Assembly (NCBI RefSeq): GCF_001029105.3
Contig: NZ_CP011807.3
Coordinates: forward strand, 2,480,001 to 2,544,000
DNA length: 64,000 nucleotides
Direction of reading: 5' to 3'
DNA from: Pandoraea faecigallinarum
GTDB lineage: Bacteria; Pseudomonadota; Gammaproteobacteria; Burkholderiales; Burkholderiaceae
Within the stretch, counting starts at the first letter, position 1; every line of letters begins with the position of its first letter. A program made the translations under genes and the position numbers. Below the pieces are notes generated by a model. The model was not told the origin of the DNA. It searched no databases and saw nothing but the letters and a program-made list of their open reading frames with translations. This document shows, one piece after another, positions 1 through 64,000 of the stretch.

Positions 1-639
<639 letters not shown>

Positions 640-643
<4 letters not shown>

Positions 644-1125
644 GCCAGACTCCTCGACGCGACTTGCTGCGCCGATCGATAGACGGTGGTGCGTCGCACG
701 GTAAACACGCATTCCTGCGCCACACCGTCGTCGCCCAACAGATACCCCGACATCACCTGACGCAGCAGCGACATCGCGCCCCGTGCGCCGGTCTTTTCGT
801 CGACGCCGACGAGTTGGAGCCGGCATTCGAAGCGCATGCCGGCCACGATGGGCCGGTGGTAATGAAACCCCATCTCGCCCGCCACGATGCGCCGCCGGTC
901 GAGCGCCGCAATCCATGGCGGGTCTGCCGGTGCGCGAAAGCACGTCGGAAACGTGGGCGGTGCCACGATGCCCTCGTAACCGTGGCGGCGCGCGAACGCC
1001 GCGTCGCGGTACAGTGGATTCCCGTCGCCGATCGCATCGGCGAATTTGCGAATGGCGCCGCGCTCGACTTCCACCACAAACGGCGGTGCGCTCGTGCCAA
1101 TCAGCGAACGGTCGATCTCGCTCAT
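640..1125 (-). CDS. MaoC/FAS1-type dehydratase, N-terminal-half subunit
   Basis: This 161-residue protein is a hot-dog fold of the type that forms the N-terminal, substrate-binding half of two-domain hydratases. It has the family's GNPLYRD...GIVAPPTF pattern near residues 35-60. Tyr39 stands where the catalytic subunit has its active-site histidine, so this chain is probably not active alone. It is followed by the catalytic MaoC gene with a 4-base ATGA overlap, which supports a fixed 1:1 complex. Its own start at 1125 lies 59 bases after the thiolase stop. In the operon it would act on the enoyl-CoA made by the acyl-CoA dehydrogenase. Confidence 0.82.
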
Positions 1126-1184
1126 CGTTATCCTCCAGCGTCGCACTCCAGCGTCGCAATAATTCCCGTCGAACGCGTCGCCGC

Positions 1185-2351
1185 TCACTCGACGCGCTCG
1201 ACAATGGTCGCCGTGCCCAGTCCGCCGCCGCAGCACATCGACTGCAACCCGTACAAGCCGCCGCGCAACTCCAGTTCGTCGACGAGGCCGGCCATCAGAC
1301 GCGCGCCCGTCGATCCGAGCGGATGGCCCACGGCAATCGAGCCGCCGTTCACGTTCACGCGCGCGAGATCCGGTTTGATTTCCGCGAGCCACGCACCGAG
1401 TACCGACGCGAAAGCCTCGTTGATCTCGAACAGATCGATATCTTCGAGGGCGAGTCCACTGCGCGCGAGAATCCGCTGCGTGGCCGGAATCGGTCCGGTG
1501 AGCATCATCGCCGGATCGACGCCGACCACGAGTTGCGAACGCAATATGGCGCGCGCACGCAGCCCATACTCGCGCGCCCTGGCCGCCGTCATCATCAACA
1601 CGGCCGCGGCGCCGTCCGAGACCTGGCTTGCATTGCCCGCCGTGATCCGGCCGTCCTCGCGAAACGAGGCCTTGAGCGTTGCCAGTTTCTCCAGCGAGGT
1701 ATCGCGGCGCACCCCTTCGTCGCGGGTCAGTGCCTGGGCATCGGCACCCATCACGGGCAGAAGCTGACGCGCGAACCTGCCGGCATCGTGCGCTGCCGCG
1801 CTGAGGGTATGGCTGCGCAGGGCGAGTTCGTCCAGATACGGACGTTCGAGCTTCCAGTGCGCCGCGATGCGTTCGGCGGCAATTCCCATCGACGGCATCG
1901 AGAAACGCTCGACCAGCGATTCGGGATAACGCCGTCCGTAGCGCGTGTCGTCGTTGCCGCCCTGCGTCGTCGACATCAACTCGACACCCGACGCAATCAC
2001 CACGTCGCAAGTGCCGCTGCGAATCAGGTTGTCGGCGAAGTGGATCGCCTGCTGCGACGATCCGCAGGCACGCTGCACCGTCGTGCCCGGCACGGTGACC
2101 GGGAAATCCGCCATGAGCAGCGCGGTGCGTGCGACGTTGCCCGCCTGCTCGCCTACCTGCGTGGCGCAGCCCGCGACAACGTCGTCGACGTCGCCTGCCG
2201 GCACGCCGTTGCGCGCGAGCAGCGCGCTCAATACCTGAGCGAGCAGCGCCGCGGCATGCCACTGCCTGAGAGCGCCGTTGCGACGCCCAACCGGCGTGCG
2301 CACCACGTCGACGATGACCGGATCGCGGTCGGCCAGCGCAGAGATCTTCAT
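1185..2351 (-). CDS. Thiolase family acyl-CoA acyltransferase
   Basis: This 388-residue protein matches the length of degradative thiolases. The nucleophile Cys96 sits in QRACGSSQQAI, His343 in GHPLGSTGAR, and Cys374 in the C-terminal CCGGGLG motif, so the catalytic set is complete. It would cleave a 3-ketoacyl-CoA with free CoA, closing a beta-oxidation-like route. The start ATG at 2351 overlaps the stop of the acyl-CoA dehydrogenase gene (ATGA), which is why I prefer it to an upstream in-frame start at 2381. Neighbours supply the preceding steps: dehydrogenation, hydration and 3-hydroxy oxidation. A biosynthetic acetyl-CoA acetyltransferase is possible, but the operon favours degradation. 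Confidence 0.9.
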   Translation of the reverse strand: MKISALADRDPVIVDVVRTPVGRRNGALRQWHAAALLAQVLSALLARNGVPAGDVDDVVAGCATQVGEQAGNVARTALLMADFPVTVPGTTVQRACGSSQQAIHFADNLIRSGTCDVVIASGVELMSTTQGGNDDTRYGRRYPESLVERFSMPSMGIAAERIAAHWKLERPYLDELALRSHTLSAAAHDAGRFARQLLPVMGADAQALTRDEGVRRDTSLEKLATLKASFREDGRITAGNASQVSDGAAAVLMMTAARAREYGLRARAILRSQLVVGVDPAMMLTGPIPATQRILARSGLALEDIDLFEINEAFASVLGAWLAEIKPDLARVNVNGGSIAVGHPLGSTGARLMAGLVDELELRGGLYGLQSMCCGGGLGTATIVERVE

Positions 2352-3535
2352 TCGCCGGACTCCCCGGATCGGGGCGCCCACTGGCTATTCTTCCGGCCCA
2401 GCAGGTGACCCGCGATCATGTTCTTGTGGATTTGCAACGTGCCGCCGTAGATCGAGCCACCGCGCACCTCGCGATACAGACGCTCGACGGGGTACTCCGC
2501 CATGTAGCCATAGCCGCCGAGCAACTGGATTGCGTCGTCGCAAATCTCCTTGGCGGCTTGCGCGACGTAGACCTTCGCGACTGACGTCTCGAGCGGCGAT
2601 GGCAGCCCGCTCGCCGTGTTCGAGGCCGCCCGGTAGGTCAGCATCTGCGCCGCTTCGAGCTTGACCTTCATGTCGGCCAGCATCCATTGCAACCCCTGGA
2701 AATCCGCGAGTTCGCGCCCGAACTGGCGGCGTTCCTGTACGTACTGCAATGCGAACTCGAACGCAGCCTGCGCCGAGCCGAGCATGCGTGAAATGCTGCC
2801 CAGGCGCTCCACGTTGTACACGCTGATGAGTTTCGCGAAGGCGTGGCTCTCGGCGAGAATGTTTGCCTTCGGCACGCGGCAGTCGTCGAAGTAAAGCTCA
2901 TATTGCCGCTCGCCCGCCATGTTCAGCGTGCCGCCGCTGCACGAGAATCCGGGCGCGTCATGCGGCACCATGATCGCGCCGATGTCGCTCGCCCGCCCCG
3001 TGTTGCCGAAGCGGCAATACAGCATGGTGTAGTGATGTCCCTTGGCCGCACTGATGAAGATCTTCTGACCGTTGATGATGACGTCGTCACCCTCGATGCG
3101 CGCACGCGTCTTCATCGCAGTGGCCGCCGAACCGGCATCCGGCTCGGTAATGCCGATCGACACGCCGATTTCGCCGCGCGCCACCCCGCTCACGAAGCGT
3201 GACTTCTGCGCGTCGGTGCCGAGTTCGAGCACGGCGCCGATCGCGCCCGTCGACGTGCGATGCGCCAGACCACCCAGCGTGGAGTCAACACGCTGAATGG
3301 TCTGGATCAGCAGCAGCGTCTCCAGTAGCGGCAGGCCGACGCCGCCGTATTCCTGCGGCATGTTCAGCGCCAGCAGGCCGGCTTCGGCCATTTGCCGGCG
3401 AAGGCGTTGCAGCGGTGCGAAATCACCCTTCGTTTCGGCCTCGTGGGCCTCCTTCGCAAGCGGCAGCAACTGACGACACAATTTTTCGGTCGCATCGATC
3501 AATTCGCGCTGCGATTCGGTAAGCTGAAAATCCAT
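2348..3535 (-). CDS. Acyl-CoA dehydrogenase
   Basis: This 395-residue FAD enzyme of the acyl-CoA dehydrogenase family introduces a double bond next to the thioester. It shows the N-terminal helical part, GVSIGITEPDAGS near residue 124-136 and the C-terminal RREFG-like block (QERRQFGRELADFQG). The usual catalytic glutamate of the IYEGT motif is glycine here (IYGGT, Gly364). A glutamate is present at position 243 in NVERL, where isovaleryl-CoA dehydrogenase keeps its base (DLERL). This suggests a branched-chain or bulky substrate. The gene follows the dehydrogenase-fold gene at 3590 by 54 bases and is coupled to the thiolase by ATGA. Confidence 0.9.
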   Translation of the reverse strand: MDFQLTESQRELIDATEKLCRQLLPLAKEAHEAETKGDFAPLQRLRRQMAEAGLLALNMPQEYGGVGLPLLETLLLIQTIQRVDSTLGGLAHRTSTGAIGAVLELGTDAQKSRFVSGVARGEIGVSIGITEPDAGSAATAMKTRARIEGDDVIINGQKIFISAAKGHHYTMLYCRFGNTGRASDIGAIMVPHDAPGFSCSGGTLNMAGERQYELYFDDCRVPKANILAESHAFAKLISVYNVERLGSISRMLGSAQAAFEFALQYVQERRQFGRELADFQGLQWMLADMKVKLEAAQMLTYRAASNTASGLPSPLETSVAKVYVAQAAKEICDDAIQLLGGYGYMAEYPVERLYREVRGGSIYGGTLQIHKNMIAGHLLGRKNSQWAPRSGESGE

Positions 3536-3589
3536 GGAAACTCTCGAAGACTAGGTTGACGAGGGCGAACCCGGCACAGACCTGCGCAC

Positions 3590-4768
3590 TCAGCGCTGCA
3601 ACGTCGAATCGAAGGACTCGCCGAGTTCGGCGGCACCCACGATCTGCGCAGTTTTGTCGTGCCCCACGTGCAGGATGTGCGTGTTCAGATCCCGAATCAG
3701 GCGGGCCAGCGGGAATTCATCGAACAGCGCTGTCGAGCCGGCCAGCATGATGAGCGTGTGCGACATCTCCAGCGCGGCATGCGCGCAGATCGACTTCGCC
3801 TGCATGGAGATCAGCTCGGCACGCTGTACGTCGCCCGCACGCCAGGCGTCGATGGCGTTCTCGAACACGACCTGTGCACCGTGCAGTTGCGTCTTGGCTT
3901 CGCCCATGCGCAGCTGCACGAACGGATCCTTGCCACGGCCGCGCTCGACAAGGCTCTGACGTACCCACTCGTAGGCGCCCTCGATCATGCCGAGATAGTT
4001 CGCCGTGAAACCCAGATGGAAACGTCCCTGCCAGCGCCCGCGCGGGTACACGCCCGGCTCGCCCAGCACGTGCAGTTCGTCGATGAAAACATCGTTGAGA
4101 TAGATTTCCGGGCTCGGGCACACGCGCATGCCGGTCGGGCGATACCAGTCATGATTGATGCTGAGTCCTTCCATGCCCGGCTCGACGATGACCATCAAGT
4201 GGGACTTGAAGTACTCGGTCTCGCCCTCGATGGTCGCGAACACGATGGCGACGCCGTTCTCGTAACCGTTGGTCGCATAGTTCTTGTTGCCGTTGACGAT
4301 GTAGCCGCCTTCGACCTTCTTCGCAGTGGTTTTCAGCACATACATGTGCTTGCGCCCTGCCTCGCTGCCGACGAACGACGACACACTCATCTTCTGCGTC
4401 ATCGGCTTGACAAAGCGCTCGCGCTGCGCGTCCGTGCCGAGTTCGTCGAGCGCCCACGCCACATGGTTCTGCACCTGCATGCAGTGCGCGGTGCCCGGCG
4501 ACACGCGCGCGACGCGTCGCATCGCTTGCAGGAACGTGGCCGGATCCGCCGACATCACGTTGCTGCCCAGGCCCCCGTGCTCCTTGCGCACGGTGGCGGT
4601 CAGCAGGCCGAGTTCGAACAGATCCTGCAAGTTCTCGAACGGCATGGCCGCCGCGTCGTGATATTCGCGCTCACGCGCCGGGAAACGGCTTTGCACGACC
4701 GATTCCAGCGCCGCCAGCACATCGGGGTTGCCCTGCCTGGACAACGAAGGGGTTTCCGCAAAATTCAT
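3590..4768 (-). CDS. Acyl-CoA-dehydrogenase-fold flavoprotein, probably a flavin-dependent monooxygenase
   Basis: This 392-residue protein has the acyl-CoA dehydrogenase fold but departs from true dehydrogenases at the C-terminus. It has no IYEGT-like motif and instead carries ARLIRDLNTHILHVGHDKT, close to the R-D-x-x-T-H...H pattern of group D monooxygenases such as DszC. Those enzymes use reduced flavin from a separate reductase, and a flavin reductase-like gene ends the same operon at 132. Role as a monooxygenase is inference; the family name alone would be acyl-CoA dehydrogenase. The ATG at 4768 overlaps the stop of the ABC ATPase gene (ATGA); a longer reading frame to 4897 exists only inside that gene. 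Confidence 0.8.
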   Translation of the reverse strand: MNFAETPSLSRQGNPDVLAALESVVQSRFPAREREYHDAAAMPFENLQDLFELGLLTATVRKEHGGLGSNVMSADPATFLQAMRRVARVSPGTAHCMQVQNHVAWALDELGTDAQRERFVKPMTQKMSVSSFVGSEAGRKHMYVLKTTAKKVEGGYIVNGNKNYATNGYENGVAIVFATIEGETEYFKSHLMVIVEPGMEGLSINHDWYRPTGMRVCPSPEIYLNDVFIDELHVLGEPGVYPRGRWQGRFHLGFTANYLGMIEGAYEWVRQSLVERGRGKDPFVQLRMGEAKTQLHGAQVVFENAIDAWRAGDVQRAELISMQAKSICAHAALEMSHTLIMLAGSTALFDEFPLARLIRDLNTHILHVGHDKTAQIVGAAELGESFDSTLQR

Positions 4769-5838
4769 GTTGCCTCCTGAAAGGGGACCGCCTGTGCCTC
4801 CGAAGCGGAAGTCTTGGCGGTTTCTATCGCTTTCGGGCCGATGGCGTGCGCAGCGGTGTTCGCTGTCGCAACGGGAATCGTCTCCGCGAAATGACATGTC
4901 ACCCAGTGGCGCGGCGCAATCTCCCGGGCCACCGGTTTTTCTTCACGACACCGTGCTGCCGCATGCGGGCAACGCGGATGGAATGGGCATCCCGACGGGG
5001 GATTCATCGGCGACGGAATCTCGCCCGCAACGGCCTGCCCGCCCTCGCTGCTGCCGCGAGCGTCCACCGAGGCGATCAGCGCCTGCGTGTACGGGTGACG
5101 TGCGCCGCCCATCAGGGTCGAGGTGTCGGCTACCTCCATGAACTCGCCGAGATACAGCACCCCGATGCGCTGGCTCATGTACGCCACCACTGCGAGATCG
5201 TGCGAGATCAGCAGGTACGTAAGATCGAACGTGCCTTGCAAGTCCTTGAGCAGATTCAGGATTTGTGCCTGAATGGACACGTCGAGCGCCGAGACCGGCT
5301 CATCGAGAATCATGCAGCGCGGACTCAGACTGAGCGCGCGTGCGATCGCCACGCGCTGGCGCTGGCCTCCCGACAGCTCGTGCGGGAACTTGCGCGCCGC
5401 CGCGTCCGGCAGGCCGACGAGCCGAAGGAGTTCTGCGACGCGCCGGGCGCGTCCCGAGTCGTCGAGAGTGCGGTGAATACGCAGGGGCTCGTCGATGATC
5501 CGGCCGATACGCATGCGAGGATTGAGCGCGCTGTACGGGTCTTGCAGCACGGGTTGCAGCATCCGGTGAAACTGCTCGCGGGCCGACGCGCTCAACTGCT
5601 GGACATCCTGCCCGTCCACCGTTACCTCGCCGCTCGTGGCCGGTTCGGCCAACATCAGCATCTTGGCGATGGTGCTCTTGCCGGAGCCGGACTCGCCTAC
5701 CAGGCCGAAAGTCGCGCCCGGTGCCACGTCGAACGTCACCCCCGCCACGGCATGCAACGGCCGCGCCCGGCCCAGCAGCCCGCGACGCACGTCGTATGTC
5801 TTGCGCAGATTGCGCACGCGAAGATACGGTTGGGCCAT
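4765..5838 (-). CDS. Dipeptide/oligopeptide-type ABC transporter ATP-binding protein (DppF-like)
   Basis: This 357-residue ATPase powers a dipeptide-type importer. It has Walker A GESGSGKST, a Q-loop near LQDPYSALNPR, the signature LSGGQRQRVAIARAL, Walker B CMILDEPVSALD and the switch histidine in LISHDLAVVAYMS. The C-terminal oligopeptide-transporter extension with cysteines (GCPFHPRCP...RC...C) is present and followed by an Ala-rich tail. It shares one base with the stop of the companion ATPase (TAATG) and overlaps the next gene by ATGA. Two different ATPases, as here, are typical of Dpp/Opp systems. The cargo need not be a peptide; CoA-pathway context suggests an organic acid or conjugate. 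Confidence 0.92.
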   Translation of the reverse strand: MAQPYLRVRNLRKTYDVRRGLLGRARPLHAVAGVTFDVAPGATFGLVGESGSGKSTIAKMLMLAEPATSGEVTVDGQDVQQLSASAREQFHRMLQPVLQDPYSALNPRMRIGRIIDEPLRIHRTLDDSGRARRVAELLRLVGLPDAAARKFPHELSGGQRQRVAIARALSLSPRCMILDEPVSALDVSIQAQILNLLKDLQGTFDLTYLLISHDLAVVAYMSQRIGVLYLGEFMEVADTSTLMGGARHPYTQALIASVDARGSSEGGQAVAGEIPSPMNPPSGCPFHPRCPHAAARCREEKPVAREIAPRHWVTCHFAETIPVATANTAAHAIGPKAIETAKTSASEAQAVPFQEAT

Positions 5839-6920
5839 TACGCCACCTCCCTGCGCACTCGCGCTTCGCCGTCGATGTCCACCGGGGCGCCGGTAGGGTC
5901 GCGACGGCCCTGATGGTCGTGAGCACGCGGCGCCGCCGGCTGCGACCATAGGGTCATCGCCTCCCAGCACGCGCTGCGGCGGGCCCCACCTTGCCATTCG
6001 AACCAGTCGGGATAGGTCTCGCCGCACTGCTGCGTCGCGAGCGGGCAGCGCGGCGCGAACCGGCAACCTCGCGGCCATTCGGTGAGTCCCGGTTGTTGTC
6101 CCGGAATCGCTTCGAGACGCTTCTCGTACCGCCCCAGCGATGGCACGGCGCGCAGCAGACCGGCCGTGTATGGGTGTGCCGGGCGCGCAAACACGTCGGC
6201 GATCGGGCCCGACTCCACGATGCGTCCGCCATACATGATGGCGACGTCGTCGCAGAACTGCGACGCCAGATGTAAATCGTGGGTGACGAAGATCAGCGCC
6301 ATGTTGCGCTGCTGCTGAAGCTCGCGCAGCAGCTTGAGGATCTGCAATTGCACGGTGACGTCGAGCGCGGTCGTCGGCTCGTCGCAGATGAGCAACTCCG
6401 GCGAGAGGGCGATATTGATGGCGATCGACACACGCTGACGCATGCCGCCGCTGAACTGGAACGGGTAGCTGTCCAGACGTTCCAGCGCGGCGGGAATCTT
6501 CACACGTTCGAGCGCATCGACGCAAAGCCGGCGCAGTTCGACCTTGTCGCGAATGCCCTGATGCACGCGGAAGATCTCGGCGACCTGATCGCCGATGGTC
6601 AGCAAGGGGTTCAGCGAGGTCATGGCGTCTTGCAGAATCATGCCGATCTCGCGGCCGCGAATTCTGGCCATCTCCGCATGCGAGAGCTGTGTCAGATCGC
6701 GCCCCTTGTAGCGCACTTCGCCTTGCACGACACGGCCGTTCGACGGCAGCAGCCCGAGCAGCGTGTTGCATGTCATGCTCTTGCCGGAACCCGATTCGCC
6801 GACGAGCGCCAGCGAGCGCCCCGCTTCGACGCGCAGACTCACGTTGTCCACCGCCGTCACGACGCCGTGCTTGCCGCGCAGCATCGTCGTGAGATTCCTG
6901 GCTTCGAGAAGCGCTGCCAT
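5838..6920 (-). CDS. Dipeptide/oligopeptide-type ABC transporter ATP-binding protein (DppD-like)
   Basis: This 360-residue ATPase is the second nucleotide-binding subunit of the importer. Visible motifs are Walker A GESGSGKSM near residue 41, LQDAMTSLNPLL, the signature FSGGMRQRVSIAINIAL, Walker B LLICDEPTTALD and the H-loop FVTHDLHLASQ. The C-terminal cysteine cluster (GCRFAPRCP...C) is also present. The signature has the GGMRQR form usual for DppD/OppD. The ATG at 6920 shares a base with the stop of the permease gene (TAATG), and its own stop is coupled in the same way to the DppF-like gene, so all four transporter genes are translated in step. Confidence 0.92.
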   Translation of the reverse strand: MAALLEARNLTTMLRGKHGVVTAVDNVSLRVEAGRSLALVGESGSGKSMTCNTLLGLLPSNGRVVQGEVRYKGRDLTQLSHAEMARIRGREIGMILQDAMTSLNPLLTIGDQVAEIFRVHQGIRDKVELRRLCVDALERVKIPAALERLDSYPFQFSGGMRQRVSIAINIALSPELLICDEPTTALDVTVQLQILKLLRELQQQRNMALIFVTHDLHLASQFCDDVAIMYGGRIVESGPIADVFARPAHPYTAGLLRAVPSLGRYEKRLEAIPGQQPGLTEWPRGCRFAPRCPLATQQCGETYPDWFEWQGGARRSACWEAMTLWSQPAAPRAHDHQGRRDPTGAPVDIDGEARVRREVA

Positions 6921-7819
6921 TACCACCCCCTCGACATCGTCGGGCTCAGCCGGTCGCGCAGCGCGTCCCCAAGCTGGTTCGCCAACAGCACGGTCACCAT
7001 CAGCACCATGCCCGGAATGCCGCAGATCCACCACGCGGTTTCGAGGTATCCCCGTCCGTCGGCGATCATGGCGCCCCATGAAGGCGTGGGCGGCTGAACA
7101 CCCAGACCGAGGAACGACAGCGTGGCTTCGAGGATGATGATGGTGCCGATGTCGAGCGTGGCGAGCACGATGAACGTGTTCACGACGTTCGGCACGATAT
7201 GGGCGAACATCACGCGAAAGCGCGACGCTCCGGCGAGCTTCGCGAGCAGCACGAAGTCGCGCGAGCGCAGCGACAGCGCTTCGGAGCGCGTCACGCGTGC
7301 GAAACGTGCCCAGTTCGCCAGACTCAGGACGATCACGAGATTGAACACGCTAAAGCCGATGGCACCGACCAGTACCAGCGCAAGAATGACCGCCGGCAGC
7401 GCCAGTTGAATATCGGCCACGCGCATCGCCACGGCATCGACCCATCCGCCGAGATAGCCGGCGGCGATACCGAACAGGCTGCCGAAGATGCCCGCGATCA
7501 GCACCGCGCAAAACGCCACGTACAACGAAATCCGCGACCCCCAGACCACCCGGGAGAGCAGATCGCGTCCCAGCTGATCCGTGCCGAACCAATGGGCGGC
7601 AGACGGCGGCTTGAGAATGTCGCTCAGCGAAATCGCGTTCGGGTCGTAGGGCGCGAACCACTGCGGTGCGAGCGCAACGGCGATCAGTGCCAGCGCGAGC
7701 GCCATGCAAACCCAAAGCTGAACGTCGCGCCAGATTCCCCGGCGCGCGCGCGTGGGCGGCGCCGGTACGCTGCGTTCCGCCGGGCGCTGTTGTAAGTCGA
7801 GAGGGGTGAGCTCATGCAT
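6920..7819 (-). CDS. Dipeptide-type ABC transporter permease (DppC-like)
   Basis: This 299-residue inner-membrane protein has a first membrane span near residues 30-48 and a periplasmic stretch with PYDPNAISLSD and HWFGTDQLGRDLLSRV, typical of DppC. Further spans follow, with the EAA-type coupling loop ending in the GAMIADGRGYLE region. It forms the channel with the permease upstream. The start at 7819 gives MHELTP and overlaps the upstream permease by 8 bases; a second ATG lies 4 bases further on in another frame. It is coupled to the downstream ATPase by TAATG. Confidence 0.9.
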   Translation of the reverse strand: MHELTPLDLQQRPAERSVPAPPTRARRGIWRDVQLWVCMALALALIAVALAPQWFAPYDPNAISLSDILKPPSAAHWFGTDQLGRDLLSRVVWGSRISLYVAFCAVLIAGIFGSLFGIAAGYLGGWVDAVAMRVADIQLALPAVILALVLVGAIGFSVFNLVIVLSLANWARFARVTRSEALSLRSRDFVLLAKLAGASRFRVMFAHIVPNVVNTFIVLATLDIGTIIILEATLSFLGLGVQPPTPSWGAMIADGRGYLETAWWICGIPGMVLMVTVLLANQLGDALRDRLSPTMSRGW

Positions 7820-8729
7820 AGCGAATCCTCGGGTCGACGTAGGCGTAGAGCACATCCACCGCCAGGTTGAGCAAGGTGAAAATCAGCGCGCCGACGGTGA
7901 CGGCCGCCTGCACGACCGTGTAGTCGAGATTGGAGATCGAATCGAGAATCAGGCGACCGATGCCCGGCCACGAGAAGATGAATTCGACCGACACTGCCCC
8001 GCCCATCAGAATGCCGAACTGCAACGCGGTGAAGGTAATCATCGGCAGCAGTGCATTGCGCAGCGCGTGCCGGAAGATGATCGTGCGCTCGGGCACGCCC
8101 TTGATGCGCGCGAACTTGATGTATTCCGTATCCAGCACTTCGGACATGCTGGAGCGGGTGAGCCGCATGATCCCTGCCGCCGAATACCAGCCCAGCGCAA
8201 CGGCCGGCATCACCAGATGCCAGAACGTGCCGTAGCCATTGGTCGGGAACCACGACAACTGGATCGAGAACAAGCGGATGAAGAGCAGGCTGAACAGGAA
8301 CGGCGGGGCGGCCTGTCCCAGCACCGCGAAGAGCTTCGCGCACTGGTCGACGGCGCCGCCACGGCGCACGGCGGCAATCGCACCGAGCGGCACGCCCACG
8401 AGAATGCCGAGTCCGAGCGCCGAACTCGTGAGCAGCAGCGTCGGTCCGAGGGCGCCCAGCACGACGTCGAGCGCGGGCCGGGAGAACCGGTACGACATGC
8501 CGAGCTGCCCTTGCAGCAGATGCAGCAGGTAGCTGCCGTACTGCACCGCGACCGGGCGGTCCAGCCCCATCTGGTGGCGCAGCAGCGCGCGGTCGGCCTC
8601 CGTTGCCTCGGGCGGAAGCATCAGGTGCGTCGGGTCGCCGATCAGCCGCACGATCAGGAAAATCACGAGGGTGACGAGCAACACCGTCATCAGCGATTGC
8701 GCCACGCGGCGCGTCAGATAGCGGATCAT
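7812..8729 (-). CDS. Dipeptide-type ABC transporter permease (DppB-like)
   Basis: This 305-residue inner-membrane protein starts MIRYLTRRVAQS and continues with a hydrophobic span at about residues 13-29, as DppB/OppB proteins do. It has the family's DPTHLMLP and RHQMGLDRPVAVQYGSYL blocks, and the coupling-helix region RLTRSSMSEVLDTEYIKFAR near residue 190. Together with the DppC-like protein it forms the membrane channel. Its ATG overlaps the stop of the CoA ligase gene (ATGA), so uptake and CoA activation are co-translated. Only one permease pair is present for two solute-binding proteins in this island. Confidence 0.92.
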   Translation of the reverse strand: MIRYLTRRVAQSLMTVLLVTLVIFLIVRLIGDPTHLMLPPEATEADRALLRHQMGLDRPVAVQYGSYLLHLLQGQLGMSYRFSRPALDVVLGALGPTLLLTSSALGLGILVGVPLGAIAAVRRGGAVDQCAKLFAVLGQAAPPFLFSLLFIRLFSIQLSWFPTNGYGTFWHLVMPAVALGWYSAAGIMRLTRSSMSEVLDTEYIKFARIKGVPERTIIFRHALRNALLPMITFTALQFGILMGGAVSVEFIFSWPGIGRLILDSISNLDYTVVQAAVTVGALIFTLLNLAVDVLYAYVDPRIRYA

Positions 8730-10531
8730 GCGTGCGCCCCTGCGTCGGCCCCCGTATGCGGCGGGGCGTCGCCGTCCGGGGTCAGATTTCGTATGGCGCG
8801 ATCGCGCAGTTCCAGCTTGCGGATCTTCTGGCTGCCGGTCAGCGGCCAGGCATCGACGAACTCGACGTAGCGCGGCACCTTGTAGCTCGCGATGTGCTCA
8901 CGGCAGTACTGCTGCAAGGCGAACGGCGAAATGTCCGCCCCGTCCTGCCGCTCGATGTACGCATAGCCCACTTCGCCCAGACGCGCGTCCGGGACACCGA
9001 CCACGACCGCCTGACGCACGCCCGGGTAGGTTTTCAGGAAGACTTCGATTTCCTGCGTAGCCACATTGAAGCCCCCCGGTTTGATCATCTCTTTCACGCG
9101 GCCGCGATACGTCAGATAGCCGTCGTCATCGAGTTCGCCCAGATCGCCGGTGAGCAGCCAGCCGTCGGCGTCGATGGCCTTGCGGTCCTCCTCGGGCATG
9201 CGGTAGTAGCCCTTCATCACCACATAGCCAGAGACGCAAATCTGCCCGACCGAGCCGGCCGGCAGGGTCTTGCCGGTTTCGATATCGGTAATGCGCACCT
9301 TGACGCCGCGCACCGGGCGCCCGTTGGTGCGGGCGCGCTTCTCATAGGGATCGTCCCAGCGCGTGCGCACGACAGCGTTGGATGTCTCCGACATGCCGTA
9401 CGCGCTCACGAGTTCCGGCACGTTCAGCGTATGGCTGACCCATTCGAACGACGCCGTCGGCAATGGCGCGCCGGTGCCCGTGCGCAGACTCGACAGGTCG
9501 TACTTGCCGATGTCGGGAAACGCTTTGAGATCCTGCACGATGGTGTCGACGAAAAAGCTCACGGTGATGCGCTCACGCTCGACGCACTCGCAGAAGGTCT
9601 GCGGCGAGAACTGATCGGCGATGACCATGGCCGCGCCGGAAAGCGCCATTGCCAGGGTGTAAAACGTGCCCGTGGCAGTGAATAGCGGGACACACGACAG
9701 GTAACGGTCCTGCGAGGTCAGCCGCAGGCATTGAGCCGCGTAGTGGTTGTTCGCGAGCAGCGCGCCGTGGCGCACCATCGCCCCCTTGGGAAACGATGTC
9801 GTGCCCGATGTGTAAAGAATCTGCGCCACGTCGTCGGGCTTCACCTGAGCGAAGCGGCGCTCCAGTGCGCCGTCGTTCAGGCACGACTTCCCATGCGCCT
9901 CGATGGCATGGAAGTTTTCCATCCCGCCAGGCAACGTCCGCTCGGTCGGCAGGCCGATGACACGACGCAACGCCGGCATGCGCTCGCACTGCCACGCGCC
10001 GCGCCGTTGCGCGGTCCACTCCGGATCGAGTTGGGCGAGGATGTCGAAGTAACGCACACCGCGCGCGGACGATCCGCCACCGCGCTCCTGCACGATCAGC
10101 GTGGTGGCTTCGGATTGCCCGAGTACGTATGCCACGTCGCTATCGCGAAAGCGCGTGTTCACCGGCACGAGTACCGCGCCGACGAGCGGCACGGCCCAGC
10201 GGGCGATGAGCCACTCGGTGCTGTCGGACATCCACAGTGCCACGTTCTCGCCGGGCGCCACGCCCAGCGACATCAGGCCGCGCGCAAACGCACGAATACG
10301 CTGTGCAAGCTGGGCGAAGGTCAGGCGGGTCTCGCCGTGCACGACGGCTTCACGCGTTGCATGCGCGTTGGCGATCCAGGTCAGTGCACTGGCGAAGGTC
10401 TCGCGCGTCCAGTCGATCGCATCGGCCCGCGCAGCAGCAGCGGCTGCAGCAGCCGTCGCGTCCGTGGCGGCGGGCGTACGGCCCGCGCCCCAGGCGCTTT
10501 CGTCATCTCTGTTCATGATGGAGTTGTTCAT
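8726..10531 (-). CDS. Acyl-CoA synthetase (AMP-dependent CoA ligase)
   Basis: This 601-residue protein of the adenylate-forming family activates a carboxylic acid to its CoA thioester with ATP. It has the P-loop YTSGTTSFPKGA, the A5 motif YGMSETS, the A7 motif LLTGDLGELDDDGYLTYRGR and the C-terminal catalytic lysine motif LTGSQKIRKLELR (the lysine of QKIRK). An Ala-rich low-complexity tract sits near residues 25-36, before the catalytic core. Two starts are possible: ATG at 10531 (used here) and ATG at 10516; neither has a clear ribosome-binding site. Position between the solute-binding protein and the permeases suggests it acts on the imported compound. Substrate class is not readable. Confidence 0.9.
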   Translation of the reverse strand: MNNSIMNRDDESAWGAGRTPAATDATAAAAAAAARADAIDWTRETFASALTWIANAHATREAVVHGETRLTFAQLAQRIRAFARGLMSLGVAPGENVALWMSDSTEWLIARWAVPLVGAVLVPVNTRFRDSDVAYVLGQSEATTLIVQERGGGSSARGVRYFDILAQLDPEWTAQRRGAWQCERMPALRRVIGLPTERTLPGGMENFHAIEAHGKSCLNDGALERRFAQVKPDDVAQILYTSGTTSFPKGAMVRHGALLANNHYAAQCLRLTSQDRYLSCVPLFTATGTFYTLAMALSGAAMVIADQFSPQTFCECVERERITVSFFVDTIVQDLKAFPDIGKYDLSSLRTGTGAPLPTASFEWVSHTLNVPELVSAYGMSETSNAVVRTRWDDPYEKRARTNGRPVRGVKVRITDIETGKTLPAGSVGQICVSGYVVMKGYYRMPEEDRKAIDADGWLLTGDLGELDDDGYLTYRGRVKEMIKPGGFNVATQEIEVFLKTYPGVRQAVVVGVPDARLGEVGYAYIERQDGADISPFALQQYCREHIASYKVPRYVEFVDAWPLTGSQKIRKLELRDRAIRNLTPDGDAPPHTGADAGAHA

Positions 10532-10563
10532 CGGTTCGCGTGCGTTGCACTCTCTGAGACGGC

Positions 10564-12129
10564 CTACTTCCAGCTCAGGTTGCGCAGGTTGTAATACCCG
10601 CTGCCGTGCTGCGGCTCCCAATTCAGCTTCACGTCTTGCGCGAAGGTGTAATACAGCTCCGTAATCAGCACGGCATGGCCGTCGTCATGCAGCACGCGGC
10701 CGATCTTCTTGAAGATTTCGTCGCGTTGCTCGCGCGAGGTCGCGGCGTCGCCCTGCGCGACCAGCGTCTCCACTTCCGGATTGAAGTAATCGGACCATGT
10801 CCCCTCTTTCGTGGCCGCGCCGCTGATCGGGTGCACCGGGTCGTAGATGGCGTTGGAGAACTGCATCATCGTCATCGGCCCGCCCTTGTGCGTGTTGTTC
10901 AATCGGCTCCACGCGGCGTAGTCGATAACCTTGACGTTCGTCTTCACCCCCACGGCGCTCCAGTACGCGGCGATCACCTCACATAGCTCCTTCGGGTTGT
11001 CGGTCGGGCACAGCAGATCGGTCGTGAAGCCGTTCGGATAGCCCCCTTGTGCCAGCAGCTTGCGCGCCTGCGCCGGATCGTACGGATACGGCTTGAGCGT
11101 GCGATCGACGCCATACGGATAGCTCGACGACACGTATGACGACATTTGCGCCCCTACACCATGCAGCGCCTGGCTGATGATCGCCTTGGAGTCGAGCGCG
11201 TAATTCAGCGCAAGACGCACGTCGCGCTTCGAGAGCGGCGTGCCCGGCACGTTCGAGTACAGGCGTACGGCGAGCGGGCTGCCGACCGGCACCGACTTCA
11301 CGCTCAGGCCGGCATTGCCCTTCAGGCGCGCCACGTCGACACTCGGCACATAGTCGATGACGTCGACCTCGCCATTGAGCAGCGCATTGATGCGGCTGCT
11401 CGCCTCCGGAATCACCTTGAAAACGAGGTGTTTGATCCCCGGCTTCGGTCCCCAGTAACCGTCGAAGCGGTCCAGCGCGACCGACTGTCCGATCTTCTGC
11501 TCGACGAACTTGTACGGCCCGGAGCCGACCGGCGCCCGCGCGAACGCTTCCGGAGATGCCAGCCCCTCCGTATAGGCCTTCGGTACGAGCAGCAGATAGC
11601 CTGCGATCTTGTTCAGGAATGCCCCGTCCTGACGCTTGAGATGGAAGATGGCCGTGGTGTCGTTGGGCGCATCCACGCGCTCGACGAGATTGGTGAAGTA
11701 CGGCCGCCGCGTGCTCTTCGTCTCGGGCGCCAGAATCCGTTCGAGCGAGTACTTCACGTCCTTTGCCGTGAGTTTGGCGCCGTTGTGGAATTTCACGTCG
11801 TTGCGCAGCGTGAACGTGTACTGCAAACCGTCGGGCGAGATTTTCACGCCGGTGGCAACGCTCGGCTTCAGGTTGCCGTCGATGTCGAACGCGTAGAGCG
11901 TGTCGAACAGCTGCCAGCCGTAGCGCTGCGAATCGCCGGTAGCCGCCACTTGCCCGTCGAGATTGTTGATGTCTTTGCCGACCGCGAAAACGACCGTTTC
12001 GCGATCGACTGCGGGTTTGCCGCCGATGGCCTGCGCAGCCGTCGATGTCCACAGGCTCGCGCACAGCGCGATACCCGAACCGATCCACGCCAGCGTGCGC
12101 GGCCATGCCTGCAATGCCCGTGTGTGCAT
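10564..12129 (-). CDS. ABC transporter solute-binding protein, family 5 (first copy)
   Basis: This 521-residue periplasmic protein begins with a signal peptide (Arg-rich start, hydrophobic core to about residue 30, cleavage likely after AAQA). The mature part follows the SBP family 5 plan: an early FDTLYAFDIDGNLKP block, then FTLRNDVKFHNGAKLTAKDVKYSLERIL. It would capture the substrate for the DppBCDF-like importer. It resembles the protein at 15363-16964 throughout; for example, both have YAAWSRLNNTHK and WSDY(F/Y)NPEVE, so the two are duplicates. ATG at 12129 is preceded by GGAG. It lies 64 bases after the short-chain dehydrogenase and 32 before the CoA ligase. Confidence 0.92.
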   Translation of the reverse strand: MHTRALQAWPRTLAWIGSGIALCASLWTSTAAQAIGGKPAVDRETVVFAVGKDINNLDGQVAATGDSQRYGWQLFDTLYAFDIDGNLKPSVATGVKISPDGLQYTFTLRNDVKFHNGAKLTAKDVKYSLERILAPETKSTRRPYFTNLVERVDAPNDTTAIFHLKRQDGAFLNKIAGYLLLVPKAYTEGLASPEAFARAPVGSGPYKFVEQKIGQSVALDRFDGYWGPKPGIKHLVFKVIPEASSRINALLNGEVDVIDYVPSVDVARLKGNAGLSVKSVPVGSPLAVRLYSNVPGTPLSKRDVRLALNYALDSKAIISQALHGVGAQMSSYVSSSYPYGVDRTLKPYPYDPAQARKLLAQGGYPNGFTTDLLCPTDNPKELCEVIAAYWSAVGVKTNVKVIDYAAWSRLNNTHKGGPMTMMQFSNAIYDPVHPISGAATKEGTWSDYFNPEVETLVAQGDAATSREQRDEIFKKIGRVLHDDGHAVLITELYYTFAQDVKLNWEPQHGSGYYNLRNLSWK

Positions 12130-12193
12130 TGAATTCTCCAAAGAAGTGCCAGGAAGGGCAAATCGGGACGATGCGATTTTCCGCCTGCCGGCG

Positions 12194-12967
12194 TTAGCGC
12201 AACGTCTCCGGACCGCCCTTCACATAGATGATTTGCCCCGAAACGAACGATGCGTCTTCGCTGCAAAGGAAGGCGACGACGTTGGCGATGTCACGCGGGA
12301 CACCGACGCGGCCGAGCGGAATGTTCCTGGCTCGCTGGCGTTTGTATTCTTCGGGATCGATGCCGCGACGCTGCGCGGTCTGGCGCGTCATTTCGGTGTC
12401 GACAAACCCCGGCGCCACGGCATTGACGTTGATGTTGAACGGGCCCAACTCGATGGCGGCCGTTCTTGTGAAGGCTTGCAGGCCCGCTTTGGCGGACGAG
12501 TAATTCGCCTGCCCGCGATTGCCGAGTGCGGAGGTGGAAGACAGATTGACGATCTTGCCGCTGCGCTGCTCGACCATGTGGCGCTGCGCCGCGCGAGTGC
12601 ACAGGAAAGTGCCCCGCAGGTGGACGTTCATGACGCGGTCCCAATCGTCGACCGACATCTTGAACAACAGATTGTCGCGCGTGACGCCCGCGTTGTTCAC
12701 GAGTACGTCGAGGCCGCCGAATTGCGAGATCACCTGTGTCACTAGCGTCTCGACCTGCGTCTCGTCGGTGACGTCGCAGCCGAAGCCCACGGTGTCATAC
12801 CCGCCCTCGTGCAGCAACGCGTGCGCCGCGCTGTGCGCAGCCTCTGCGGAAATGTCGCAGATCGCCACGCGCGCACCCTCCTGCGCGAACCGTTCGGCCG
12901 TTGCGTAGCCGATGCCACGCGCGCCGCCCGTCACTAGGACCACCTTTCCCTGGAAGCGATTGCTCAT
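12194..12967 (-). CDS. Short-chain dehydrogenase/reductase (FabG-like)
   Basis: This 257-residue classical SDR has the nucleotide-binding TGGARGIG at 13-20, NNAGV at 91-95 and the catalytic set Ser143, Tyr156 and Lys160 (NYSSAK). An acidic residue after the second strand (CDIS) favours NAD(H). Likely role is oxidation of a 3-hydroxyacyl-CoA to the 3-keto form for the thiolase of the same operon; the FabG direction is the alternative. It is the first gene of the minus-strand operon, with AGGAG 11 bases upstream of ATG 12967 and a good promoter about 60 bases further upstream. Confidence 0.9.
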   Translation of the reverse strand: MSNRFQGKVVLVTGGARGIGYATAERFAQEGARVAICDISAEAAHSAAHALLHEGGYDTVGFGCDVTDETQVETLVTQVISQFGGLDVLVNNAGVTRDNLLFKMSVDDWDRVMNVHLRGTFLCTRAAQRHMVEQRSGKIVNLSSTSALGNRGQANYSSAKAGLQAFTRTAAIELGPFNINVNAVAPGFVDTEMTRQTAQRRGIDPEEYKRQRARNIPLGRVGVPRDIANVVAFLCSEDASFVSGQIIYVKGGPETLR

Positions 12968-13327
12968 GCGCTTGCGTCTCCTGGTTGTGGCGCTGCCTGG
13001 TCTATGCCGGCAGTCGTCGTAATGGAAACCAGTCTAGACACGCATGGCGCGATGGTCAATATTTGAAACAAATAACTTTGCGTAAATTTCATCAGGGATA
13101 ACTCTCAGTTCATTCGATTCGCCATCGGTTATCTTTATAACGCAAGCAAGAGCCAGTCTTTATATGGATTGATGCTTTGCAAATCACCTCACGCCGCCCG
13201 GTGTTTTCTGAGAAAATTAGTGCAACAATAATTCCACCATTTGAACATTTATCAGGAATATCGAAATTCAAGCATGGAAAGCGCGGCTTACTCCGACACT
13301 TCGGCGTTACCGGATTCGCAATCTTCG
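12968..13327. promoter_or_regulatory. AT-rich intergenic control region with candidate IclR operators
   Basis: This 360-base gap is strikingly AT-rich between about 13055 and 13270 compared with the rest of the window. It holds TCAATATTTGAA at 13056-13067 and a partial copy, ATTTGAACATT, at 13239-13249. The same strings occur (on the other strand) at 16982-16997 in front of the second solute-binding protein gene. No open frame here looks like a gene. The gap lies after the stop of the FAD oxidoreductase and before the start of the short-chain dehydrogenase operon. Confidence 0.5.
13031..13059 (-). promoter_or_regulatory. Sigma70-type promoter of the 13-gene acyl-CoA operon
   Basis: On the minus strand TTGACC (13059-13054) and TAGACT (13036-13031) are separated by exactly 17 bases. 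Transcription should start near 13024, giving a leader of about 57 bases before the ATG at 12967. The AT-rich motif at 13054-13070 overlaps the -35 element, so a regulator bound there would control this promoter. The match is 5 of 6 and 4 of 6 to consensus; I infer function from position. Confidence 0.5.
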
Positions 13328-14977
13328 TCAGGCGCGTCGCGCGTCTTCCGCTGTTTCGTCGCCTGCGTTGTTCGCGCCGGCGCTCTGCGGTGCCGTCGCG
13401 TGTTGTGCGGTGGCGGCGTTGCGCCCGGCAATGCGCCCGCCAACGATGCATTCCGCGAGATTGCCGCCTGCCATGTAGATATGACCGAATACACTGCCCA
13501 GTTCGCCTGCCGCATAGAGGCCGGCAATCGGCTCGCCGAACGGATCGAGCACGCGCTGTTCGGCATCGTGCACGGGGCCGCCCTGTGTATTGATGACGAC
13601 GGGCCACAGCGAGGCGGCGTAGAACGGCCCTTCGCGCAGCGGCGCCATCGTCTCGGGGCGACGGCCGAAGGCGTCGTCGTGTCCGGCGTCGCACGCTGCG
13701 TTCCACTGGCTCACGGTGCGCACAAGCTCGTGCGCATCGATACCCAGTTTCCCGGCCAGCGCTTCGAGCGTGTCGGCCTTTTGCAGCAGGCCGTTTTCCA
13801 CCTCCTTCAGGTTGTCGCTGCTCCATTCGTACCAGGCCTCGCGATCGTTGGTGATCGAGCGGCCCATCGGGTACATGCGACGCCCGGCCTCATCGAATAT
13901 GAGGAACGACGGCAGCCGGTCGTGCCGATAAGTGTTCGGGTCGTAGTGATCGAATTGACGCACGCCAGTATCCGAGATGTACGGCGGATACTCGTTCACA
14001 TAGCGGCGAGCGCGCTGATCGACGATGATCCACGCCATTTTCGGCAGCGGCTTCGTCTCGCGCTCGGGGGTCCACATGGGCAGGATCTTGGCGTAGATGC
14101 CGAACGGATATGCCGGGTCCGGATGACGAATGCCGTACGGCCCGTGGTGATGCCACATGTGCCACAGTGCCGCGCCCGCTGCCTGCGCCATGCGGACGCC
14201 GTCACCCGTATTGCCGCGAAAGCTGCCGGGCAATACCGGCGTCGAAACGAAGAACTGACGTTTCATCTCCTCGTCGGCCTCGAAGCCGCCGCACGCGAGC
14301 ACGACGGCGCGATGCGCACGAACGTGCAGCGATTCGCCGGCGCGACACAACCGTACACCCTGCACTTCGCGCTGCGCGTTCTGCACCAGACGCTCGACGC
14401 TCGTCGAAAGCCATACGTCGAGGCGTCCTGCCGCGCGTCGCGCCTCGACGTTATCGAGCAGCAGCTTGAAAAGCAGACATCCGGGGCGGAACGGGCGGGC
14501 AGCGAGATAGCCCGCGGGGTCGCCGAAGCCGGGAATTGCCTCGATATCGGCGTACGCCAACGCATCGCAGCCGGGGAACGGGTAGTTGCCGCTTGCCGCC
14601 TCGACGCGCACGACCGCGCCGTTGATGCGCGCCATCTCCCGAAGATAGTCCGGCACCTGCGTCATGCCGACGGCCAGCGCGCGCAGCACGTCATCCGGCG
14701 TACGGGCGCCGCAGGTGTGTTGCAGATAGGCGAAGGCCGCGTCGGCATCGTCGCACACGCGCACGCCGCCGGCCGACAGGATCGAAATGCCGCCGGGGTC
14801 GGGCATCTTTTCGACCAGCAGCACGCGCGCGCCCGCGTCCGCCGCCTCGATGGCGGCCACCGCGCCCGCGGCGCCGTAGCCCACGACAATCACGTCGTAT
14901 TGCGCATGCCAATGCCCGTTCGCCACGGGCAATGCGCCCGTACCCCGATGTTCCGAAGCTCTCAGGAAAGCAACCAT
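13328..14977 (-). CDS. FAD-dependent oxidoreductase of the FAD_binding_2 family
   Basis: This 549-residue flavoprotein has the ADP-binding motif VVGYGAAGAVAAIEAADAG near residues 31-49 and the C-terminal FAD-contact block GLYAAGELGSVFGHIYMAGGN. This is the plan of the fumarate reductase/ketosteroid dehydrogenase/tricarballylate dehydrogenase group, which abstracts hydrogen from activated C-C bonds. VDQRARRYVNEYPPYI in the middle is typical of the group. No membrane or secretion signal is visible. The ATG at 14977 has GAGGAG upstream. Its Ala-rich tail after residue 525 has no clear function. The 71-base gap to the divergent biotin carrier gene must hold both promoters. The substrate is unknown. 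Confidence 0.85.
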   Translation of the reverse strand: MVAFLRASEHRGTGALPVANGHWHAQYDVIVVGYGAAGAVAAIEAADAGARVLLVEKMPDPGGISILSAGGVRVCDDADAAFAYLQHTCGARTPDDVLRALAVGMTQVPDYLREMARINGAVVRVEAASGNYPFPGCDALAYADIEAIPGFGDPAGYLAARPFRPGCLLFKLLLDNVEARRAAGRLDVWLSTSVERLVQNAQREVQGVRLCRAGESLHVRAHRAVVLACGGFEADEEMKRQFFVSTPVLPGSFRGNTGDGVRMAQAAGAALWHMWHHHGPYGIRHPDPAYPFGIYAKILPMWTPERETKPLPKMAWIIVDQRARRYVNEYPPYISDTGVRQFDHYDPNTYRHDRLPSFLIFDEAGRRMYPMGRSITNDREAWYEWSSDNLKEVENGLLQKADTLEALAGKLGIDAHELVRTVSQWNAACDAGHDDAFGRRPETMAPLREGPFYAASLWPVVINTQGGPVHDAEQRVLDPFGEPIAGLYAAGELGSVFGHIYMAGGNLAECIVGGRIAGRNAATAQHATAPQSAGANNAGDETAEDARRA

Positions 14978-15048
14978 GTGTCGACGACTCCTCGTTGTCC
15001 ACTGCCTGTCATCTGTTGATCGTTCATTACCACCCGGAGGAAACCGAA

Positions 15049-15270
15049 ATGTCCAACCAGGCTGTTCGTTCTGAAATCACCGGCACCGTCTGCCACGTAC
15101 TTGTCGCCGAGGGCGACGTCGTGTCCGAGGATCAGGCGCTGCTGATGGTCGAATCGATGAAGATGGAAATTCCCGTGATCGCGCCGCGAGCCGGGCGCGT
15201 CACGAAGGTGCACTTCAATGTGGGCGATTCGATTGGCGAGGGCGACGAGGCTGTGAGTCTCGACGCCTGA
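15049..15270 (+). CDS. Stand-alone biotin carboxyl carrier protein
   Basis: This 73-residue protein is little more than a biotinyl domain. The biotin site is Lys38 in ESMKME, and the second half has the matching hairpin APRAGRVTKV. It would carry carboxy-biotin between the biotin carboxylase (20763-22115) and the carboxyltransferase (17222-18760), neither of which has a biotinyl domain. CGGAGG precedes ATG 15049. It lies alone on the plus strand between two minus-strand genes, apart from its partners. A lipoyl domain is the alternative, but MKM with the acyl-CoA carboxylase context favours biotin. Confidence 0.9.
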   Translation: MSNQAVRSEITGTVCHVLVAEGDVVSEDQALLMVESMKMEIPVIAPRAGRVTKVHFNVGDSIGEGDEAVSLDA

Positions 15271-15323
15271 GCGCTGCGCATCGCCCGCCAGCCGGCCGGA
15301 CCGTTGGTCCGCCGATCGGTTTG

Positions 15324-15350
15324 CCGTGGGGTGCGTCACGCGCCCCACGG
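15324..15350. terminator. Hairpin between convergent genes, candidate bidirectional terminator
   Basis: CCGTGGGG (15324-15331) pairs perfectly with CCCCACGG (15343-15350) around an 11-base loop. It lies between the stop of the biotin carrier gene (15270) and the stop of the convergent solute-binding protein gene (15363). No clear T-run follows on either strand, so rho-independent function is uncertain. Confidence 0.5.
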
Positions 15351-15362
15351 CGCAGCGCCGAA

Positions 15363-16964
15363 TCAGCGCCAGGCCACCTTGCGGAAATTCAGGAAGCCCG
15401 AGCCCTGCTGCACTTCCCAGGTCAGCGCCTTTTTCTTCGCGAAGACATTGAACAGTTCGGTCACGAGCACCGCGGATGCGTCGTCATGAAGCAGCTTGCC
15501 GATCTTGCGAAACAGCGCGCCGCGCGCCTGTGCGCCCGTCGTCGTATCGAGTTGCTTGAGCAGCGCCTCGACCTCGGGGTTGTAATAGTCCGACCATGCG
15601 CCCTCCTTCGAGAAGGAACCGGCGACCGGATGGATGGGGTCGTAGATGGCATTCGTGAACTGCGTCGTCGTCATCGGCCCTGTCTTGTGAGTGTTGTTCA
15701 GGCGGCTCCACGCGGCGTAGTCGATACGATTGATGTCGACCTTGACACCGACCTGCCCCCAGTAGGCGGCGAGCGCCTCGGCGAACTCCTTGGGCGTGCC
15801 GACGGCGTCGTAGAGCTTGATCGCGAAGCCGTTGGGATAGCCGGCCTGCTTGAGTAGGGCGCGCGCTTTGACCGGGTCGTACGGATACGGCGCGATGCCG
15901 GGATCGCCGCCATACGGGAAGTATTTCGAGATGAACGTTCCCATCGGTGCGCCAACACCATGGAACACGCCCTTGATGATCGCGTTCGCGTCGATGGCGT
16001 AGTTGAGTGCGAGGCGCACGTCGCGCTTGGCCAGTGGGGAGTCCGGCACGTTCGAGTACAGGCGCACGTGCATCGGGGAGGAGACCGGGTTCGTGATGAT
16101 GTCCAGCGCCGCGTCCTGGCGCAGCCGGGCCACTTCGGCCAGCGGGATCATCGCGGCAATGTCGACCTCGCCCGACACGATGGCGTTCACCCGGCTCGAC
16201 GGTTCGGGAATGTACCTGAACACGAGCGTCCTGATGGCCGGCTTGTCACCGTAGAAGTCGTCGAAGCGTTCGAGTTCGAGGTATTGCCCCACCTTGTTCG
16301 TTTTCACGCGATACGGTCCTGTGCCGATGGGCGCCGCCGCGAAGGCTTCGACGTTGGGCAGCGACGACGTGTACTTTTGCGGAACGATGAACAGAAAGCC
16401 CGCGATCTTGTTGAGAAATACGCCATCGGGCTGCTTCAGGCGGATGCGAACGGTGAGCGGGTCCGGCGTATCGACACCATCGATGACCGGCGCGAAATAC
16501 GGGCGCCGGGTGCTCTTGGTGGCCGGATCGATGACCCGTTCGATGGAATATTTCACGTCGGCCGATGTGAATGGGTCGCCGTTGTGGAATTTGATGTTCG
16601 GCCGGAGCTTGAACGTGTATGTCAGGCCGTCGGGGGACATCGTGTTGCTGATCGCCATGCGCGGCACGATGTTGCCTTTCGCATCGAAGCCGTAAAGGGT
16701 ATCGAAGATCGACATGGCGTAACGCTGCGAGTCGCCGCTCGCCGTGACCAGTGCGTCGAGGCTCTGAATCTCCTTGTCGAGCGCCACGACGAGTGTATTG
16801 CGGTCGAGCGCCGGACCGGTCTTGTCGGCCGCCGTCGCTGCCGGTGTCAGCCCTGCCATACCCAGTGCACCTAGCACGCCAGCGGCGAGCGCCCCGGCGA
16901 GCGCTTTGGCGCGCAACCCCGACGCCACGCGCGCCGCAGCGCGCCATCCCGTCAATCGATTCAT
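15363..16964 (-). CDS. ABC transporter solute-binding protein, family 5 (second copy)
   Basis: This 533-residue periplasmic protein has a long signal region with a hydrophobic stretch at about residues 20-42 and likely cleavage near ATAA. The mature part follows SBP family 5 and is clearly paralogous to the protein at 10564-12129: FDTLYGFDAKGNI, VKYSIERV, YAAWSRLNNTHK and WSDYYNPEVE recur in order. No permease or ATPase gene is next to it, so it probably feeds the DppBCDF-like importer of the neighbouring operon with a related substrate. GAGAGGA lies just before ATG 16964, and the AT-rich TCAATATTTGAA motif is 20 bases further upstream. It is transcribed alone. Confidence 0.92.
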   Translation of the reverse strand: MNRLTGWRAAARVASGLRAKALAGALAAGVLGALGMAGLTPAATAADKTGPALDRNTLVVALDKEIQSLDALVTASGDSQRYAMSIFDTLYGFDAKGNIVPRMAISNTMSPDGLTYTFKLRPNIKFHNGDPFTSADVKYSIERVIDPATKSTRRPYFAPVIDGVDTPDPLTVRIRLKQPDGVFLNKIAGFLFIVPQKYTSSLPNVEAFAAAPIGTGPYRVKTNKVGQYLELERFDDFYGDKPAIRTLVFRYIPEPSSRVNAIVSGEVDIAAMIPLAEVARLRQDAALDIITNPVSSPMHVRLYSNVPDSPLAKRDVRLALNYAIDANAIIKGVFHGVGAPMGTFISKYFPYGGDPGIAPYPYDPVKARALLKQAGYPNGFAIKLYDAVGTPKEFAEALAAYWGQVGVKVDINRIDYAAWSRLNNTHKTGPMTTTQFTNAIYDPIHPVAGSFSKEGAWSDYYNPEVEALLKQLDTTTGAQARGALFRKIGKLLHDDASAVLVTELFNVFAKKKALTWEVQQGSGFLNFRKVAWR

Positions 16965-16981
16965 CTCGTCCTCTCTATAAT

Positions 16982-16997
16982 GTTCAAATATTGAAAC
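16982..16997. promoter_or_regulatory. Candidate IclR operator before the second solute-binding protein
   Basis: GTTCAAATATTGAAAC here is almost a perfect inverted repeat. Its core TCAATATTTGAA (minus strand) is identical to bases 13056-13067. It lies 18-33 bases before the ATG of the minus-strand solute-binding protein gene, in the core promoter zone. Binding by the IclR protein encoded at 19709 is inferred from proximity. Confidence 0.45.
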
Positions 16998-17143
16998 TAT
17001 GAAAACATCGAAAACCCCACCTGAATCCGCATCAATTTCTCTGGCACGTTGTTGAAATATCCGCTATAAAAGCTAGGAAACATGATCATCGATGTCAATA
17101 AGCGATCATACCGACGCGACATCGAAGCTCGAATAGCGCACCA

Positions 17144-17172
17144 TATAATCGTTATTTATTTCAATATATGGA
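17144..17172 (+). promoter_or_regulatory. Candidate promoter -10 and overlapping operator for the carboxylase operon
   Basis: A perfect TATAAT occurs at 17144-17149, about 75 bases before ATG 17222. The -35 match upstream is poor, which suggests that an activator may be needed. ATTTCAATATATGGAT at 17157-17172 matches 11 of 14 positions of the motif at 16982 and would cover the start of transcription. The rest of the 16998-17221 gap is AT-rich and shows no gene. Confidence 0.4.
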
Positions 17173-17221
17173 TATCTGGAAAGCCCGCCGCTTTCCATAT
17201 CCTTCGTATCGCAGGACGCTC

Positions 17222-18760
17222 ATGGACAAACGCAAGATCGACGAACTGCATGCCCGCCGCGAGGCGATCCGCACGGCGACGCCGACGGCAGCCATCGAGA
17301 AATTGCGCGAGCAAGGCAAGCTCACGGCGCGCGAGCGAATTGCGTTATTGCTCGACGACGGCAGCTTTGTCGAGATGAGCGTGCATGCCCGGAGCGCACA
17401 TCCAACGTTGCGCGAGCGAACCCCCGCCGATGGCATCGTGACCGGACACGGCAGGATCGACGGCCGCATCGTCTATGTCGCCGCAGACGACGCGACAGTG
17501 CTGGGCGGCACGCGCGGACGCGTGGGCGAAATCAAGATTGCGCGGGTGCGCGAGGCGGCTTTGCGGCATCGCAAGCCGTTCATCGCCCTGATGGAGGCCG
17601 GTGCGGCCCGCGTGCAGGAAAGCTTCGGGGCGATGGCCGCCAACATGGGCGCGCGCTTTGCCGATCACTTCCGGATGTCGGGACAGGTTCCCCAACTCGC
17701 CGCAATTCTCGGACCGGCCTTCGGCGGCCCGTCGTTCACGGCGGCGCAATCGGATTTCACGGCGCTGGCGCGCGGCACGGGCGTGATGGGGATGTCGGGG
17801 CCGCTCGTCGTCAAGGTCGGCACGGGCGAGTCCGTCACTTCGGACGCCATTGGCGGCGCCGACGTCAGCGAGACCGTGACCGGACAAGCCGATTATGTCG
17901 GCGATACCGAAGCCGACACGCTGCGCAGTCTGCGCACGTTCCTGTCGTTCCTGCCCAGCCACAGCGGCGAACTGCCGCCGGTTGCCGAGGCGAAGCCTGC
18001 CGCCGTCGACACGGAGGAAGGACGCGAGAAACTGCGAGCGCTCATTCCCGACATCGGCCGTCAGGCGTACGACATGAAGCGCGTGCTGAGCCTGATCGTG
18101 GACGCGGGCGATGTCTTTCACTATCGGCCGCGTTATGGTCCGAACCTGATCACCGCGTTCGGTCGCGTCGACGGTCAGCCGGTCGGATTCGTGGCGTCGA
18201 ACCCGATGGCGCGCGGCGGGGTGATGGACGAAAAAACGGCGCAAAAGGCGCGCAAGTTCGTCGATCTTTGCGATGCGTTTCACGTGCCGCTGGTTTTCAT
18301 CTGCGACGCCCCCGGCTTCCTGGTCGGTCCCGACATCGAAAAGCACCGGATGATCTCCCTCGCGGCGCGGCTGCTCAACACGGTGTGTGCGGCGTCGGTG
18401 CCGAAGATCACATTCGTGGCGCGCAAGGCCATCGGGCTGGCTTATCTCGCGATGTGCGGGCGCGCCATGCGCCCCGACTATCTGGCGGCGTGGCCGGGCG
18501 CGCATTTCGATGTGATGGGGCCTGAGGCTGGCGTGGAACTCGTGTACGGGCGCGAGATTGCGGCGGCCCCTGACCCGGCCGCGCGCAAGGCGGAGATCAT
18601 GGCGAAGCTCGACGAACAGTCGAGCGCCTACGAAGCTGCCGCGCAGGGCTGGATCGACGACGTCATCGATCCGGCCGAGACGCGCGATGCCATTCGCCGT
18701 GCGCTCGCGGCAGTCGCAGATTCGCGCGAGCCCGGCTTCAAGCACCGCATCGATCCGTGA
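17222..18760 (+). CDS. Acyl-CoA carboxylase, carboxyltransferase subunit
   Basis: This 512-residue protein has the two crotonase-like halves of propionyl-/methylcrotonyl-CoA carboxylase beta chains and moves the carboxyl group from carboxy-biotin to an acyl-CoA. The N half has KLTARERIALLLDDGSF and EAGAARVQE near residue 125-133. The C half has GGVMDEKTAQKARKF and ICDAPGFLVGPD. The length is normal for a single-chain beta subunit. I start it at ATG 17222, preceded by AGGA; an in-frame ATG at 17168 lies inside the operator. It heads a plus-strand operon with enoyl-CoA hydratase, IclR regulator and biotin carboxylase. The acyl substrate (acetyl, propionyl, methylcrotonyl or longer) is not decidable here. 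Confidence 0.9.
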   Translation: MDKRKIDELHARREAIRTATPTAAIEKLREQGKLTARERIALLLDDGSFVEMSVHARSAHPTLRERTPADGIVTGHGRIDGRIVYVAADDATVLGGTRGRVGEIKIARVREAALRHRKPFIALMEAGAARVQESFGAMAANMGARFADHFRMSGQVPQLAAILGPAFGGPSFTAAQSDFTALARGTGVMGMSGPLVVKVGTGESVTSDAIGGADVSETVTGQADYVGDTEADTLRSLRTFLSFLPSHSGELPPVAEAKPAAVDTEEGREKLRALIPDIGRQAYDMKRVLSLIVDAGDVFHYRPRYGPNLITAFGRVDGQPVGFVASNPMARGGVMDEKTAQKARKFVDLCDAFHVPLVFICDAPGFLVGPDIEKHRMISLAARLLNTVCAASVPKITFVARKAIGLAYLAMCGRAMRPDYLAAWPGAHFDVMGPEAGVELVYGREIAAAPDPAARKAEIMAKLDEQSSAYEAAAQGWIDDVIDPAETRDAIRRALAAVADSREPGFKHRIDP

Positions 18761-18822
18761 GGTAACGGTATGCCAACCCTGCATCGGCCGGGCGTCGTTG
18801 CATTCGACGGGCCATCGACACC

Positions 18823-19611
18823 ATGACCATCGACTTTTCCGTGATCGACGGCGTCGCCACCGTACGGCTGAACCGTCCCGAAGCGCTCAATGCCATCGAC
18901 TATCCGATGCGGGCGCGGCTTCAGGAACTATGGCGACACATCGGCAGCACACCCGAGATCCGCGCGGTCATCGTGACGGGCGCGGGCGAGCGCGCGTTCA
19001 GCAGCGGTGCGGATCTCAGGCAAACGCCGCCTCCGGCGACATCGTTCGCCGCACAGGTCTTTCGCGGCGAAGGCGCCGCGCCGGAGGCCGGATCGCTTAC
19101 GCTGGGCATGGACTTCGACACGCCGTTGATCTGCGCCTTCAATGGTCTCGCCTATGGCGGCGCGCTCGAAATCGGTCTTGCCTGCGACATTCGTATTGCG
19201 GCCGACACGGCGCGCTTTGCATTGCCGGAGGTCGCCGTCGGGTCGATGCCCGGCTCCGGCGGCACGCAACGGCTACCGCGCCTGATCGGCGGCGCCAACG
19301 CCATGTGGATGCTGTTGACGGGCGATGCCATCGACGCAGACACAGCGTTGCGCGTCGGTCTGGTCAGCCACGTGGTACCGCAGGACACCCTGCTGGAAAC
19401 CGCCACCGGTATCGCGCGCCGTATCGCCGACGCCGCGCCGCTGGCCGTGCGCGCGATCAAGCGCTCGGCGCGTGACGGCATGGACATGCCCTTGCCGGTC
19501 GCGCTGACTTACGAGCGGCATCTGTGGGGCTTGCTGCGCGACACGGAAGATCGCAAAGAGGGGCGCGCGGCGTTTGCGGACAAGCGTCCACCGGTGTTCC
19601 ACGGACGGTAA
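18823..19611 (+). CDS. Enoyl-CoA hydratase/isomerase family protein
   Basis: This 262-residue crotonase-fold protein has the family's oxyanion-hole segments GERAFSSGADL (near residue 57-67) and AYGGALEIGLACD (near 110-122), followed by the AVGSMPGSGGTQRLPRL block. The glutamate in GALEIGL is present, the position of one catalytic glutamate in crotonases; the second site is occupied by GSGG. It would hydrate or isomerise an enoyl-CoA. The gene lies 62 bases after the carboxyltransferase without a clear ribosome-binding site and 97 bases before the regulator. Pairing with the carboxylase recalls leucine or acyclic-terpene acid routes, where carboxylation precedes hydration, but this is only analogy. 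Confidence 0.87.
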   Translation: MTIDFSVIDGVATVRLNRPEALNAIDYPMRARLQELWRHIGSTPEIRAVIVTGAGERAFSSGADLRQTPPPATSFAAQVFRGEGAAPEAGSLTLGMDFDTPLICAFNGLAYGGALEIGLACDIRIAADTARFALPEVAVGSMPGSGGTQRLPRLIGGANAMWMLLTGDAIDADTALRVGLVSHVVPQDTLLETATGIARRIADAAPLAVRAIKRSARDGMDMPLPVALTYERHLWGLLRDTEDRKEGRAAFADKRPPVFHGR

Positions 19612-19708
19612 TGGACGCACCGATGCGAGACAATGCCGAACGCTGGCGAAACGTTCGCCAGCGTCACCTGGCCTGCATGCCGCAGGCCCCCGAACCGGAC
19701 AGATTCTC

Positions 19709-20662
19709 ATGACCTCACCTCGACGACACGCTGGCGAGATCGACGTCGATCTCGCTGACGGCCACGCCGAAAGCCTTGCCGGCAATCTCGCGTGCGACGC
19801 CGTGCAGGGAAGCGAGGCCCCCGCGAATGGCCATCATCGCGTCGCACCCGCGGAACGTCGTGCGAACGAAGGCACGCAGAGCATTCAGCGGGCCATTGCC
19901 GTCTTGCGCCTGATCGCCATGCGCGGGCCGCAGGGCTTGCGGCTTCACGAAATCGCCGAAGGCCTCGGACTGGAACGCATCACGGCACATCGCATCGTCA
20001 AAGGCCTGGCGTTCAGCCACATGCTGCAACTCGAACCGCAGGCGCGCCGCTACACGTTGGGTCACATGGCGTATCTGCTCGGGCTGACGGCGGCGCCTGC
20101 GTTCGACCTCCGGGAGCGTTGTCAGCCGACGCTGCGGCGCCTCGCGGACCTGACAGGCGACTCCGTCTTTCTGATGGTCCGAAGCGCACACGAGGCCGTT
20201 TGTTTCGATCACTTGCAAGGTAGCTACCCCATTCGCACACATAGCCTGAAGATCGGCGCCCGCCGGGCGCTGGGCGCCGGCGCGGGCGCCATGGCTCTGC
20301 TGGCCGCCCTGCCCGATCACGCTGTCGAGAGCGCCATCGCGGCGAACGCCGTGCATCTGCCTCGCTATCGCGATATTTCGCCGGCGCGTTTGCGCGAGAT
20401 GGTCGCCAGGACACGCGAAGACGGCTATGCCACCAATGTGCAAACCGTGATCGCCGACGTGAGCGCAATCGGCATGACGCTGCCGCGCAAGGACGGTCCG
20501 GCGTTCGTATCGATCAGCATTGCCTCGATTGCCTCGCGCATGACCGGGGCGCATCTCGACGAGGCGCTGCACGCGCTGCGTCGGGAGACCGACGTGCTCG
20601 GCCGGCAACTGGATGACGCCCGTGTGGCGTGGGGTGGCATGGCCGAGGGCATCGCCGGATAA
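19709..20662 (+). CDS. IclR family transcriptional regulator
   Basis: This 317-residue protein has an N-terminal winged helix (TQSIQRAIAVLRLIA, then LHEIAEGLGLERITAHRIVKGL, about residues 56-105) and a C-terminal IclR effector domain of about 190 residues. It probably senses the substrate or a CoA intermediate and controls the surrounding promoters. The family is usually 250-280 residues; the first 55 residues here are extra and of low complexity, so a later start such as the in-frame GTG at 19802 is possible. It is encoded within the carboxylase operon, so it may regulate its own expression. Repressor or activator cannot be told from sequence. Confidence 0.9.
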   Translation: MTSPRRHAGEIDVDLADGHAESLAGNLACDAVQGSEAPANGHHRVAPAERRANEGTQSIQRAIAVLRLIAMRGPQGLRLHEIAEGLGLERITAHRIVKGLAFSHMLQLEPQARRYTLGHMAYLLGLTAAPAFDLRERCQPTLRRLADLTGDSVFLMVRSAHEAVCFDHLQGSYPIRTHSLKIGARRALGAGAGAMALLAALPDHAVESAIAANAVHLPRYRDISPARLREMVARTREDGYATNVQTVIADVSAIGMTLPRKDGPAFVSISIASIASRMTGAHLDEALHALRRETDVLGRQLDDARVAWGGMAEGIAG

Positions 20663-20762
20663 CGCCCGGGCCGGGCACGGAAATGCACGACGCGTGGAAT
20701 GCGTGGCATGCGTGGCATGGGCGGCATGCACTGCACGTACAGATCATTCGGAAGGAGGAGAC

Positions 20763-22115
20763 ATGTTTGAAAAGGTCCTCGTCGCGAATCGCGGCGCGGT
20801 TGCTGCGCGCGTCATTCGCGCATTGCGTCAGATGAACATCCGTTCCGTTGCCGTATGTTCCGAGGCGGACGCCACGTTGCCCTATCTGGCACAGGCCGAC
20901 GAAGTCTATGCCATCGGTCCCGCCCCCGCCATGTCGAGCTACCTCGATCAGGACCGTCTCATGGACGTGCTGGTGCGCTCCGGGGCAGACGCCGTGCATC
21001 CCGGATACGGGTTTCTTTCCGAGAACGCCGCGTTCGCCCGTCGCGTCATCGCGGCGGGGGCAACGTTCATCGGCCCGTCGCCGCAATGGATCGAAGCGAT
21101 GGGGCACAAGACACGTGCGCGTGAGTTGATGGCGCGCTACGGCATGCCGATGTCGCCCAGCTCGGGGCTGCTCGACGATCACACCGAGTCGATCAGTGCC
21201 GCCGCACGGGCGATCGGCTACCCGGTCCTCATCAAACCCGCCGCCGGTGGCGGCGGCATCGGCATGGTGCCGGCGCGCGACGAGGTCTCTCTGCTCGCGG
21301 CGATCGCTCAGGCGCGCTCCGTCTCCCAGAAGAGTTTCGGCAATGCGGAGCTTTACCTTGAAAAGCTGATCGAGCGTCCGCGCCACATCGAGTTCCAGAT
21401 GCTTGCGGACAAGGCGGGCAATGCATGCCACTTGTTCGAACGGGATTGCTCCGTTCAGCGCCGCCATCAAAAAGTCATCGAGGAGTCTCCCGCGCCGCTG
21501 CTCCCGCGCCGCGATATGGAGACTACCGCGCAGAAGATCGCCGGGCTGCTCGAAGAGATCGGCTACGACGTCATCGGCACGGCGGAAACGCTGTTCGGTG
21601 CGGACGGCACCTGTAACTTCCTTGAAATGAATACGCGCCTGCAGGTCGAGCACGCGGTGACGGAGGCGATCACAGGCGTCGATCTCGTGAAGTGCCAGAT
21701 CCGGCTGGCGGCGGGCGAGGCGCTCGCGACGGTGGTGCCGGACACGCCGCGCGTGAACGGGCACGCCATCGAAGTGCGCGTGTACGCCGAGGACGCCGTG
21801 CGCTTCTTTCCGTCGCCCGGAAAACTGACGGCGTTCGAACTGCCGGCAGGCGACGGCATTCGCGTCGAGACCGGCTACGCCCAAGGCAACACCGTCACCC
21901 CGTATTACGACCCGCTACTGGCGAAAATCATCGTGCACGCACCGGAGCGCACCGCCGCCATTCGCCGCATGCGCGAGGCTCTGGGCGCGACCGGTATCCA
22001 GGGCGTGAAGACGAATATCCCGTTTGCGCTTCAGGTGCTCGATGACGAGCTGTTTCAACTCGGCCATGTCCATACCGCGCTCGGCACGGACATTCTCGCG
22101 GGGGCGCGGCATTGA
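20763..22115 (+). CDS. Biotin carboxylase subunit of acyl-CoA carboxylase
   Basis: This 450-residue ATP-grasp enzyme carboxylates biotin with bicarbonate and ATP. It has the pre-ATP-grasp VLVANRGAVAARVIRAL start, the glycine-rich KPAAGGGGIGM loop, RHIEFQMLADKAG, ERDCSVQRRHQKVIEESP and the metal/arginine block EMNTRLQVEHAVTE. The length equals that of AccC (about 450), and no biotinyl domain follows, so it needs the separate 73-residue carrier. GGAAGGAGGAG precedes ATG 20763. It is the last gene of the plus-strand operon. A housekeeping AccC role is unlikely given the catabolic setting. Confidence 0.92.
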   Translation: MFEKVLVANRGAVAARVIRALRQMNIRSVAVCSEADATLPYLAQADEVYAIGPAPAMSSYLDQDRLMDVLVRSGADAVHPGYGFLSENAAFARRVIAAGATFIGPSPQWIEAMGHKTRARELMARYGMPMSPSSGLLDDHTESISAAARAIGYPVLIKPAAGGGGIGMVPARDEVSLLAAIAQARSVSQKSFGNAELYLEKLIERPRHIEFQMLADKAGNACHLFERDCSVQRRHQKVIEESPAPLLPRRDMETTAQKIAGLLEEIGYDVIGTAETLFGADGTCNFLEMNTRLQVEHAVTEAITGVDLVKCQIRLAAGEALATVVPDTPRVNGHAIEVRVYAEDAVRFFPSPGKLTAFELPAGDGIRVETGYAQGNTVTPYYDPLLAKIIVHAPERTAAIRRMREALGATGIQGVKTNIPFALQVLDDELFQLGHVHTALGTDILAGARH

Positions 22116-22300
22116 CGTGCGCGGCCCGTTCGGCACCCGATTGACGTCCAACACGCGGCGCGTACCCGCCGCGGCATTCTCTCGGCGCTCGGGCGGCTTG
22201 CGCCCCGCCCCGTGCTCCATCGAGGCGCTTTCTACAAACCTTTGCCAATAGTGTCGGGCATATCGGCCGCAAGGCTACAGCCACGTGGGTCGCCGCGACG
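22116..22300. other. Intergenic region upstream of the glucan operon
   Basis: No gene is visible here. A 6-base-pair hairpin (GCGGCG at 22155-22160 with CGCCGC at 22167-22172) lies 40 bases after the biotin carboxylase stop but has no T-run. The remainder up to the sigma54 promoter at 22301 is the expected place for an activator binding site; I could not define one. Confidence 0.4.
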
Positions 22301-22316
22301 AGGCACGGAATTTGCT
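22301..22316 (+). promoter_or_regulatory. Sigma54 (-24/-12) promoter of the glgE operon
   Basis: AGGCACG-GAAT-TTGCT matches the RpoN consensus (TGGCACG-N4-TTGCA) with the invariant GG and GC at the correct 11-base spacing. The -12 GC is 48 bases before the glgE ATG. The string GGCACGGAATTTGCTG is identical to the one at 53389-53404 before the PIG-L operon. Confidence 0.7.
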
Positions 22317-22362
22317 GCATTGACGACGTCATCCGCCCGTGAGGGCTCGGGAGCTCGTCGCA

Positions 22363-25300
22363 ATGTCAAACTCGCTGTCACGTAAACGCGTCCACGACAC
22401 CGGGCCGCTCAGGACTACGGACGCGCGCGCCGGTGCAGCGCCCGACCGGAACCCTCCACGCGACCCTCCACGCATATACGCGTTGACGGCCCGCACGCTG
22501 CCCGCTCCGGACGACTGGTCAAGGCTCGTCGAACGGGTTGCGGGGCTCGGCTTCTCGCGTCTGCTGATCGACGAGGCGTCGTGCGGAAACACACTCCACG
22601 ATTATCTGCCGGCGCCGCGTCGCTTCGGGCTCGCGCTCGACGTTGCGGTCAATGGCGACCTCGCGCGCCGTGGCTCATTCGCCGGCCCGGCCGCGCCCGA
22701 TGCCGATTCGACTGGTCCCGGCACCGGCGCGGCCCCCCACCGCAACGACGATCCTCCCGATCCGCGGCATCCGCCTCGGGGTAACGGACTCGGCAGTGGC
22801 CTCTACCGTGCGCCGGTGTCCACTCCCCCGGGCGGCCTGCCCACCGCAAACGAGATGTCCGACGCGTTCGCCGTCCGACTGCGTCGGCTGGCGGAGCAAG
22901 GGGCCGACGGATTCTGTCTGCATGGCTTGTCGTCGCGGCCTGCCGCCGCGTGGCGGCGGCTGATCCGCGACATGCGCCGTCATTTTCCCGCACTCCAATG
23001 GTTCGGCTGGACGCCCGGACTACCGCGCGAGCAGATGGTGGCGATCGCCGGCGCCGGTTTCGACGGCGTGTTTCTCTCGTCGTGCTGGTGGGACATGCGC
23101 GCGTCGTGGCTCTTCGACGAGCATGCCGATCTTGCGGGATGTACGTGGCGCGTCGCGCTGGCGGGAGATCCGTTCGAATCGCCCGGCGATCTCGTCGCGC
23201 GCAGTCACAACGTGCTCGAATGTGCGCGTGCGCTTCAACTGGCGTTCGAACTCGGCGACGGCATTCTGATGCCCGCAGGTATGGAATACGGTCATGCGCA
23301 CGCGGGCAGCGAACTGCCGCTCATCGAGCCGTCGGCTGACGAGGCTCCCGCTGCGTCGGCCGTTTCCGATCACGAGATCGATTTCAGCCCGACCATTGCC
23401 GCCGGAAATCGACGATTGGCGGCGCAGGCGGCGAGTGCGGGTGCATCGCAAGACGCCACCAGCCCCCTTCCGGCCGCACGGGCCACGCTGCGATGCCTGT
23501 CCGGCGCCGACACCGCGATAACGCTCGTCACGCAGGAGATGCCGGGGGTGCCGACGCGTCGTATCGTCGCGATCAACCGTAGCCTGACGCAGGCGGCAAC
23601 GCTGCCAATGGCTGCCTGCGCAAGCATCGATCAGGTGAGACTCACCCCGCTCGATGCCCATGGCAACCCTTCCGGCGCGCCCGAAACGCTGACCCAGCTT
23701 ACGCTCGCGCCCGGCGAGGTCCGCTTCTGGCAAGCCGGGACCGAGCGCAGCGTGTCACGCCACGTTTGGCCCAGAGCGAAGCTCGGCACGGCGAACGAGC
23801 AGGACCGGCGTGCCGTGCGCGACGCCGCCGCCGAATCGCGCGTGGTCATCGAAGCCGTCGAGCCATCGCTCGAAGGCGGACGGTTCGCGGCGCGCGCCGT
23901 CGTGGGAGAAAGCGTCACGGTGTGCGCCGACGTCTTCACCGACGGCCACGCGCAGCCGAGCGCGGTGCTGCGCTGGCGGGCGCTCGACACCACGACGTGG
24001 CGCGAAATTCCCATGACGCCCCTCGGCAACGACCGATGGCACGCGGAATTTCGTCCGACACGGCTGGGCCGTCACGAGTATCAGATCGAGGCCTGGCAGG
24101 ATCCCTATGTGAACTGGTGTCGCGAAGTGGCGAAGAAACTCGACGCGGGCCAGTCCGTCGCGCTCGATATCCAGGAGGGGATTGCGTGTCTGAGACAGAT
24201 CGCCGAAGCCGCGCCGTCCGCGCGCGCCCGCAAGCCGCTCGACGCCATTGCGACGCAGGCGCAGCTTCAGGCACAGGCAGACGATCCCACGCTGGCCTAC
24301 CCTGCCCTGAGCGCGCCGGCCACGCTCGACGCCGTCGCGGCGGCTCGCTATCGTCCCTTCGTAATCCGGTCGGGCGCACTGCCCATTGACGTGGAACCGC
24401 CGGAAGCCGCATTCGCGAGCTGGTATGAGTTGTTTCCACGCTCGCAAAGCGGGGACGCTTCAAGGCACGGCACGTTCGACGACGTGATACGGCGGCTGCC
24501 GGCCATCGCGGACATGGGATTCGACGTGCTCTACATGCCGCCGATTCACCCGATCGGGCAAACGCATCGCAAGGGCAAGAACAACCGGCTCGAAGCGCAA
24601 CCGGGCGATCCGGGCAGTCCGTATGCGATTGGCGACGCTTCGGGCGGTCACGATGCCATTCACCCGGCGCTGGGCACGCTCGACGATTTCCGGCGGCTGC
24701 GCCTGGCGGCAAGCGCCCACGGCTTGCGCATCGCGCTCGATTTCGCGGTGCAGTGCTCGCCCGATCATCCGTGGCTGCGCGAGCATCCGGGCTGGTTCGA
24801 CTGGCGTGCCGACGGTTCGCTGCGCTATGCGGAGAATCCGCCGAAGAAGTACGAGGACATCGTCAACGTCGACTTCTATGCGCGGGACGCCGTGCCGGGA
24901 CTGTGGTTAGCCTTGCGCGACGTCGTCCTGTTCTGGGTTTCGGAGGGCATCGACCTTTTTCGCGTGGACAATCCGCACACCAAGCCGCTGCCATTTTGGG
25001 AATGGCTGATCGGCTCGGTCCGGGCGGCGCATCCCAGAACGGTCTTTCTTGCCGAAGCCTTCACGCGCCCGAAGCTGATGTACCGGCTTGCAAAGATCGG
25101 CTTCTCGCAGTCGTACACCTATTTCACGTGGCGCGAAACCAAGGCCGAACTCACCGAGTATCTGACGGAATTGCAGCAACCCGGCGTCGCCGCATGCTTC
25201 CGTCCGCATTTCTTCGTGAACACGCCGGACATCAATCCGTACCACCTGCAACACGGCGGCCGTCCCGTGCATCTTGCGCGCGCCGCGCTGGCGACCACGC

Positions 25301-25820
25301 TCTCGGGGCTGTGGGGGATGTACAGCGGGTTCGAGCTGTGCGAAGCCACGCCGTTGCCGGGCCGCGAGGAATACCTCGACGCCGAAAAGTACGAGATTCG
25401 CGCGTGGGACTGGGCACGCCCCGGCAATATCGTGCGGGAGATCACGGTGCTCAATCGCATCCGCAAGCGGCATCCGGCGTTGCAGACGCACCGCGGCGTG
25501 ACCTTCCTCGGCGCCGACAATCCGCATGTCCTGTATTTCGAGAAAGCAACGCCAACGCGCTCGGATGTCGTGCTCGTCGCGGTCAATCTCGATGCGCGCC
25601 AGTCCCATGACGCCACCATCGAGTTGCCGCTTTGGCGCTGGCAATTGCCGGACGCCGCCGCCCTCGCGGTCGAAAACCTCCTCGACGGCGCGCACTTCGT
25701 GTGGCACGGCAAGCACCAGCGTGTGCATCTGCCCCCGCACGCCCCTTATGGCATCTGGTCGGTTCGCCCGCAACGCGAACACGACCCGCGAGAAGAACGC
25801 AACGAGCGCCGGGAGACCCT

Positions 25821-25824
<4 letters not shown>
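22363..25824 (+). CDS. glgE: Alpha-1,4-glucan:maltose-1-phosphate maltosyltransferase with long N-terminal extension
   Basis: This GH13 enzyme transfers maltosyl units from maltose-1-phosphate to linear glucan. The GlgE module occupies about residues 490-1150: the N-terminal DUF3416-type domain, then the barrel with nucleophile Asp869 (LFRVDNPHTKP), acid/base Glu898 (FLAEAF) and Asp956 (NTPDINP), spaced 29 and 58 residues apart as in known GlgE. At 1153 residues it is far longer than the usual 650-700. The first 485 residues look like a second, degenerate barrel-like region (RRLAEQGADGFCLHGLSS, GFDGVFLSSCWWDMRASW) without a recognisable catalytic set. ATG 22363 has GGGAG upstream; a GTG at 22339 is an alternative. 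Its stop overlaps treS (ATGA). Confidence 0.92.
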
Positions 25825-29209
<3,385 letters not shown>

Positions 29210-29213
<4 letters not shown>

Positions 29214-31570
29214 GTCACGCCCAGCCCTCGCGCTCTGCGGTGCCCCATCACACCGAGGTGGACGGCGGCGACCGGCTGGCCTTGCCCGTCATGCAGCAAC
29301 ATGACGTGCAGGCGCTCATCGACGCGAGTCATCCCGATCCCTTCTCGGTGCTGGGGCCGCATCGCGAAGCGAGCGGCTGGAGCGTTCGGGCATTTGTGCC
29401 CGGCGCCGATAGTGTGGGGATCGAACGCCTGTCCTCGCCTGATGCGCAACCGATACCGATGCACCGGATTCACGCGGACGGACTGTTCGTCGCCGCCCTG
29501 CCCGCCGATGTCCCGGGCGTCGCGCACGCCCCGGCATATCGACTGCACATCGACTGGCCACAGGCACGGCAGATCACGGCCGACCCCTACGCGTTCGGCC
29601 TGCTGCTCGGCGAGTTCGATCTGCATCTGTTGCGCGAAGGCCATCACTGGCGCATTGGCGATTGTCTGGGCGCCCACGTCATGACGATCGACGACGTGCC
29701 GGGCGTGCGCTTCGCCGTTTGGGCACCGAACGCGAGCCGCGTGTCGGTGGTCGGCGATTTCAACGGTTGGGACGGACGCCGGCATCCGATGCGCCTGCGG
29801 CACGACGCGGGAGTCTGGGAACTTTTCATTCCGCATCTGGGTGCGAGCGAGCGATACAAGTTCGAGGTGCGCACCGCGGGCGGGACCGTGTTGCCGCTCA
29901 AGGCCGATCCTCTGGCGCGCATGACGGAAGCGCCTCCTGCGACAGCGTCCCGGGTCGCTTGCCCGTCGCCGTTCGTCTGGCACGACGACGCGTGGCTGGA
30001 CGAGCGCGAGCATCGTGTCGCGACGAACGCGCCCGTCGCCATCTACGAAGTCCACGCCGGGTCGTGGCTTCCGCCGGGAGACGACGGGCAGGCGTCCGCC
30101 CCCGCGCACTGGGATGCCCTCGCCGAGCGGCTGATCCCGTACGTGCGCGACATGGGCTTCACACACATCGAATTCTTGCCGGTGACCGAACACCCCTTCG
30201 CCGGTTCGTGGGGCTATCAACCGTTGAGCCTCTATGCGCCCACCGCTCGCTTTGGCGATCCGGCAGGGCTGGCGCGACTGGTGGATGCGGCGCACTGCGC
30301 CGGACTGGGCGTGATTCTCGACTGGGTGCCCGCGCACTTTCCGTCCGACGTGCACGGCCTTGCGCAATTCGACGGCACGGCGCTGTACGAGCATGCCGAT
30401 CCGCGCGAGGGATTTCATCAGGACTGGAAAACGAGCGTCTATAACCTCGGCCGCCGGGAAGTCGTCAATTTCCTCATCGGCAGCGCGCTCGACTGGCTGC
30501 GCCGGTTCCATGTCGACGGGTTGCGTGTGGACGCGGTGGCGTCGATGCTCTATCGCGATTACAGCCGCAAGCCGGGCGAGTGGGTGCCGAACCGGTATGG
30601 AGGACGCGAGAATCTGGAAGCGATTGCCTTCTTGCAGATGCTCAGTGAGCGCGTTGCACAGGACGCGCCCGGTGCCGCCTTGTTCGCGGAGGAATCCACG
30701 GCGTGGCCGGGGGTCAGTGCGCCGGTGGCCTCGGGCGGTCTGGGCTTCCATTACAAGTGGAACATGGGATGGATGAACGACACGCTGCGCTACATGGGCC
30801 GCGACCCCGTGTACCGCCGTCACCATCACGACGATCTGACCTTCGGTCTCGTCTATGCGTTTTCGGAGCACTTTGTCCTGCCCCTGTCGCATGACGAAGT
30901 GGTACACGGCAAAGGCTCGCTGATCGGGCGCATGCCGGGCGACGCGTGGCGCAAGCATGCCAATCTGCGCGCGTACTTCGGTTTCATGTGGACGCATCCG
31001 GGCAAGAAACTGCTCTTCATGGGCGCAGAGTTCGCCCAGCACGCCGAATGGAATCACGACGCACCGCTGGCGTGGTCGCAGCTGGACGACCCGGCCTGCC
31101 GTGGCGTGCAGCGCTGGGTCCGCGACCTGAACCGATGCTATCGCGCGCTGCCCGCGCTGTACCGGCTCGATGCGCAAGCCGCAGGCTTCTCATGGATCAT
31201 CGGCAACGACCGCGACAACAGCGTGCTGGCGTATCTGCGCCGCGGCTCGCCCCCTCATGACGGCGTGCAGGCGAAGGACGTATGCCTGGTCGTCGTCAAC
31301 TTCACGCCGCTGCCGCGCCACGACTACCGCGTGGGCGTACCGGTCGGCGGACGCTGGCGAGAAGCGCTGAATTCCGACTTGCCGTGCTATGGCGGCAGCG
31401 GCGTAACGAACGAGATCGATATGCCCGATCGCGCTCACGGCGAGCCGGGCGATGCTCAACGTCCCCAGAGTCCCCTTCAGACGCAGGGCGTGCCGTCGCA
31501 CGGACACCCGGTATCGCTCGCGCTGACGTTGCCGCCGTTGGGCTGTCTTGTGCTGATACCGGAGGAATAG
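29210..31570 (+). CDS. glgB: 1,4-alpha-glucan branching enzyme
   Basis: This 786-residue GH13 enzyme adds alpha-1,6 branches to the glucan made by GlgE. Domain order is an N-terminal CBM48-like pair ([23 protein letters not shown] at about 168-190), catalytic barrel and C-terminal beta domain. Catalytic residues are Asp441 ([11 protein letters not shown]), Glu494 ([11 protein letters not shown]) and Asp562 ([12 protein letters not shown]), with spacing identical to E. coli GlgB (405/458/526). The length exceeds E. coli GlgB (728), partly because of an insert of about 30 residues rich in Gln, Pro and His near the C-terminus (after [11 protein letters not shown]). Its ATG overlaps the treS stop. 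Confidence 0.95.
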
Positions 31571-31573
31571 CCG

Positions 31574-33697
31574 ATGCCGCATTCGCACGTCGACAAGCTG
31601 TCGCCCGGGCGCCCCTCCCCGCTCGGCGCGACGTGGGACGGTCTGGGGGTGAACTTCGCCGTGTTTTCGGCCAACGCCGAACGTATCGAACTCTGCCTGT
31701 TCGACGATCGCGGCCGCAAGGAACTCAAACGTCTCGCCCTGCCCGAATGTACCGACGAGATATGGCATGGCTACCTGCCGGGCGCCGGGCCGGGGCTGGT
31801 GTACGGCTACCGCGCGCATGGCCCCTATGCGCCAGAACAGGGGCATCGTTTCAATCCCGCCAAATTGCTGCTCGATCCCTACGCGCGCGCGTTGCTCGGC
31901 AAGGTTCGATGGTCGGATGCGCTGTTCGGCTATCGCGTGACGTCGCACAAGGCCGACCTCTCCATCGACCGGCGCGACAGTGCGCCCGCCATGCCCAAGG
32001 CGGTCGTCGTCGAAGCGCCGGACACGTTGCGCCACGACACGCGCCCGCATACGGCATGGGACGACACCGTCATCCTCGAAGCGCACGTGCGCGGCATGAC
32101 GATGCAGATGGACGGGCTGCGTCAACCGGTGCGGGGCACCTTCGAGGCGCTCGCCTCGCCGAGAGTCGTCGACCATCTGCACCGGCTCGGCATTACCGCC
32201 GTCGAACTGCTGCCGGTCCACGCGTTTTTGCACGACCGCATTCTGGTGGACCGGGGATTACGCAATTTCTGGGGCTACAACACGTTGGCGTTCTTCGCGC
32301 CCGAGGCATCGTATCTCGGCAGCGGCGGTGTGGACGCCATGCGTCGCGCCGTGCGCGCGCTGCACGCGGCGGGTATCGAAGTGATTCTCGACGTCGTGTA
32401 CAACCACACGTGCGAAGGCAACGAACTCGGTCCGACCCTCTCGTGGCGCGGGTTCGACAACGCCAGCTACTACCGGCTGGTGCCGGGCGACGAGCGGTAC
32501 TTCATCAACGATACCGGGTGCGGGAACACCGTCAATCTGTCCCATCCGCGCGTATTGCAGATGGTGATGGACTCGTTGCGGTACTGGGTGGAGACGATGC
32601 AGATCGATGGCTTTCGCTTCGATCTGGGCGTCACGCTGGGGCGCGAGGGATATGGCTTCGATCCGGGCGCAGGATTCTTCGACGCCATCGGGCAGGATCC
32701 CGTGCTGGCCCGCACCAAGCTCATCTCCGAACCGTGGGACATCGGGCCGGATGGTTATCAGTTGGGACAGCATCCACCGGGCTTCGCGGAATGGAACGGC
32801 AAGTTTCGCGACACCGTGCGCCGCTTCTGGCGCGGCGACGACGGCATTCGGCCGGACATCGCGGAGCGCCTGCTCGGCTCGGCGGGCCTGTTCGCGCGCC
32901 GCTGGCGCAAGCCATGGGCGTCGCTGAACTTCGTGACGGCCCACGACGGGTTCACGCTGGCCGATCTGACCGCCTACGCCGAGCGTCACAACGAAGCGAA
33001 CGGCGAGGACAACCGGGATGGCGCAGGCGAGAACTTCAGCGCCAACTGGGGCGTGGAGGGACCGGCCGACGACGCGGGGATCATCGCGCTGCGCGAGCGC
33101 GTTCGGCGTTCGCTGCTGATGACGCTGCTGTTCGCCAGCGGTACACCCATGATGCTCGCCGGCGACGAGTTCGGGCGGAGCCAGCGGGGCAACAACAACG
33201 CCTACTGTCAGGACAACGACATCTCGTGGCTCAGTTGGCGGCAGGCAGCTTCCCCCGAGGGGGTCGCCATGACCGGTTTCGCCGCGCGCGCCATCGCCTT
33301 GCGCCGCGACGTGCCGCTGCTGCGCATCGTTCGCTTTTCGTCCGAAGACGAATGGGTCACGGACGAGCTGGCGGCCATTTCCTGGTATGACGAACGCGGC
33401 CTGCAACTCGCCGACGAGGACTGGCACAACGTGAAAGGCCGCGCGCTCGTGCTTCGTCGCGCGGCGCGGCGCGCGGATGGCGGTATCGATATCGCACTGC
33501 TGATGATGAATGCCGCCGACGTGCCGCTGTTGTTCCACTGGCCCACGCCCGGCGGCGACTGGCAATTGCATCTGGATTCCGCCGATGCGTCGCGAGAACC
33601 GGCGCCGCTTGGCGGCGACGGCGTCGAAATCGAAGCGCACGCCGCCATGGTGGTGACCGGCCGGTGGCGCGACAGCGCGCCGGCCTCGGCCGCCTGA
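31574..33697 (+). CDS. glgX: Glycogen debranching enzyme
   Basis: This 707-residue GH13 isoamylase-type enzyme removes alpha-1,6 branches. It has an N-terminal CBM48 domain (LGATWDGLGVNFAVFSANA), then the barrel with Asp350 (GFRFDLGVTL), Glu386 (LISEPWDIGPDGYQLG) and Asp458 (VTAHDGFTL). NRDGAGENFSANWG and GRSQRGNNNAYCQDNDI are typical GlgX/TreX blocks. TreX-type debranching supplies linear chains to TreY/TreZ, which follow. GGAGG lies at the end of glgB, 9 bases before ATG 31574, and the two genes are 3 bases apart. Confidence 0.95.
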   Translation: MPHSHVDKLSPGRPSPLGATWDGLGVNFAVFSANAERIELCLFDDRGRKELKRLALPECTDEIWHGYLPGAGPGLVYGYRAHGPYAPEQGHRFNPAKLLLDPYARALLGKVRWSDALFGYRVTSHKADLSIDRRDSAPAMPKAVVVEAPDTLRHDTRPHTAWDDTVILEAHVRGMTMQMDGLRQPVRGTFEALASPRVVDHLHRLGITAVELLPVHAFLHDRILVDRGLRNFWGYNTLAFFAPEASYLGSGGVDAMRRAVRALHAAGIEVILDVVYNHTCEGNELGPTLSWRGFDNASYYRLVPGDERYFINDTGCGNTVNLSHPRVLQMVMDSLRYWVETMQIDGFRFDLGVTLGREGYGFDPGAGFFDAIGQDPVLARTKLISEPWDIGPDGYQLGQHPPGFAEWNGKFRDTVRRFWRGDDGIRPDIAERLLGSAGLFARRWRKPWASLNFVTAHDGFTLADLTAYAERHNEANGEDNRDGAGENFSANWGVEGPADDAGIIALRERVRRSLLMTLLFASGTPMMLAGDEFGRSQRGNNNAYCQDNDISWLSWRQAASPEGVAMTGFAARAIALRRDVPLLRIVRFSSEDEWVTDELAAISWYDERGLQLADEDWHNVKGRALVLRRAARRADGGIDIALLMMNAADVPLLFHWPTPGGDWQLHLDSADASREPAPLGGDGVEIEAHAAMVVTGRWRDSAPASAA

Positions 33698-33710
33698 TTC
33701 CGCTCCCCGT

Positions 33711-33736
33711 CTACCTGTCCCTGCTACCTGTCCCTG
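33711..33736 (+). repeat. 13-bp tandem direct repeat before treZ
   Basis: CTACCTGTCCCTG occurs twice back to back (33711-33723 and 33724-33736) in the 47-base gap between glgX and treZ. The gap is pyrimidine-rich and shows no Shine-Dalgarno sequence for treZ. Confidence 0.9.
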
Positions 33737-33744
33737 CGTCCATC

Positions 33745-35529
33745 ATGACCACAACTTACGCATTTCCGCTCCCCTTCGGCGCCGCATTGCAGGCAGACGG
33801 CACGACGCGGTTTCGCATCTGGGCGCCGGACGTGGCCGCGCTGCAACTCGTCATCGAGCAAGAGGCGCCCGTACCGATGCTTCCGTCCAGCGAGGGGCAC
33901 TTCGAGTTGACGGTGCCGTGCATCGCCGGTACCCGGTACGCCTTCGTCCTGCCCGACGGCCGGAGAGTGCCCGACCCGGCTTCGCGAGCGCAGGCCGGGG
34001 GGCCGCACGACATGAGCGTCGTGATCGACCCGCGCACGTACGCATGGCAAACGCCCGGATGGCGCGCAAGGCCGTGGCACGAAACAGTGATCTACGAACT
34101 TCACGCGGGCGCGCTGGGCGGCTATAACGGTGTTCGGGCGCGTCTGCCATACCTTGCACAGTTGGGCGTGAGCGCCATTGAGTTGATGCCGATCGGCACG
34201 TTCGAGGGCCGCCGCAACTGGGGTTACGACGGCGTCTTGCCCTTTGCGCCCGAGAGCGCCTACGGCACGGTAGAAGAACTCAAGGCCCTCATCGACGCCG
34301 CGCATGCCGAGGACATGATGGTGTTCCTGGACGTGGTCTACAACCACTTCGGTCCGAGCGGCAACTACCTCGCCTCGTACGCGTCGCGCTTCTTCGACGG
34401 CACGGCGCAAACGCCCTGGGGCGCTTCGCTCGACTTCGACGAACCCTGCGTGCGCCAGTACTTCATTCAGAACGCCTTGTACTGGCTGTTCGAATTCCGG
34501 GTGGACGCGTTGCGCCTGGACGCCGTTCACGCCATCGGCAACGACGCGTTCGTGCAGGAGCTGGCCACTTGCGTTCGCGACGAGATCGCGGCGCGCGATC
34601 CGGGGCGGCACGCTCATCTGATTTTCGAGAACGAACATAACGCCGCCGCATTGCTGGCGAACACCGGCGCCGCGCAATGGAACGACGATTTCCACAATTC
34701 GCTGCATGTGCTGCTCACGGGCGAGCGCCAGGGGTACTACGCGGACTTTGCCGAAAAGCCCGTCGCGCATCTTGCCCGCGCGCTGGCCGAGGGCTTCGCT
34801 TACCAGGGCGAGCGCGTGGGCCGCCTGGACAGGCCGCGAGGTGAGCCGAGCAGCTTTCTGTCTCCAACGTCGTTCGTCTCCTTCCTGCAAAACCACGATC
34901 AGGTGGGAAACCGTCCCTTCGGCGACCGGCTCGCAACGCAGGCGCATCCGGCTGCGCTGCGTGCCGCCGTCGCGCTGCTGCTGCTGTGTCCGCAGATTCC
35001 GATGTTGTTCATGGGCGAGGAATGGGCAAGCGACGCGCCGTTCCTGTTCTTCACCGACTACCGGGGCGCTCTGGCCGACGCCGTACGTGAGGGCCGGCGC
35101 GAGGAGTTCGCACGCCTTGGCGGCGACATGCGCGCAAGCGTTCCCGACCCGAACGATCCCGAGACGTTCGCTGCCTCATGCCTCGCGCCCGGCGAACAGA
35201 ACACGCTTGCCGCCGACGACTGGCTGTCGTGGTATCGCGGCCTCATTGAACTGCGGCGCACATGGATCGTGCCTCGGCTGCCGGGGGCCACCTCCGCAGG
35301 CGTCGAGGTACTGAGTCCGACCGCGCTCAGTGCACGCTGGCGTCTGAACGATGGCGCGGTGCTGGCCATCGTCGTGAATCTTGGCGAGCTGGGTGTGGCG
35401 ACGGACACCGAAACGCTGCATCCGGCGGGCGTCACGCTTTGCCAGACCCCGCCACAAGCCGCCGACGCGCTCGCCGAAGGCTCGCTACGCGCTCACGCCT
35501 GCGTGGCCTGGCTGGAGGAACCGTTATGA
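33745..35529 (+). CDS. treZ: Malto-oligosyltrehalose trehalohydrolase
   Basis: This 594-residue GH13 enzyme cleaves trehalose from the end of maltooligosyl-trehalose made by TreY. It begins with a CBM48-like domain (TTRFRIWAPDVAALQLVIE), then GALGGYNGVRARLPYLAQLGV and the catalytic residues Asp259 (VDALRLDAVHAI), Glu295 (LIFENEHN) and Asp385 (LQNHDQVGNR). The MTHase hallmark NWGYDGVLPFAPESAYG is present. ATG 33745 has no ribosome-binding site; an in-frame GTG at 33664 inside glgX could give a version with 27 more residues. The stop overlaps malQ (ATGA). Confidence 0.93.
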   Translation: MTTTYAFPLPFGAALQADGTTRFRIWAPDVAALQLVIEQEAPVPMLPSSEGHFELTVPCIAGTRYAFVLPDGRRVPDPASRAQAGGPHDMSVVIDPRTYAWQTPGWRARPWHETVIYELHAGALGGYNGVRARLPYLAQLGVSAIELMPIGTFEGRRNWGYDGVLPFAPESAYGTVEELKALIDAAHAEDMMVFLDVVYNHFGPSGNYLASYASRFFDGTAQTPWGASLDFDEPCVRQYFIQNALYWLFEFRVDALRLDAVHAIGNDAFVQELATCVRDEIAARDPGRHAHLIFENEHNAAALLANTGAAQWNDDFHNSLHVLLTGERQGYYADFAEKPVAHLARALAEGFAYQGERVGRLDRPRGEPSSFLSPTSFVSFLQNHDQVGNRPFGDRLATQAHPAALRAAVALLLLCPQIPMLFMGEEWASDAPFLFFTDYRGALADAVREGRREEFARLGGDMRASVPDPNDPETFAASCLAPGEQNTLAADDWLSWYRGLIELRRTWIVPRLPGATSAGVEVLSPTALSARWRLNDGAVLAIVVNLGELGVATDTETLHPAGVTLCQTPPQAADALAEGSLRAHACVAWLEEPL

Positions 35530-37751
35530 TCAGAACCGCCGCTTCGCTACTCTCCCCGCCTTCGCAAGACGCGCTGCATACGCTCGCGCAACGAGCGGGC
35601 TTGCTGGTTCACTGGGACGACGCCGCCGGTCAGTCGCACACCGTCTCGCTCGACGTGTTGCGTGCCTTGCTCGACGCCATGGGGCTGCGCTGCGGCAACG
35701 CTGCGCAGTGCCGCGACAGTCTGGCCTATCTCGAATCGCCGGCGTCGCTCTCCGACGAAGCGCAGATCGTCACGCGCGTCGGGGTGCCGGCGACGCTGCC
35801 TGCGCTGTCGCTGACGGCCGGGCGCAAGCGGTTGGCGTACCGGATTCATCTCGAAGATGGCGAGACCGTCGACGGGACGACCGAAATCGATCCGGACTCC
35901 GGGGCGTCGCTGATCCCATCGATGGACGTGCCCGGGTATCACCATCTCGAAATCGGCAACGTGCGGCTCTCGCTGATCGTCGCGCCGCCGCATGCTCACC
36001 GGTTGCCCGCCACCGCGCGCCATTGGGGCATGAGTGTGCCGCTGTACGGACTGCGCAGCGAAGGCGACGGCGGCCTCGGCCACTATGGCGCGCTGGCCGA
36101 CGCCGCGGCAGCGGTTGCCGCACACGGCGCACACGCGCTGGCGATCAGCCCTGCGCACGCGATGTTCGGGGCGCGTCCCGCGCAATACAGCCCGTACTCG
36201 CCGTCGAACCGTCAGTGGTACAACGTGGCGCATATCGATCCGGCCGCGCTGTGTGGCATGCCCGAAGCCATGGAAGCCGCGCGACGGCTCAGGCTGATCT
36301 CCGGATACGCGCAGCGCGAGCGCCAGCGTCTGGTCAACTGGCCTGCGGCCTCCGTCGCGCGCTTGCAGGTGCTGCGCCATCTGTACGATCAGCGCGAGCA
36401 TTGGCTCTCTGCCGATCAGGCGGGCTCGCTCAAGCGCTTTCGCCGCGATGGGCGTGACTCGCTGGAGGCGCACGCGCGCTTCGAAATGCTCCACGAGCGC
36501 CTGCACTCGACGCATGGCGACGACTGGCGGCGCTGGCCGCCGGGGTTGCGCTCGCCGTGGGCGCCTCAGGCAGAACGCCTGGCATTCGAACACGCGGACG
36601 CGGTGACATTTCACGTCTTTCTGCAATGGCTGGCTTTCCAGGGGCTGCATGACGCGCATCGACAGGCGCAAGCGGCGGGCATGGAAATCGGGCTCATTGC
36701 CGACATGGCCGTGGGTGTCGATTCGACCGGAAGCGAGGCATGGTCGGACGCCGGGCATCTGCTCGAAGGCATATCGCTCGGCGCGCCGCCGGATGCGTTC
36801 AACCCGGCCGGGCAGGTATGGGGACTGACGACGTTTTCGCCGTGGGCCTTTCAACAGCGCGGCTATCGCCCGTTCATCGCCGCGCTTCGCGCCGCGCTCG
36901 CATTCTCGGGCGGCGTGCGCATCGATCATGTGCTGGGACTCTCGCGTCTGTGGGTGTGCCCGGCGGGCGCGCCGGCGAGCGCCGGCGCCTATCTTCGCTA
37001 TCCCCTCGACGAGTTACTCGCGATCGTGGCGCTTGAGTCGTCTCGCCATCGGGCGATCGTGATCGGTGAGGACCTCGGAACGGTGCCGGCGGATTTCCGC
37101 GCTCGCGTTGCCACGCAAGGGGTGCTCGGCACGGACGTCCTCTGGTTCGCCCGCGACGACGTGCCGCCCGGGCCGAAAAAAACGCCGCGCGCGTTTCTGG
37201 ATCCGTCGCAATGGCGTGTAGACGCCGTGGCCACGACCAGCACGCACGATCTGCCGACGGCCGTCGGCTGGTGGACCGGTCGCGACATCGCCTGGCGGGT
37301 ACGCCTCGCGCCCTCGTCCATCGACGCGCGCATCGCGCGCCGTGTCCGTCGCGAGGACCGCACAGCGTTATGGCAGGCGATGAGCGCGGCGGGAGTCGTC
37401 AACGAGAGCGGCCACGCGGCCGCGCCGCAGCCGCCCGGTCCGGCGTCGGACGCGCGCATGGCCGAACGGCTGCCGTCACCGGCGGGACGCGCCCCGTCCA
37501 CCGCGCCGCTGGACGCCATCGTCGATTTCGTCGCACTCGCGCCCTCTGCGCTGGTCCTGCTGCCCATCGCAGACGCCATCGGTGCGCAGGAGGCCGACAA
37601 TCTCCCGGGCACGACGACCGAACACCCCAACTGGCGCCGCCGCCTGCGTGCGCCGGCCGACGCCCTGCTGCGCGAGCCGGACGTTGCGTCCCGGCTGACG
37701 CGCTTCGCGCGAACGCGATCCGCAAGCGCGCGCCGGTCCGTCCGGTCGTGA
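35526..37751 (+). CDS. malQ: 4-alpha-glucanotransferase (amylomaltase)
   Basis: This 741-residue GH77 enzyme disproportionates linear maltodextrins and keeps chain lengths suitable for GlgB, TreY and GlgE. Catalytic residues are Asp467 (VRIDHVLGL), Glu515 (VIGEDLGTVP) and Asp575 (TSTHDLPT). The N-terminal 190 residues form the extra beta domain found in long bacterial MalQ. Residues around 620-660 form an Ala/Pro-rich low-complexity insert before the final conserved LPGTTTEHPNWRRRL block. It overlaps treZ by ATGA and ends within 21 bases of treY. Confidence 0.92.
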   Translation: MIRTAASLLSPPSQDALHTLAQRAGLLVHWDDAAGQSHTVSLDVLRALLDAMGLRCGNAAQCRDSLAYLESPASLSDEAQIVTRVGVPATLPALSLTAGRKRLAYRIHLEDGETVDGTTEIDPDSGASLIPSMDVPGYHHLEIGNVRLSLIVAPPHAHRLPATARHWGMSVPLYGLRSEGDGGLGHYGALADAAAAVAAHGAHALAISPAHAMFGARPAQYSPYSPSNRQWYNVAHIDPAALCGMPEAMEAARRLRLISGYAQRERQRLVNWPAASVARLQVLRHLYDQREHWLSADQAGSLKRFRRDGRDSLEAHARFEMLHERLHSTHGDDWRRWPPGLRSPWAPQAERLAFEHADAVTFHVFLQWLAFQGLHDAHRQAQAAGMEIGLIADMAVGVDSTGSEAWSDAGHLLEGISLGAPPDAFNPAGQVWGLTTFSPWAFQQRGYRPFIAALRAALAFSGGVRIDHVLGLSRLWVCPAGAPASAGAYLRYPLDELLAIVALESSRHRAIVIGEDLGTVPADFRARVATQGVLGTDVLWFARDDVPPGPKKTPRAFLDPSQWRVDAVATTSTHDLPTAVGWWTGRDIAWRVRLAPSSIDARIARRVRREDRTALWQAMSAAGVVNESGHAAAPQPPGPASDARMAERLPSPAGRAPSTAPLDAIVDFVALAPSALVLLPIADAIGAQEADNLPGTTTEHPNWRRRLRAPADALLREPDVASRLTRFARTRSASARRSVRS

Positions 37752-37771
37752 GTGCGCGAATGGGGGCCGAC

Positions 37772-40378
37772 ATGACACCGCTGTCCACGCTGCGCATTCA
37801 GTTCAACGCCGGCTACACATTCGTCCAAGCCGAGCGCGACGTCCCGGCCTTTGCCGCACTGGGTGTCACGCATCTTTATGCGTCGCCCATCTGGACGTCC
37901 ACGCCCGGCTCGACGCACGGCTACGACGTCGTCGATCCGGGCACGATCAGTGAAGGGCTCGGTGGCGAGTCCGGGCTGCGGCGTCTTCATGACCGGCTCG
38001 CAGCGCATGGCATCGGGCTCGTGGTGGACATTGTCCCGAATCATATGGGCAACGGCTCGCGCAATCGCTGGTGGCGGGATGTTCTGCGACGCGGTGCTCA
38101 CAGCGTGTACGCCCGGTATTTCGACATCGACTGGGAGGGCAACGCTGACGTGCCGGCGGGCAAAGTTCTTCTGCCCGTTCTCCCCGAGCCTTTGGCCGAC
38201 GGCCTCGCACGGCGCAAGCTCTCGGTGATTCACGGCGGGCGCGGCGAGGCGTCGCTGGCTTATGACGGAACGCGCTGGCCGCTCGCGCCCGAGACGTCTG
38301 CCCAAGCCGATGCGGCACGCACGCCACAGGATTGGCAAGCGGTGCTCTCGAACCAACATTTTCATCTGACGTATTGGCCGCTCGCGCGCGACGCGCTGAA
38401 CTGGCGACGGTTCTTCGACATCACGTCGCTCGTCGCCGTGCGCGTCGAACAACCGGAAGTCTTCGAGGCCGTTCACGCCCTGTTGTTGCGTCTGTTCGCC
38501 GACGCCGTGATCGACGGCGTGCGTATCGACCACGTCGATGGGCTGAGCGACCCGGGCGCCTACTGCCGAAAACTGCGGGCTGCGCTGCGCGAGCAGGGAC
38601 ACGGCCGCGAGCCCTGGATTGTCGTCGAGAAGATTCTGATGGACGGCGAGCGGCTCGACGCGCGCTGGGAGACGGACGGCACGACCGGTTACGACTTCAT
38701 GAACGATGTCGGTGCCCTGCTTCACGACGAACACGGTGCGACGGCGTTGGACGGCTTTTGGCAAGCGTGCACGCACGACCGGCGCGACTTCGACGCGCAT
38801 GTGCGTGAGGCACGCCGCCAACTGCTCGACGAGCGCTTTGGCAGCGAGACGGCGCGGGCCGTCAAGGCGCTGAGCGCATTGATCGACGCCGAACCGGATA
38901 CCCGCGCGCGCGACTATGGCGTGACCTGCTTGCGGCGATGCATGTGTGCGCTGGCGGCGTCGTTCCCGGTCTACCGGGCTTATCCGGACGCCTCGGAGGA
39001 GGCTCACCCTGTGCTGGCGGCGGCGACGGCCGGTGCGAAGCGTCTGCTGCACCCGATCGATCACGCCGCGCTGTCGCAGTTGGTCGAGTGGCTGACGCCC
39101 TCCGAGGGGCAGACGTCCCTGCGGCGCGAAGTGCAGATCCGCTTCGCACAGGTCACCGCGCCGCTGGCGGCCAAGGCGGTCGAGGATACTGCGGGTTATC
39201 GCTGGGGACGCCTGCTCTCGCGTAATGACGTGGGCTGCGAAGCGGCGACGCTCGCCCGGCCGCTCGACGCCTTCCACCAAGCCAACGCCTATCGTGCCCG
39301 CCATTGGCCGCGCGCCATGTTGACGACCGCCACGCACGATCACAAGCGTGGCGAAGACATTCGTGCGCGATTGGCGGTGCTCTCGGAAATTCCGTCGCAA
39401 TGGGCCGAAGCGGTTCAGGGGTGGCGCGCGGAAAACGACCGGTTCCGGCACGCCTCGTCGGACTCGCCGTGCGCGGCCCATGAATTGATGCTGTACCAGA
39501 CGCTGCTCGGTGCGTGGCCATGCGCTTGGCACACGGCATCGCCAAGCGCGGCGTCCGTGCGCTCATTCGCCGAGCGAATCGCCCAATGGCAACGCAAGGC
39601 GAACCGGGAAGCCGGGGTTCGCACGTCGTGGCTCGCGCCGGATGCCGCTTACGAAGCGGCCTGCGATGCCTTTCTCAACGAGATCATGGGCGCGAGCGCA
39701 TTCGTCCGGTCGATGCAGGCGTTCTCCAACGCCATCGGGCCTGCCGGTGCATTGAATGGTTTGACGCAGATGTTTCTCCGGCTGACATGTCCCGGCGTAC
39801 CCGATACCTATCAGGCGAGCCTCGGCTGGGACCAGACACTGGTCGATCCCGACAATCGCCGCCCGGTACGTTTCGATGCCGCGATGTGGAACCCCCCTGC
39901 ATCGAACGGCGTCGTGGGCCCGCAAGCGTGGCGCTCGCTGATGAATCGATGGCGCGACGGCGAAGTGAAGCTGACGCTGCTGTGTCGCCTGCTGCATTTG
40001 CGCAAACAGTTTGCCGCTGCGTTCGCGCAAGGCGACTACGTTCCCCTGAGTTCGGGCGGGCCGTGCCAGGCGCAGGTCGTGGCTTTCGCACGTGTGCCGC
40101 ACGCCGGTTCGGGGTCGAGCGTCGTGTGCGTCGCCACGCGGCACGCTGCGCGTCATCTGGGCGCGGCGAGCGAAGCGATGACACGACCGGACGGCGTGAA
40201 CCCATGCCTGCGGGCGCAGGACTGGCAAGACACGGTAGTCCACGTCGGTACGGTCTCACAAGGCGCGCGCTGGCGCAATCTGCTGACGGGCACGCCGGTC
40301 CGCGCGGCCGCGCACGGCAATTTACCGGTTGCCGAGATGCTCGACGTCTTGCCTGTGGCGCTGCTTGCCCCACAATGA
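37772..40378 (+). CDS. treY: Malto-oligosyltrehalose synthase
   Basis: This 868-residue GH13 enzyme turns the reducing end of a maltodextrin into a trehalose unit. It starts LSTLRIQFNAGYTF, as TreY proteins do, and has the large subdomain insert typical of the family. Catalytic residues are Asp253 (VRIDHVDGL), Glu286 (WIVVEKIL) and Asp523 (TATHDHKRGEDIRARL); the last motif is diagnostic for TreY. I prefer ATG 37772 because GGGGG lies 5 bases upstream and the protein then begins at the conserved block; in-frame ATG 37760 and a GTG at 37748 overlapping the malQ stop are alternatives. It is the last gene of the operon. Confidence 0.93.
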   Translation: MTPLSTLRIQFNAGYTFVQAERDVPAFAALGVTHLYASPIWTSTPGSTHGYDVVDPGTISEGLGGESGLRRLHDRLAAHGIGLVVDIVPNHMGNGSRNRWWRDVLRRGAHSVYARYFDIDWEGNADVPAGKVLLPVLPEPLADGLARRKLSVIHGGRGEASLAYDGTRWPLAPETSAQADAARTPQDWQAVLSNQHFHLTYWPLARDALNWRRFFDITSLVAVRVEQPEVFEAVHALLLRLFADAVIDGVRIDHVDGLSDPGAYCRKLRAALREQGHGREPWIVVEKILMDGERLDARWETDGTTGYDFMNDVGALLHDEHGATALDGFWQACTHDRRDFDAHVREARRQLLDERFGSETARAVKALSALIDAEPDTRARDYGVTCLRRCMCALAASFPVYRAYPDASEEAHPVLAAATAGAKRLLHPIDHAALSQLVEWLTPSEGQTSLRREVQIRFAQVTAPLAAKAVEDTAGYRWGRLLSRNDVGCEAATLARPLDAFHQANAYRARHWPRAMLTTATHDHKRGEDIRARLAVLSEIPSQWAEAVQGWRAENDRFRHASSDSPCAAHELMLYQTLLGAWPCAWHTASPSAASVRSFAERIAQWQRKANREAGVRTSWLAPDAAYEAACDAFLNEIMGASAFVRSMQAFSNAIGPAGALNGLTQMFLRLTCPGVPDTYQASLGWDQTLVDPDNRRPVRFDAAMWNPPASNGVVGPQAWRSLMNRWRDGEVKLTLLCRLLHLRKQFAAAFAQGDYVPLSSGGPCQAQVVAFARVPHAGSGSSVVCVATRHAARHLGAASEAMTRPDGVNPCLRAQDWQDTVVHVGTVSQGARWRNLLTGTPVRAAAHGNLPVAEMLDVLPVALLAPQ

Positions 40379-40415
40379 TTCCTTCGTTGCGCCTTGACCT
40401 GTCCGGAACGACCGA

Positions 40416-40643
40416 TCATTGGTACTGCGCGTCGATCCATTCGCGCGCGACGCTCGCAGCTTCCTCCAGCGCGGTTTGCTCGTCGGGATGTATGTCGTCT
40501 TTCAGCGTTTCGACTTCATGATGACGAATCATGCCTTCGGTGATTTGCACCAGTGCTTTGCCGGTGAACCCGCCGCTCGGATGCGGCAATGCGGAACAAA
40601 TGACGCTGTAGCTGCGGTAACGGAATGTCAGGACGGCGGCCAT
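40416..40643 (-). CDS. Small unknown protein downstream of catalase
   Basis: A 75-residue protein starting one base after the catalase stop, so it is very likely co-translated with it. It has a basic, aromatic N-terminal half (FRYRSYSVICSALPHPSGGFTGKALVQITEG) that is listed here only in part and an acidic helical C-terminal half (HPDEQTALEEAASV). I do not recognise a family, and no metal-binding motif or signal peptide is visible. It converges on treY, whose stop is 37 bases away. Confidence 0.65.
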   Translation of the reverse strand: MAAVLTFRYRSYSVICSALPHPSGGFTGKALVQITEGMIRHHEVETLKDDIHPDEQTALEEAASVAREWIDAQYQ

Positions 40644-40644
40644 A

Positions 40645-43065
40645 TCAAATCTTGCGCCAGCCGGCGCTCTCCTCCCTGGCGAAGTGCCGGTGCGCAGAGA
40701 CAGCCTGGATAAAAGCGTCGAGCGTCTGCGCGTCCGGCGTCGCGCTAAAGCAAACCCCGCGGTCGTCGGCCTCGGGGGCGATTCCGGCAGCGTCGAGCAA
40801 CTGCCGGCCTTCGCCAATGGCAAGCAGCGTCTTGCAATGGCGGAATTGATTGCGGACGAACTCCAGCGCGTGGCCGTTGCTGCACAGCCGGTCCACCGCG
40901 GGATCGCCGGGAGCAATGACGACGGCGTCGAAGAGAAACCCCGGCTGGCTGTCCAGAGCAGCGTCGGCGTCGAGCATGCCGCCGCACGCCGGGCAAAGCC
41001 CGATGTGTTCGCCAACGAGCCGAACGTCTGCACGCCTCGCGCCGAGCGCTTCGGACACCGTCCGGACGACTTCGACGTCGGTCCCATCGGTCACGAGCAC
41101 GGCGATCTTGCGCGCGGCAATGCCTGCTTCGCCCGGATGCGCCTCCATCGCGAGCGCCGCGGAGCGCTCGACTTCGGGTGCGGCCGGTGCGTCGGCCGCC
41201 GGCGGCATCGGGTCGGGCAGCGGCATGCCGAGCCCCTTCGCGATGGCCGCGGCCATCGGCTCGGACACATTGCGCAGCATCGAGAGCATACGGCGGCGAA
41301 TGCCCGGCACCGTCACGTGACTCAGCTCGAAACGATACGCGTCGACGATATGGCGCTGTCCGGCTGGCGATTGACTCTCATAGAACAGTGTTGCCTGAGC
41401 AAAATGCTCGGCGAACTTCGCGGGCTTGCCGCGCATCTCCACACCGCCAGGCGGCATCGGTTCGGGGAACGGCACATAGCCGGTGGCGCCGGTCTGGAAC
41501 GGACATCCGCCGCCCATCGAGTTTGGGTCGTAGGCGACGCGACCACGATGGATCGTCTGACGGTGCATGCCGTCGCGCTGATGGTTCTGCACCGGCACGA
41601 CGGGGCCGTTGATGGGCAATTCATGGAAGTTCGGCCCGCCCAGCCGGCTGATCTGCGTATCGAAATACGAATGGATGCGACCGGCGAGTAGCGGATCGTT
41701 GGTGAAATCGATGCCCGGCACCACGTTCGCCACGCAGAATGCCACCTGCTCCGTCTCCGCGAAGAAGTTGTCGGGATTGCGCTCGAGTACCATCCGGCCG
41801 ATGGGCATGACCGGAATCAGTTCTTCGGGAACGATCTTCGTGGCGTCGAGCACGTCGAAGCTGAACGTATCGGCCTGCGCCTCGGTGAAGATCTGCACGC
41901 CCAGTTCCCACTCCGGGTACTGCCCGTTTTCGATGGACTCCCACAGATCGCGGCGGTGGAAGTCCGGATCCGCGCCGGCGATCTTCACCGCTTCGTCCCA
42001 CACGAGCGAATGTGTGCCGAAGCGCGGCGTCCAGTGAAATTTGACCAGCTTCGACACACCCTGCGCATTGACGAAGCGGTACGTATGGACGCCGAAGCCC
42101 TGCATCGTGCGAAAGCTCCGGGGAATTGCCCGGTCGGACATCAGCCACATCATCATGTGGGTCGATTCCGGGGAGAGCGAAATGAAGTCGTAAAACGTGT
42201 CATGCGCCGACGCCGCCTGCGGCATGGCATGGTGCGGCTCGGGCTTGACCGCATGCACGAGGTCGGGAAACTTCATGGCGTCCTGAATGAAGAACACCGG
42301 CATGTTGTTGCCGACCAGATCCCAGTTGCCGTGGTCGGTATAGAACTTGACCGCGAATCCGCGCACGTCGCGTGCCGTGTCCTTGGAGCCGCGTTCTCCG
42401 GCCACCGTCGAGAAGCGCACGAAAACCGGCGTGCGTTTGCCGGCTTCGGCAAACGGGGCGGCGCACGTCAGCTCGGTGAGCGATTCGTACGATTCGAAAT
42501 ATCCGTGCGCGGCAGAGCCGCGCGCATGCACGACACGCTCGGGAATCCGTTCATGATCGAAGTGCGTGATCTTCTCGCGCAACATGAAATCCTTGAGCAG
42601 CGCCGGGCCGCGCAGCCCGCCCACGAGCGAGTTCTGGTTGTCTGCCACAGACACGCCCTGATTCGTCGTGAGCGGCGTGCCCTGTGCGTCGGCGCGCACC
42701 CGGGAGAGCTCGCCCGTCACGGCATTCACACCCGGCGTTGCCGCGCCGCCGGTCTTGGGCGTCGCAAGTCGTTCTCCGAGCGTACTGGCATGGGCCGCGG
42801 GCGACGCAGACTTCGACGTGTCGCCCGGGGCTGGAATGCCGGCGCCGGCGCCATATTCGGATGCCTTCTCCGTGTTGTAGGGCATGCCGTCGACCGTCTG
42901 TCCCAACTCGCGGGATCGCTTCACGCCCGGATCGCGGCTCGCGGCGTCCGGCGCCGACGCCGGGCCTCCGTCGGACTGGCGGTAGCCGCTTACGGCGGCG
43001 AAGGCAGGCGTACCGGTCTGCGGCGTGGATGGCGCGCCCGATTGCGGCGTTTTGCGACGAGTCAT
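40645..43065 (-). CDS. katE: Large-subunit catalase (HPII/KatE type)
   Basis: This 806-residue heme catalase degrades hydrogen peroxide. Distal His180 ([12 protein letters not shown]), Asn253 ([10 protein letters not shown]) and proximal Tyr467 (RIHSYFDT) have the same spacing as E. coli HPII (128/201/415). The C-terminal 160 residues form the DJ-1/PfpI-like domain of large catalases ([13 protein letters not shown]). The N-terminal 115 residues before the core are a polar, low-complexity Ser/Thr/Pro/Gly extension, longer than in HPII. AGGAGC precedes ATG 43065. It follows the DUF4142 gene by 18 bases with no room for its own promoter, so it belongs to the sigma54-headed stress operon. Confidence 0.95.
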
Positions 43066-43083
43066 GAATGGCTCCTGTACGTT

Positions 43084-43719
43084 TTAACGTGACTTCGTAT
43101 TGGCAACGGACGTAGCGAGCTTGCGCGCCATCGTCAGGTGGCGTTGCAACGTGGGCAGTGTGCTGCGGGCGAACGCCTTGATTTCCGGATCGTCCCCGCT
43201 GTCCGCCTCGCGCTGGAACAGCCGTACGGCCTGCTCGTGCGCCGCCGGCCCGGCAGTCGCGACGTAGGCGACGTCGAAGTCGTGGCCCTGCCTGGATGTC
43301 AGCGTTTGCAACTCGGGGTTGACCTCGGCCGCCGCCGGGACGCGAATACCCTTGCGAGCGGCGATCTGTTGCAACTGATTTCCCGCCCTGGTGTGATCGG
43401 CGACCATCTGGCGCGCGAAGTTCTTGACCTCGGTGTTGGGCGAGCGCTCCAGCGCCAACTGGCTCGCCTGAATTTCGAGCATGCCCGAGCGCCCCGCCGC
43501 ATCGACGAACGAAGCGTCGGCGCCCCCGGGCGGATGCGTCATGAGATCGGCGTCGCGCGGTTTGCCCGGGTCGATCATGTCGGTGCCGCCCGGCGTGGGT
43601 TCATGCGGCGTGAGCGGCGTTTGTGCGACGGCCATGATCGGGGTGACCAGCGCCAGTTCGGCGAGTACGCCGTAGAACCTTCGGTAGAAGCGTCCCTGAC
43701 TGCGGTGTCTGAGTTTCAT
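43084..43719 (-). CDS. DUF4142 family exported protein
   Basis: This 211-residue protein has an N-terminal export signal (basic start, hydrophobic core to about residue 32, likely cleavage after AVAQ). The mature part is the helical DUF4142 domain: ASFVDAAGRSGMLEIQASQLALE, shown by its typical spacing of small and acidic residues, then NFARQMVADHTRAGNQLQ and a histidine near the end (LQRHLTMARKL). The fold is ferritin-like; the function is unknown, though members accompany stress genes. GAGGAG precedes ATG 43719. It lies 47 bases after the short-chain dehydrogenase and 18 before the catalase. Confidence 0.85.
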   Translation of the reverse strand: MKLRHRSQGRFYRRFYGVLAELALVTPIMAVAQTPLTPHEPTPGGTDMIDPGKPRDADLMTHPPGGADASFVDAAGRSGMLEIQASQLALERSPNTEVKNFARQMVADHTRAGNQLQQIAARKGIRVPAAAEVNPELQTLTSRQGHDFDVAYVATAGPAAHEQAVRLFQREADSGDDPEIKAFARSTLPTLQRHLTMARKLATSVANTKSR

Positions 43720-43766
43720 GACGAATCTCCTCAAAGTCGTCGAACATGGCGCGCGGGCCACCGGGC

Positions 43767-44633
43767 CTACCCGCCAACGGCCGTGCCCCCGTTCGGATGC
43801 AGCGTCTGGCCGGTCATGTAGCTGCCGTCGCGGCAGGCGAGCAGGACGTAGCTCGCCGCAAGCTCGTCCGGTTGTCCCGGCCGCTTGAGCGGCGTATTGG
43901 CACCGAACTTGGCTACCTGATCGGCGCTGAAGGTCGAGGGAATGAGCGGCGTCCAGATCGGTCCGGGCGCGACGGCGTTCACGTAAATGCCCTTGGGCGC
44001 AAGATTCGCGGCCAACGCCCGCGTGAACGAGACGATCGCGCCCTTGCTGGCGGAATAGTCGAGCAGCACCGGATTGCCCTGGTACGCGGTCACGGAGGCC
44101 GTGTTGACGATACGTGCGCCCTCCTTCATATGCACCAGCGCCGCTTGCGTCATGAAAAACATGCCGAACACGTTGGTCTGGAACGTCCTGAGCAACTGGG
44201 CTTCGGATATCTCGGTCAGGTCTTCGCGAACATGCTGCTCGCCCGCGTTGTTGACCAGCACGTCCAGATGGCCGAACGTTTTCACCGTCTTTTCCACTGC
44301 GTTGCGCGCGCTCTCGCGGTTGCTGATGTCTGCCTCGATGGTCAGACACTTGCGTCCTGTTTGCTCGATCAACTCGCGTGTCGTGGCAGCGTCTTCGGAT
44401 TCTTTGAGATAGACGATGGCGACGTCGGCGCCTTCTTTGGCGAAGGCGATGGCCACCGCACGCCCGATACCGCTGTCGCCGCCGGTCACGATCGCAGCCT
44501 TGTCGACGAGTTTGCCGCTGCCGACATACTCCTTGGCCGTATCCTGCGGCTTGGGATCCATTTCGGCTTCCACACCGGGCTGCTGCTTCTGCGTTTGCGG
44601 CGGCGGGTGCTTGTCGTGTTGACTTGCGGTCAT
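43767..44633 (-). CDS. Short-chain dehydrogenase (YghA/general-stress-39 type)
   Basis: This 288-residue SDR has an N-terminal polar extension of about 45 residues (Lys/Gln/Pro-rich), then TGGDSGIGRAVAIAFA, NNAGEQ and the catalytic Ser, Tyr and Lys in NTASV and DYSASKGA. The TGGDSGIG variant and the tail GSYMTGQTLHPNGGT are typical of the YghA/GsiB-39 group of stress-induced NADP(H) reductases; substrates are unknown, with aldehydes or ketones likely. Its ATG overlaps the stop of the upstream general-stress-type protein (ATGA). Confidence 0.88.
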   Translation of the reverse strand: MTASQHDKHPPPQTQKQQPGVEAEMDPKPQDTAKEYVGSGKLVDKAAIVTGGDSGIGRAVAIAFAKEGADVAIVYLKESEDAATTRELIEQTGRKCLTIEADISNRESARNAVEKTVKTFGHLDVLVNNAGEQHVREDLTEISEAQLLRTFQTNVFGMFFMTQAALVHMKEGARIVNTASVTAYQGNPVLLDYSASKGAIVSFTRALAANLAPKGIYVNAVAPGPIWTPLIPSTFSADQVAKFGANTPLKRPGQPDELAASYVLLACRDGSYMTGQTLHPNGGTAVGG

Positions 44634-45196
44634 AGGTCGGACTCCTTGGTCGTTGGGGGTTGAGCAGGCGAAAGCGGTGAGAAGTCGCGCCATTCCCCGT
44701 CTTCCCATACGCCTTCGGTACGTTGAATGTCGTCGGCGCCGGCATTGCGAAGCACGGTCATGGCCGAGTCGGCCGTTTGCGCCGTGACGTGAGTAGCGAC
44801 GATGACGCCGGCGTCGCGCGCGTCATAGCTTTGCGCTCGCGCGCGGCGGCTGCGCATGCGCGAGAGCGCGCCGGCCAACGCACCACCGTAACCGCCGACG
44901 AGCGCGGCAATGATCGGTATCGGCCACCACGGCACGCCGAACCGATAGATCGTCGCGCCGATGGCGGCACCGGCGATCAGGCCCGACACGAGGCCGAGCA
45001 CCGCGCCCAATCCGCCCGGCCGCGCGCCCGGGTCCGCGTGCATGTCGCCGCCGATGGGAAAGCGCGCGTGCTGGCCGGCGGGATTGAGAAAGAAGATCGA
45101 CACGTCATCGGTCCTGAAACGACGCGCGTACAGCCGGCGGGCCACCTCGCCCGCCTGGTCGAAAGTGTCGAAGCGGCCTGCGACGATCGTTGCCAT
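44630..45196 (-). CDS. Membrane-associated general stress-type protein
   Basis: This 188-residue protein has a small N-terminal alpha/beta domain (GRFDTFDQAGEVARRLY, DDVSIFFLNP) followed by two glycine-rich membrane spans at about residues 62-82 and 88-110 and a C-terminal cytoplasmic part with VIVATHVTAQ. This resembles the GsrB/YflT/GS17M-type general stress domain fused to a membrane anchor, a frequent arrangement in Burkholderiales. The function is unknown. GGAGG lies 6 bases before ATG 45196. It sits between the DUF2795 gene and the YghA-type dehydrogenase, with which it overlaps. Confidence 0.75.
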   Translation of the reverse strand: MATIVAGRFDTFDQAGEVARRLYARRFRTDDVSIFFLNPAGQHARFPIGGDMHADPGARPGGLGAVLGLVSGLIAGAAIGATIYRFGVPWWPIPIIAALVGGYGGALAGALSRMRSRRARAQSYDARDAGVIVATHVTAQTADSAMTVLRNAGADDIQRTEGVWEDGEWRDFSPLSPAQPPTTKESDL

Positions 45197-45242
45197 GCCG
45201 TGCCTCCTGAATCGTGCCTCGTACGATCATGCCCGAGGCGCG

Positions 45243-45539
45243 TCACATCAACCGGCCGAGTTCCTTCGACACGGATGCGGGTGACTTGTATTCGATGTCC
45301 GGAATGTTCTGGAGCGTGTCGAGCACCTTCCGGTCGGCATGCTGATCGCGGGCGCACGCCAGAATTTCCGCCTTGCTGCACGGGTAATCCATCCCCTTGA
45401 GCGCCTTTTGCACGTCGACCGGGCTCGGCGGCTGGTTGTGCCCGGTTTGATGGCCGCCCTTGTCATGCGTGGCCTTCTCGCCCTCGTGCGAGCGTGAACG
45501 GCTCAGTTCGTGTCCGGTGTGCTGCTGACGATGCGTCAT
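45243..45539 (-). CDS. DUF2795 domain protein
   Basis: This 98-residue protein has a hydrophilic, His/Gln/Lys-rich first half and a C-terminal DUF2795 domain: VDVQKALKGMDYPCSKAE, ending LDTLQNIPDIEYKSPASV. The domain is small, helical and of unknown biochemical role; similar proteins occur beside stress genes. GGAGAGAC lies just before ATG 45539. A 121-base gap separates it from the dehydrogenase upstream, and I found no second promoter there. Confidence 0.85.
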   Translation of the reverse strand: MTHRQQHTGHELSRSRSHEGEKATHDKGGHQTGHNQPPSPVDVQKALKGMDYPCSKAEILACARDQHADRKVLDTLQNIPDIEYKSPASVSKELGRLM

Positions 45540-45660
45540 GGTTGTCTCTCCAATAATCGATGTTGCCGGGGGAATCCCGGGGGATGCCGAGTCATGTCGT
45601 GCCACTCCGGGCGCGGATGACAAATGCGACGTTGGCGCGGTGGCAGTGGTGTCTGCCGTG

Positions 45661-46692
45661 TCAGTGGGCCGCATGTTTGCGCATGCGCGTGATCGCCGTG
45701 CAGGCCAGCACCGCCGCGCCGACGGCCAGTGCGCCGCTCAGGCGCGGCCGTTTGGCCATCGTGGTGTACGGGCAGCTTCGGAACACCAAACCGTCCATGC
45801 CCTCGCGCTCCTGCATATCGCGCCCAGGCTCGTGCAGCGCGTTCTCTTCGCGGGGACGCGGCGGTTTGTCCGTGCGCTGCGAGCGGGAGAACAGGTTCGA
45901 TGCCATCCGGTCGAAAAGCCCCGGCATGTGGTAAGCGCTCGACGAGATCACCTTGGCCGCCGCGCCGACGAACAGGTCCCGGTGCGGATGAGTCGCCGCG
46001 TGGAGAATCGCGTCGGCGGCGAGCGTCGGGTCATAGATGGGGGGCGGCAGCTTCGGTTCGACGTCGAGGTAATTCTTGGCATGCTTGACGAACATCGTGT
46101 CGAGCGCGGCCGGTTTGATCAGCGTGACGCTGACCGGCGCCTGCACCGATTCGAGTTCGAGGCGCAACGAGTCGGTAAATCCCTTCACTGCGTGTTTGGA
46201 CGCCACGTAAGCGCTTTGGAGCGCAATCGGTGCGTCCGAGGCTTCGCTGCCCATGTTGATGATGGCGCCACCCACGCCGTCCTGCTTGCCGCGCAGATAT
46301 TCGGCGGCGACCAGCGAGCCATGCACTACGCCCCAGTAGTTCGTGTCGAAAAGCTTGCGCTGGTCGTCGAGCGGCACATCCGAGGCCGCCCCGAAGATCG
46401 ACACGCCGGCATTGTTGACCCACGTGTCGAATTCACCGAACGCTTCGATGGCCTTTACGGCGACGTTGCGCATCTGCTCGGCATCGCACACGTCGGCCTT
46501 GACAGGAATCGCCTGCCCGCCCTGCTCGCGGATCTCCTCGCAAAGTTGTTCGAGAGCGACTTCGTTACGGGCGACGAGCACGAGCTTTGCGCCACGGCGC
46601 GCCGCTTTGCGGGCCGTGACGAGCCCCACACCGCTCGTCGCACCGGTGATGACGATGACCTGCTCGGCGAGGGGTTTCAAGGTGTAGCTCAT
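45661..46692 (-). CDS. Short-chain dehydrogenase with C-terminal membrane anchor
   Basis: This 343-residue SDR has the cofactor motif TGATSGVG, NNAGVS and the catalytic Ser, Tyr and Lys (NMGSEA, YVASKHA). About 80 residues follow the catalytic domain: a basic/acidic linker and a hydrophobic segment near residues 320-335 (LSGALAVGAAVLACTAI), which may anchor it to the membrane. Substrate unknown. AGGAG precedes ATG 46692, and the start overlaps the stop of the 68-residue gene upstream (ATGA). Confidence 0.87.
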   Translation of the reverse strand: MSYTLKPLAEQVIVITGATSGVGLVTARKAARRGAKLVLVARNEVALEQLCEEIREQGGQAIPVKADVCDAEQMRNVAVKAIEAFGEFDTWVNNAGVSIFGAASDVPLDDQRKLFDTNYWGVVHGSLVAAEYLRGKQDGVGGAIINMGSEASDAPIALQSAYVASKHAVKGFTDSLRLELESVQAPVSVTLIKPAALDTMFVKHAKNYLDVEPKLPPPIYDPTLAADAILHAATHPHRDLFVGAAAKVISSSAYHMPGLFDRMASNLFSRSQRTDKPPRPREENALHEPGRDMQEREGMDGLVFRSCPYTTMAKRPRLSGALAVGAAVLACTAITRMRKHAAH

Positions 46693-46895
46693 TGGGCAGA
46701 CTCCTGAGTGAGAGAGTGCGGGAGACGAACACCGCATTGCAGCGGCATCGAAAAACGCTCGCCACGCCGGTCATCGGGAACGATGAACGGGTATTGCGCG
46801 GGCATGAAAGGTGGAATGTGACGGAACCAGGCATCCGGCGGTATCACCACGGCGGGCGCGAGTTGGCGTTGGGCTATGGGTAAGGCGGCGTTCAT
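46689..46895 (-). CDS. Small unknown protein, first gene of the stress operon
   Basis: A 68-residue protein with a strong ribosome-binding site (GGAGGA, 6 bases before ATG 46895) and ATGA coupling to the next gene; both support a real gene. It is proline- and aromatic-rich (VVIPPDAWFRHIPPFMPAQYP) and basic near the C-terminus, with no signal peptide. I do not recognise it. It is the first gene after the minus-strand sigma54 promoter at 46971. Confidence 0.65.
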   Translation of the reverse strand: MNAALPIAQRQLAPAVVIPPDAWFRHIPPFMPAQYPFIVPDDRRGERFSMPLQCGVRLPHSLTQESAQ

Positions 46896-46955
46896 ACGGA
46901 TCCTCCGAAATGCGGCTTGCGATGGCATGCATTGCCTTCGCCTGCCTGCAAGCGA

Positions 46956-46971
46956 TGCAAGTCGCGTTCCA
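46956..46971 (-). promoter_or_regulatory. Sigma54 (-24/-12) promoter of the stress/catalase operon
   Basis: On the minus strand TGGAACG-CGAC-TTGCA matches the RpoN consensus at all positions but one (A for C). The -12 GC is 62 bases before the ATG at 46895. It is divergent from the promoter at 47304, so the two may share an activator site. Confidence 0.65.
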
Positions 46972-47303
46972 TGCCGTTCGTGCTCCGAACACGCATGCGT
47001 GGATGTCGTATGTCCCCCGGTTCATAGGCATCGCGAGAGGGCGTGGCGCGCGCATCGTGTCGCCGCGGGGGACACTGCCCGGACTTTTGTCCAACGTTTT
47101 GTAAGAAAGGTCGGCAACCTCTCGCGAAGATTGCGACACCCGGCAATGCGCGATCCTGCGTTCGTGAACGCGAAACCGACGAAGGCGAGAGCCGTTGCAC
47201 GTCGTGAAATGCGGTTCGACGGGTCTCGCGCACACATGCCCTCGCGCGGCGGCGGAGCGTCGCCGAGGTGGCATGCGGCGTCTGTGCGGCATCGGCCGGA
47301 CAC
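46972..47303. other. Intergenic region between divergent sigma54 promoters
   Basis: These 330 bases hold no gene that I can support. They include one small inverted repeat, GGAC-TTTT-GTCC at 47081-47092, at a distance from the leftward promoter that would suit an activator site. The repeat is too short to prove anything. Confidence 0.35.
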
Positions 47304-47319
47304 TGGCACGCCACTTGCA
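47304..47319 (+). promoter_or_regulatory. Sigma54 (-24/-12) promoter of the GT4/UDP-xylose operon
   Basis: TGGCACG-CCAC-TTGCA is an exact match to the RpoN consensus, the best in the window. The -12 GC is 57 bases before the glycosyltransferase ATG at 47375. Confidence 0.8.
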
Positions 47320-47374
47320 CAAGACGCAGGACGGGGCCGATACCTGACGCCTCCTGCTCAGCCGGAGTCACACC

Positions 47375-48712
47375 ATGCAAAAAATAGCTTTGATCAGCGA
47401 GCACGCATCGCCGCTGGCCGCCATCGGTGGCGTCGATGCCGGCGGCCAGAACATCTACGTTGCCAACGTTGCCCGGCAACTCGTCTCACGCGGCTACCGC
47501 GTGGACATCTTCACCCGACGCGATGCCCCGTCACTGCCGGACGTCGTGCCGGTGGGCCGCAACATTCGCGTCGTGCACGTGCCCGCCGGGCCGCCACGCG
47601 AGATACCGAAAGAGCAACTGTTGCCGCATATGCATGAGTTTGCGGAATTCATGGTTCGCTACTGCGCGCAGGCCACGCCCGGATACGACATCCTGCACGC
47701 CAATTTCTTCATGTCCGGACAGGTCGGCATGCGGGTGCGCCAGGTGCTGGATATTCCGCTGGTGGTGACCTTTCATGCGCTGGGGCAGGTGCGGCGCCAA
47801 TGTCAGGGCGCTTCCGACACCTTCCCCGACGAGCGCATCCAGATCGAGCGCGCACTGGCGCGCACCGCCGACGCGATCATCGCGGAATGCCCGCAGGACG
47901 AAGCGGATCTGGTTTCCCTTTACGATGCCGACCCGCATCGCATCGAGATTGTGCCCTGCGGGTTCGATGCACATGAGTTTCATCCCGTCACGCGCGCCAA
48001 TGCGCGCGCGGCACTCGGCTGGGACGATGACGAGTTCGCCATCCTGCAACTCGGCAGGCTGGTGCCGCGCAAGGGCATCGATAACGTGATCCACGCCTTG
48101 CGGATCCTGCTCGACGATGCGGCCTGCGAGCGCAATGTTCGGCTGCACGTGGTCGGCGGGCCGGATTACAACGTTGACTTTTCGCACTGTGAGGAGTTGG
48201 CGCGACTGGCGCGACTGGCCGGGGATCTCGGCGTTGCCGATCACGTCGATTTCGTCGGGCGGCGTGATCGCGACGCCCTCAGAGACTTCTATAGCGCGGC
48301 GGATGTTTTCGTCACCACGCCCTGGTACGAGCCGTTCGGCATCACGCCGGTCGAGGCGATGGCCTGTGCGACGCCGGTGATCGGCAGCGACGTGGGCGGC
48401 ATCCGCACGACGGTCGTCGACGGCGAAACAGGGTTTCTCGTGCCCGCCAAGCACCCCGAAGCGCTCGCCGAACGCCTCGCACAGTTGCGCGACGACCGTT
48501 GTCTGGCACACCGGCTGGGACTCGCCGGGGCGCGACGTGCCAATCGCCATTTCACCTGGAGCGGTGTCGCGGATCAGCTCTGTGCCGTCTACTCGCGACT
48601 GGCGAGCGCGCAGCGCAGCAAGGCGACCGTCGTGCCGCTGCCCCCCGTGCGCACCATGACCATCAAACCGGCGGTGCCCGTCACCGCCACGCTCAAGGAG
48701 AGCATCCGATGA
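47375..48712 (+). CDS. GT4 family glycosyltransferase
   Basis: This 445-residue GT-B enzyme has the N-terminal donor/acceptor pattern of sucrose-phosphate-synthase/MshA-like GT4 proteins ([19 protein letters not shown]), the hinge region [16 protein letters not shown] and the E-x7-E motif in [21 protein letters not shown] split over two runs. It transfers a sugar from a nucleotide donor. UDP-glucuronate decarboxylase is coupled to it by ATGA, so UDP-xylose is a plausible but unproven donor. The C-terminal 35 residues are a basic, low-complexity tail. The ATG has CCGGAG upstream and follows the best sigma54 promoter in the window. Confidence 0.9.
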
Positions 48713-49737
48713 AGGAACTGCATCGCAAGCGCGTGCTGGTGACGGGAGGTGCCGGCTTTCTGGGGTCGCATCTGTGTGAACGGCTCGTGCTCGCCGGCCA
48801 CGACGTGCTGTGCGTCGACAATTTCTATACGGGCGTGAAAGACAACATCGCCCATCTGCTCGACGCCGGCAACTTCGAGCTGATGCGCCATGACGTGACC
48901 TTTCCGCTCTACGTCGAGGTCGACGAGATCTACAACCTCGCATGCCCGGCCTCGCCCGTACACTATCAACGCGATCCCGTGCAGACGACCAAGACGAGCG
49001 TACACGGCGCGATCAACATGCTCGGCCTCGCCAAGCGGACCGGTGCGCGCATACTGCAAGCCTCGACGAGCGAAGTGTACGGCGATCCCGGGGTGCATCC
49101 GCAGGCCGAATCCTATTGGGGCAACGTCAACCCCATTGGGCTTCGAGCGTGCTATGACGAGGGAAAACGATGTGCGGAGACGCTTTTCGTCAATTACCAC
49201 CGGCAGCATGGTGTGACCACGCGAATCGCCCGCATCTTCAACACGTACGGCCCGCGCATGCATCCGCTGGACGGACGCGTCATTTCGAATCTGATGACGC
49301 AGGCACTGCGCGGCGAACCCTTGACCGTGTATGGCGACGGCTCGCAGACCCGGGCGTTGTGCTATGTCGACGATCTTGTCGACGGGCTGATCCGGCTCAT
49401 GGCGGCCGACGTGCCGCCGGAGGTGCCGGTCAACCTAGGCAGCGATCACGAGTTGTCGATGCTCGACGTGGCGCGCGAAGTGCTGCGTGCCACGGGATCG
49501 AATGCGTCTATCGAGTTCCGGGCGCTGCCCTCGGACGACCCGCAACGACGTTGTCCCGATCTCACGACGGCACGCGAACGGCTCGGGTGGGCGCCGTCGA
49601 CCCTGCTCGCCGACGGGCTCGCCCGCACCGTTCGCTACTTCTCCCAGCGACTGGCGATGCTCTCCCAGGTCTCGCGCATCGACGCCCGGGCAACGCCCAT
49701 CGCTTCGCTGTCGCCGCTGAGCAATGCCCCGGTGTAA
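48709..49737 (+). CDS. UDP-glucuronic acid decarboxylase (UDP-xylose synthase) family
   Basis: This 342-residue extended SDR has the NAD motif [10 protein letters not shown] at 13-22, the catalytic STSEVYGDP and YDEGKR (Tyr, Lys), and the signature [10 protein letters not shown] that separates UXS enzymes from other epimerases. It would convert UDP-glucuronate to UDP-xylose for a surface polysaccharide. About 25 residues after the domain end form an Ala/Ser-rich tail that overlaps, antisense, the last 103 bases of the TPP-enzyme gene. It shares ATGA with the upstream GT4 gene. Epimerase activity on another UDP-sugar is the alternative. Confidence 0.9.
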
Positions 49738-51443
49738 TTGCGGAACATCTCCATCGTCATGTGCGGCGGGATAGGCGGAACGTTCGGGTCGGTGACCACA
49801 TCGAGCACCACGGGTAGATTCGCATCGAACGCCTCCCGCCATGCCGCGCCGAGATCGTTGGGATCTTCCACGCGGATTCCGCCTAATCCCAACTGCCGGG
49901 CATACGCCGCGTAGTCGAAGGGCGGCAACGACTGCGATACCGCGAAACGCGGATCGCCTTCCTGTGCGCGTTGCTCCCACGTCACCTCGTTCAGATCGCC
50001 GTTGTTGAGTACCAGCACGGCCAGCCTCGGATCGTCCCACGTTTTCCAGAGTGCCGACAGGGTGATCAGCTCGTTGATGCCGTTCATCTGCATCGCCCCG
50101 TCGCCTGCGAGCGCGACCACGACCCGCGACGGATACGCCATTTTCGCGGCAAGCGCATATGGCATTGCCGCGCCCATCGACGCCAGCCCGCCCGAGAGCG
50201 AACCCATCATGCCTTCGCGAAGCTGAACGTCGCGCGCGTACCAGTTCGCCGCAGTCCCGGAGTCGGCAGTGACGATGGCGTTCTCGGGCAATTGGTGCGA
50301 CAGTTCACGAAATACGCGCTGTGGGTTGATCGGCTTGGTGTCCGACGCCGCGCGACGGTCCATCACACGCCACCAGCGCGTTACGCGCTCCTGAATTTGC
50401 CGGCGCCAGTCGTCGTTCTGCCGCACGTGCAAGCGAGGCAGCAGCGCGTCGAGCGTTGCACGGGCGTCGCCGACCATCGCCACCTCCATGGGATAGCGCA
50501 GGCTCAGCATGCGCGGATCGATGTCGATCTGAACGCCGCGCGCCTGCCCCTCTTCCGGCAGGAACTCGGCATACGGAAATGCCGAGCCGATCATCAGCAG
50601 CGTGTCGCAATCGTTCATCATCTCCCAACTGGGCTGCGTGCCGAGCAAGCCGATCGCGCCCGTGACCCACGGCAAGGTGTCCGGAATGACGGCTTTGCCG
50701 AGCAAGGCCTTCGCCACACCCGCTTCGAGCCGATTGGCGACGTCGATAACGCCCGCCCCCGCCCCCATCGCGCCCGCGCCGACGAGTATCGCCACACGGT
50801 TGCCCGCATTGAGCACTTCGGCGGCGGCGTCCAGTTCGTCGTCCGAGGGAACGATGTGGCGCGGCGGCAGGCCCACGCCGTCGCGAATCGCGCCGCTGCG
50901 CACGGTGCCGTGAACACGTGGCGGAACGTCGACAGCCGGCAGATCCTGCACGTCGTTCGGCACGATGATGCAAGTGACGGCGCGCTGGTCATGAGCGATA
51001 CGAAAGGCGCGATCGATCACATGCCGTGCCTGGGCGGGTGTAACGATCTCCTGCACGTATTCGTGCGCCACGTCCTTGAACAACGCGTGCAGATCGACTT
51101 CCTGCTGGAAATCACCGCCGAGCGACGCGCGCTTTTGCTGTCCAACGATGGCGACCACCGGCTGGTGATCGGCTTTGGCGTCGTACAGGCCGTTGAGCAA
51201 GTGAATGGCGCCTGGGCCGGAGGTGGCTAGGCAGACACCCGTTTCCCCCGTGAATTTCGCGTGAGCGCACGCCATGAAGGCCGCCATTTCCTCGTGCCGC
51301 ACCTGCACGAAAGCCGGCTCGTTTTTCGCCCGCCCGAACGCCCCCACAATGCCGTTGATCCCGTCGCCCGGGTATCCGAATACACGCCGTACGCCCCATA
51401 GACGGAGCCGTTCGAGCAGAAAATCCCCTACGCGCTGTGTCAT
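49635..51443 (-). CDS. TPP-dependent enzyme, pyruvate oxidase/dehydrogenase-like
   Basis: This 602-residue protein has the three domains of the acetolactate synthase/PoxB family. The N-terminal Pyr domain has the cofactor-activating glutamate in RHEEMAAF (Glu51) and [18 protein letters not shown]. The middle domain is the FAD/nucleotide-fold one, and the PP domain has the TPP/Mg site GDGAMQMNG followed by [15 protein letters not shown]. It most resembles quinone-dependent pyruvate dehydrogenase (PoxB), though the C-terminal membrane helix of PoxB is not obvious. GGGAGG precedes ATG 51443, and a sigma54-type promoter sits 33 bases upstream. It could make acetate from pyruvate under stress. Confidence 0.88.
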
Positions 51444-51474
51444 GACGTCGACCTCCCGGTAAATACCTCATCGC

Positions 51475-51490
51475 CGCAAGGTTCGTGCCG
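51475..51490 (-). promoter_or_regulatory. Sigma54 (-24/-12) promoter of the TPP-enzyme gene
   Basis: On the minus strand CGGCACG-AACC-TTGCG has the invariant GG and GC in the correct spacing; two outer positions deviate from consensus. The -12 GC is 33 bases before ATG 51443, and the gap to the kinase stop at 51634 leaves room for an activator site. Confidence 0.6.
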
Positions 51491-51633
51491 TGTCGCGCAA
51501 TATCGCGTGCCGGCCGGCGGGATTGCCATGCACGGGTCAAGGGGCGGCGCACGCGCGAGCCGCCCTGTACGCTATCGGTGTTATCGGGTAATTTTCACAG
51601 GGCACTTGAAAAAATGGCATGTCCCGACGCCGG

Positions 51634-53418
51634 CTATTGCGACGTCAGCGTCAGAATCTGTCGCGCCAGCGAACGCAAGTCGACGGGCTTCGCGACGTAC
51701 GCGCCAAAGCCGGCGGAAAGGGCCTGACGGCGCAGCGCATTGTCGGCGCGCGCGGTTACCGCCACGAGTGGAAGATTCGCCATGCCGCCGCGCGCCGCGC
51801 GGATCTCGCGAAGCTGCCGTGCGAGCCAGAACCCATCGCCGTCGGGCATCGCAAGGTCCGAGAGCACGATGGTCGGCATCGTTTCGCCAAGCGCGTCGAG
51901 CGCCTCCCGGCCGTTGCCGGCTTCATGGACTTCCGCGCCCAAGGTACGCAATGCGGCGGCCAGGCTCTCCCGCGACGGATCGTCGTCGTCCACCAGCAGG
52001 ATGCGGTGCCCTTCGAGCACGGTCGACGGGTGCGTCGGCCCAGGCACGGCGTCGGACGGGACACCCGCCGCCACGGGCCGGTCATACGGCAGACGCACCG
52101 TGAACCGGCTACCGGTCCCGGCGCCGCGGCTTGCCACCTCGACACTACCGCCGTGGAGTTCGGCAATGTGGCGCACGATCGATAGTCCCAGTCCGAGGCC
52201 CCGGCGCGGCGACACCGGCGCGTTGGACTCGCGCCGGAACGCGTCGAACACATGCGGCAGAAATTCGGGCGCGATGCCCTGACCGGAGTCGATGACGGAC
52301 AGCCGCAGCCAGTGCGCGTCCTGTTCCAGAGACACGCTGACATGCCCGCCGCGCGGGGTGAACTTGATAGCGTTCGACACAAGGTTCGTCAGCATTTGCC
52401 GCAGCCGCTCGCCGTCACCGAGAAGCAAGCCGGTGGTAGCCGACATGCTCGACGTGAGCGTCACGCCCTCGGCGTTCGCCATCGTCTGCATCGTGACCGT
52501 CACGTCATGCACGATGCGTTCCACGTCGACCAGTACCCGCTCCAGACGCAGCTTGCCGGTCGCCAGCGACGAGACGTCGAGAATGTCGTCGACCATGTGG
52601 GCCAGCGAACGTGCGCTACGGTCGATGGCGTCCACCGCCTGCGACTGCATCGGCTGACCCGAGGGGTGACGCAGCACCTCCACCCAACCGTAGATGGCGT
52701 TCAGTGGCGTTCGCAACTCATGCGAGACCGTAGCAAGCAACTCGTCTTTCAGACGATTGGACGTGTCGGCCTGATCGCGTTCGTCACGCGCTCCTCGCAG
52801 CGACTGCCGGATACGGCGGTTGTCGAGATGTCGCGCACTCTCGTCGCGCAGCAGAACCGTCGCGCCAACGCATTTGCCCGTATCGTCACGCAGCGGTGCG
52901 CTGGAGAACGTGGCGCGAAATGGCCGTCCGTCGGCACGCAGGCAGACGACGTCGACCGCCGTCGCTCGTGCGGCATCGACATTCCGGGGAAGCCGCAAGG
53001 GATGGCGGCTGAGCCAGTGGCGGGCGATGAAGCGCTGCGCACACTGCCCGATGGCATGCTCGGCCGGCACGCCGAACATGCGCTCGGCCGCAGGGTTCCA
53101 CTGCGTAATGCGAAGCTCGGTATCGACACTGAATGTCGCATTGGGCATGGCCTCCAGCACACGCTGTGCGTGGCGCGCGCCGCCCGGGGCACCCTCTGCG
53201 TCTTCGCCGCCATCGTCACCCTTGTCGTCATTGTTGCCATAACGTCCGAACGAGTAGGCCGCCAGCGCGATCACGGGGAAATAGAGCCATCCGCTCAATT
53301 GCGCGACACCGTGCGGCGCGCGGTGTCGCAGCCACAGGTCCAGCCCCCAGACCATGACAGCGCTCAGGAGAATGAGGGTCCAGCGCCCGGCACGGAATTT
53401 GCTGTTCACGATGGCCAC
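51634..53418 (-). CDS. Hybrid sensor histidine kinase/response regulator
   Basis: This 594-residue inner-membrane protein has two short membrane spans (about residues 13-29 and 43-58), an acidic linker, a PAS domain (about 85-195), a HisKA domain with His233 in SHELRTPLNAI, an ATPase domain with SNAIKFTP and GLGLGLSIV, and a C-terminal receiver with Asp521 (VLSDLAMPDG). The periplasmic loop is only about 13 residues, so sensing is probably by PAS or in the membrane. It may phosphorylate the NtrC-type regulator at 55213. The start is a GTG at 53418 (a GTG at 53409 is also possible). It is divergent from the PIG-L gene with 23 bases between starts. Confidence 0.9.
   Translation of the reverse strand: MAIVNSKFRAGRWTLILLSAVMVWGLDLWLRHRAPHGVAQLSGWLYFPVIALAAYSFGRYGNNDDKGDDGGEDAEGAPGGARHAQRVLEAMPNATFSVDTELRITQWNPAAERMFGVPAEHAIGQCAQRFIARHWLSRHPLRLPRNVDAARATAVDVVCLRADGRPFRATFSSAPLRDDTGKCVGATVLLRDESARHLDNRRIRQSLRGARDERDQADTSNRLKDELLATVSHELRTPLNAIYGWVEVLRHPSGQPMQSQAVDAIDRSARSLAHMVDDILDVSSLATGKLRLERVLVDVERIVHDVTVTMQTMANAEGVTLTSSMSATTGLLLGDGERLRQMLTNLVSNAIKFTPRGGHVSVSLEQDAHWLRLSVIDSGQGIAPEFLPHVFDAFRRESNAPVSPRRGLGLGLSIVRHIAELHGGSVEVASRGAGTGSRFTVRLPYDRPVAAGVPSDAVPGPTHPSTVLEGHRILLVDDDDPSRESLAAALRTLGAEVHEAGNGREALDALGETMPTIVLSDLAMPDGDGFWLARQLREIRAARGGMANLPLVAVTARADNALRRQALSAGFGAYVAKPVDLRSLARQILTLTSQ
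53388..53403 (+). promoter_or_regulatory. Sigma54 (-24/-12) promoter of the PIG-L/GT2 operon
   Basis: CGGCACG-GAAT-TTGCT has the invariant GG and GC with correct spacing; the -12 GC is 40 bases before ATG 53442. The core is the same as the promoter of glgE at 22301. It lies inside the first codons of the divergent sensor kinase gene, so the two genes' control regions overlap. Confidence 0.7.
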
Positions 53419-53441
53419 CGCAAAGATCGAGGACCTCGCAT

Positions 53442-54212
53442 ATGACGCAACGCTACCTTCCCGAGACGTGGGAGACGTCGAACTGGCTGGTGATATCGCC
53501 CCATCTCGACGATGCTGTTTTCAGTTGCGGGCGGCTTCTCGCCAGCGCCCCCGGCGCCGTCGTCGTCACGGTCTTCGCAGGTATACCGCCCGACGATGTC
53601 GCGGCCCCCCCGTGGGACGAAGCTGCTGGCTTTGCGTCCGGCAATGCCGCCATGCAAGCGCGGCGCGCGGAGGACCGTTCCGCCCTCGAACTGCTGGGGG
53701 CCGAACCCGTCTGGCTGCCCTTTCTCGACCGGCAGTATGTGGAGGGCAATACGCCGGACGCCATTGCGCCAGCGCTCAAGGCCGTCATGGACCAATATCC
53801 GGAGCGCCGTGTGCTGAGCCCGCTGGGTCTGTTTCACAGCGATCACGCGCTCGTGTTCGATGCGGTATGGACCCTGCTCAACGAGCGCGCCCACGCCCTC
53901 GTCGGCGCCGGACCCGAGCCCGACCCCGGTATGGCGCAGCTCGAACGGTGGTGGTTTTACGAGGACATGCCATATCGCCGCCTCAGCGGTCTGGTCGGGG
54001 CGCGCATCGCGGCATGGCGCAACGACGGTTACGCCGCGCGTCGCGTCGACCCCGTGCTGCCCGAGCTTGCCGACGCGGATTATGCGGTGCGCAAGGTGCA
54101 GGCCATGGAGGCATACGAGAGCCAACTGGGTCTGCTGGATCCCGAGGCGTTGATCGAACTGAATACTTCCGAGAGTTATTGGCAACTGCAATGGTCTCCT
54201 GTATCGCGCTAA
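53442..54212 (+). CDS. PIG-L family deacetylase
   Basis: This 256-residue Zn hydrolase of the LmbE/PIG-L family removes N-acetyl groups from sugars or sugar conjugates. The zinc motif is at the N-terminus: His21, Asp23 and Asp24 in ISPHLDDAVFS, with a further histidine pair in FHSDHALVFDAV. An alanine replaces the second acidic residue of the common PHxDDE form. A role in modifying a surface glycan or a GlcNAc-linked metabolite fits the coupled glycosyltransferase. AGGA lies 10 bases before ATG 53442. Confidence 0.88.
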   Translation: MTQRYLPETWETSNWLVISPHLDDAVFSCGRLLASAPGAVVVTVFAGIPPDDVAAPPWDEAAGFASGNAAMQARRAEDRSALELLGAEPVWLPFLDRQYVEGNTPDAIAPALKAVMDQYPERRVLSPLGLFHSDHALVFDAVWTLLNERAHALVGAGPEPDPGMAQLERWWFYEDMPYRRLSGLVGARIAAWRNDGYAARRVDPVLPELADADYAVRKVQAMEAYESQLGLLDPEALIELNTSESYWQLQWSPVSR

Positions 54213-55150
54213 GTGCATCTCCCGCTCGTGTTGTCGTACGGCGGGATCCCCGTCTGACCGTCGTCGTCCTGTCCCATCGGCGCCCCTTCGAACTGCGGCG
54301 AACGTTGCGACGTCTCGTCGCGCTGCCCGAACGGCCCTCCATCATCGTGGTCGACAATGGTTCCGACCGCTCGCTCATGGACATGGTCCGGGAACAATTT
54401 CCCGACGTCACCCTGCTTCGCTCGGCGACGAATCTCGGCGCATGCGCCCGCAACATCGGTGTACGCCACGCCCGAACGCCTTACGTGGCGTTCTGCGACG
54501 ACGACACCTGGTGGGAACCCGGTTCGTTGTGCCTTGCGGCCGACTGGCTCGACAAGCACACGCATATCGGCGCCATGACGGCGCGGGTGCTCGTGGGCGT
54601 GGAGCGCCGCGAGGACACCACGAGTACCATCATGCGACGAAGCCCGCTCGACACGTTCTCCCGGCAACCCGGGCCGACGATTCTCGGCATGCTCGCCGGT
54701 GCGACGGTATTTCGCAGAGCCGCATTCATCGCCGCAGGGGGCTATCACCCCCGCTTCTTCCTCGGCGGTGAGGAGGCCCTTCTCGCACTGGACATGGCGG
54801 CGCGAGGCTGGACGCTCGTCTACAGCGATCAGTTGACGGTGCATCACTACCCCTCCCTCGTGCGCGACGTCGCCACACGACGGGCCACCCTCGCTCGCAA
54901 TGAGGTCTGGACCGCCTGGCTGCGTTTGCCGCTCGGCGCAGCATTGCGTCAAACATGGCGGCTCGCCCCGCGCGTGTGGCGCGAAGCAGGCGGCATTGCC
55001 GGCTGGGGCCACACGTTGCGCGGGCTGCCATGGACGTTGCGCGAGCGTCGCGTCATTCCCCCTCGCGTGGAAGCGATGCGCCGGCGCGTCGAAGCCGAGG
55101 AACGCCTCGCTGCCATGACCAAGGCCTCGGGCGCACGCCAACGCCGCTGA
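54191..55150 (+). CDS. GT2 family glycosyltransferase
   Basis: This 319-residue GT-A enzyme has the N-terminal nucleotide-binding strand LTVVVLSHRRPFELRRTL, then IIVVDNGSDRS, NLGACARNIG and the metal-binding FCDDDTWWE (DDD). The later motif GGYHPRFFLGGEEALLA is typical of the acceptor region. It overlaps the PIG-L gene by 22 bases, so it is translationally coupled, and it may act on the same glycan. The C-terminal 60 residues are basic and could lie along the membrane. A weak ribosome-binding site (GAGAG) precedes ATG 54191. Confidence 0.85.
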   Translation: MVSCIALSASPARVVVRRDPRLTVVVLSHRRPFELRRTLRRLVALPERPSIIVVDNGSDRSLMDMVREQFPDVTLLRSATNLGACARNIGVRHARTPYVAFCDDDTWWEPGSLCLAADWLDKHTHIGAMTARVLVGVERREDTTSTIMRRSPLDTFSRQPGPTILGMLAGATVFRRAAFIAAGGYHPRFFLGGEEALLALDMAARGWTLVYSDQLTVHHYPSLVRDVATRRATLARNEVWTAWLRLPLGAALRQTWRLAPRVWREAGGIAGWGHTLRGLPWTLRERRVIPPRVEAMRRRVEAEERLAAMTKASGARQRR

Positions 55151-55212
55151 ACGAGCCGACCGGGCTGGCCCCACCGGATGATCTGCACGAGGCCAGACGG
55201 TCCGCACATCGC

Positions 55213-56586
55213 TCATCCCGAGCGCGCCTTCGAACCGTCGTCCTTGCCGGGCGTCTCGGCCAGGCGGCTGTAGAGTGTCTTCAGGCTGATGTTGAGCATC
55301 TCGGCCGCCCTCGCCTTCACACCGCCGCATCGCGCCAGTGTGCCCAGAATCAGTTGCCGGTCCATGTCTTCGAGCGGCGTTTCTAGCGGGACGGTAACGC
55401 TGTCGTCGTTCACGATGGCCTCGTCCAGCTCGGCAAGGATCGGCGGCGGCAGCGTCTCGATCACCTCGCCATCGTTGAGAATGCGCGCTCGATGCACAAG
55501 GTTGCGCAATTCACGCACGTTGCCCGGCCAGTCGTACTCGCTGAGCGCCTTGAGTGTCGCGGCGTCGAAGCGCATCGTGCGGCCATCGGTTTCGGTCAGC
55601 GACGAAAGGAACGCCTTGGCCAGCATGGGGATGTCGTCGCCGCGTTCGCGCAGCGGCGGAAGTGTTACCGGAAACACGTTCAGGCGGTGATAGAGGTCGA
55701 GACGGAAACGCCCTTCGCTCACGGCGGCTTCCGGATTGACGTTGGTCGCTGCAATGATTCGCACGTCCACGTCGATTTCCTGTGTCGAGCCCAGACGCAT
55801 GAGCCGTCCGGTCTCGAGCACCCGAAGCAGTTTGACCTGCGACTCCGGTGGCATCTCCGTCACTTCGTCCAGAAACAGCGTGCCGCCGTCCGCCCGTTCG
55901 AAGAAGCCTTTGTGCTGGCGCTCCGCCCCCGTAAAGCTGCCACGGTCGTGACCGAACATTTCGCTTTCGACGAGATTGGCCGCAATCGCGCCGCAGTTGA
56001 CCGCGATGAAAGGTCCTTTGCGTCGCAGACTGAGATCGTGCACCGTTTGCGCGGCAAGCTCCTTGCCGGTGCCCGATTCGCCCATGAGAAACACGGACGC
56101 CTCGCTCGGCGCTACCCGGCTGATCGCGCGATAGACCGTCTGCATGGCCGGGGAACTGCCGAGCATTCGGCCGAATCGTCCCAGTTGCTGAAGTTCCCGA
56201 CGTAACGCAAGAATCTCGCCGCGAAGCTCGTCGGGACGAGGCACCCGCGCAATTATGCTGGTCAGACGCTGCATATTGAGGGGTTTGACGAGATAGTCTG
56301 CGGCGCCCTTACGCAAGGCATCGATGGCGGTGTCGAGGCTGGCGTGGCCCGTCATGAGCACGACTTCCACATTTGCCGCATGCGGAAAATCGCCGAGCAA
56401 ATCCATGCCGCTGCCATCGGGCAGCATGAGGTCCGCCAGAACCAGATCGGGCACCCGTTTGGCGGCCCGTTCGCGCGCTTGCGCGAGCGTGGACACGGCA
56501 TCGCACGTCAACTGTTGCGTCTGCACCAGCGCGCTCAGCATGTCGCGTGTGTCCGCGTCGTCTTCGACGATAAGAATGTATGGCAT
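55213..56586 (-). CDS. NtrC-family sigma54-dependent response regulator
   Basis: This 457-residue activator has an N-terminal receiver with the phosphorylation site Asp52 (LVLADLMLPDGSG), a central AAA+ domain with Walker A GESGTGKE, the sigma54-contact loop GSFTGA (usual form GAFTGA), Walker B GGTLFLDEVTEMP and the R-finger region, and a C-terminal Fis-type HTH (ARAAEMLNISLKTLYSRL). It opens sigma54 promoters when phosphorylated. I start it at ATG 56586, giving the canonical MPYILIVEDD; an in-frame ATG at 56601 is possible. No histidine kinase of its own is next to it, but a hybrid kinase lies 1.8 kb away. Confidence 0.92.
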   Translation of the reverse strand: MPYILIVEDDADTRDMLSALVQTQQLTCDAVSTLAQARERAAKRVPDLVLADLMLPDGSGMDLLGDFPHAANVEVVLMTGHASLDTAIDALRKGAADYLVKPLNMQRLTSIIARVPRPDELRGEILALRRELQQLGRFGRMLGSSPAMQTVYRAISRVAPSEASVFLMGESGTGKELAAQTVHDLSLRRKGPFIAVNCGAIAANLVESEMFGHDRGSFTGAERQHKGFFERADGGTLFLDEVTEMPPESQVKLLRVLETGRLMRLGSTQEIDVDVRIIAATNVNPEAAVSEGRFRLDLYHRLNVFPVTLPPLRERGDDIPMLAKAFLSSLTETDGRTMRFDAATLKALSEYDWPGNVRELRNLVHRARILNDGEVIETLPPPILAELDEAIVNDDSVTVPLETPLEDMDRQLILGTLARCGGVKARAAEMLNISLKTLYSRLAETPGKDDGSKARSG

Positions 56587-56827
56587 TGCGGTGTGCCCCA
56601 TGAGGACCGATATGGTCGCAATGTTCGGACAGCATCGGAATTTCGAGGTTGCCTGCGGCGTCATGCAATGTGGCTATCCGAAACGCTTCAGGTGCGCAAA
56701 CAATCAATCCGGTGCTGCGTTCGATACGTTACTCTTTATAGATCGAAATCCATCGAGCGTCTGTCAGCGCCGTCTTACAGATCCGGCTTCACCGGACGTT
56801 GCCGTCGGGGCAAACAGGGAGAAATGC

Positions 56828-57820
56828 ATGGCAGTGCATCAGAATGCGTGCACGCGACTCGCCGGAGACTCGCGAAGCGTGATGGCGTTGCGTGCCAACG
56901 TCGAACGGTTAGCTAACGTACCGGCCAGCGTGTTGATCGTTGGCGAAAGCGGCAGCGGCAAGGAGGTCGTTGCCCGGTGTCTTCATGACGTGAGTCCACG
57001 TCGCGCAGGTCCGTTCGTCGCCGTGAACTGCGCCGCCATTCCTCACGAACTGGCGGAATCGCAGTTGTTCGGTCACGAGCGGGGCAGCTTCACCGGCGCC
57101 GTTTCGCAACGCGTCGGCTTCTTCGAAGCTGCGTCGGGAGGCACATTGTTTCTCGATGAAATCCAGGACATGCCAATAGCGCTGCAGGTGAAGCTCCTGC
57201 GCGCTCTGGAGACACGCACGGTGGTTCGCGTCGGGGGCTATGAGCCGGTGAGCTTCGATACCCGGGTCATCGCCGCCACGCACGCGAATCCCGGCCGCGC
57301 CGTTCGTGACGGCCGTTTTCGGCAGGACCTGCTCTTCCGGCTGGCGGCATTCACGCTCCACGTGCCGCCGTTGCGACGCCGTGAGAACGATGTCGTCGCG
57401 CTGGCACAGTCTCACGTGGACCGGCTCAACGCTCTCGACGGCACGGTGAAGCGGCTGTCGTTGCAGTCGCTGGCCGTGCTTCGCCGGCACTCCTGGCCAG
57501 GTAACGTGCGAGAACTGCACAACACGATTGAGCGTGCGTTCATCATGGCGGACCGTGATCTGGAGCTTCAGCCGCTTCCGGTCCCGAAACAACGGGAAGA
57601 AGTGCTCGACGGCGCGCTCAACATCCCTATCGGCGCCACATTGGCGCAGGCGCAACAGTCGTTCATCGCCGCCACGCTGCGCCATTTCGGTGGGGACAAG
57701 CCGCGCACCGCGAAGGCGCTCGGCATCAGCCTGAAAACGCTTTACAACCGTCTCGCGCTAATGACCGGCGATGCGGAAAAATCGGAGAATAGCGAGGAAG
57801 CGGCCAACGCATTGTCTTGA
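56828..57820 (+). CDS. Sigma54-dependent transcriptional activator without a receiver domain
   Basis: This 330-residue protein is an AAA+ activator with only about 30 residues before the AAA+ domain. It has Walker A GESGSGKEVV, the sigma54 loop GSFTGA, Walker B GGTLFLDEIQDMP, LRVGG-like arginines (RTVVRVGG) and a C-terminal Fis-type HTH (PRTAKALGISLKTLYNRLAL). Lacking a receiver or PAS domain, it may be constitutive or controlled by a partner protein, as PspF is by PspA. ATG 56828 has GGGAG upstream. It is divergent from the NtrC-type gene; their 241-base gap shows no sigma54 site in proper spacing. Confidence 0.9.
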   Translation: MAVHQNACTRLAGDSRSVMALRANVERLANVPASVLIVGESGSGKEVVARCLHDVSPRRAGPFVAVNCAAIPHELAESQLFGHERGSFTGAVSQRVGFFEAASGGTLFLDEIQDMPIALQVKLLRALETRTVVRVGGYEPVSFDTRVIAATHANPGRAVRDGRFRQDLLFRLAAFTLHVPPLRRRENDVVALAQSHVDRLNALDGTVKRLSLQSLAVLRRHSWPGNVRELHNTIERAFIMADRDLELQPLPVPKQREEVLDGALNIPIGATLAQAQQSFIAATLRHFGGDKPRTAKALGISLKTLYNRLALMTGDAEKSENSEEAANALS

Positions 57821-57863
57821 TCCTGTGCCGGTTTCATACGCTCCGCCAGCGCGCCCGGCCGGG

Positions 57864-58817
57864 TCACTGCGTGAGTTCTCTGAGCGCGCGATCCCAGTCC
57901 TGCGCAAATCGTCCGATGTGAAACCGTGCCTGTGCATCGCGCCGGGCCGCCTGTCCCCATTCGTTCGCCAGCGATGCGTCGCGGATCAATCGACGCATCG
58001 CGTGCGCGAGCACGTCGAGCCGCGTATCGGCCACGCCGTTGTGTCCCGAACGGATCAGCATCGCCATCTCCGTCGTGGCCAGCGCAACGACCGGCAGCCC
58101 CGCCATCATCGCCTCGATCACTGCCAGCCCGAGGCTCGTGTAGCGGATCGGGTTGAAAAAGAACCGGTAGGCGGACATGAAGCGCGGTAGCTCCGAGGCT
58201 GCAATTTCGCCGATGCCCCCCAACGCCTGCGCGTCCATGCCCACGAGATCGAGCGGGATCTCGTTGCGAAGCTGTTCGAAAACATCCGCCCCGAGCCGTC
58301 GGCCGCGGCGTGCCAGATGGTTCACGACCGTGATGCCTTTGGGCAGCGTGCCGTGCCAGTCGACGTCGTCGACGAGTTTCACGCCGTGCTCGATGACTCG
58401 CGTGGGGGTATCGCCCGAATCCCACATCAGGGCATTGAACGGTGTCACGTGAATCAGCATGACATTGCGATCCTGCACCGGGTGACGCGTGTTGGTCGGA
58501 TGTGCCTGAGGCGGATCGTGCTCGACGAACGCCGTGGGCAGGCGCCGTTGCGCTTCCGAGAGCAGCGCCGGACCGTCTTCGAGATAGTGGCGGTGGTGCT
58601 GATACAGCACGCAGTCGAATTCCGTGTGAGGCACCGCGTGGTAGGGCACCTCGTGCACGTTGCCCCCCCACGGCAGCGCGCTGCCGCAACCGGCATAGCC
58701 GGCGGGATTGCCGGGCTTGGTCACGATATAGAAGTCATGTGGCGCGTGGGACAGATAGAACAGGTAGTTGCCGTGAACCTGCCATGTGAGAACTTTCAGG
58801 CGTTTCATATGTTTCAT
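57864..58817 (-). CDS. Glycosyltransferase (GT4-like)
   Basis: This 317-residue protein has a GT-B C-terminal half with FFFNPIRYTSLGLAVIEAMMA, the E-x7-E-type motif region, and PVVALATTEMAMLIRSG. The N-terminal half (VLTWQVHGNYLFYLSHAPHDF) differs from the classical GT4 type. It lies last in the operon and its start ATG at 58817 overlaps the stop of the upstream GT9 gene (ATGA). It probably adds a sugar to lipopolysaccharide core, capsule or exopolysaccharide. It converges on the second activator gene, 43 bases apart. Confidence 0.85.
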   Translation of the reverse strand: MKHMKRLKVLTWQVHGNYLFYLSHAPHDFYIVTKPGNPAGYAGCGSALPWGGNVHEVPYHAVPHTEFDCVLYQHHRHYLEDGPALLSEAQRRLPTAFVEHDPPQAHPTNTRHPVQDRNVMLIHVTPFNALMWDSGDTPTRVIEHGVKLVDDVDWHGTLPKGITVVNHLARRGRRLGADVFEQLRNEIPLDLVGMDAQALGGIGEIAASELPRFMSAYRFFFNPIRYTSLGLAVIEAMMAGLPVVALATTEMAMLIRSGHNGVADTRLDVLAHAMRRLIRDASLANEWGQAARRDAQARFHIGRFAQDWDRALRELTQ

Positions 58818-60031
58818 ATGGACTCTCCCGCAATATCCTGCGCTGCGAGCATAGCGTGCACGCGTCGCATGACCTCGGCCACCGAAATGTCCTTCGCGCA
58901 TTCGTGGCCGTATGGACACGTATGAAACATGCAGGGACGGCACGCCGGATACTTCGCCACGACGTTGTGACGCGCGGTGTCGGGCGGCGCCCAGCGTGCC
59001 ACGTCGCTTCCGCAGGCGACGACGATGCTGCGCGTACCGAGCGCGGCGGCGATGTGCGAGACGCCGGTGTCGTTGCAGATCAGCAAGCGGGCATGCGCGA
59101 CGAGCGCGGCCAGCGTGCCCAGCGATGTCTTGCTGCAAAAATCGACGATCGGCTCGTGTGCCCGCGCGTTCAGGGCCTCGGCGATTTCCCGTTCCTGTGC
59201 CCCGCCTGTCAGAATCACCCGATATCCCTGTCGCGTGACCTTGTCCGCAATGCTCGCGAAACGTTCCACCGGCCAGCGGCGCGACGGCATTCTCGATCCC
59301 GGATGCACGATGACGTAGCGGCCCGGCTCCAGCCGGAACTTGTCGCACAGTACCTGGAACGTTGCGTAATCCAGCGCCGCGAGCGGAAATTCGAGGTGAT
59401 CGCCCCAGTCCTGATAGCCCATGGCTCGCGTCAGCGCGAGGCATCGGTGCACCTCCGAGCCCGACTCCGGCCACGGAAGGCCGTGTTGAATGTCGTGCGC
59501 CGGCATGCCGGACGCATCTGGCGAAACGCAACGCATATCGTCTCCCATATTGGTGCCCATATCGGACACCGTACCCGACGGCACGAATCCGGCGCAGCGC
59601 TGCGCACCCATGCTGTTGACGACGGCGTTCGAGTATGCCCCGCTGCCATGTAGTTGCACGGCGAGATCGAAGTGACGCGCCCGGCACTCACGCTCGAACA
59701 CGCGGCGCTTCTCGAGGTCGATGCCCTGCTCCGGCAAGCCGGGTGCCCCCGGGAACGGCAGAAAATCGTCGATGTACTCCTTGAAGCGTGCCGCAAACGA
59801 CTCGGCCCAGGGCAATCCCACGAGCGTGATGCGTGCGCCGGGTTCGCCCAGCCGGATCGCTCTGAGTGCCGGTACCGCGCACAGCATGTCGCCGAGTTGC
59901 AACGCCCGGAACACGACGATACGGCGGTGTGTGCCGAGGCTCGGAATGTCCATGCGCGCGGGCATCCCGGCGGGAGGCAACGGTGTGCCCGTCGCATGGG
60001 TGGCCGTTAGGGACATCGGAAGCCGGCTCAT
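58814..60031 (-). CDS. GT9 family glycosyltransferase (heptosyltransferase-like)
   Basis: This 405-residue protein has the GT9 pattern: an N-terminal RIVVFRALQLGDMLCAVPALRAI over two motifs, the C-terminal VHPGSRMPSRRWPVERFASIA, the ICNDTGVSHIAAALG donor site and a terminal cysteine cluster (CRPCMFHTCPYGHEC). It transfers heptose or a related sugar to a lipid-anchored acceptor at the cytoplasmic face. The 30-residue N-terminal extension before the domain is Ala/Pro-rich. Its ATG overlaps the stop of the GT2 gene (ATGA) and its stop overlaps the next gene. Another GT9 gene is at the right edge. Confidence 0.9.
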   Translation of the reverse strand: MSRLPMSLTATHATGTPLPPAGMPARMDIPSLGTHRRIVVFRALQLGDMLCAVPALRAIRLGEPGARITLVGLPWAESFAARFKEYIDDFLPFPGAPGLPEQGIDLEKRRVFERECRARHFDLAVQLHGSGAYSNAVVNSMGAQRCAGFVPSGTVSDMGTNMGDDMRCVSPDASGMPAHDIQHGLPWPESGSEVHRCLALTRAMGYQDWGDHLEFPLAALDYATFQVLCDKFRLEPGRYVIVHPGSRMPSRRWPVERFASIADKVTRQGYRVILTGGAQEREIAEALNARAHEPIVDFCSKTSLGTLAALVAHARLLICNDTGVSHIAAALGTRSIVVACGSDVARWAPPDTARHNVVAKYPACRPCMFHTCPYGHECAKDISVAEVMRRVHAMLAAQDIAGESI

Positions 60032-61032
60032 AGGAATAGCACCCTGAAATGAAGACCGCCCCGCACGCGCCAGTACAACGACACCGGCGGAATGGCGATT
60101 GAAGTCCAGATCATCTCGGCGACGTGTGCAGGCGTGCGCGCGGTATGCCGGAGTCGTCTGGCACAGAACATTGCGGTGGACGCGGCCCAGACCGTGAGCG
60201 CCACGATGGCCGCGGCGTACTGCGCGCAGGCGAGTAGCACGACGGCAGCCAAAAGTGCCACACCGGCGGTGTAATACAGCCACGGCGGCGAAGGCCGGAT
60301 ATGGCGCCGGTATAGCGCCGGATACTTCTTGTAAAGCAACGCATCGAAGAATACTTTCGATTGCTGGCCGATGCTCACGCCCCAATGCGCCGGGCGCACC
60401 GGGTGCACGACCTTCGCCCCCCGGGCGAACGAAATGGGGCCGACCGAGCGCAGTGCAAACATGAGATCGGCGTCTTCGCGCCATGCACGGGTGAACCGTT
60501 CGTCGAAACCGCCCACCGCGTCGAGCGCATGTCGACGTACGAAACAGTTCGCGGTGGCGAATTCGGCATGCGCAAGCCCGCTGGCATCTCGCTCGTAATC
60601 CGTTGGCGGGTCCGAAATGGGCATGTCGATCTCACCCGCGACGGCGACGGCGTCAGGTTCGCGAAGTAGCGCCGCACAGCCGCCGCGCAACCAGAGAGGG
60701 TCAGGAATCGTGTCGTCGTCGGTGAATGCCACGACCGGTGCCCGGGCGCAGCGCCACCCGGCATTGCGCGCAGCGGCCGGCCCTTGCGTCGCGGTGACCG
60801 GCAGGTAAGCGATCCGGGGCGCGCCGGCCGTCAGCGCCTGACACCTTGCTACGACTTCGCGAGTGGCATCGTCCGGCCCGTCGTCCGCGACGATGATTTC
60901 AAAGGCCTCGGCGTCGAATTGCTGAGCGCACAGCGCCGTCAGGCATCGATGCAGCAGATCCGGTCGCCGCCACGTGGGCACCACGACGGAGACGACCGGT
61001 GCGACATCGGTTGAACCGCGATCCTCCGTCAT
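60028..61032 (-). CDS. GT2 family glycosyltransferase with C-terminal membrane segment
   Basis: This 334-residue GT-A enzyme has VVSVVVPTWRRPDLL at its start, VADDGPDD, the metal-binding FTDDDTIPDP and the DERFTRAWREDADLM block. A hydrophobic stretch near residues 255-285 (LYYTAGVALLAAVVLLAC) suggests a membrane anchor. It overlaps the carbamoyltransferase gene upstream and the GT9 gene downstream by ATGA, so three enzymes are made from one coupled stretch. Donor and acceptor are unknown; the context suggests a surface glycan. Confidence 0.88.
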   Translation of the reverse strand: MTEDRGSTDVAPVVSVVVPTWRRPDLLHRCLTALCAQQFDAEAFEIIVADDGPDDATREVVARCQALTAGAPRIAYLPVTATQGPAAARNAGWRCARAPVVAFTDDDTIPDPLWLRGGCAALLREPDAVAVAGEIDMPISDPPTDYERDASGLAHAEFATANCFVRRHALDAVGGFDERFTRAWREDADLMFALRSVGPISFARGAKVVHPVRPAHWGVSIGQQSKVFFDALLYKKYPALYRRHIRPSPPWLYYTAGVALLAAVVLLACAQYAAAIVALTVWAASTAMFCARRLRHTARTPAHVAEMIWTSIAIPPVSLYWRVRGGLHFRVLFL

Positions 61033-62840
61033 TGCGATTTCTCCAGCAGAAACGGACCGATGACAAGGGCGTCGAGCGGCGACGCCCAGAAGCACTCGAT
61101 GGCGTCCCGCGGTGAACAGACGATGGGTTCGCCGCGCGTGTTGAACGATGTGTTCACGAGCACCGGCACGCCGGTCAGCGCTTCGAACTCGGTGAGCAAC
61201 GCGTGATACATGGGGTTTTGCGAGGCGTTTACCGTCTGCACGCGCGCGGTGCCGTCCACGTGACAGACGGCAGGGATGCGCGTCTCCTGTCCGGGCACGA
61301 TGCCATAGACGAAAAGCATGAACGGCGCGTACAGCGATGCGCCCTGTGCGCTCTGCCCCGCCTGGCGTGTGCGGAACCACTCATGCGCCTTCTCTTCGAG
61401 AACCACGGGCGCGACGGGCCGGAAGTCCTCGCGATCCTTGATCTGGTTCAGGCGCTGCTGCATGCCCGGGTCCAGTGGCGAGGCCAGAATCGAGCGCGCG
61501 CCCAGAGCCCGGGGGCCGAACTCCATGCGCCCCTGGAACCAGCCGATCACCCGATTTTGCGCGAGCAGCGCGGCCGTCTCGCGCGGCACGTCATCCATGC
61601 GGCGATAGCGGAGCTTCGCCTCGTCGAGGAACGCATGGATGGCCGCTTCGCTGTAGGAGGGCCCGAGATAGGCGTGCTCCATGCGCCAGTCGCCGCGGCG
61701 GCCGCGTTGCTCGAAATCCACCCACAGGGCCGCGCCCAGTGCTGTGCCCGCGTCGCCTGCGGCCGGCTGCACCCAGACCTGGTCGAACGGGCCGTCATCG
61801 CGCACCCGGGCATTCATCACACAATTGAGCGCCACGCCGCCGGCCATCGCCAGACAACGCTCGCCGGTCTCCTGCGAAAGCCATGCCGTCATGTCGAGAA
61901 CGACGGATTCGAGCGTGTCCTGCAAGGATCGTGCGATATCGAAATGGCGCTGCTCCAGTGGCCAGCCGCGCTGCCGCGCCGGCCCCAGCAGTTCGGTCAG
62001 ATCGCGTTCCGGGACGATATAGCTGCCATTGCCTGCATACCGCGCGAGGGCTTGCATCTCCCGCATGAACGCAGGCTGACCGAACGACGCCAGCGCCATG
62101 ACTTTGTACTCGTCCGACGAATGCAAAAAGCCGAGATGCCGGGTGATCCGCTCGTAGAGCAGGCCAAGCGAGTTCGGCAGGTCGATCTGTTTGATGCGCT
62201 GATACCGGTTACCGTCGAACACGCCATAGCTGGTCGTGGCGATCTCGCCGCGACCGTCCATCGTGAGCACCGCGCAGCGCTCGAACGGTGCGGCGAGAAA
62301 CGCGCTCGCCTCGTGTGCGAGATGGTGTTCGACGTAGCGCCACGCATACGGGCCGTCGTGACGCAGTCCGCGAAAGCGCTTTTGCAAATGATGCGGCGCA
62401 CCGTCGGCGAGCTGGCGCGGCGCGTTGACAACGTACGACAGAAACAGCGGGTCCCACGGCGACCCGTCGCCCGTGGGCCGTGCGTGCGCAGACGGCATGA
62501 GCGGCAATTGCATGAAGGCGTTGTGCGCCGGGTCGGCGAACTCGCTGCGCATGTCGATGCCGGCAATGCCGCCACGCGAGACTTGCAGCCACGGATCGTA
62601 GGCGTAAGCCACGTCCTGGACGTCCCGCATCTCGATGTCGGCGGTTTCCAGGCAATAGTCGATGGCGTGATACGGCAATTCCCACGCCGAAAACGGCACC
62701 GGCCGCTTCCCATGCTTGATATGGGTGAAGCGTTCTTCTTCTGCCGCGGCAATGACTTCGCCGTCGCGGATCAGGCAAGCGGCGCTGTCGTGAAAGGCGG
62801 CGTTGATGCCCAGCGTGTAACGTGTTGCGGACAGCGGCAT
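61029..62840 (-). CDS. Carbamoyltransferase (NodU/CmcH family)
   Basis: This 603-residue enzyme carries the N-terminal Kae1-like part (INAAFHDSAACLIRDG, EEERFTHIKHGK, VEHHLAHEASAF with metal-binding histidines) and the C-terminal YrdC-like part (GWFQGRMEFGPRALGARSI). It transfers a carbamoyl group from carbamoyl phosphate through an adenylate to a sugar hydroxyl. NodU decorates nodulation factors and CmcH antibiotics; here a surface glycan is more likely because glycosyltransferases surround it. Length is normal for the family. AGGAG precedes ATG 62840, one base after the upstream GT9 stop. Confidence 0.92.
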   Translation of the reverse strand: MPLSATRYTLGINAAFHDSAACLIRDGEVIAAAEEERFTHIKHGKRPVPFSAWELPYHAIDYCLETADIEMRDVQDVAYAYDPWLQVSRGGIAGIDMRSEFADPAHNAFMQLPLMPSAHARPTGDGSPWDPLFLSYVVNAPRQLADGAPHHLQKRFRGLRHDGPYAWRYVEHHLAHEASAFLAAPFERCAVLTMDGRGEIATTSYGVFDGNRYQRIKQIDLPNSLGLLYERITRHLGFLHSSDEYKVMALASFGQPAFMREMQALARYAGNGSYIVPERDLTELLGPARQRGWPLEQRHFDIARSLQDTLESVVLDMTAWLSQETGERCLAMAGGVALNCVMNARVRDDGPFDQVWVQPAAGDAGTALGAALWVDFEQRGRRGDWRMEHAYLGPSYSEAAIHAFLDEAKLRYRRMDDVPRETAALLAQNRVIGWFQGRMEFGPRALGARSILASPLDPGMQQRLNQIKDREDFRPVAPVVLEEKAHEWFRTRQAGQSAQGASLYAPFMLFVYGIVPGQETRIPAVCHVDGTARVQTVNASQNPMYHALLTEFEALTGVPVLVNTSFNTRGEPIVCSPRDAIECFWASPLDALVIGPFLLEKSQ

Positions 62841-62841
62841 A

Positions 62842-64000
62842 TTATCGGCTCCTGGAGTGGATCGGGCGCACATTGCTGGCCTCGCGGCCGGTCGATGCGG
62901 TTTTACGCGGGCTGGCTTGCGGACTCGGCTGCGGAATCGATTGCGGCGCACGCAGCAGCGCAACGGGCGAAACCTCATGCGGCACCGGAGACGGCAGCAG
63001 GTGGCGGGCGGCGGCGACCACCGCGTCGGGCGACACGCCGCTCAGACAGGGATGCCCCGGCACGGCGCATTCGCTGCGATAACAGTTCCGGCATGGCACG
63101 TCGACGTTGAGCACGCGATGCGGCACCTGCCACGGGCGATGTTGGGGGTTCGTGAGCGCATAGAGATCCACCACCGGAGTCCCCACGGCCGCCGCGATAT
63201 GCACCGGCCCGGTATTGTTCGCGACGAGCAGATCCGCGCGCTCGATCAACGCGGCAAGCCTGCCCAGCGACAGCGCCCCCGCAAGCGGGAGCGCCTTCTT
63301 GCCGATCCGCGCGCACACGGTCGCGACCAGCGCATGCTCGTCCTGCCCTCCGGTGACGGCAACGCCGTCGAAGTCCCGCGCGAGTTGCGCGCCGGCTTCG
63401 GCAAACCGCTCAACAGGCCATCGACGCGACGGCGCGCTCGCGCCTGGATGAATCACCAGCCAGCGTCCCGAGGCGTGCCCATTGCCGACCGAGGCCAGCA
63501 ATTCCGCGATGGCGCGCCGGTCCTGACGCTGCACGGCGAAGCCGAGTCGCTCGTCGGAGGCAATCGCGCCCACCGACTGTACGAGTGCCAACTGGCGAAC
63601 GACTTCATGGCGCGTGCCCGAATGCGGTTCCGTCTCGACAATGCGGTCGGTGAGCAGCGCGTACGGATTCTCGCGGCAATGCGCCAGGCGCAGCGGGATA
63701 CCTGCCAGACGGCACATCATCGCGGCGGGCAGCGGACTCTGCGAATAGACGGTGAAGATCACGGCGGCATCGAAACGCGCCGCGCGAAGCTTGTCGACGA
63801 TGGCGAGGTCCGCGTCCGCCGATGCAACGACGGGATGCTTGACCCAGGGCGCGTCGTAGGCCCAGACGTCATCGACCATGTTCAGATACGGCGCGAGTTT
63901 TGCCGCCGCCGACGACGTGAGCAGTGTGAGATGACGCCCGCTGCCGGATTGCCTGAGCGCTCGCATCGCAGGCGTCGTCATCAACACGTCGCCCATGTTG
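62842..64000 (-). CDS. GT9 family glycosyltransferase, 5' end cut by window edge
   Basis: The visible 385 residues contain GDVLMTTPAMRALR, VIHPGASAPSRRWPVERFAEAG, VANNTGPVHIAAAVG and the cysteine cluster CRNCYRSECAVPGHPC, all typical of GT9 heptosyltransferase-like enzymes. The usual first strand lies before the GDVL motif, so the true start is beyond position 64000; the ATG at 63996 would be an internal methionine. The Pro/Ser/Arg-rich C-terminal 45 residues are not part of the fold. It is the most upstream visible gene of the coupled surface-glycan operon and a relative of the protein at 58814. Confidence 0.88.
   Translation of the reverse strand, partial: NMGDVLMTTPAMRALRQSGSGRHLTLLTSSAAAKLAPYLNMVDDVWAYDAPWVKHPVVASADADLAIVDKLRAARFDAAVIFTVYSQSPLPAAMMCRLAGIPLRLAHCRENPYALLTDRIVETEPHSGTRHEVVRQLALVQSVGAIASDERLGFAVQRQDRRAIAELLASVGNGHASGRWLVIHPGASAPSRRWPVERFAEAGAQLARDFDGVAVTGGQDEHALVATVCARIGKKALPLAGALSLGRLAALIERADLLVANNTGPVHIAAAVGTPVVDLYALTNPQHRPWQVPHRVLNVDVPCRNCYRSECAVPGHPCLSGVSPDAVVAAARHLLPSPVPHEVSPVALLRAPQSIPQPSPQASPRKTASTGREASNVRPIHSRSR

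What the first reader, a model, noticed from the sequence alone, without database searches (positions are those of the whole stretch)
22301..57820. A sigma54-controlled island linking glucan/trehalose, catalase, central metabolism and surface glycan genes
Five -24/-12 sites with the invariant GG and GC at 11-base spacing lie at 22301 (+), 46956 (-), 47304 (+), 51475 (-) and 53388 (+). Each is 33-62 bases before a start codon of the first gene of an operon. All five have the core [ACT]GG[CA]ACG-N4-TTGC[ATG]. Two sigma54 activators and a hybrid kinase sit in the same 35 kb. Random matches would not be expected to fall only in front of operons. I know of no described regulon in which RpoN drives a GlgE/TreS operon together with catalase, PIG-L and glycosyltransferase genes.
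Basis: partly seen in the sequence, partly recalled or inferred. Interest (0 to 1): 0.88.

Follow-up and report, generated by a model that had tools for sequence, protein, structure and literature searches.

The report
Sigma54-controlled sugar-coat and stress-gene island
In a Pandoraea bacterium a block of genes for a surface sugar coat, for trehalose and glycogen-like glucan, for a catalase and for a pyruvate-type enzyme is preceded by eight conserved switches of the sigma54 type, which suggests that a dedicated sensor-activator system turns the block on together.

Summary
All five sites exist (two 5' ends are 46971 and 51490, minus strand). Three more lie 1.5-4.8 kb past the window, before a heptose/carbamoyl-transferase run, an ABC exporter and galE. 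All eight lie in 5' regions and keep GG/GC in 4 of 4 Pandoraea compared. In 2.85 kb of hand-drawn 5' DNA 8 sites score 10/12 or more; permuted motifs average 0.47, maximum 4 of 1000. Sites before GT4 and the heptose run recur in two other genera, before glgE in four. In genus g11 none was found directly before SDRb, ABC or KatE. One rpoN exists. PIG-L, full GlgE and TPP occur in the same 4 of 15 Pandoraea sampled.

Best reading: a dedicated sigma54 regulon, hybrid kinase to two activators to eight promoters, making and exporting a carbamoylated heptose glycan together with glucan/trehalose and stress enzymes. Transcription and wiring are inferred; KatE rests on operon continuity.

The parts
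22301..22316 (+). sigma54 site AGGCACGGAATTTGCT before glgE (likely ATG at 22363)
   Evidence: GG/GC kept in 4 of 4 Pandoraea
22363..40378 (+). glucan/trehalose gene run: GlgE, TreS-maltokinase, GlgB, GlgX, TreZ, MalQ, TreY
   Evidence: Pfam; NCBIfam TreS (two models), GlgX, TreZ, TreY above cut-off
40645..46895 (-). gene run: 68-aa ORF, SDRb, DUF2795, unknown, SDRa, DUF4142, KatE (catalase HPII type, below the NCBIfam cut-off)
   Evidence: Pfam; NCBIfam; ORF; order kept in 3 relatives
46956..46971 (-). sigma54 site TGGAACGCGACTTGCA before the run that ends in KatE
   Evidence: identical in 4 of 4 Pandoraea
47304..47319 (+). sigma54 site TGGCACGCCACTTGCA before GT4-epimerase
   Evidence: sites at score 9 or more in 5 of 5 g11 genomes and 16 of 16 Cupriavidus loci
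47375..49737 (+). MshA-like GT4 glycosyltransferase (below the MshA cut-off) and NAD-dependent sugar epimerase
49635..51443 (-). TPP enzyme, PRK08273 family, pyruvate oxidase-like
51475..51490 (-). sigma54 site CGGCACGAACCTTGCG before the TPP enzyme
   Evidence: identical in 4 of 4 Pandoraea
51634..53418 (-). hybrid histidine kinase: N-terminal hydrophobic stretches, PAS, HisKA, HATPase, receiver
   Evidence: N-terminus read by eye
53388..53403 (+). sigma54 site CGGCACGGAATTTGCT before PIG-L, inside the first codons of the kinase ORF
   Evidence: site before PIG-L in 8 of 8 g11 loci with the kinase-PIG-L-activator layout
53442..55150 (+). PIG-L deacetylase and GT2 glycosyltransferase (54206-55150, start codon not set)
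55213..56586 (-). activator 1: receiver, AAA+ with GSFTGA, Fis-type HTH (likely start 56586)
56663..57820 (+). activator 2: AAA+ with GSFTGA and Fis-type HTH, no receiver match (start uncertain)
57864..63996 (-). glycan gene run inside the window: GT, heptosyltransferase, carbamoyltransferase, heptosyltransferase; its first genes and its sigma54 site (65527, -) lie past the window (L031:1527)

Best explanation
A dedicated sigma54 regulon. A membrane hybrid kinase senses an unknown envelope or stress signal; phosphate passes to the receiver-type activator EBP1, which with the receiver-less EBP2 binds upstream DNA and opens RNA polymerase-sigma54 at eight promoters. These drive (1) synthesis and export of a surface glycan with a deacetylated amino sugar and carbamoylated heptose (PIG-L/GT2, GT4/epimerase, SDR-GmhB-heptosyl-carbamoyl run, MsbA-like exporter, galE), (2) the GlgE/TreS/TreYZ alpha-glucan and trehalose pathway, (3) a stress run ending in KatE, (4) a pyruvate oxidase-like TPP enzyme. 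Shown here: sites, conservation, gene content, the activator loops and rpoN. Inferred: transcription, the phosphorelay, which activator acts where, KatE by read-through, and the chemistry of the glycan.
For: Eight sites, GG/GC kept in 4 of 4 Pandoraea; 8 against a permuted mean of 0.47 in 5' DNA. One rpoN. Both activators carry GSFTGA and near-identical recognition helices. The glycan cluster with kinase and both activators keeps its order in 5 of 5 g11 genomes fetched, with sites before GT4 5 of 5 and SDRc 5 of 5 and before PIG-L 8 of 8 loci. Cupriavidus: GT4 16 of 16 at 9 or more (reversed control 2 of 16), SDRc 15 of 16 at 10 or more (control 0 of 16). glgE: sites in the fetched loci of g20 (5 of 5), g10 (10 of 10), g16 (3 of 3) and g3 (2 of 2). 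PIG-L, full GlgE and TPP each occur in the same 4 of 15 sampled Pandoraea. A conserved block GCCAAATTRCATNCGNYTG lies before SDRc and ABC/galE; no other place in the genome has fewer than 2 mismatches.
Against: No expression data. In g11: no site at 9 or more directly before SDRb (0 of 5), ABC (0 of 5 upstream of the start) or KatE (0 of 4); in 3 of 5 a score-11 site lies 1.1-1.2 kb upstream of ABC instead. In Cupriavidus no ABC site reached 10. g24: no glgE site in 5 of 6 loci and no TPP site in 11 of 11. Over all, TPP sites in 10 of 26 other loci (control 2 of 26). In g20, g10 and g16 the glgE site lies about 110-280 nt from the first possible start, far more than in Pandoraea, and in g3 it lies inside the open frame before a later start codon. 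Cupriavidus and Mycetohabitans show no EBP1/EBP2 in the stretches held yet keep sites, so there another activator would be needed. The shared upstream block serves only two of the intergenic regions, its genome-wide count (30) is near the control (24), and it does not stand out in g11. GSFTGA differs from GAFTGA at one residue. In P. fluorescens catalase rises without RpoN (PMC8202526).
Confidence: 0.72

Rival explanations
1. The promoters are true sigma54 promoters, but several activators serve them: the local pair serves the glycan genes, while glgE, TPP and the KatE run answer to other activators such as NtrC. It is then a neighbourhood, not one regulon.
For: glgE has a site in g3, g10, g16 and g20, where glgE and PIG-L lie on different contigs or more than 200 kb apart in the genomes I compared (G115, G079, G100, G095). 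In g11 the two are 45-470 kb apart in 7 of 7 genomes that have both. Conserved upstream blocks before glgE, GT4/o68, TPP and SDRc differ from one another.
Against: In Pandoraea PIG-L, GlgE and TPP are present or absent together, 4 of 15. The glgE, o68/GT4 and galE blocks share a loose CTRCAAAC element (read by eye, no test).
Confidence: 0.35
2. The sites are chance or serve another role; transcription comes from other sigma factors (RpoS or sigma70), as generally held for katE and trehalose genes (recalled).
For: Genome-wide, consensus matches barely exceed the control (92 against 77); the conservation test with coding DNA included is weak.
Against: Position, clustering and conservation.
Confidence: 0.06
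3. Only the glycan genes are sigma54 genes; glgE and KatE ride along as neighbours in Pandoraea.
For: The glycan cluster with sites exists without adjacent glgE in the g11, Cupriavidus and Mycetohabitans stretches held.
Against: glgE has its own conserved site in Pandoraea and in four other genera.
Confidence: 0.1

Closest known systems
RpoN/BerB control of berA and the bep exopolysaccharide in Burkholderia cenocepacia (PMC5552954, passages)
   Same: sigma54 plus a dedicated enhancer-binding protein controls a surface polysaccharide in the same family
   Different: in the passages seen, RpoN and BerB act on the berA promoter with c-di-GMP; here eight sites in one island, a hybrid kinase, different glycan genes, and glucan/trehalose and stress genes as well
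RpoN-dependent glgE/treS/treYZ expression in Pseudomonas fluorescens (PMC8202526, passages)
   Same: the same pathway falls without RpoN
   Different: transcriptome; 'binding site' has 0 occurrences in its text; no glycan island in the passages seen; catalase rises
NifA-dependent treS in Paraburkholderia phymatum nodules (PMC8305402, passages)
   Same: treS tied to NifA, a sigma54-type activator, in the same family
   Different: symbiotic setting; no glycan island in the passages seen
sigma54 as controller of the bacterial exterior (PMC3162934, passages)
   Same: the glycan half fits this general theme
   Different: 'trehalose', 'glycogen' and 'catalase' do not occur in its main text
sigma54 regulome of Desulfovibrio vulgaris (PMC4641369, passages)
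   Same: several exopolysaccharide/biofilm operons under response-regulator activators
   Different: other phylum; the passages seen do not mention a glucan/trehalose link

Membership tests
sigma54-dependent promoter | GG at -24 and GC at -12 with fixed spacing, close to TGGCACG-N4-TTGCW (consensus recalled) | tested here: met
   8 of 8 sites; 10 to 12 of 12 consensus positions
sigma54-dependent promoter | lies just upstream of a start codon on the right strand | tested here: met
   8 of 8, 31-86 nt from site end to the start codon taken; the ABC start is uncertain (ATG at L031:4662, 4581 or 4578)
sigma54-dependent promoter | genome has rpoN | tested here: met
   one match to PF04552, E 7.6e-67
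sigma54-dependent promoter | RpoN-dependent transcription start at the predicted +1 | not testable with these tools
   no expression data
sigma54 enhancer-binding protein (NtrC/AtoC-like) | AAA+ sigma54 interaction domain with the GAFTGA loop | tested here: met
   PF00158 E 2.4e-68 and 1.2e-64; the loop reads GSFTGA in both, one residue off GAFTGA, phenylalanine and threonine kept
sigma54 enhancer-binding protein (NtrC/AtoC-like) | Fis-type HTH | tested here: met
   PF02954 in both
sigma54 enhancer-binding protein (NtrC/AtoC-like) | upstream activating sites shared by the targets | tested here: inconclusive
   shared block before SDRc and ABC/galE, weak copy between EBP1 and EBP2; not found at the others
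GlgE alpha-glucan pathway | GlgE maltosyltransferase, TreS with maltokinase, GlgB side by side | tested here: met
   PF11896/PF21702, TIGR02456/TIGR02457, GlgB domains
bep/cepacian-type Burkholderia exopolysaccharide cluster | priming glycosyltransferase, polymerase and export lipoprotein (definition recalled) | tested here: not met
   none in the family tables of the island genes scanned (not every ORF was scanned); an MsbA-like ABC exporter instead

The most novel reading that the evidence does not exclude
In Burkholderiaceae sigma54, not the usual stationary-phase sigma factor, is the ancestral switch of a protective programme that couples an exported carbamoylated-heptose glycan to GlgE alpha-glucan/trehalose stores. 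In Pandoraea the programme, its kinase, its two activators, a catalase and a pyruvate oxidase-like enzyme were packed into one gain/loss island.
Probability: 0.3. Interest if true: 0.75.

Novelty: new variant of a known kind. Interest (0 to 1): 0.6.

Why it matters
Sigma54 promoters stay silent until an activator fires, so one signal could switch on coat, stores and peroxide defence together. Sites before glgE in five genera (Pandoraea and four more) give a promoter-level candidate for the RpoN effect on glgE/treS seen in Pseudomonas, and make it testable by site mutation. The glycan core also occurs in loci of Bacteroidota and Planctomycetota, so its product is likely of wider interest.

Tried and rejected
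o373 (54209-55330, minus strand) first looked like a partner of EBP1. It is an antisense reading frame: no family in Pfam or NCBIfam; the real gene is a GT2 glycosyltransferase on the plus strand.

IHF sites: WATCAANNNNTTR (recalled) comes within 1 mismatch only before SDRc (3 of 4 genomes), 2-3 elsewhere; not convincing.

An island-wide upstream motif: the best shared block covers SDRc and ABC/galE only. A copy between EBP1 and EBP2 in 3 of 4 Pandoraea scores 10-16, but hits of like score occur in coding DNA, and the g11, Mycetohabitans and Cupriavidus stretches show nothing above 13.3.

The conservation test with coding DNA included does not discriminate well (6 of 300 permuted motifs at or above the true count); I then used the 5'-region test.

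Ten consensus matches outside the island: seven downstream frames were scanned; three match a family (Gcw_chp, which I recall as a neighbour of glnK/amtB; a Na/H exchanger; an aconitase, whose site lies in an open frame of 679 codons), four match none; three were not scanned.

GlgE in other families of the class: 8 of 183 other genomes have it at E 1e-100 or better; I did not read their promoters, nor those of glgE in g11 or g25.

A look for an island remnant in Pandoraea genome G147 found only an N-terminal GlgE stretch (and a 28% kinase match), without synteny.
Full report
What was checked. The window is G000:C1:2480001-2544000 of a 5.73 Mb genome.

Is it more than chance. The textbook consensus (recalled) with one mismatch has no clear genome-wide excess (92 against 77 for the reversed pattern), yet 6 of 50 C1 hits with intact GG/GC lie in one 46.5 kb stretch (simulated P 0.003; next best window 3), and with a 31.1 kb window the best stretch holds 5 (P 0.009); widths were chosen after the fact. 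In 2852 bp of 5' DNA of the island, intervals drawn by hand, 8 sites score at least 10 of 12; 1000 permuted motifs average 0.47 and never exceed 4. With coding DNA included, 6 of 300 permuted motifs do as well as the true one. Of ten matches sampled outside the island, seven downstream frames were scanned and three matched a family.

Three more sites. A search for sites kept in relatives found 65527 (-), 68683 (-) and 68814 (+), just past the window (L031:1527, 4683, 4814). They precede an SDR gene (ATG 81 nt from the site's 5' end) that heads the GmhB-heptosyltransferase-carbamoyltransferase-heptosyltransferase-GT run, an MsbA-like ABC exporter (start uncertain), and galE. All eight sites keep GG and GC in 4 of 4 Pandoraea.

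Gene content. glgE, treS-maltokinase, glgB, glgX, treZ, malQ, treY; a minus-strand run of 68-aa ORF, SDRb, DUF2795, unknown, SDRa, DUF4142 and KatE; an MshA-like GT4 with a sugar epimerase; a TPP enzyme of the PRK08273 group, above its curated cut-off; a hybrid kinase whose N-terminus has two hydrophobic stretches (read by eye); PIG-L plus a GT2 glycosyltransferase; two activators. Both activators read GSFTGA and share SLKTLYxRL in the HTH. EBP2 has no receiver match.

Relatives. In a sample of 150 genomes of the family, 15 are Pandoraea; at the cut-offs used PIG-L is in 4 of 15, full GlgE in the same 4 (a fifth, G147, has only an N-terminal stretch), TPP in the same 4. The cluster ABC-SDRc-Hep2-Carb-Hep1-GT-EBP2-EBP1-PIG-L-kinase-epimerase-GT4-SDRb-DUF2795-SDRa-DUF4142 keeps its order in 5 of 5 g11 genomes fetched, with no glgE or TPP in the stretches and KatE, where seen (4 of 5), about 9-20 kb away. 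Sites in g11 at score 9 or more: PIG-L 8 of 8 loci, GT4 5 of 5, SDRc 5 of 5, SDRb 0 of 5, ABC 0 of 5, KatE 0 of 4; a score-11 site lies 1.1-1.2 kb upstream of ABC in 3 of 5, and a score-9 match near the DUF2795 start in 4 of 5, neither followed. Cupriavidus, 16 loci: GT4 16 of 16 at 9 or more (reversed control 2 of 16), SDRc 15 of 16 at 10 or more (control 0 of 16), PIG-L 13 of 15 at 10 or more but at different distances (control 1 of 15); ABC none at 10 or more; SDRb, where a true neighbour (7 loci), 7 of 7 at 9 or more at varying distances (control 2 of 7). The TCGC form of the -12 element before SDRc recurs in Pandoraea, g11, Mycetohabitans and Cupriavidus. PIG-L of Mycetohabitans has no site upstream, 0 of 4.

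glgE elsewhere. Of 26 non-Pandoraea glgE loci fetched (of 85 matching non-Pandoraea genomes or fewer; the closest were fetched), 20 have a site: g20 5 of 5, g10 10 of 10, g16 3 of 3, g3 2 of 2; g24 has one possible site among 6. The distance to the first possible start is about 110-280 nt in g20, g10 and g16; in g3 the site lies inside the open frame before a later start codon. In g20, g10 and g16 motif columns are 94-100% identical while the 40 bases before the site are 15-46% identical; the expressions used to place the sites fix most motif columns, so the weight lies in every fetched member having a match, not in the percentage. TPP: sites at 9 or more in 10 of 26 other loci (reversed control 2 of 26), none in the 11 g24 loci.

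Upstream elements. Alignments of the four Pandoraea show conserved blocks upstream of most sites. One, GCCAAATTRCATNCGNYTG, is shared by SDRc and ABC/galE; the best other place in the genome has 2 mismatches, while the total within 3 mismatches (30) is near the control (24). A weak copy sits between EBP1 and EBP2 in 3 of 4, at scores that also occur by chance. This hints at one activator and at autoregulation but does not cover all promoters.

How it most likely works. Signal, hybrid kinase, EBP1 (and EBP2), sigma54 at eight promoters, then coat, stores and stress enzymes. The promoter step is well supported by sequence; the wiring is inference; KatE depends on read-through from site 46971.

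What is known. RpoN-dependent glgE/treS expression is in print for Pseudomonas (PMC8202526, passages; it cites Damron 2012, not held). treS falls in a nifA mutant of P. phymatum (PMC8305402, passages). RpoN- or NtrC-linked polysaccharide control in Burkholderia s.l. is known (PMC5552954, PMC5491218, PMC5979394, passages), and the exterior theme is general (PMC3162934, passages). A P. syringae study ties alpha-glucan genes to CbrB and names RpoN once (PMC8982409, passages). Two further papers were not held. A search for papers holding Pandoraea, sigma-54 and exopolysaccharide together found 0. So the mechanism is of a known kind; the combination, the number of promoters and the glgE sites across genera are the new part.

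Noticed in passing
G000:C3, nine places listed: The 16-mer CGGCACGCCAATTGCA, a near-consensus sigma54-like site, is repeated nine times on the small contig, perhaps inside an insertion sequence (not checked).
   Followed up: no
L114-L171: Relatives of the carbamoyltransferase, mostly with heptosyltransferase-like and GT4 neighbours, occur in loci of Bacteroidota, Planctomycetota, Chloroflexota and Verrucomicrobiota, so the glycan core is far wider than this family.
   Followed up: partly
22363-23838: GlgE carries about 490 residues before the GlgE N domain; in Pandoraea genome G147 an open frame of 280 aa matches the first 273 residues at 49%.
   Followed up: partly
56587-56830: A weak copy of the SDRc/galE upstream block lies between the divergent activator genes in 3 of 4 Pandoraea, a possible autoregulation site.
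   Followed up: partly
53388-53418: The PIG-L site overlaps the first codons of the divergent kinase ORF, so coding constraint may add to its conservation in Pandoraea.
   Followed up: no
47375-48712 and 53442-54212: GT4 resembles MshA (below its cut-off) and the deacetylase is of the PIG-L class, the pair used in mycothiol synthesis (recalled); here they stand with other glycosyltransferases and an exporter.
   Followed up: no
g11 stretches of G126, G148, G093 (L044-L052): A score-11 sigma54-like site lies 1.1-1.2 kb upstream of the ABC exporter; what stands between was not read.
   Followed up: no
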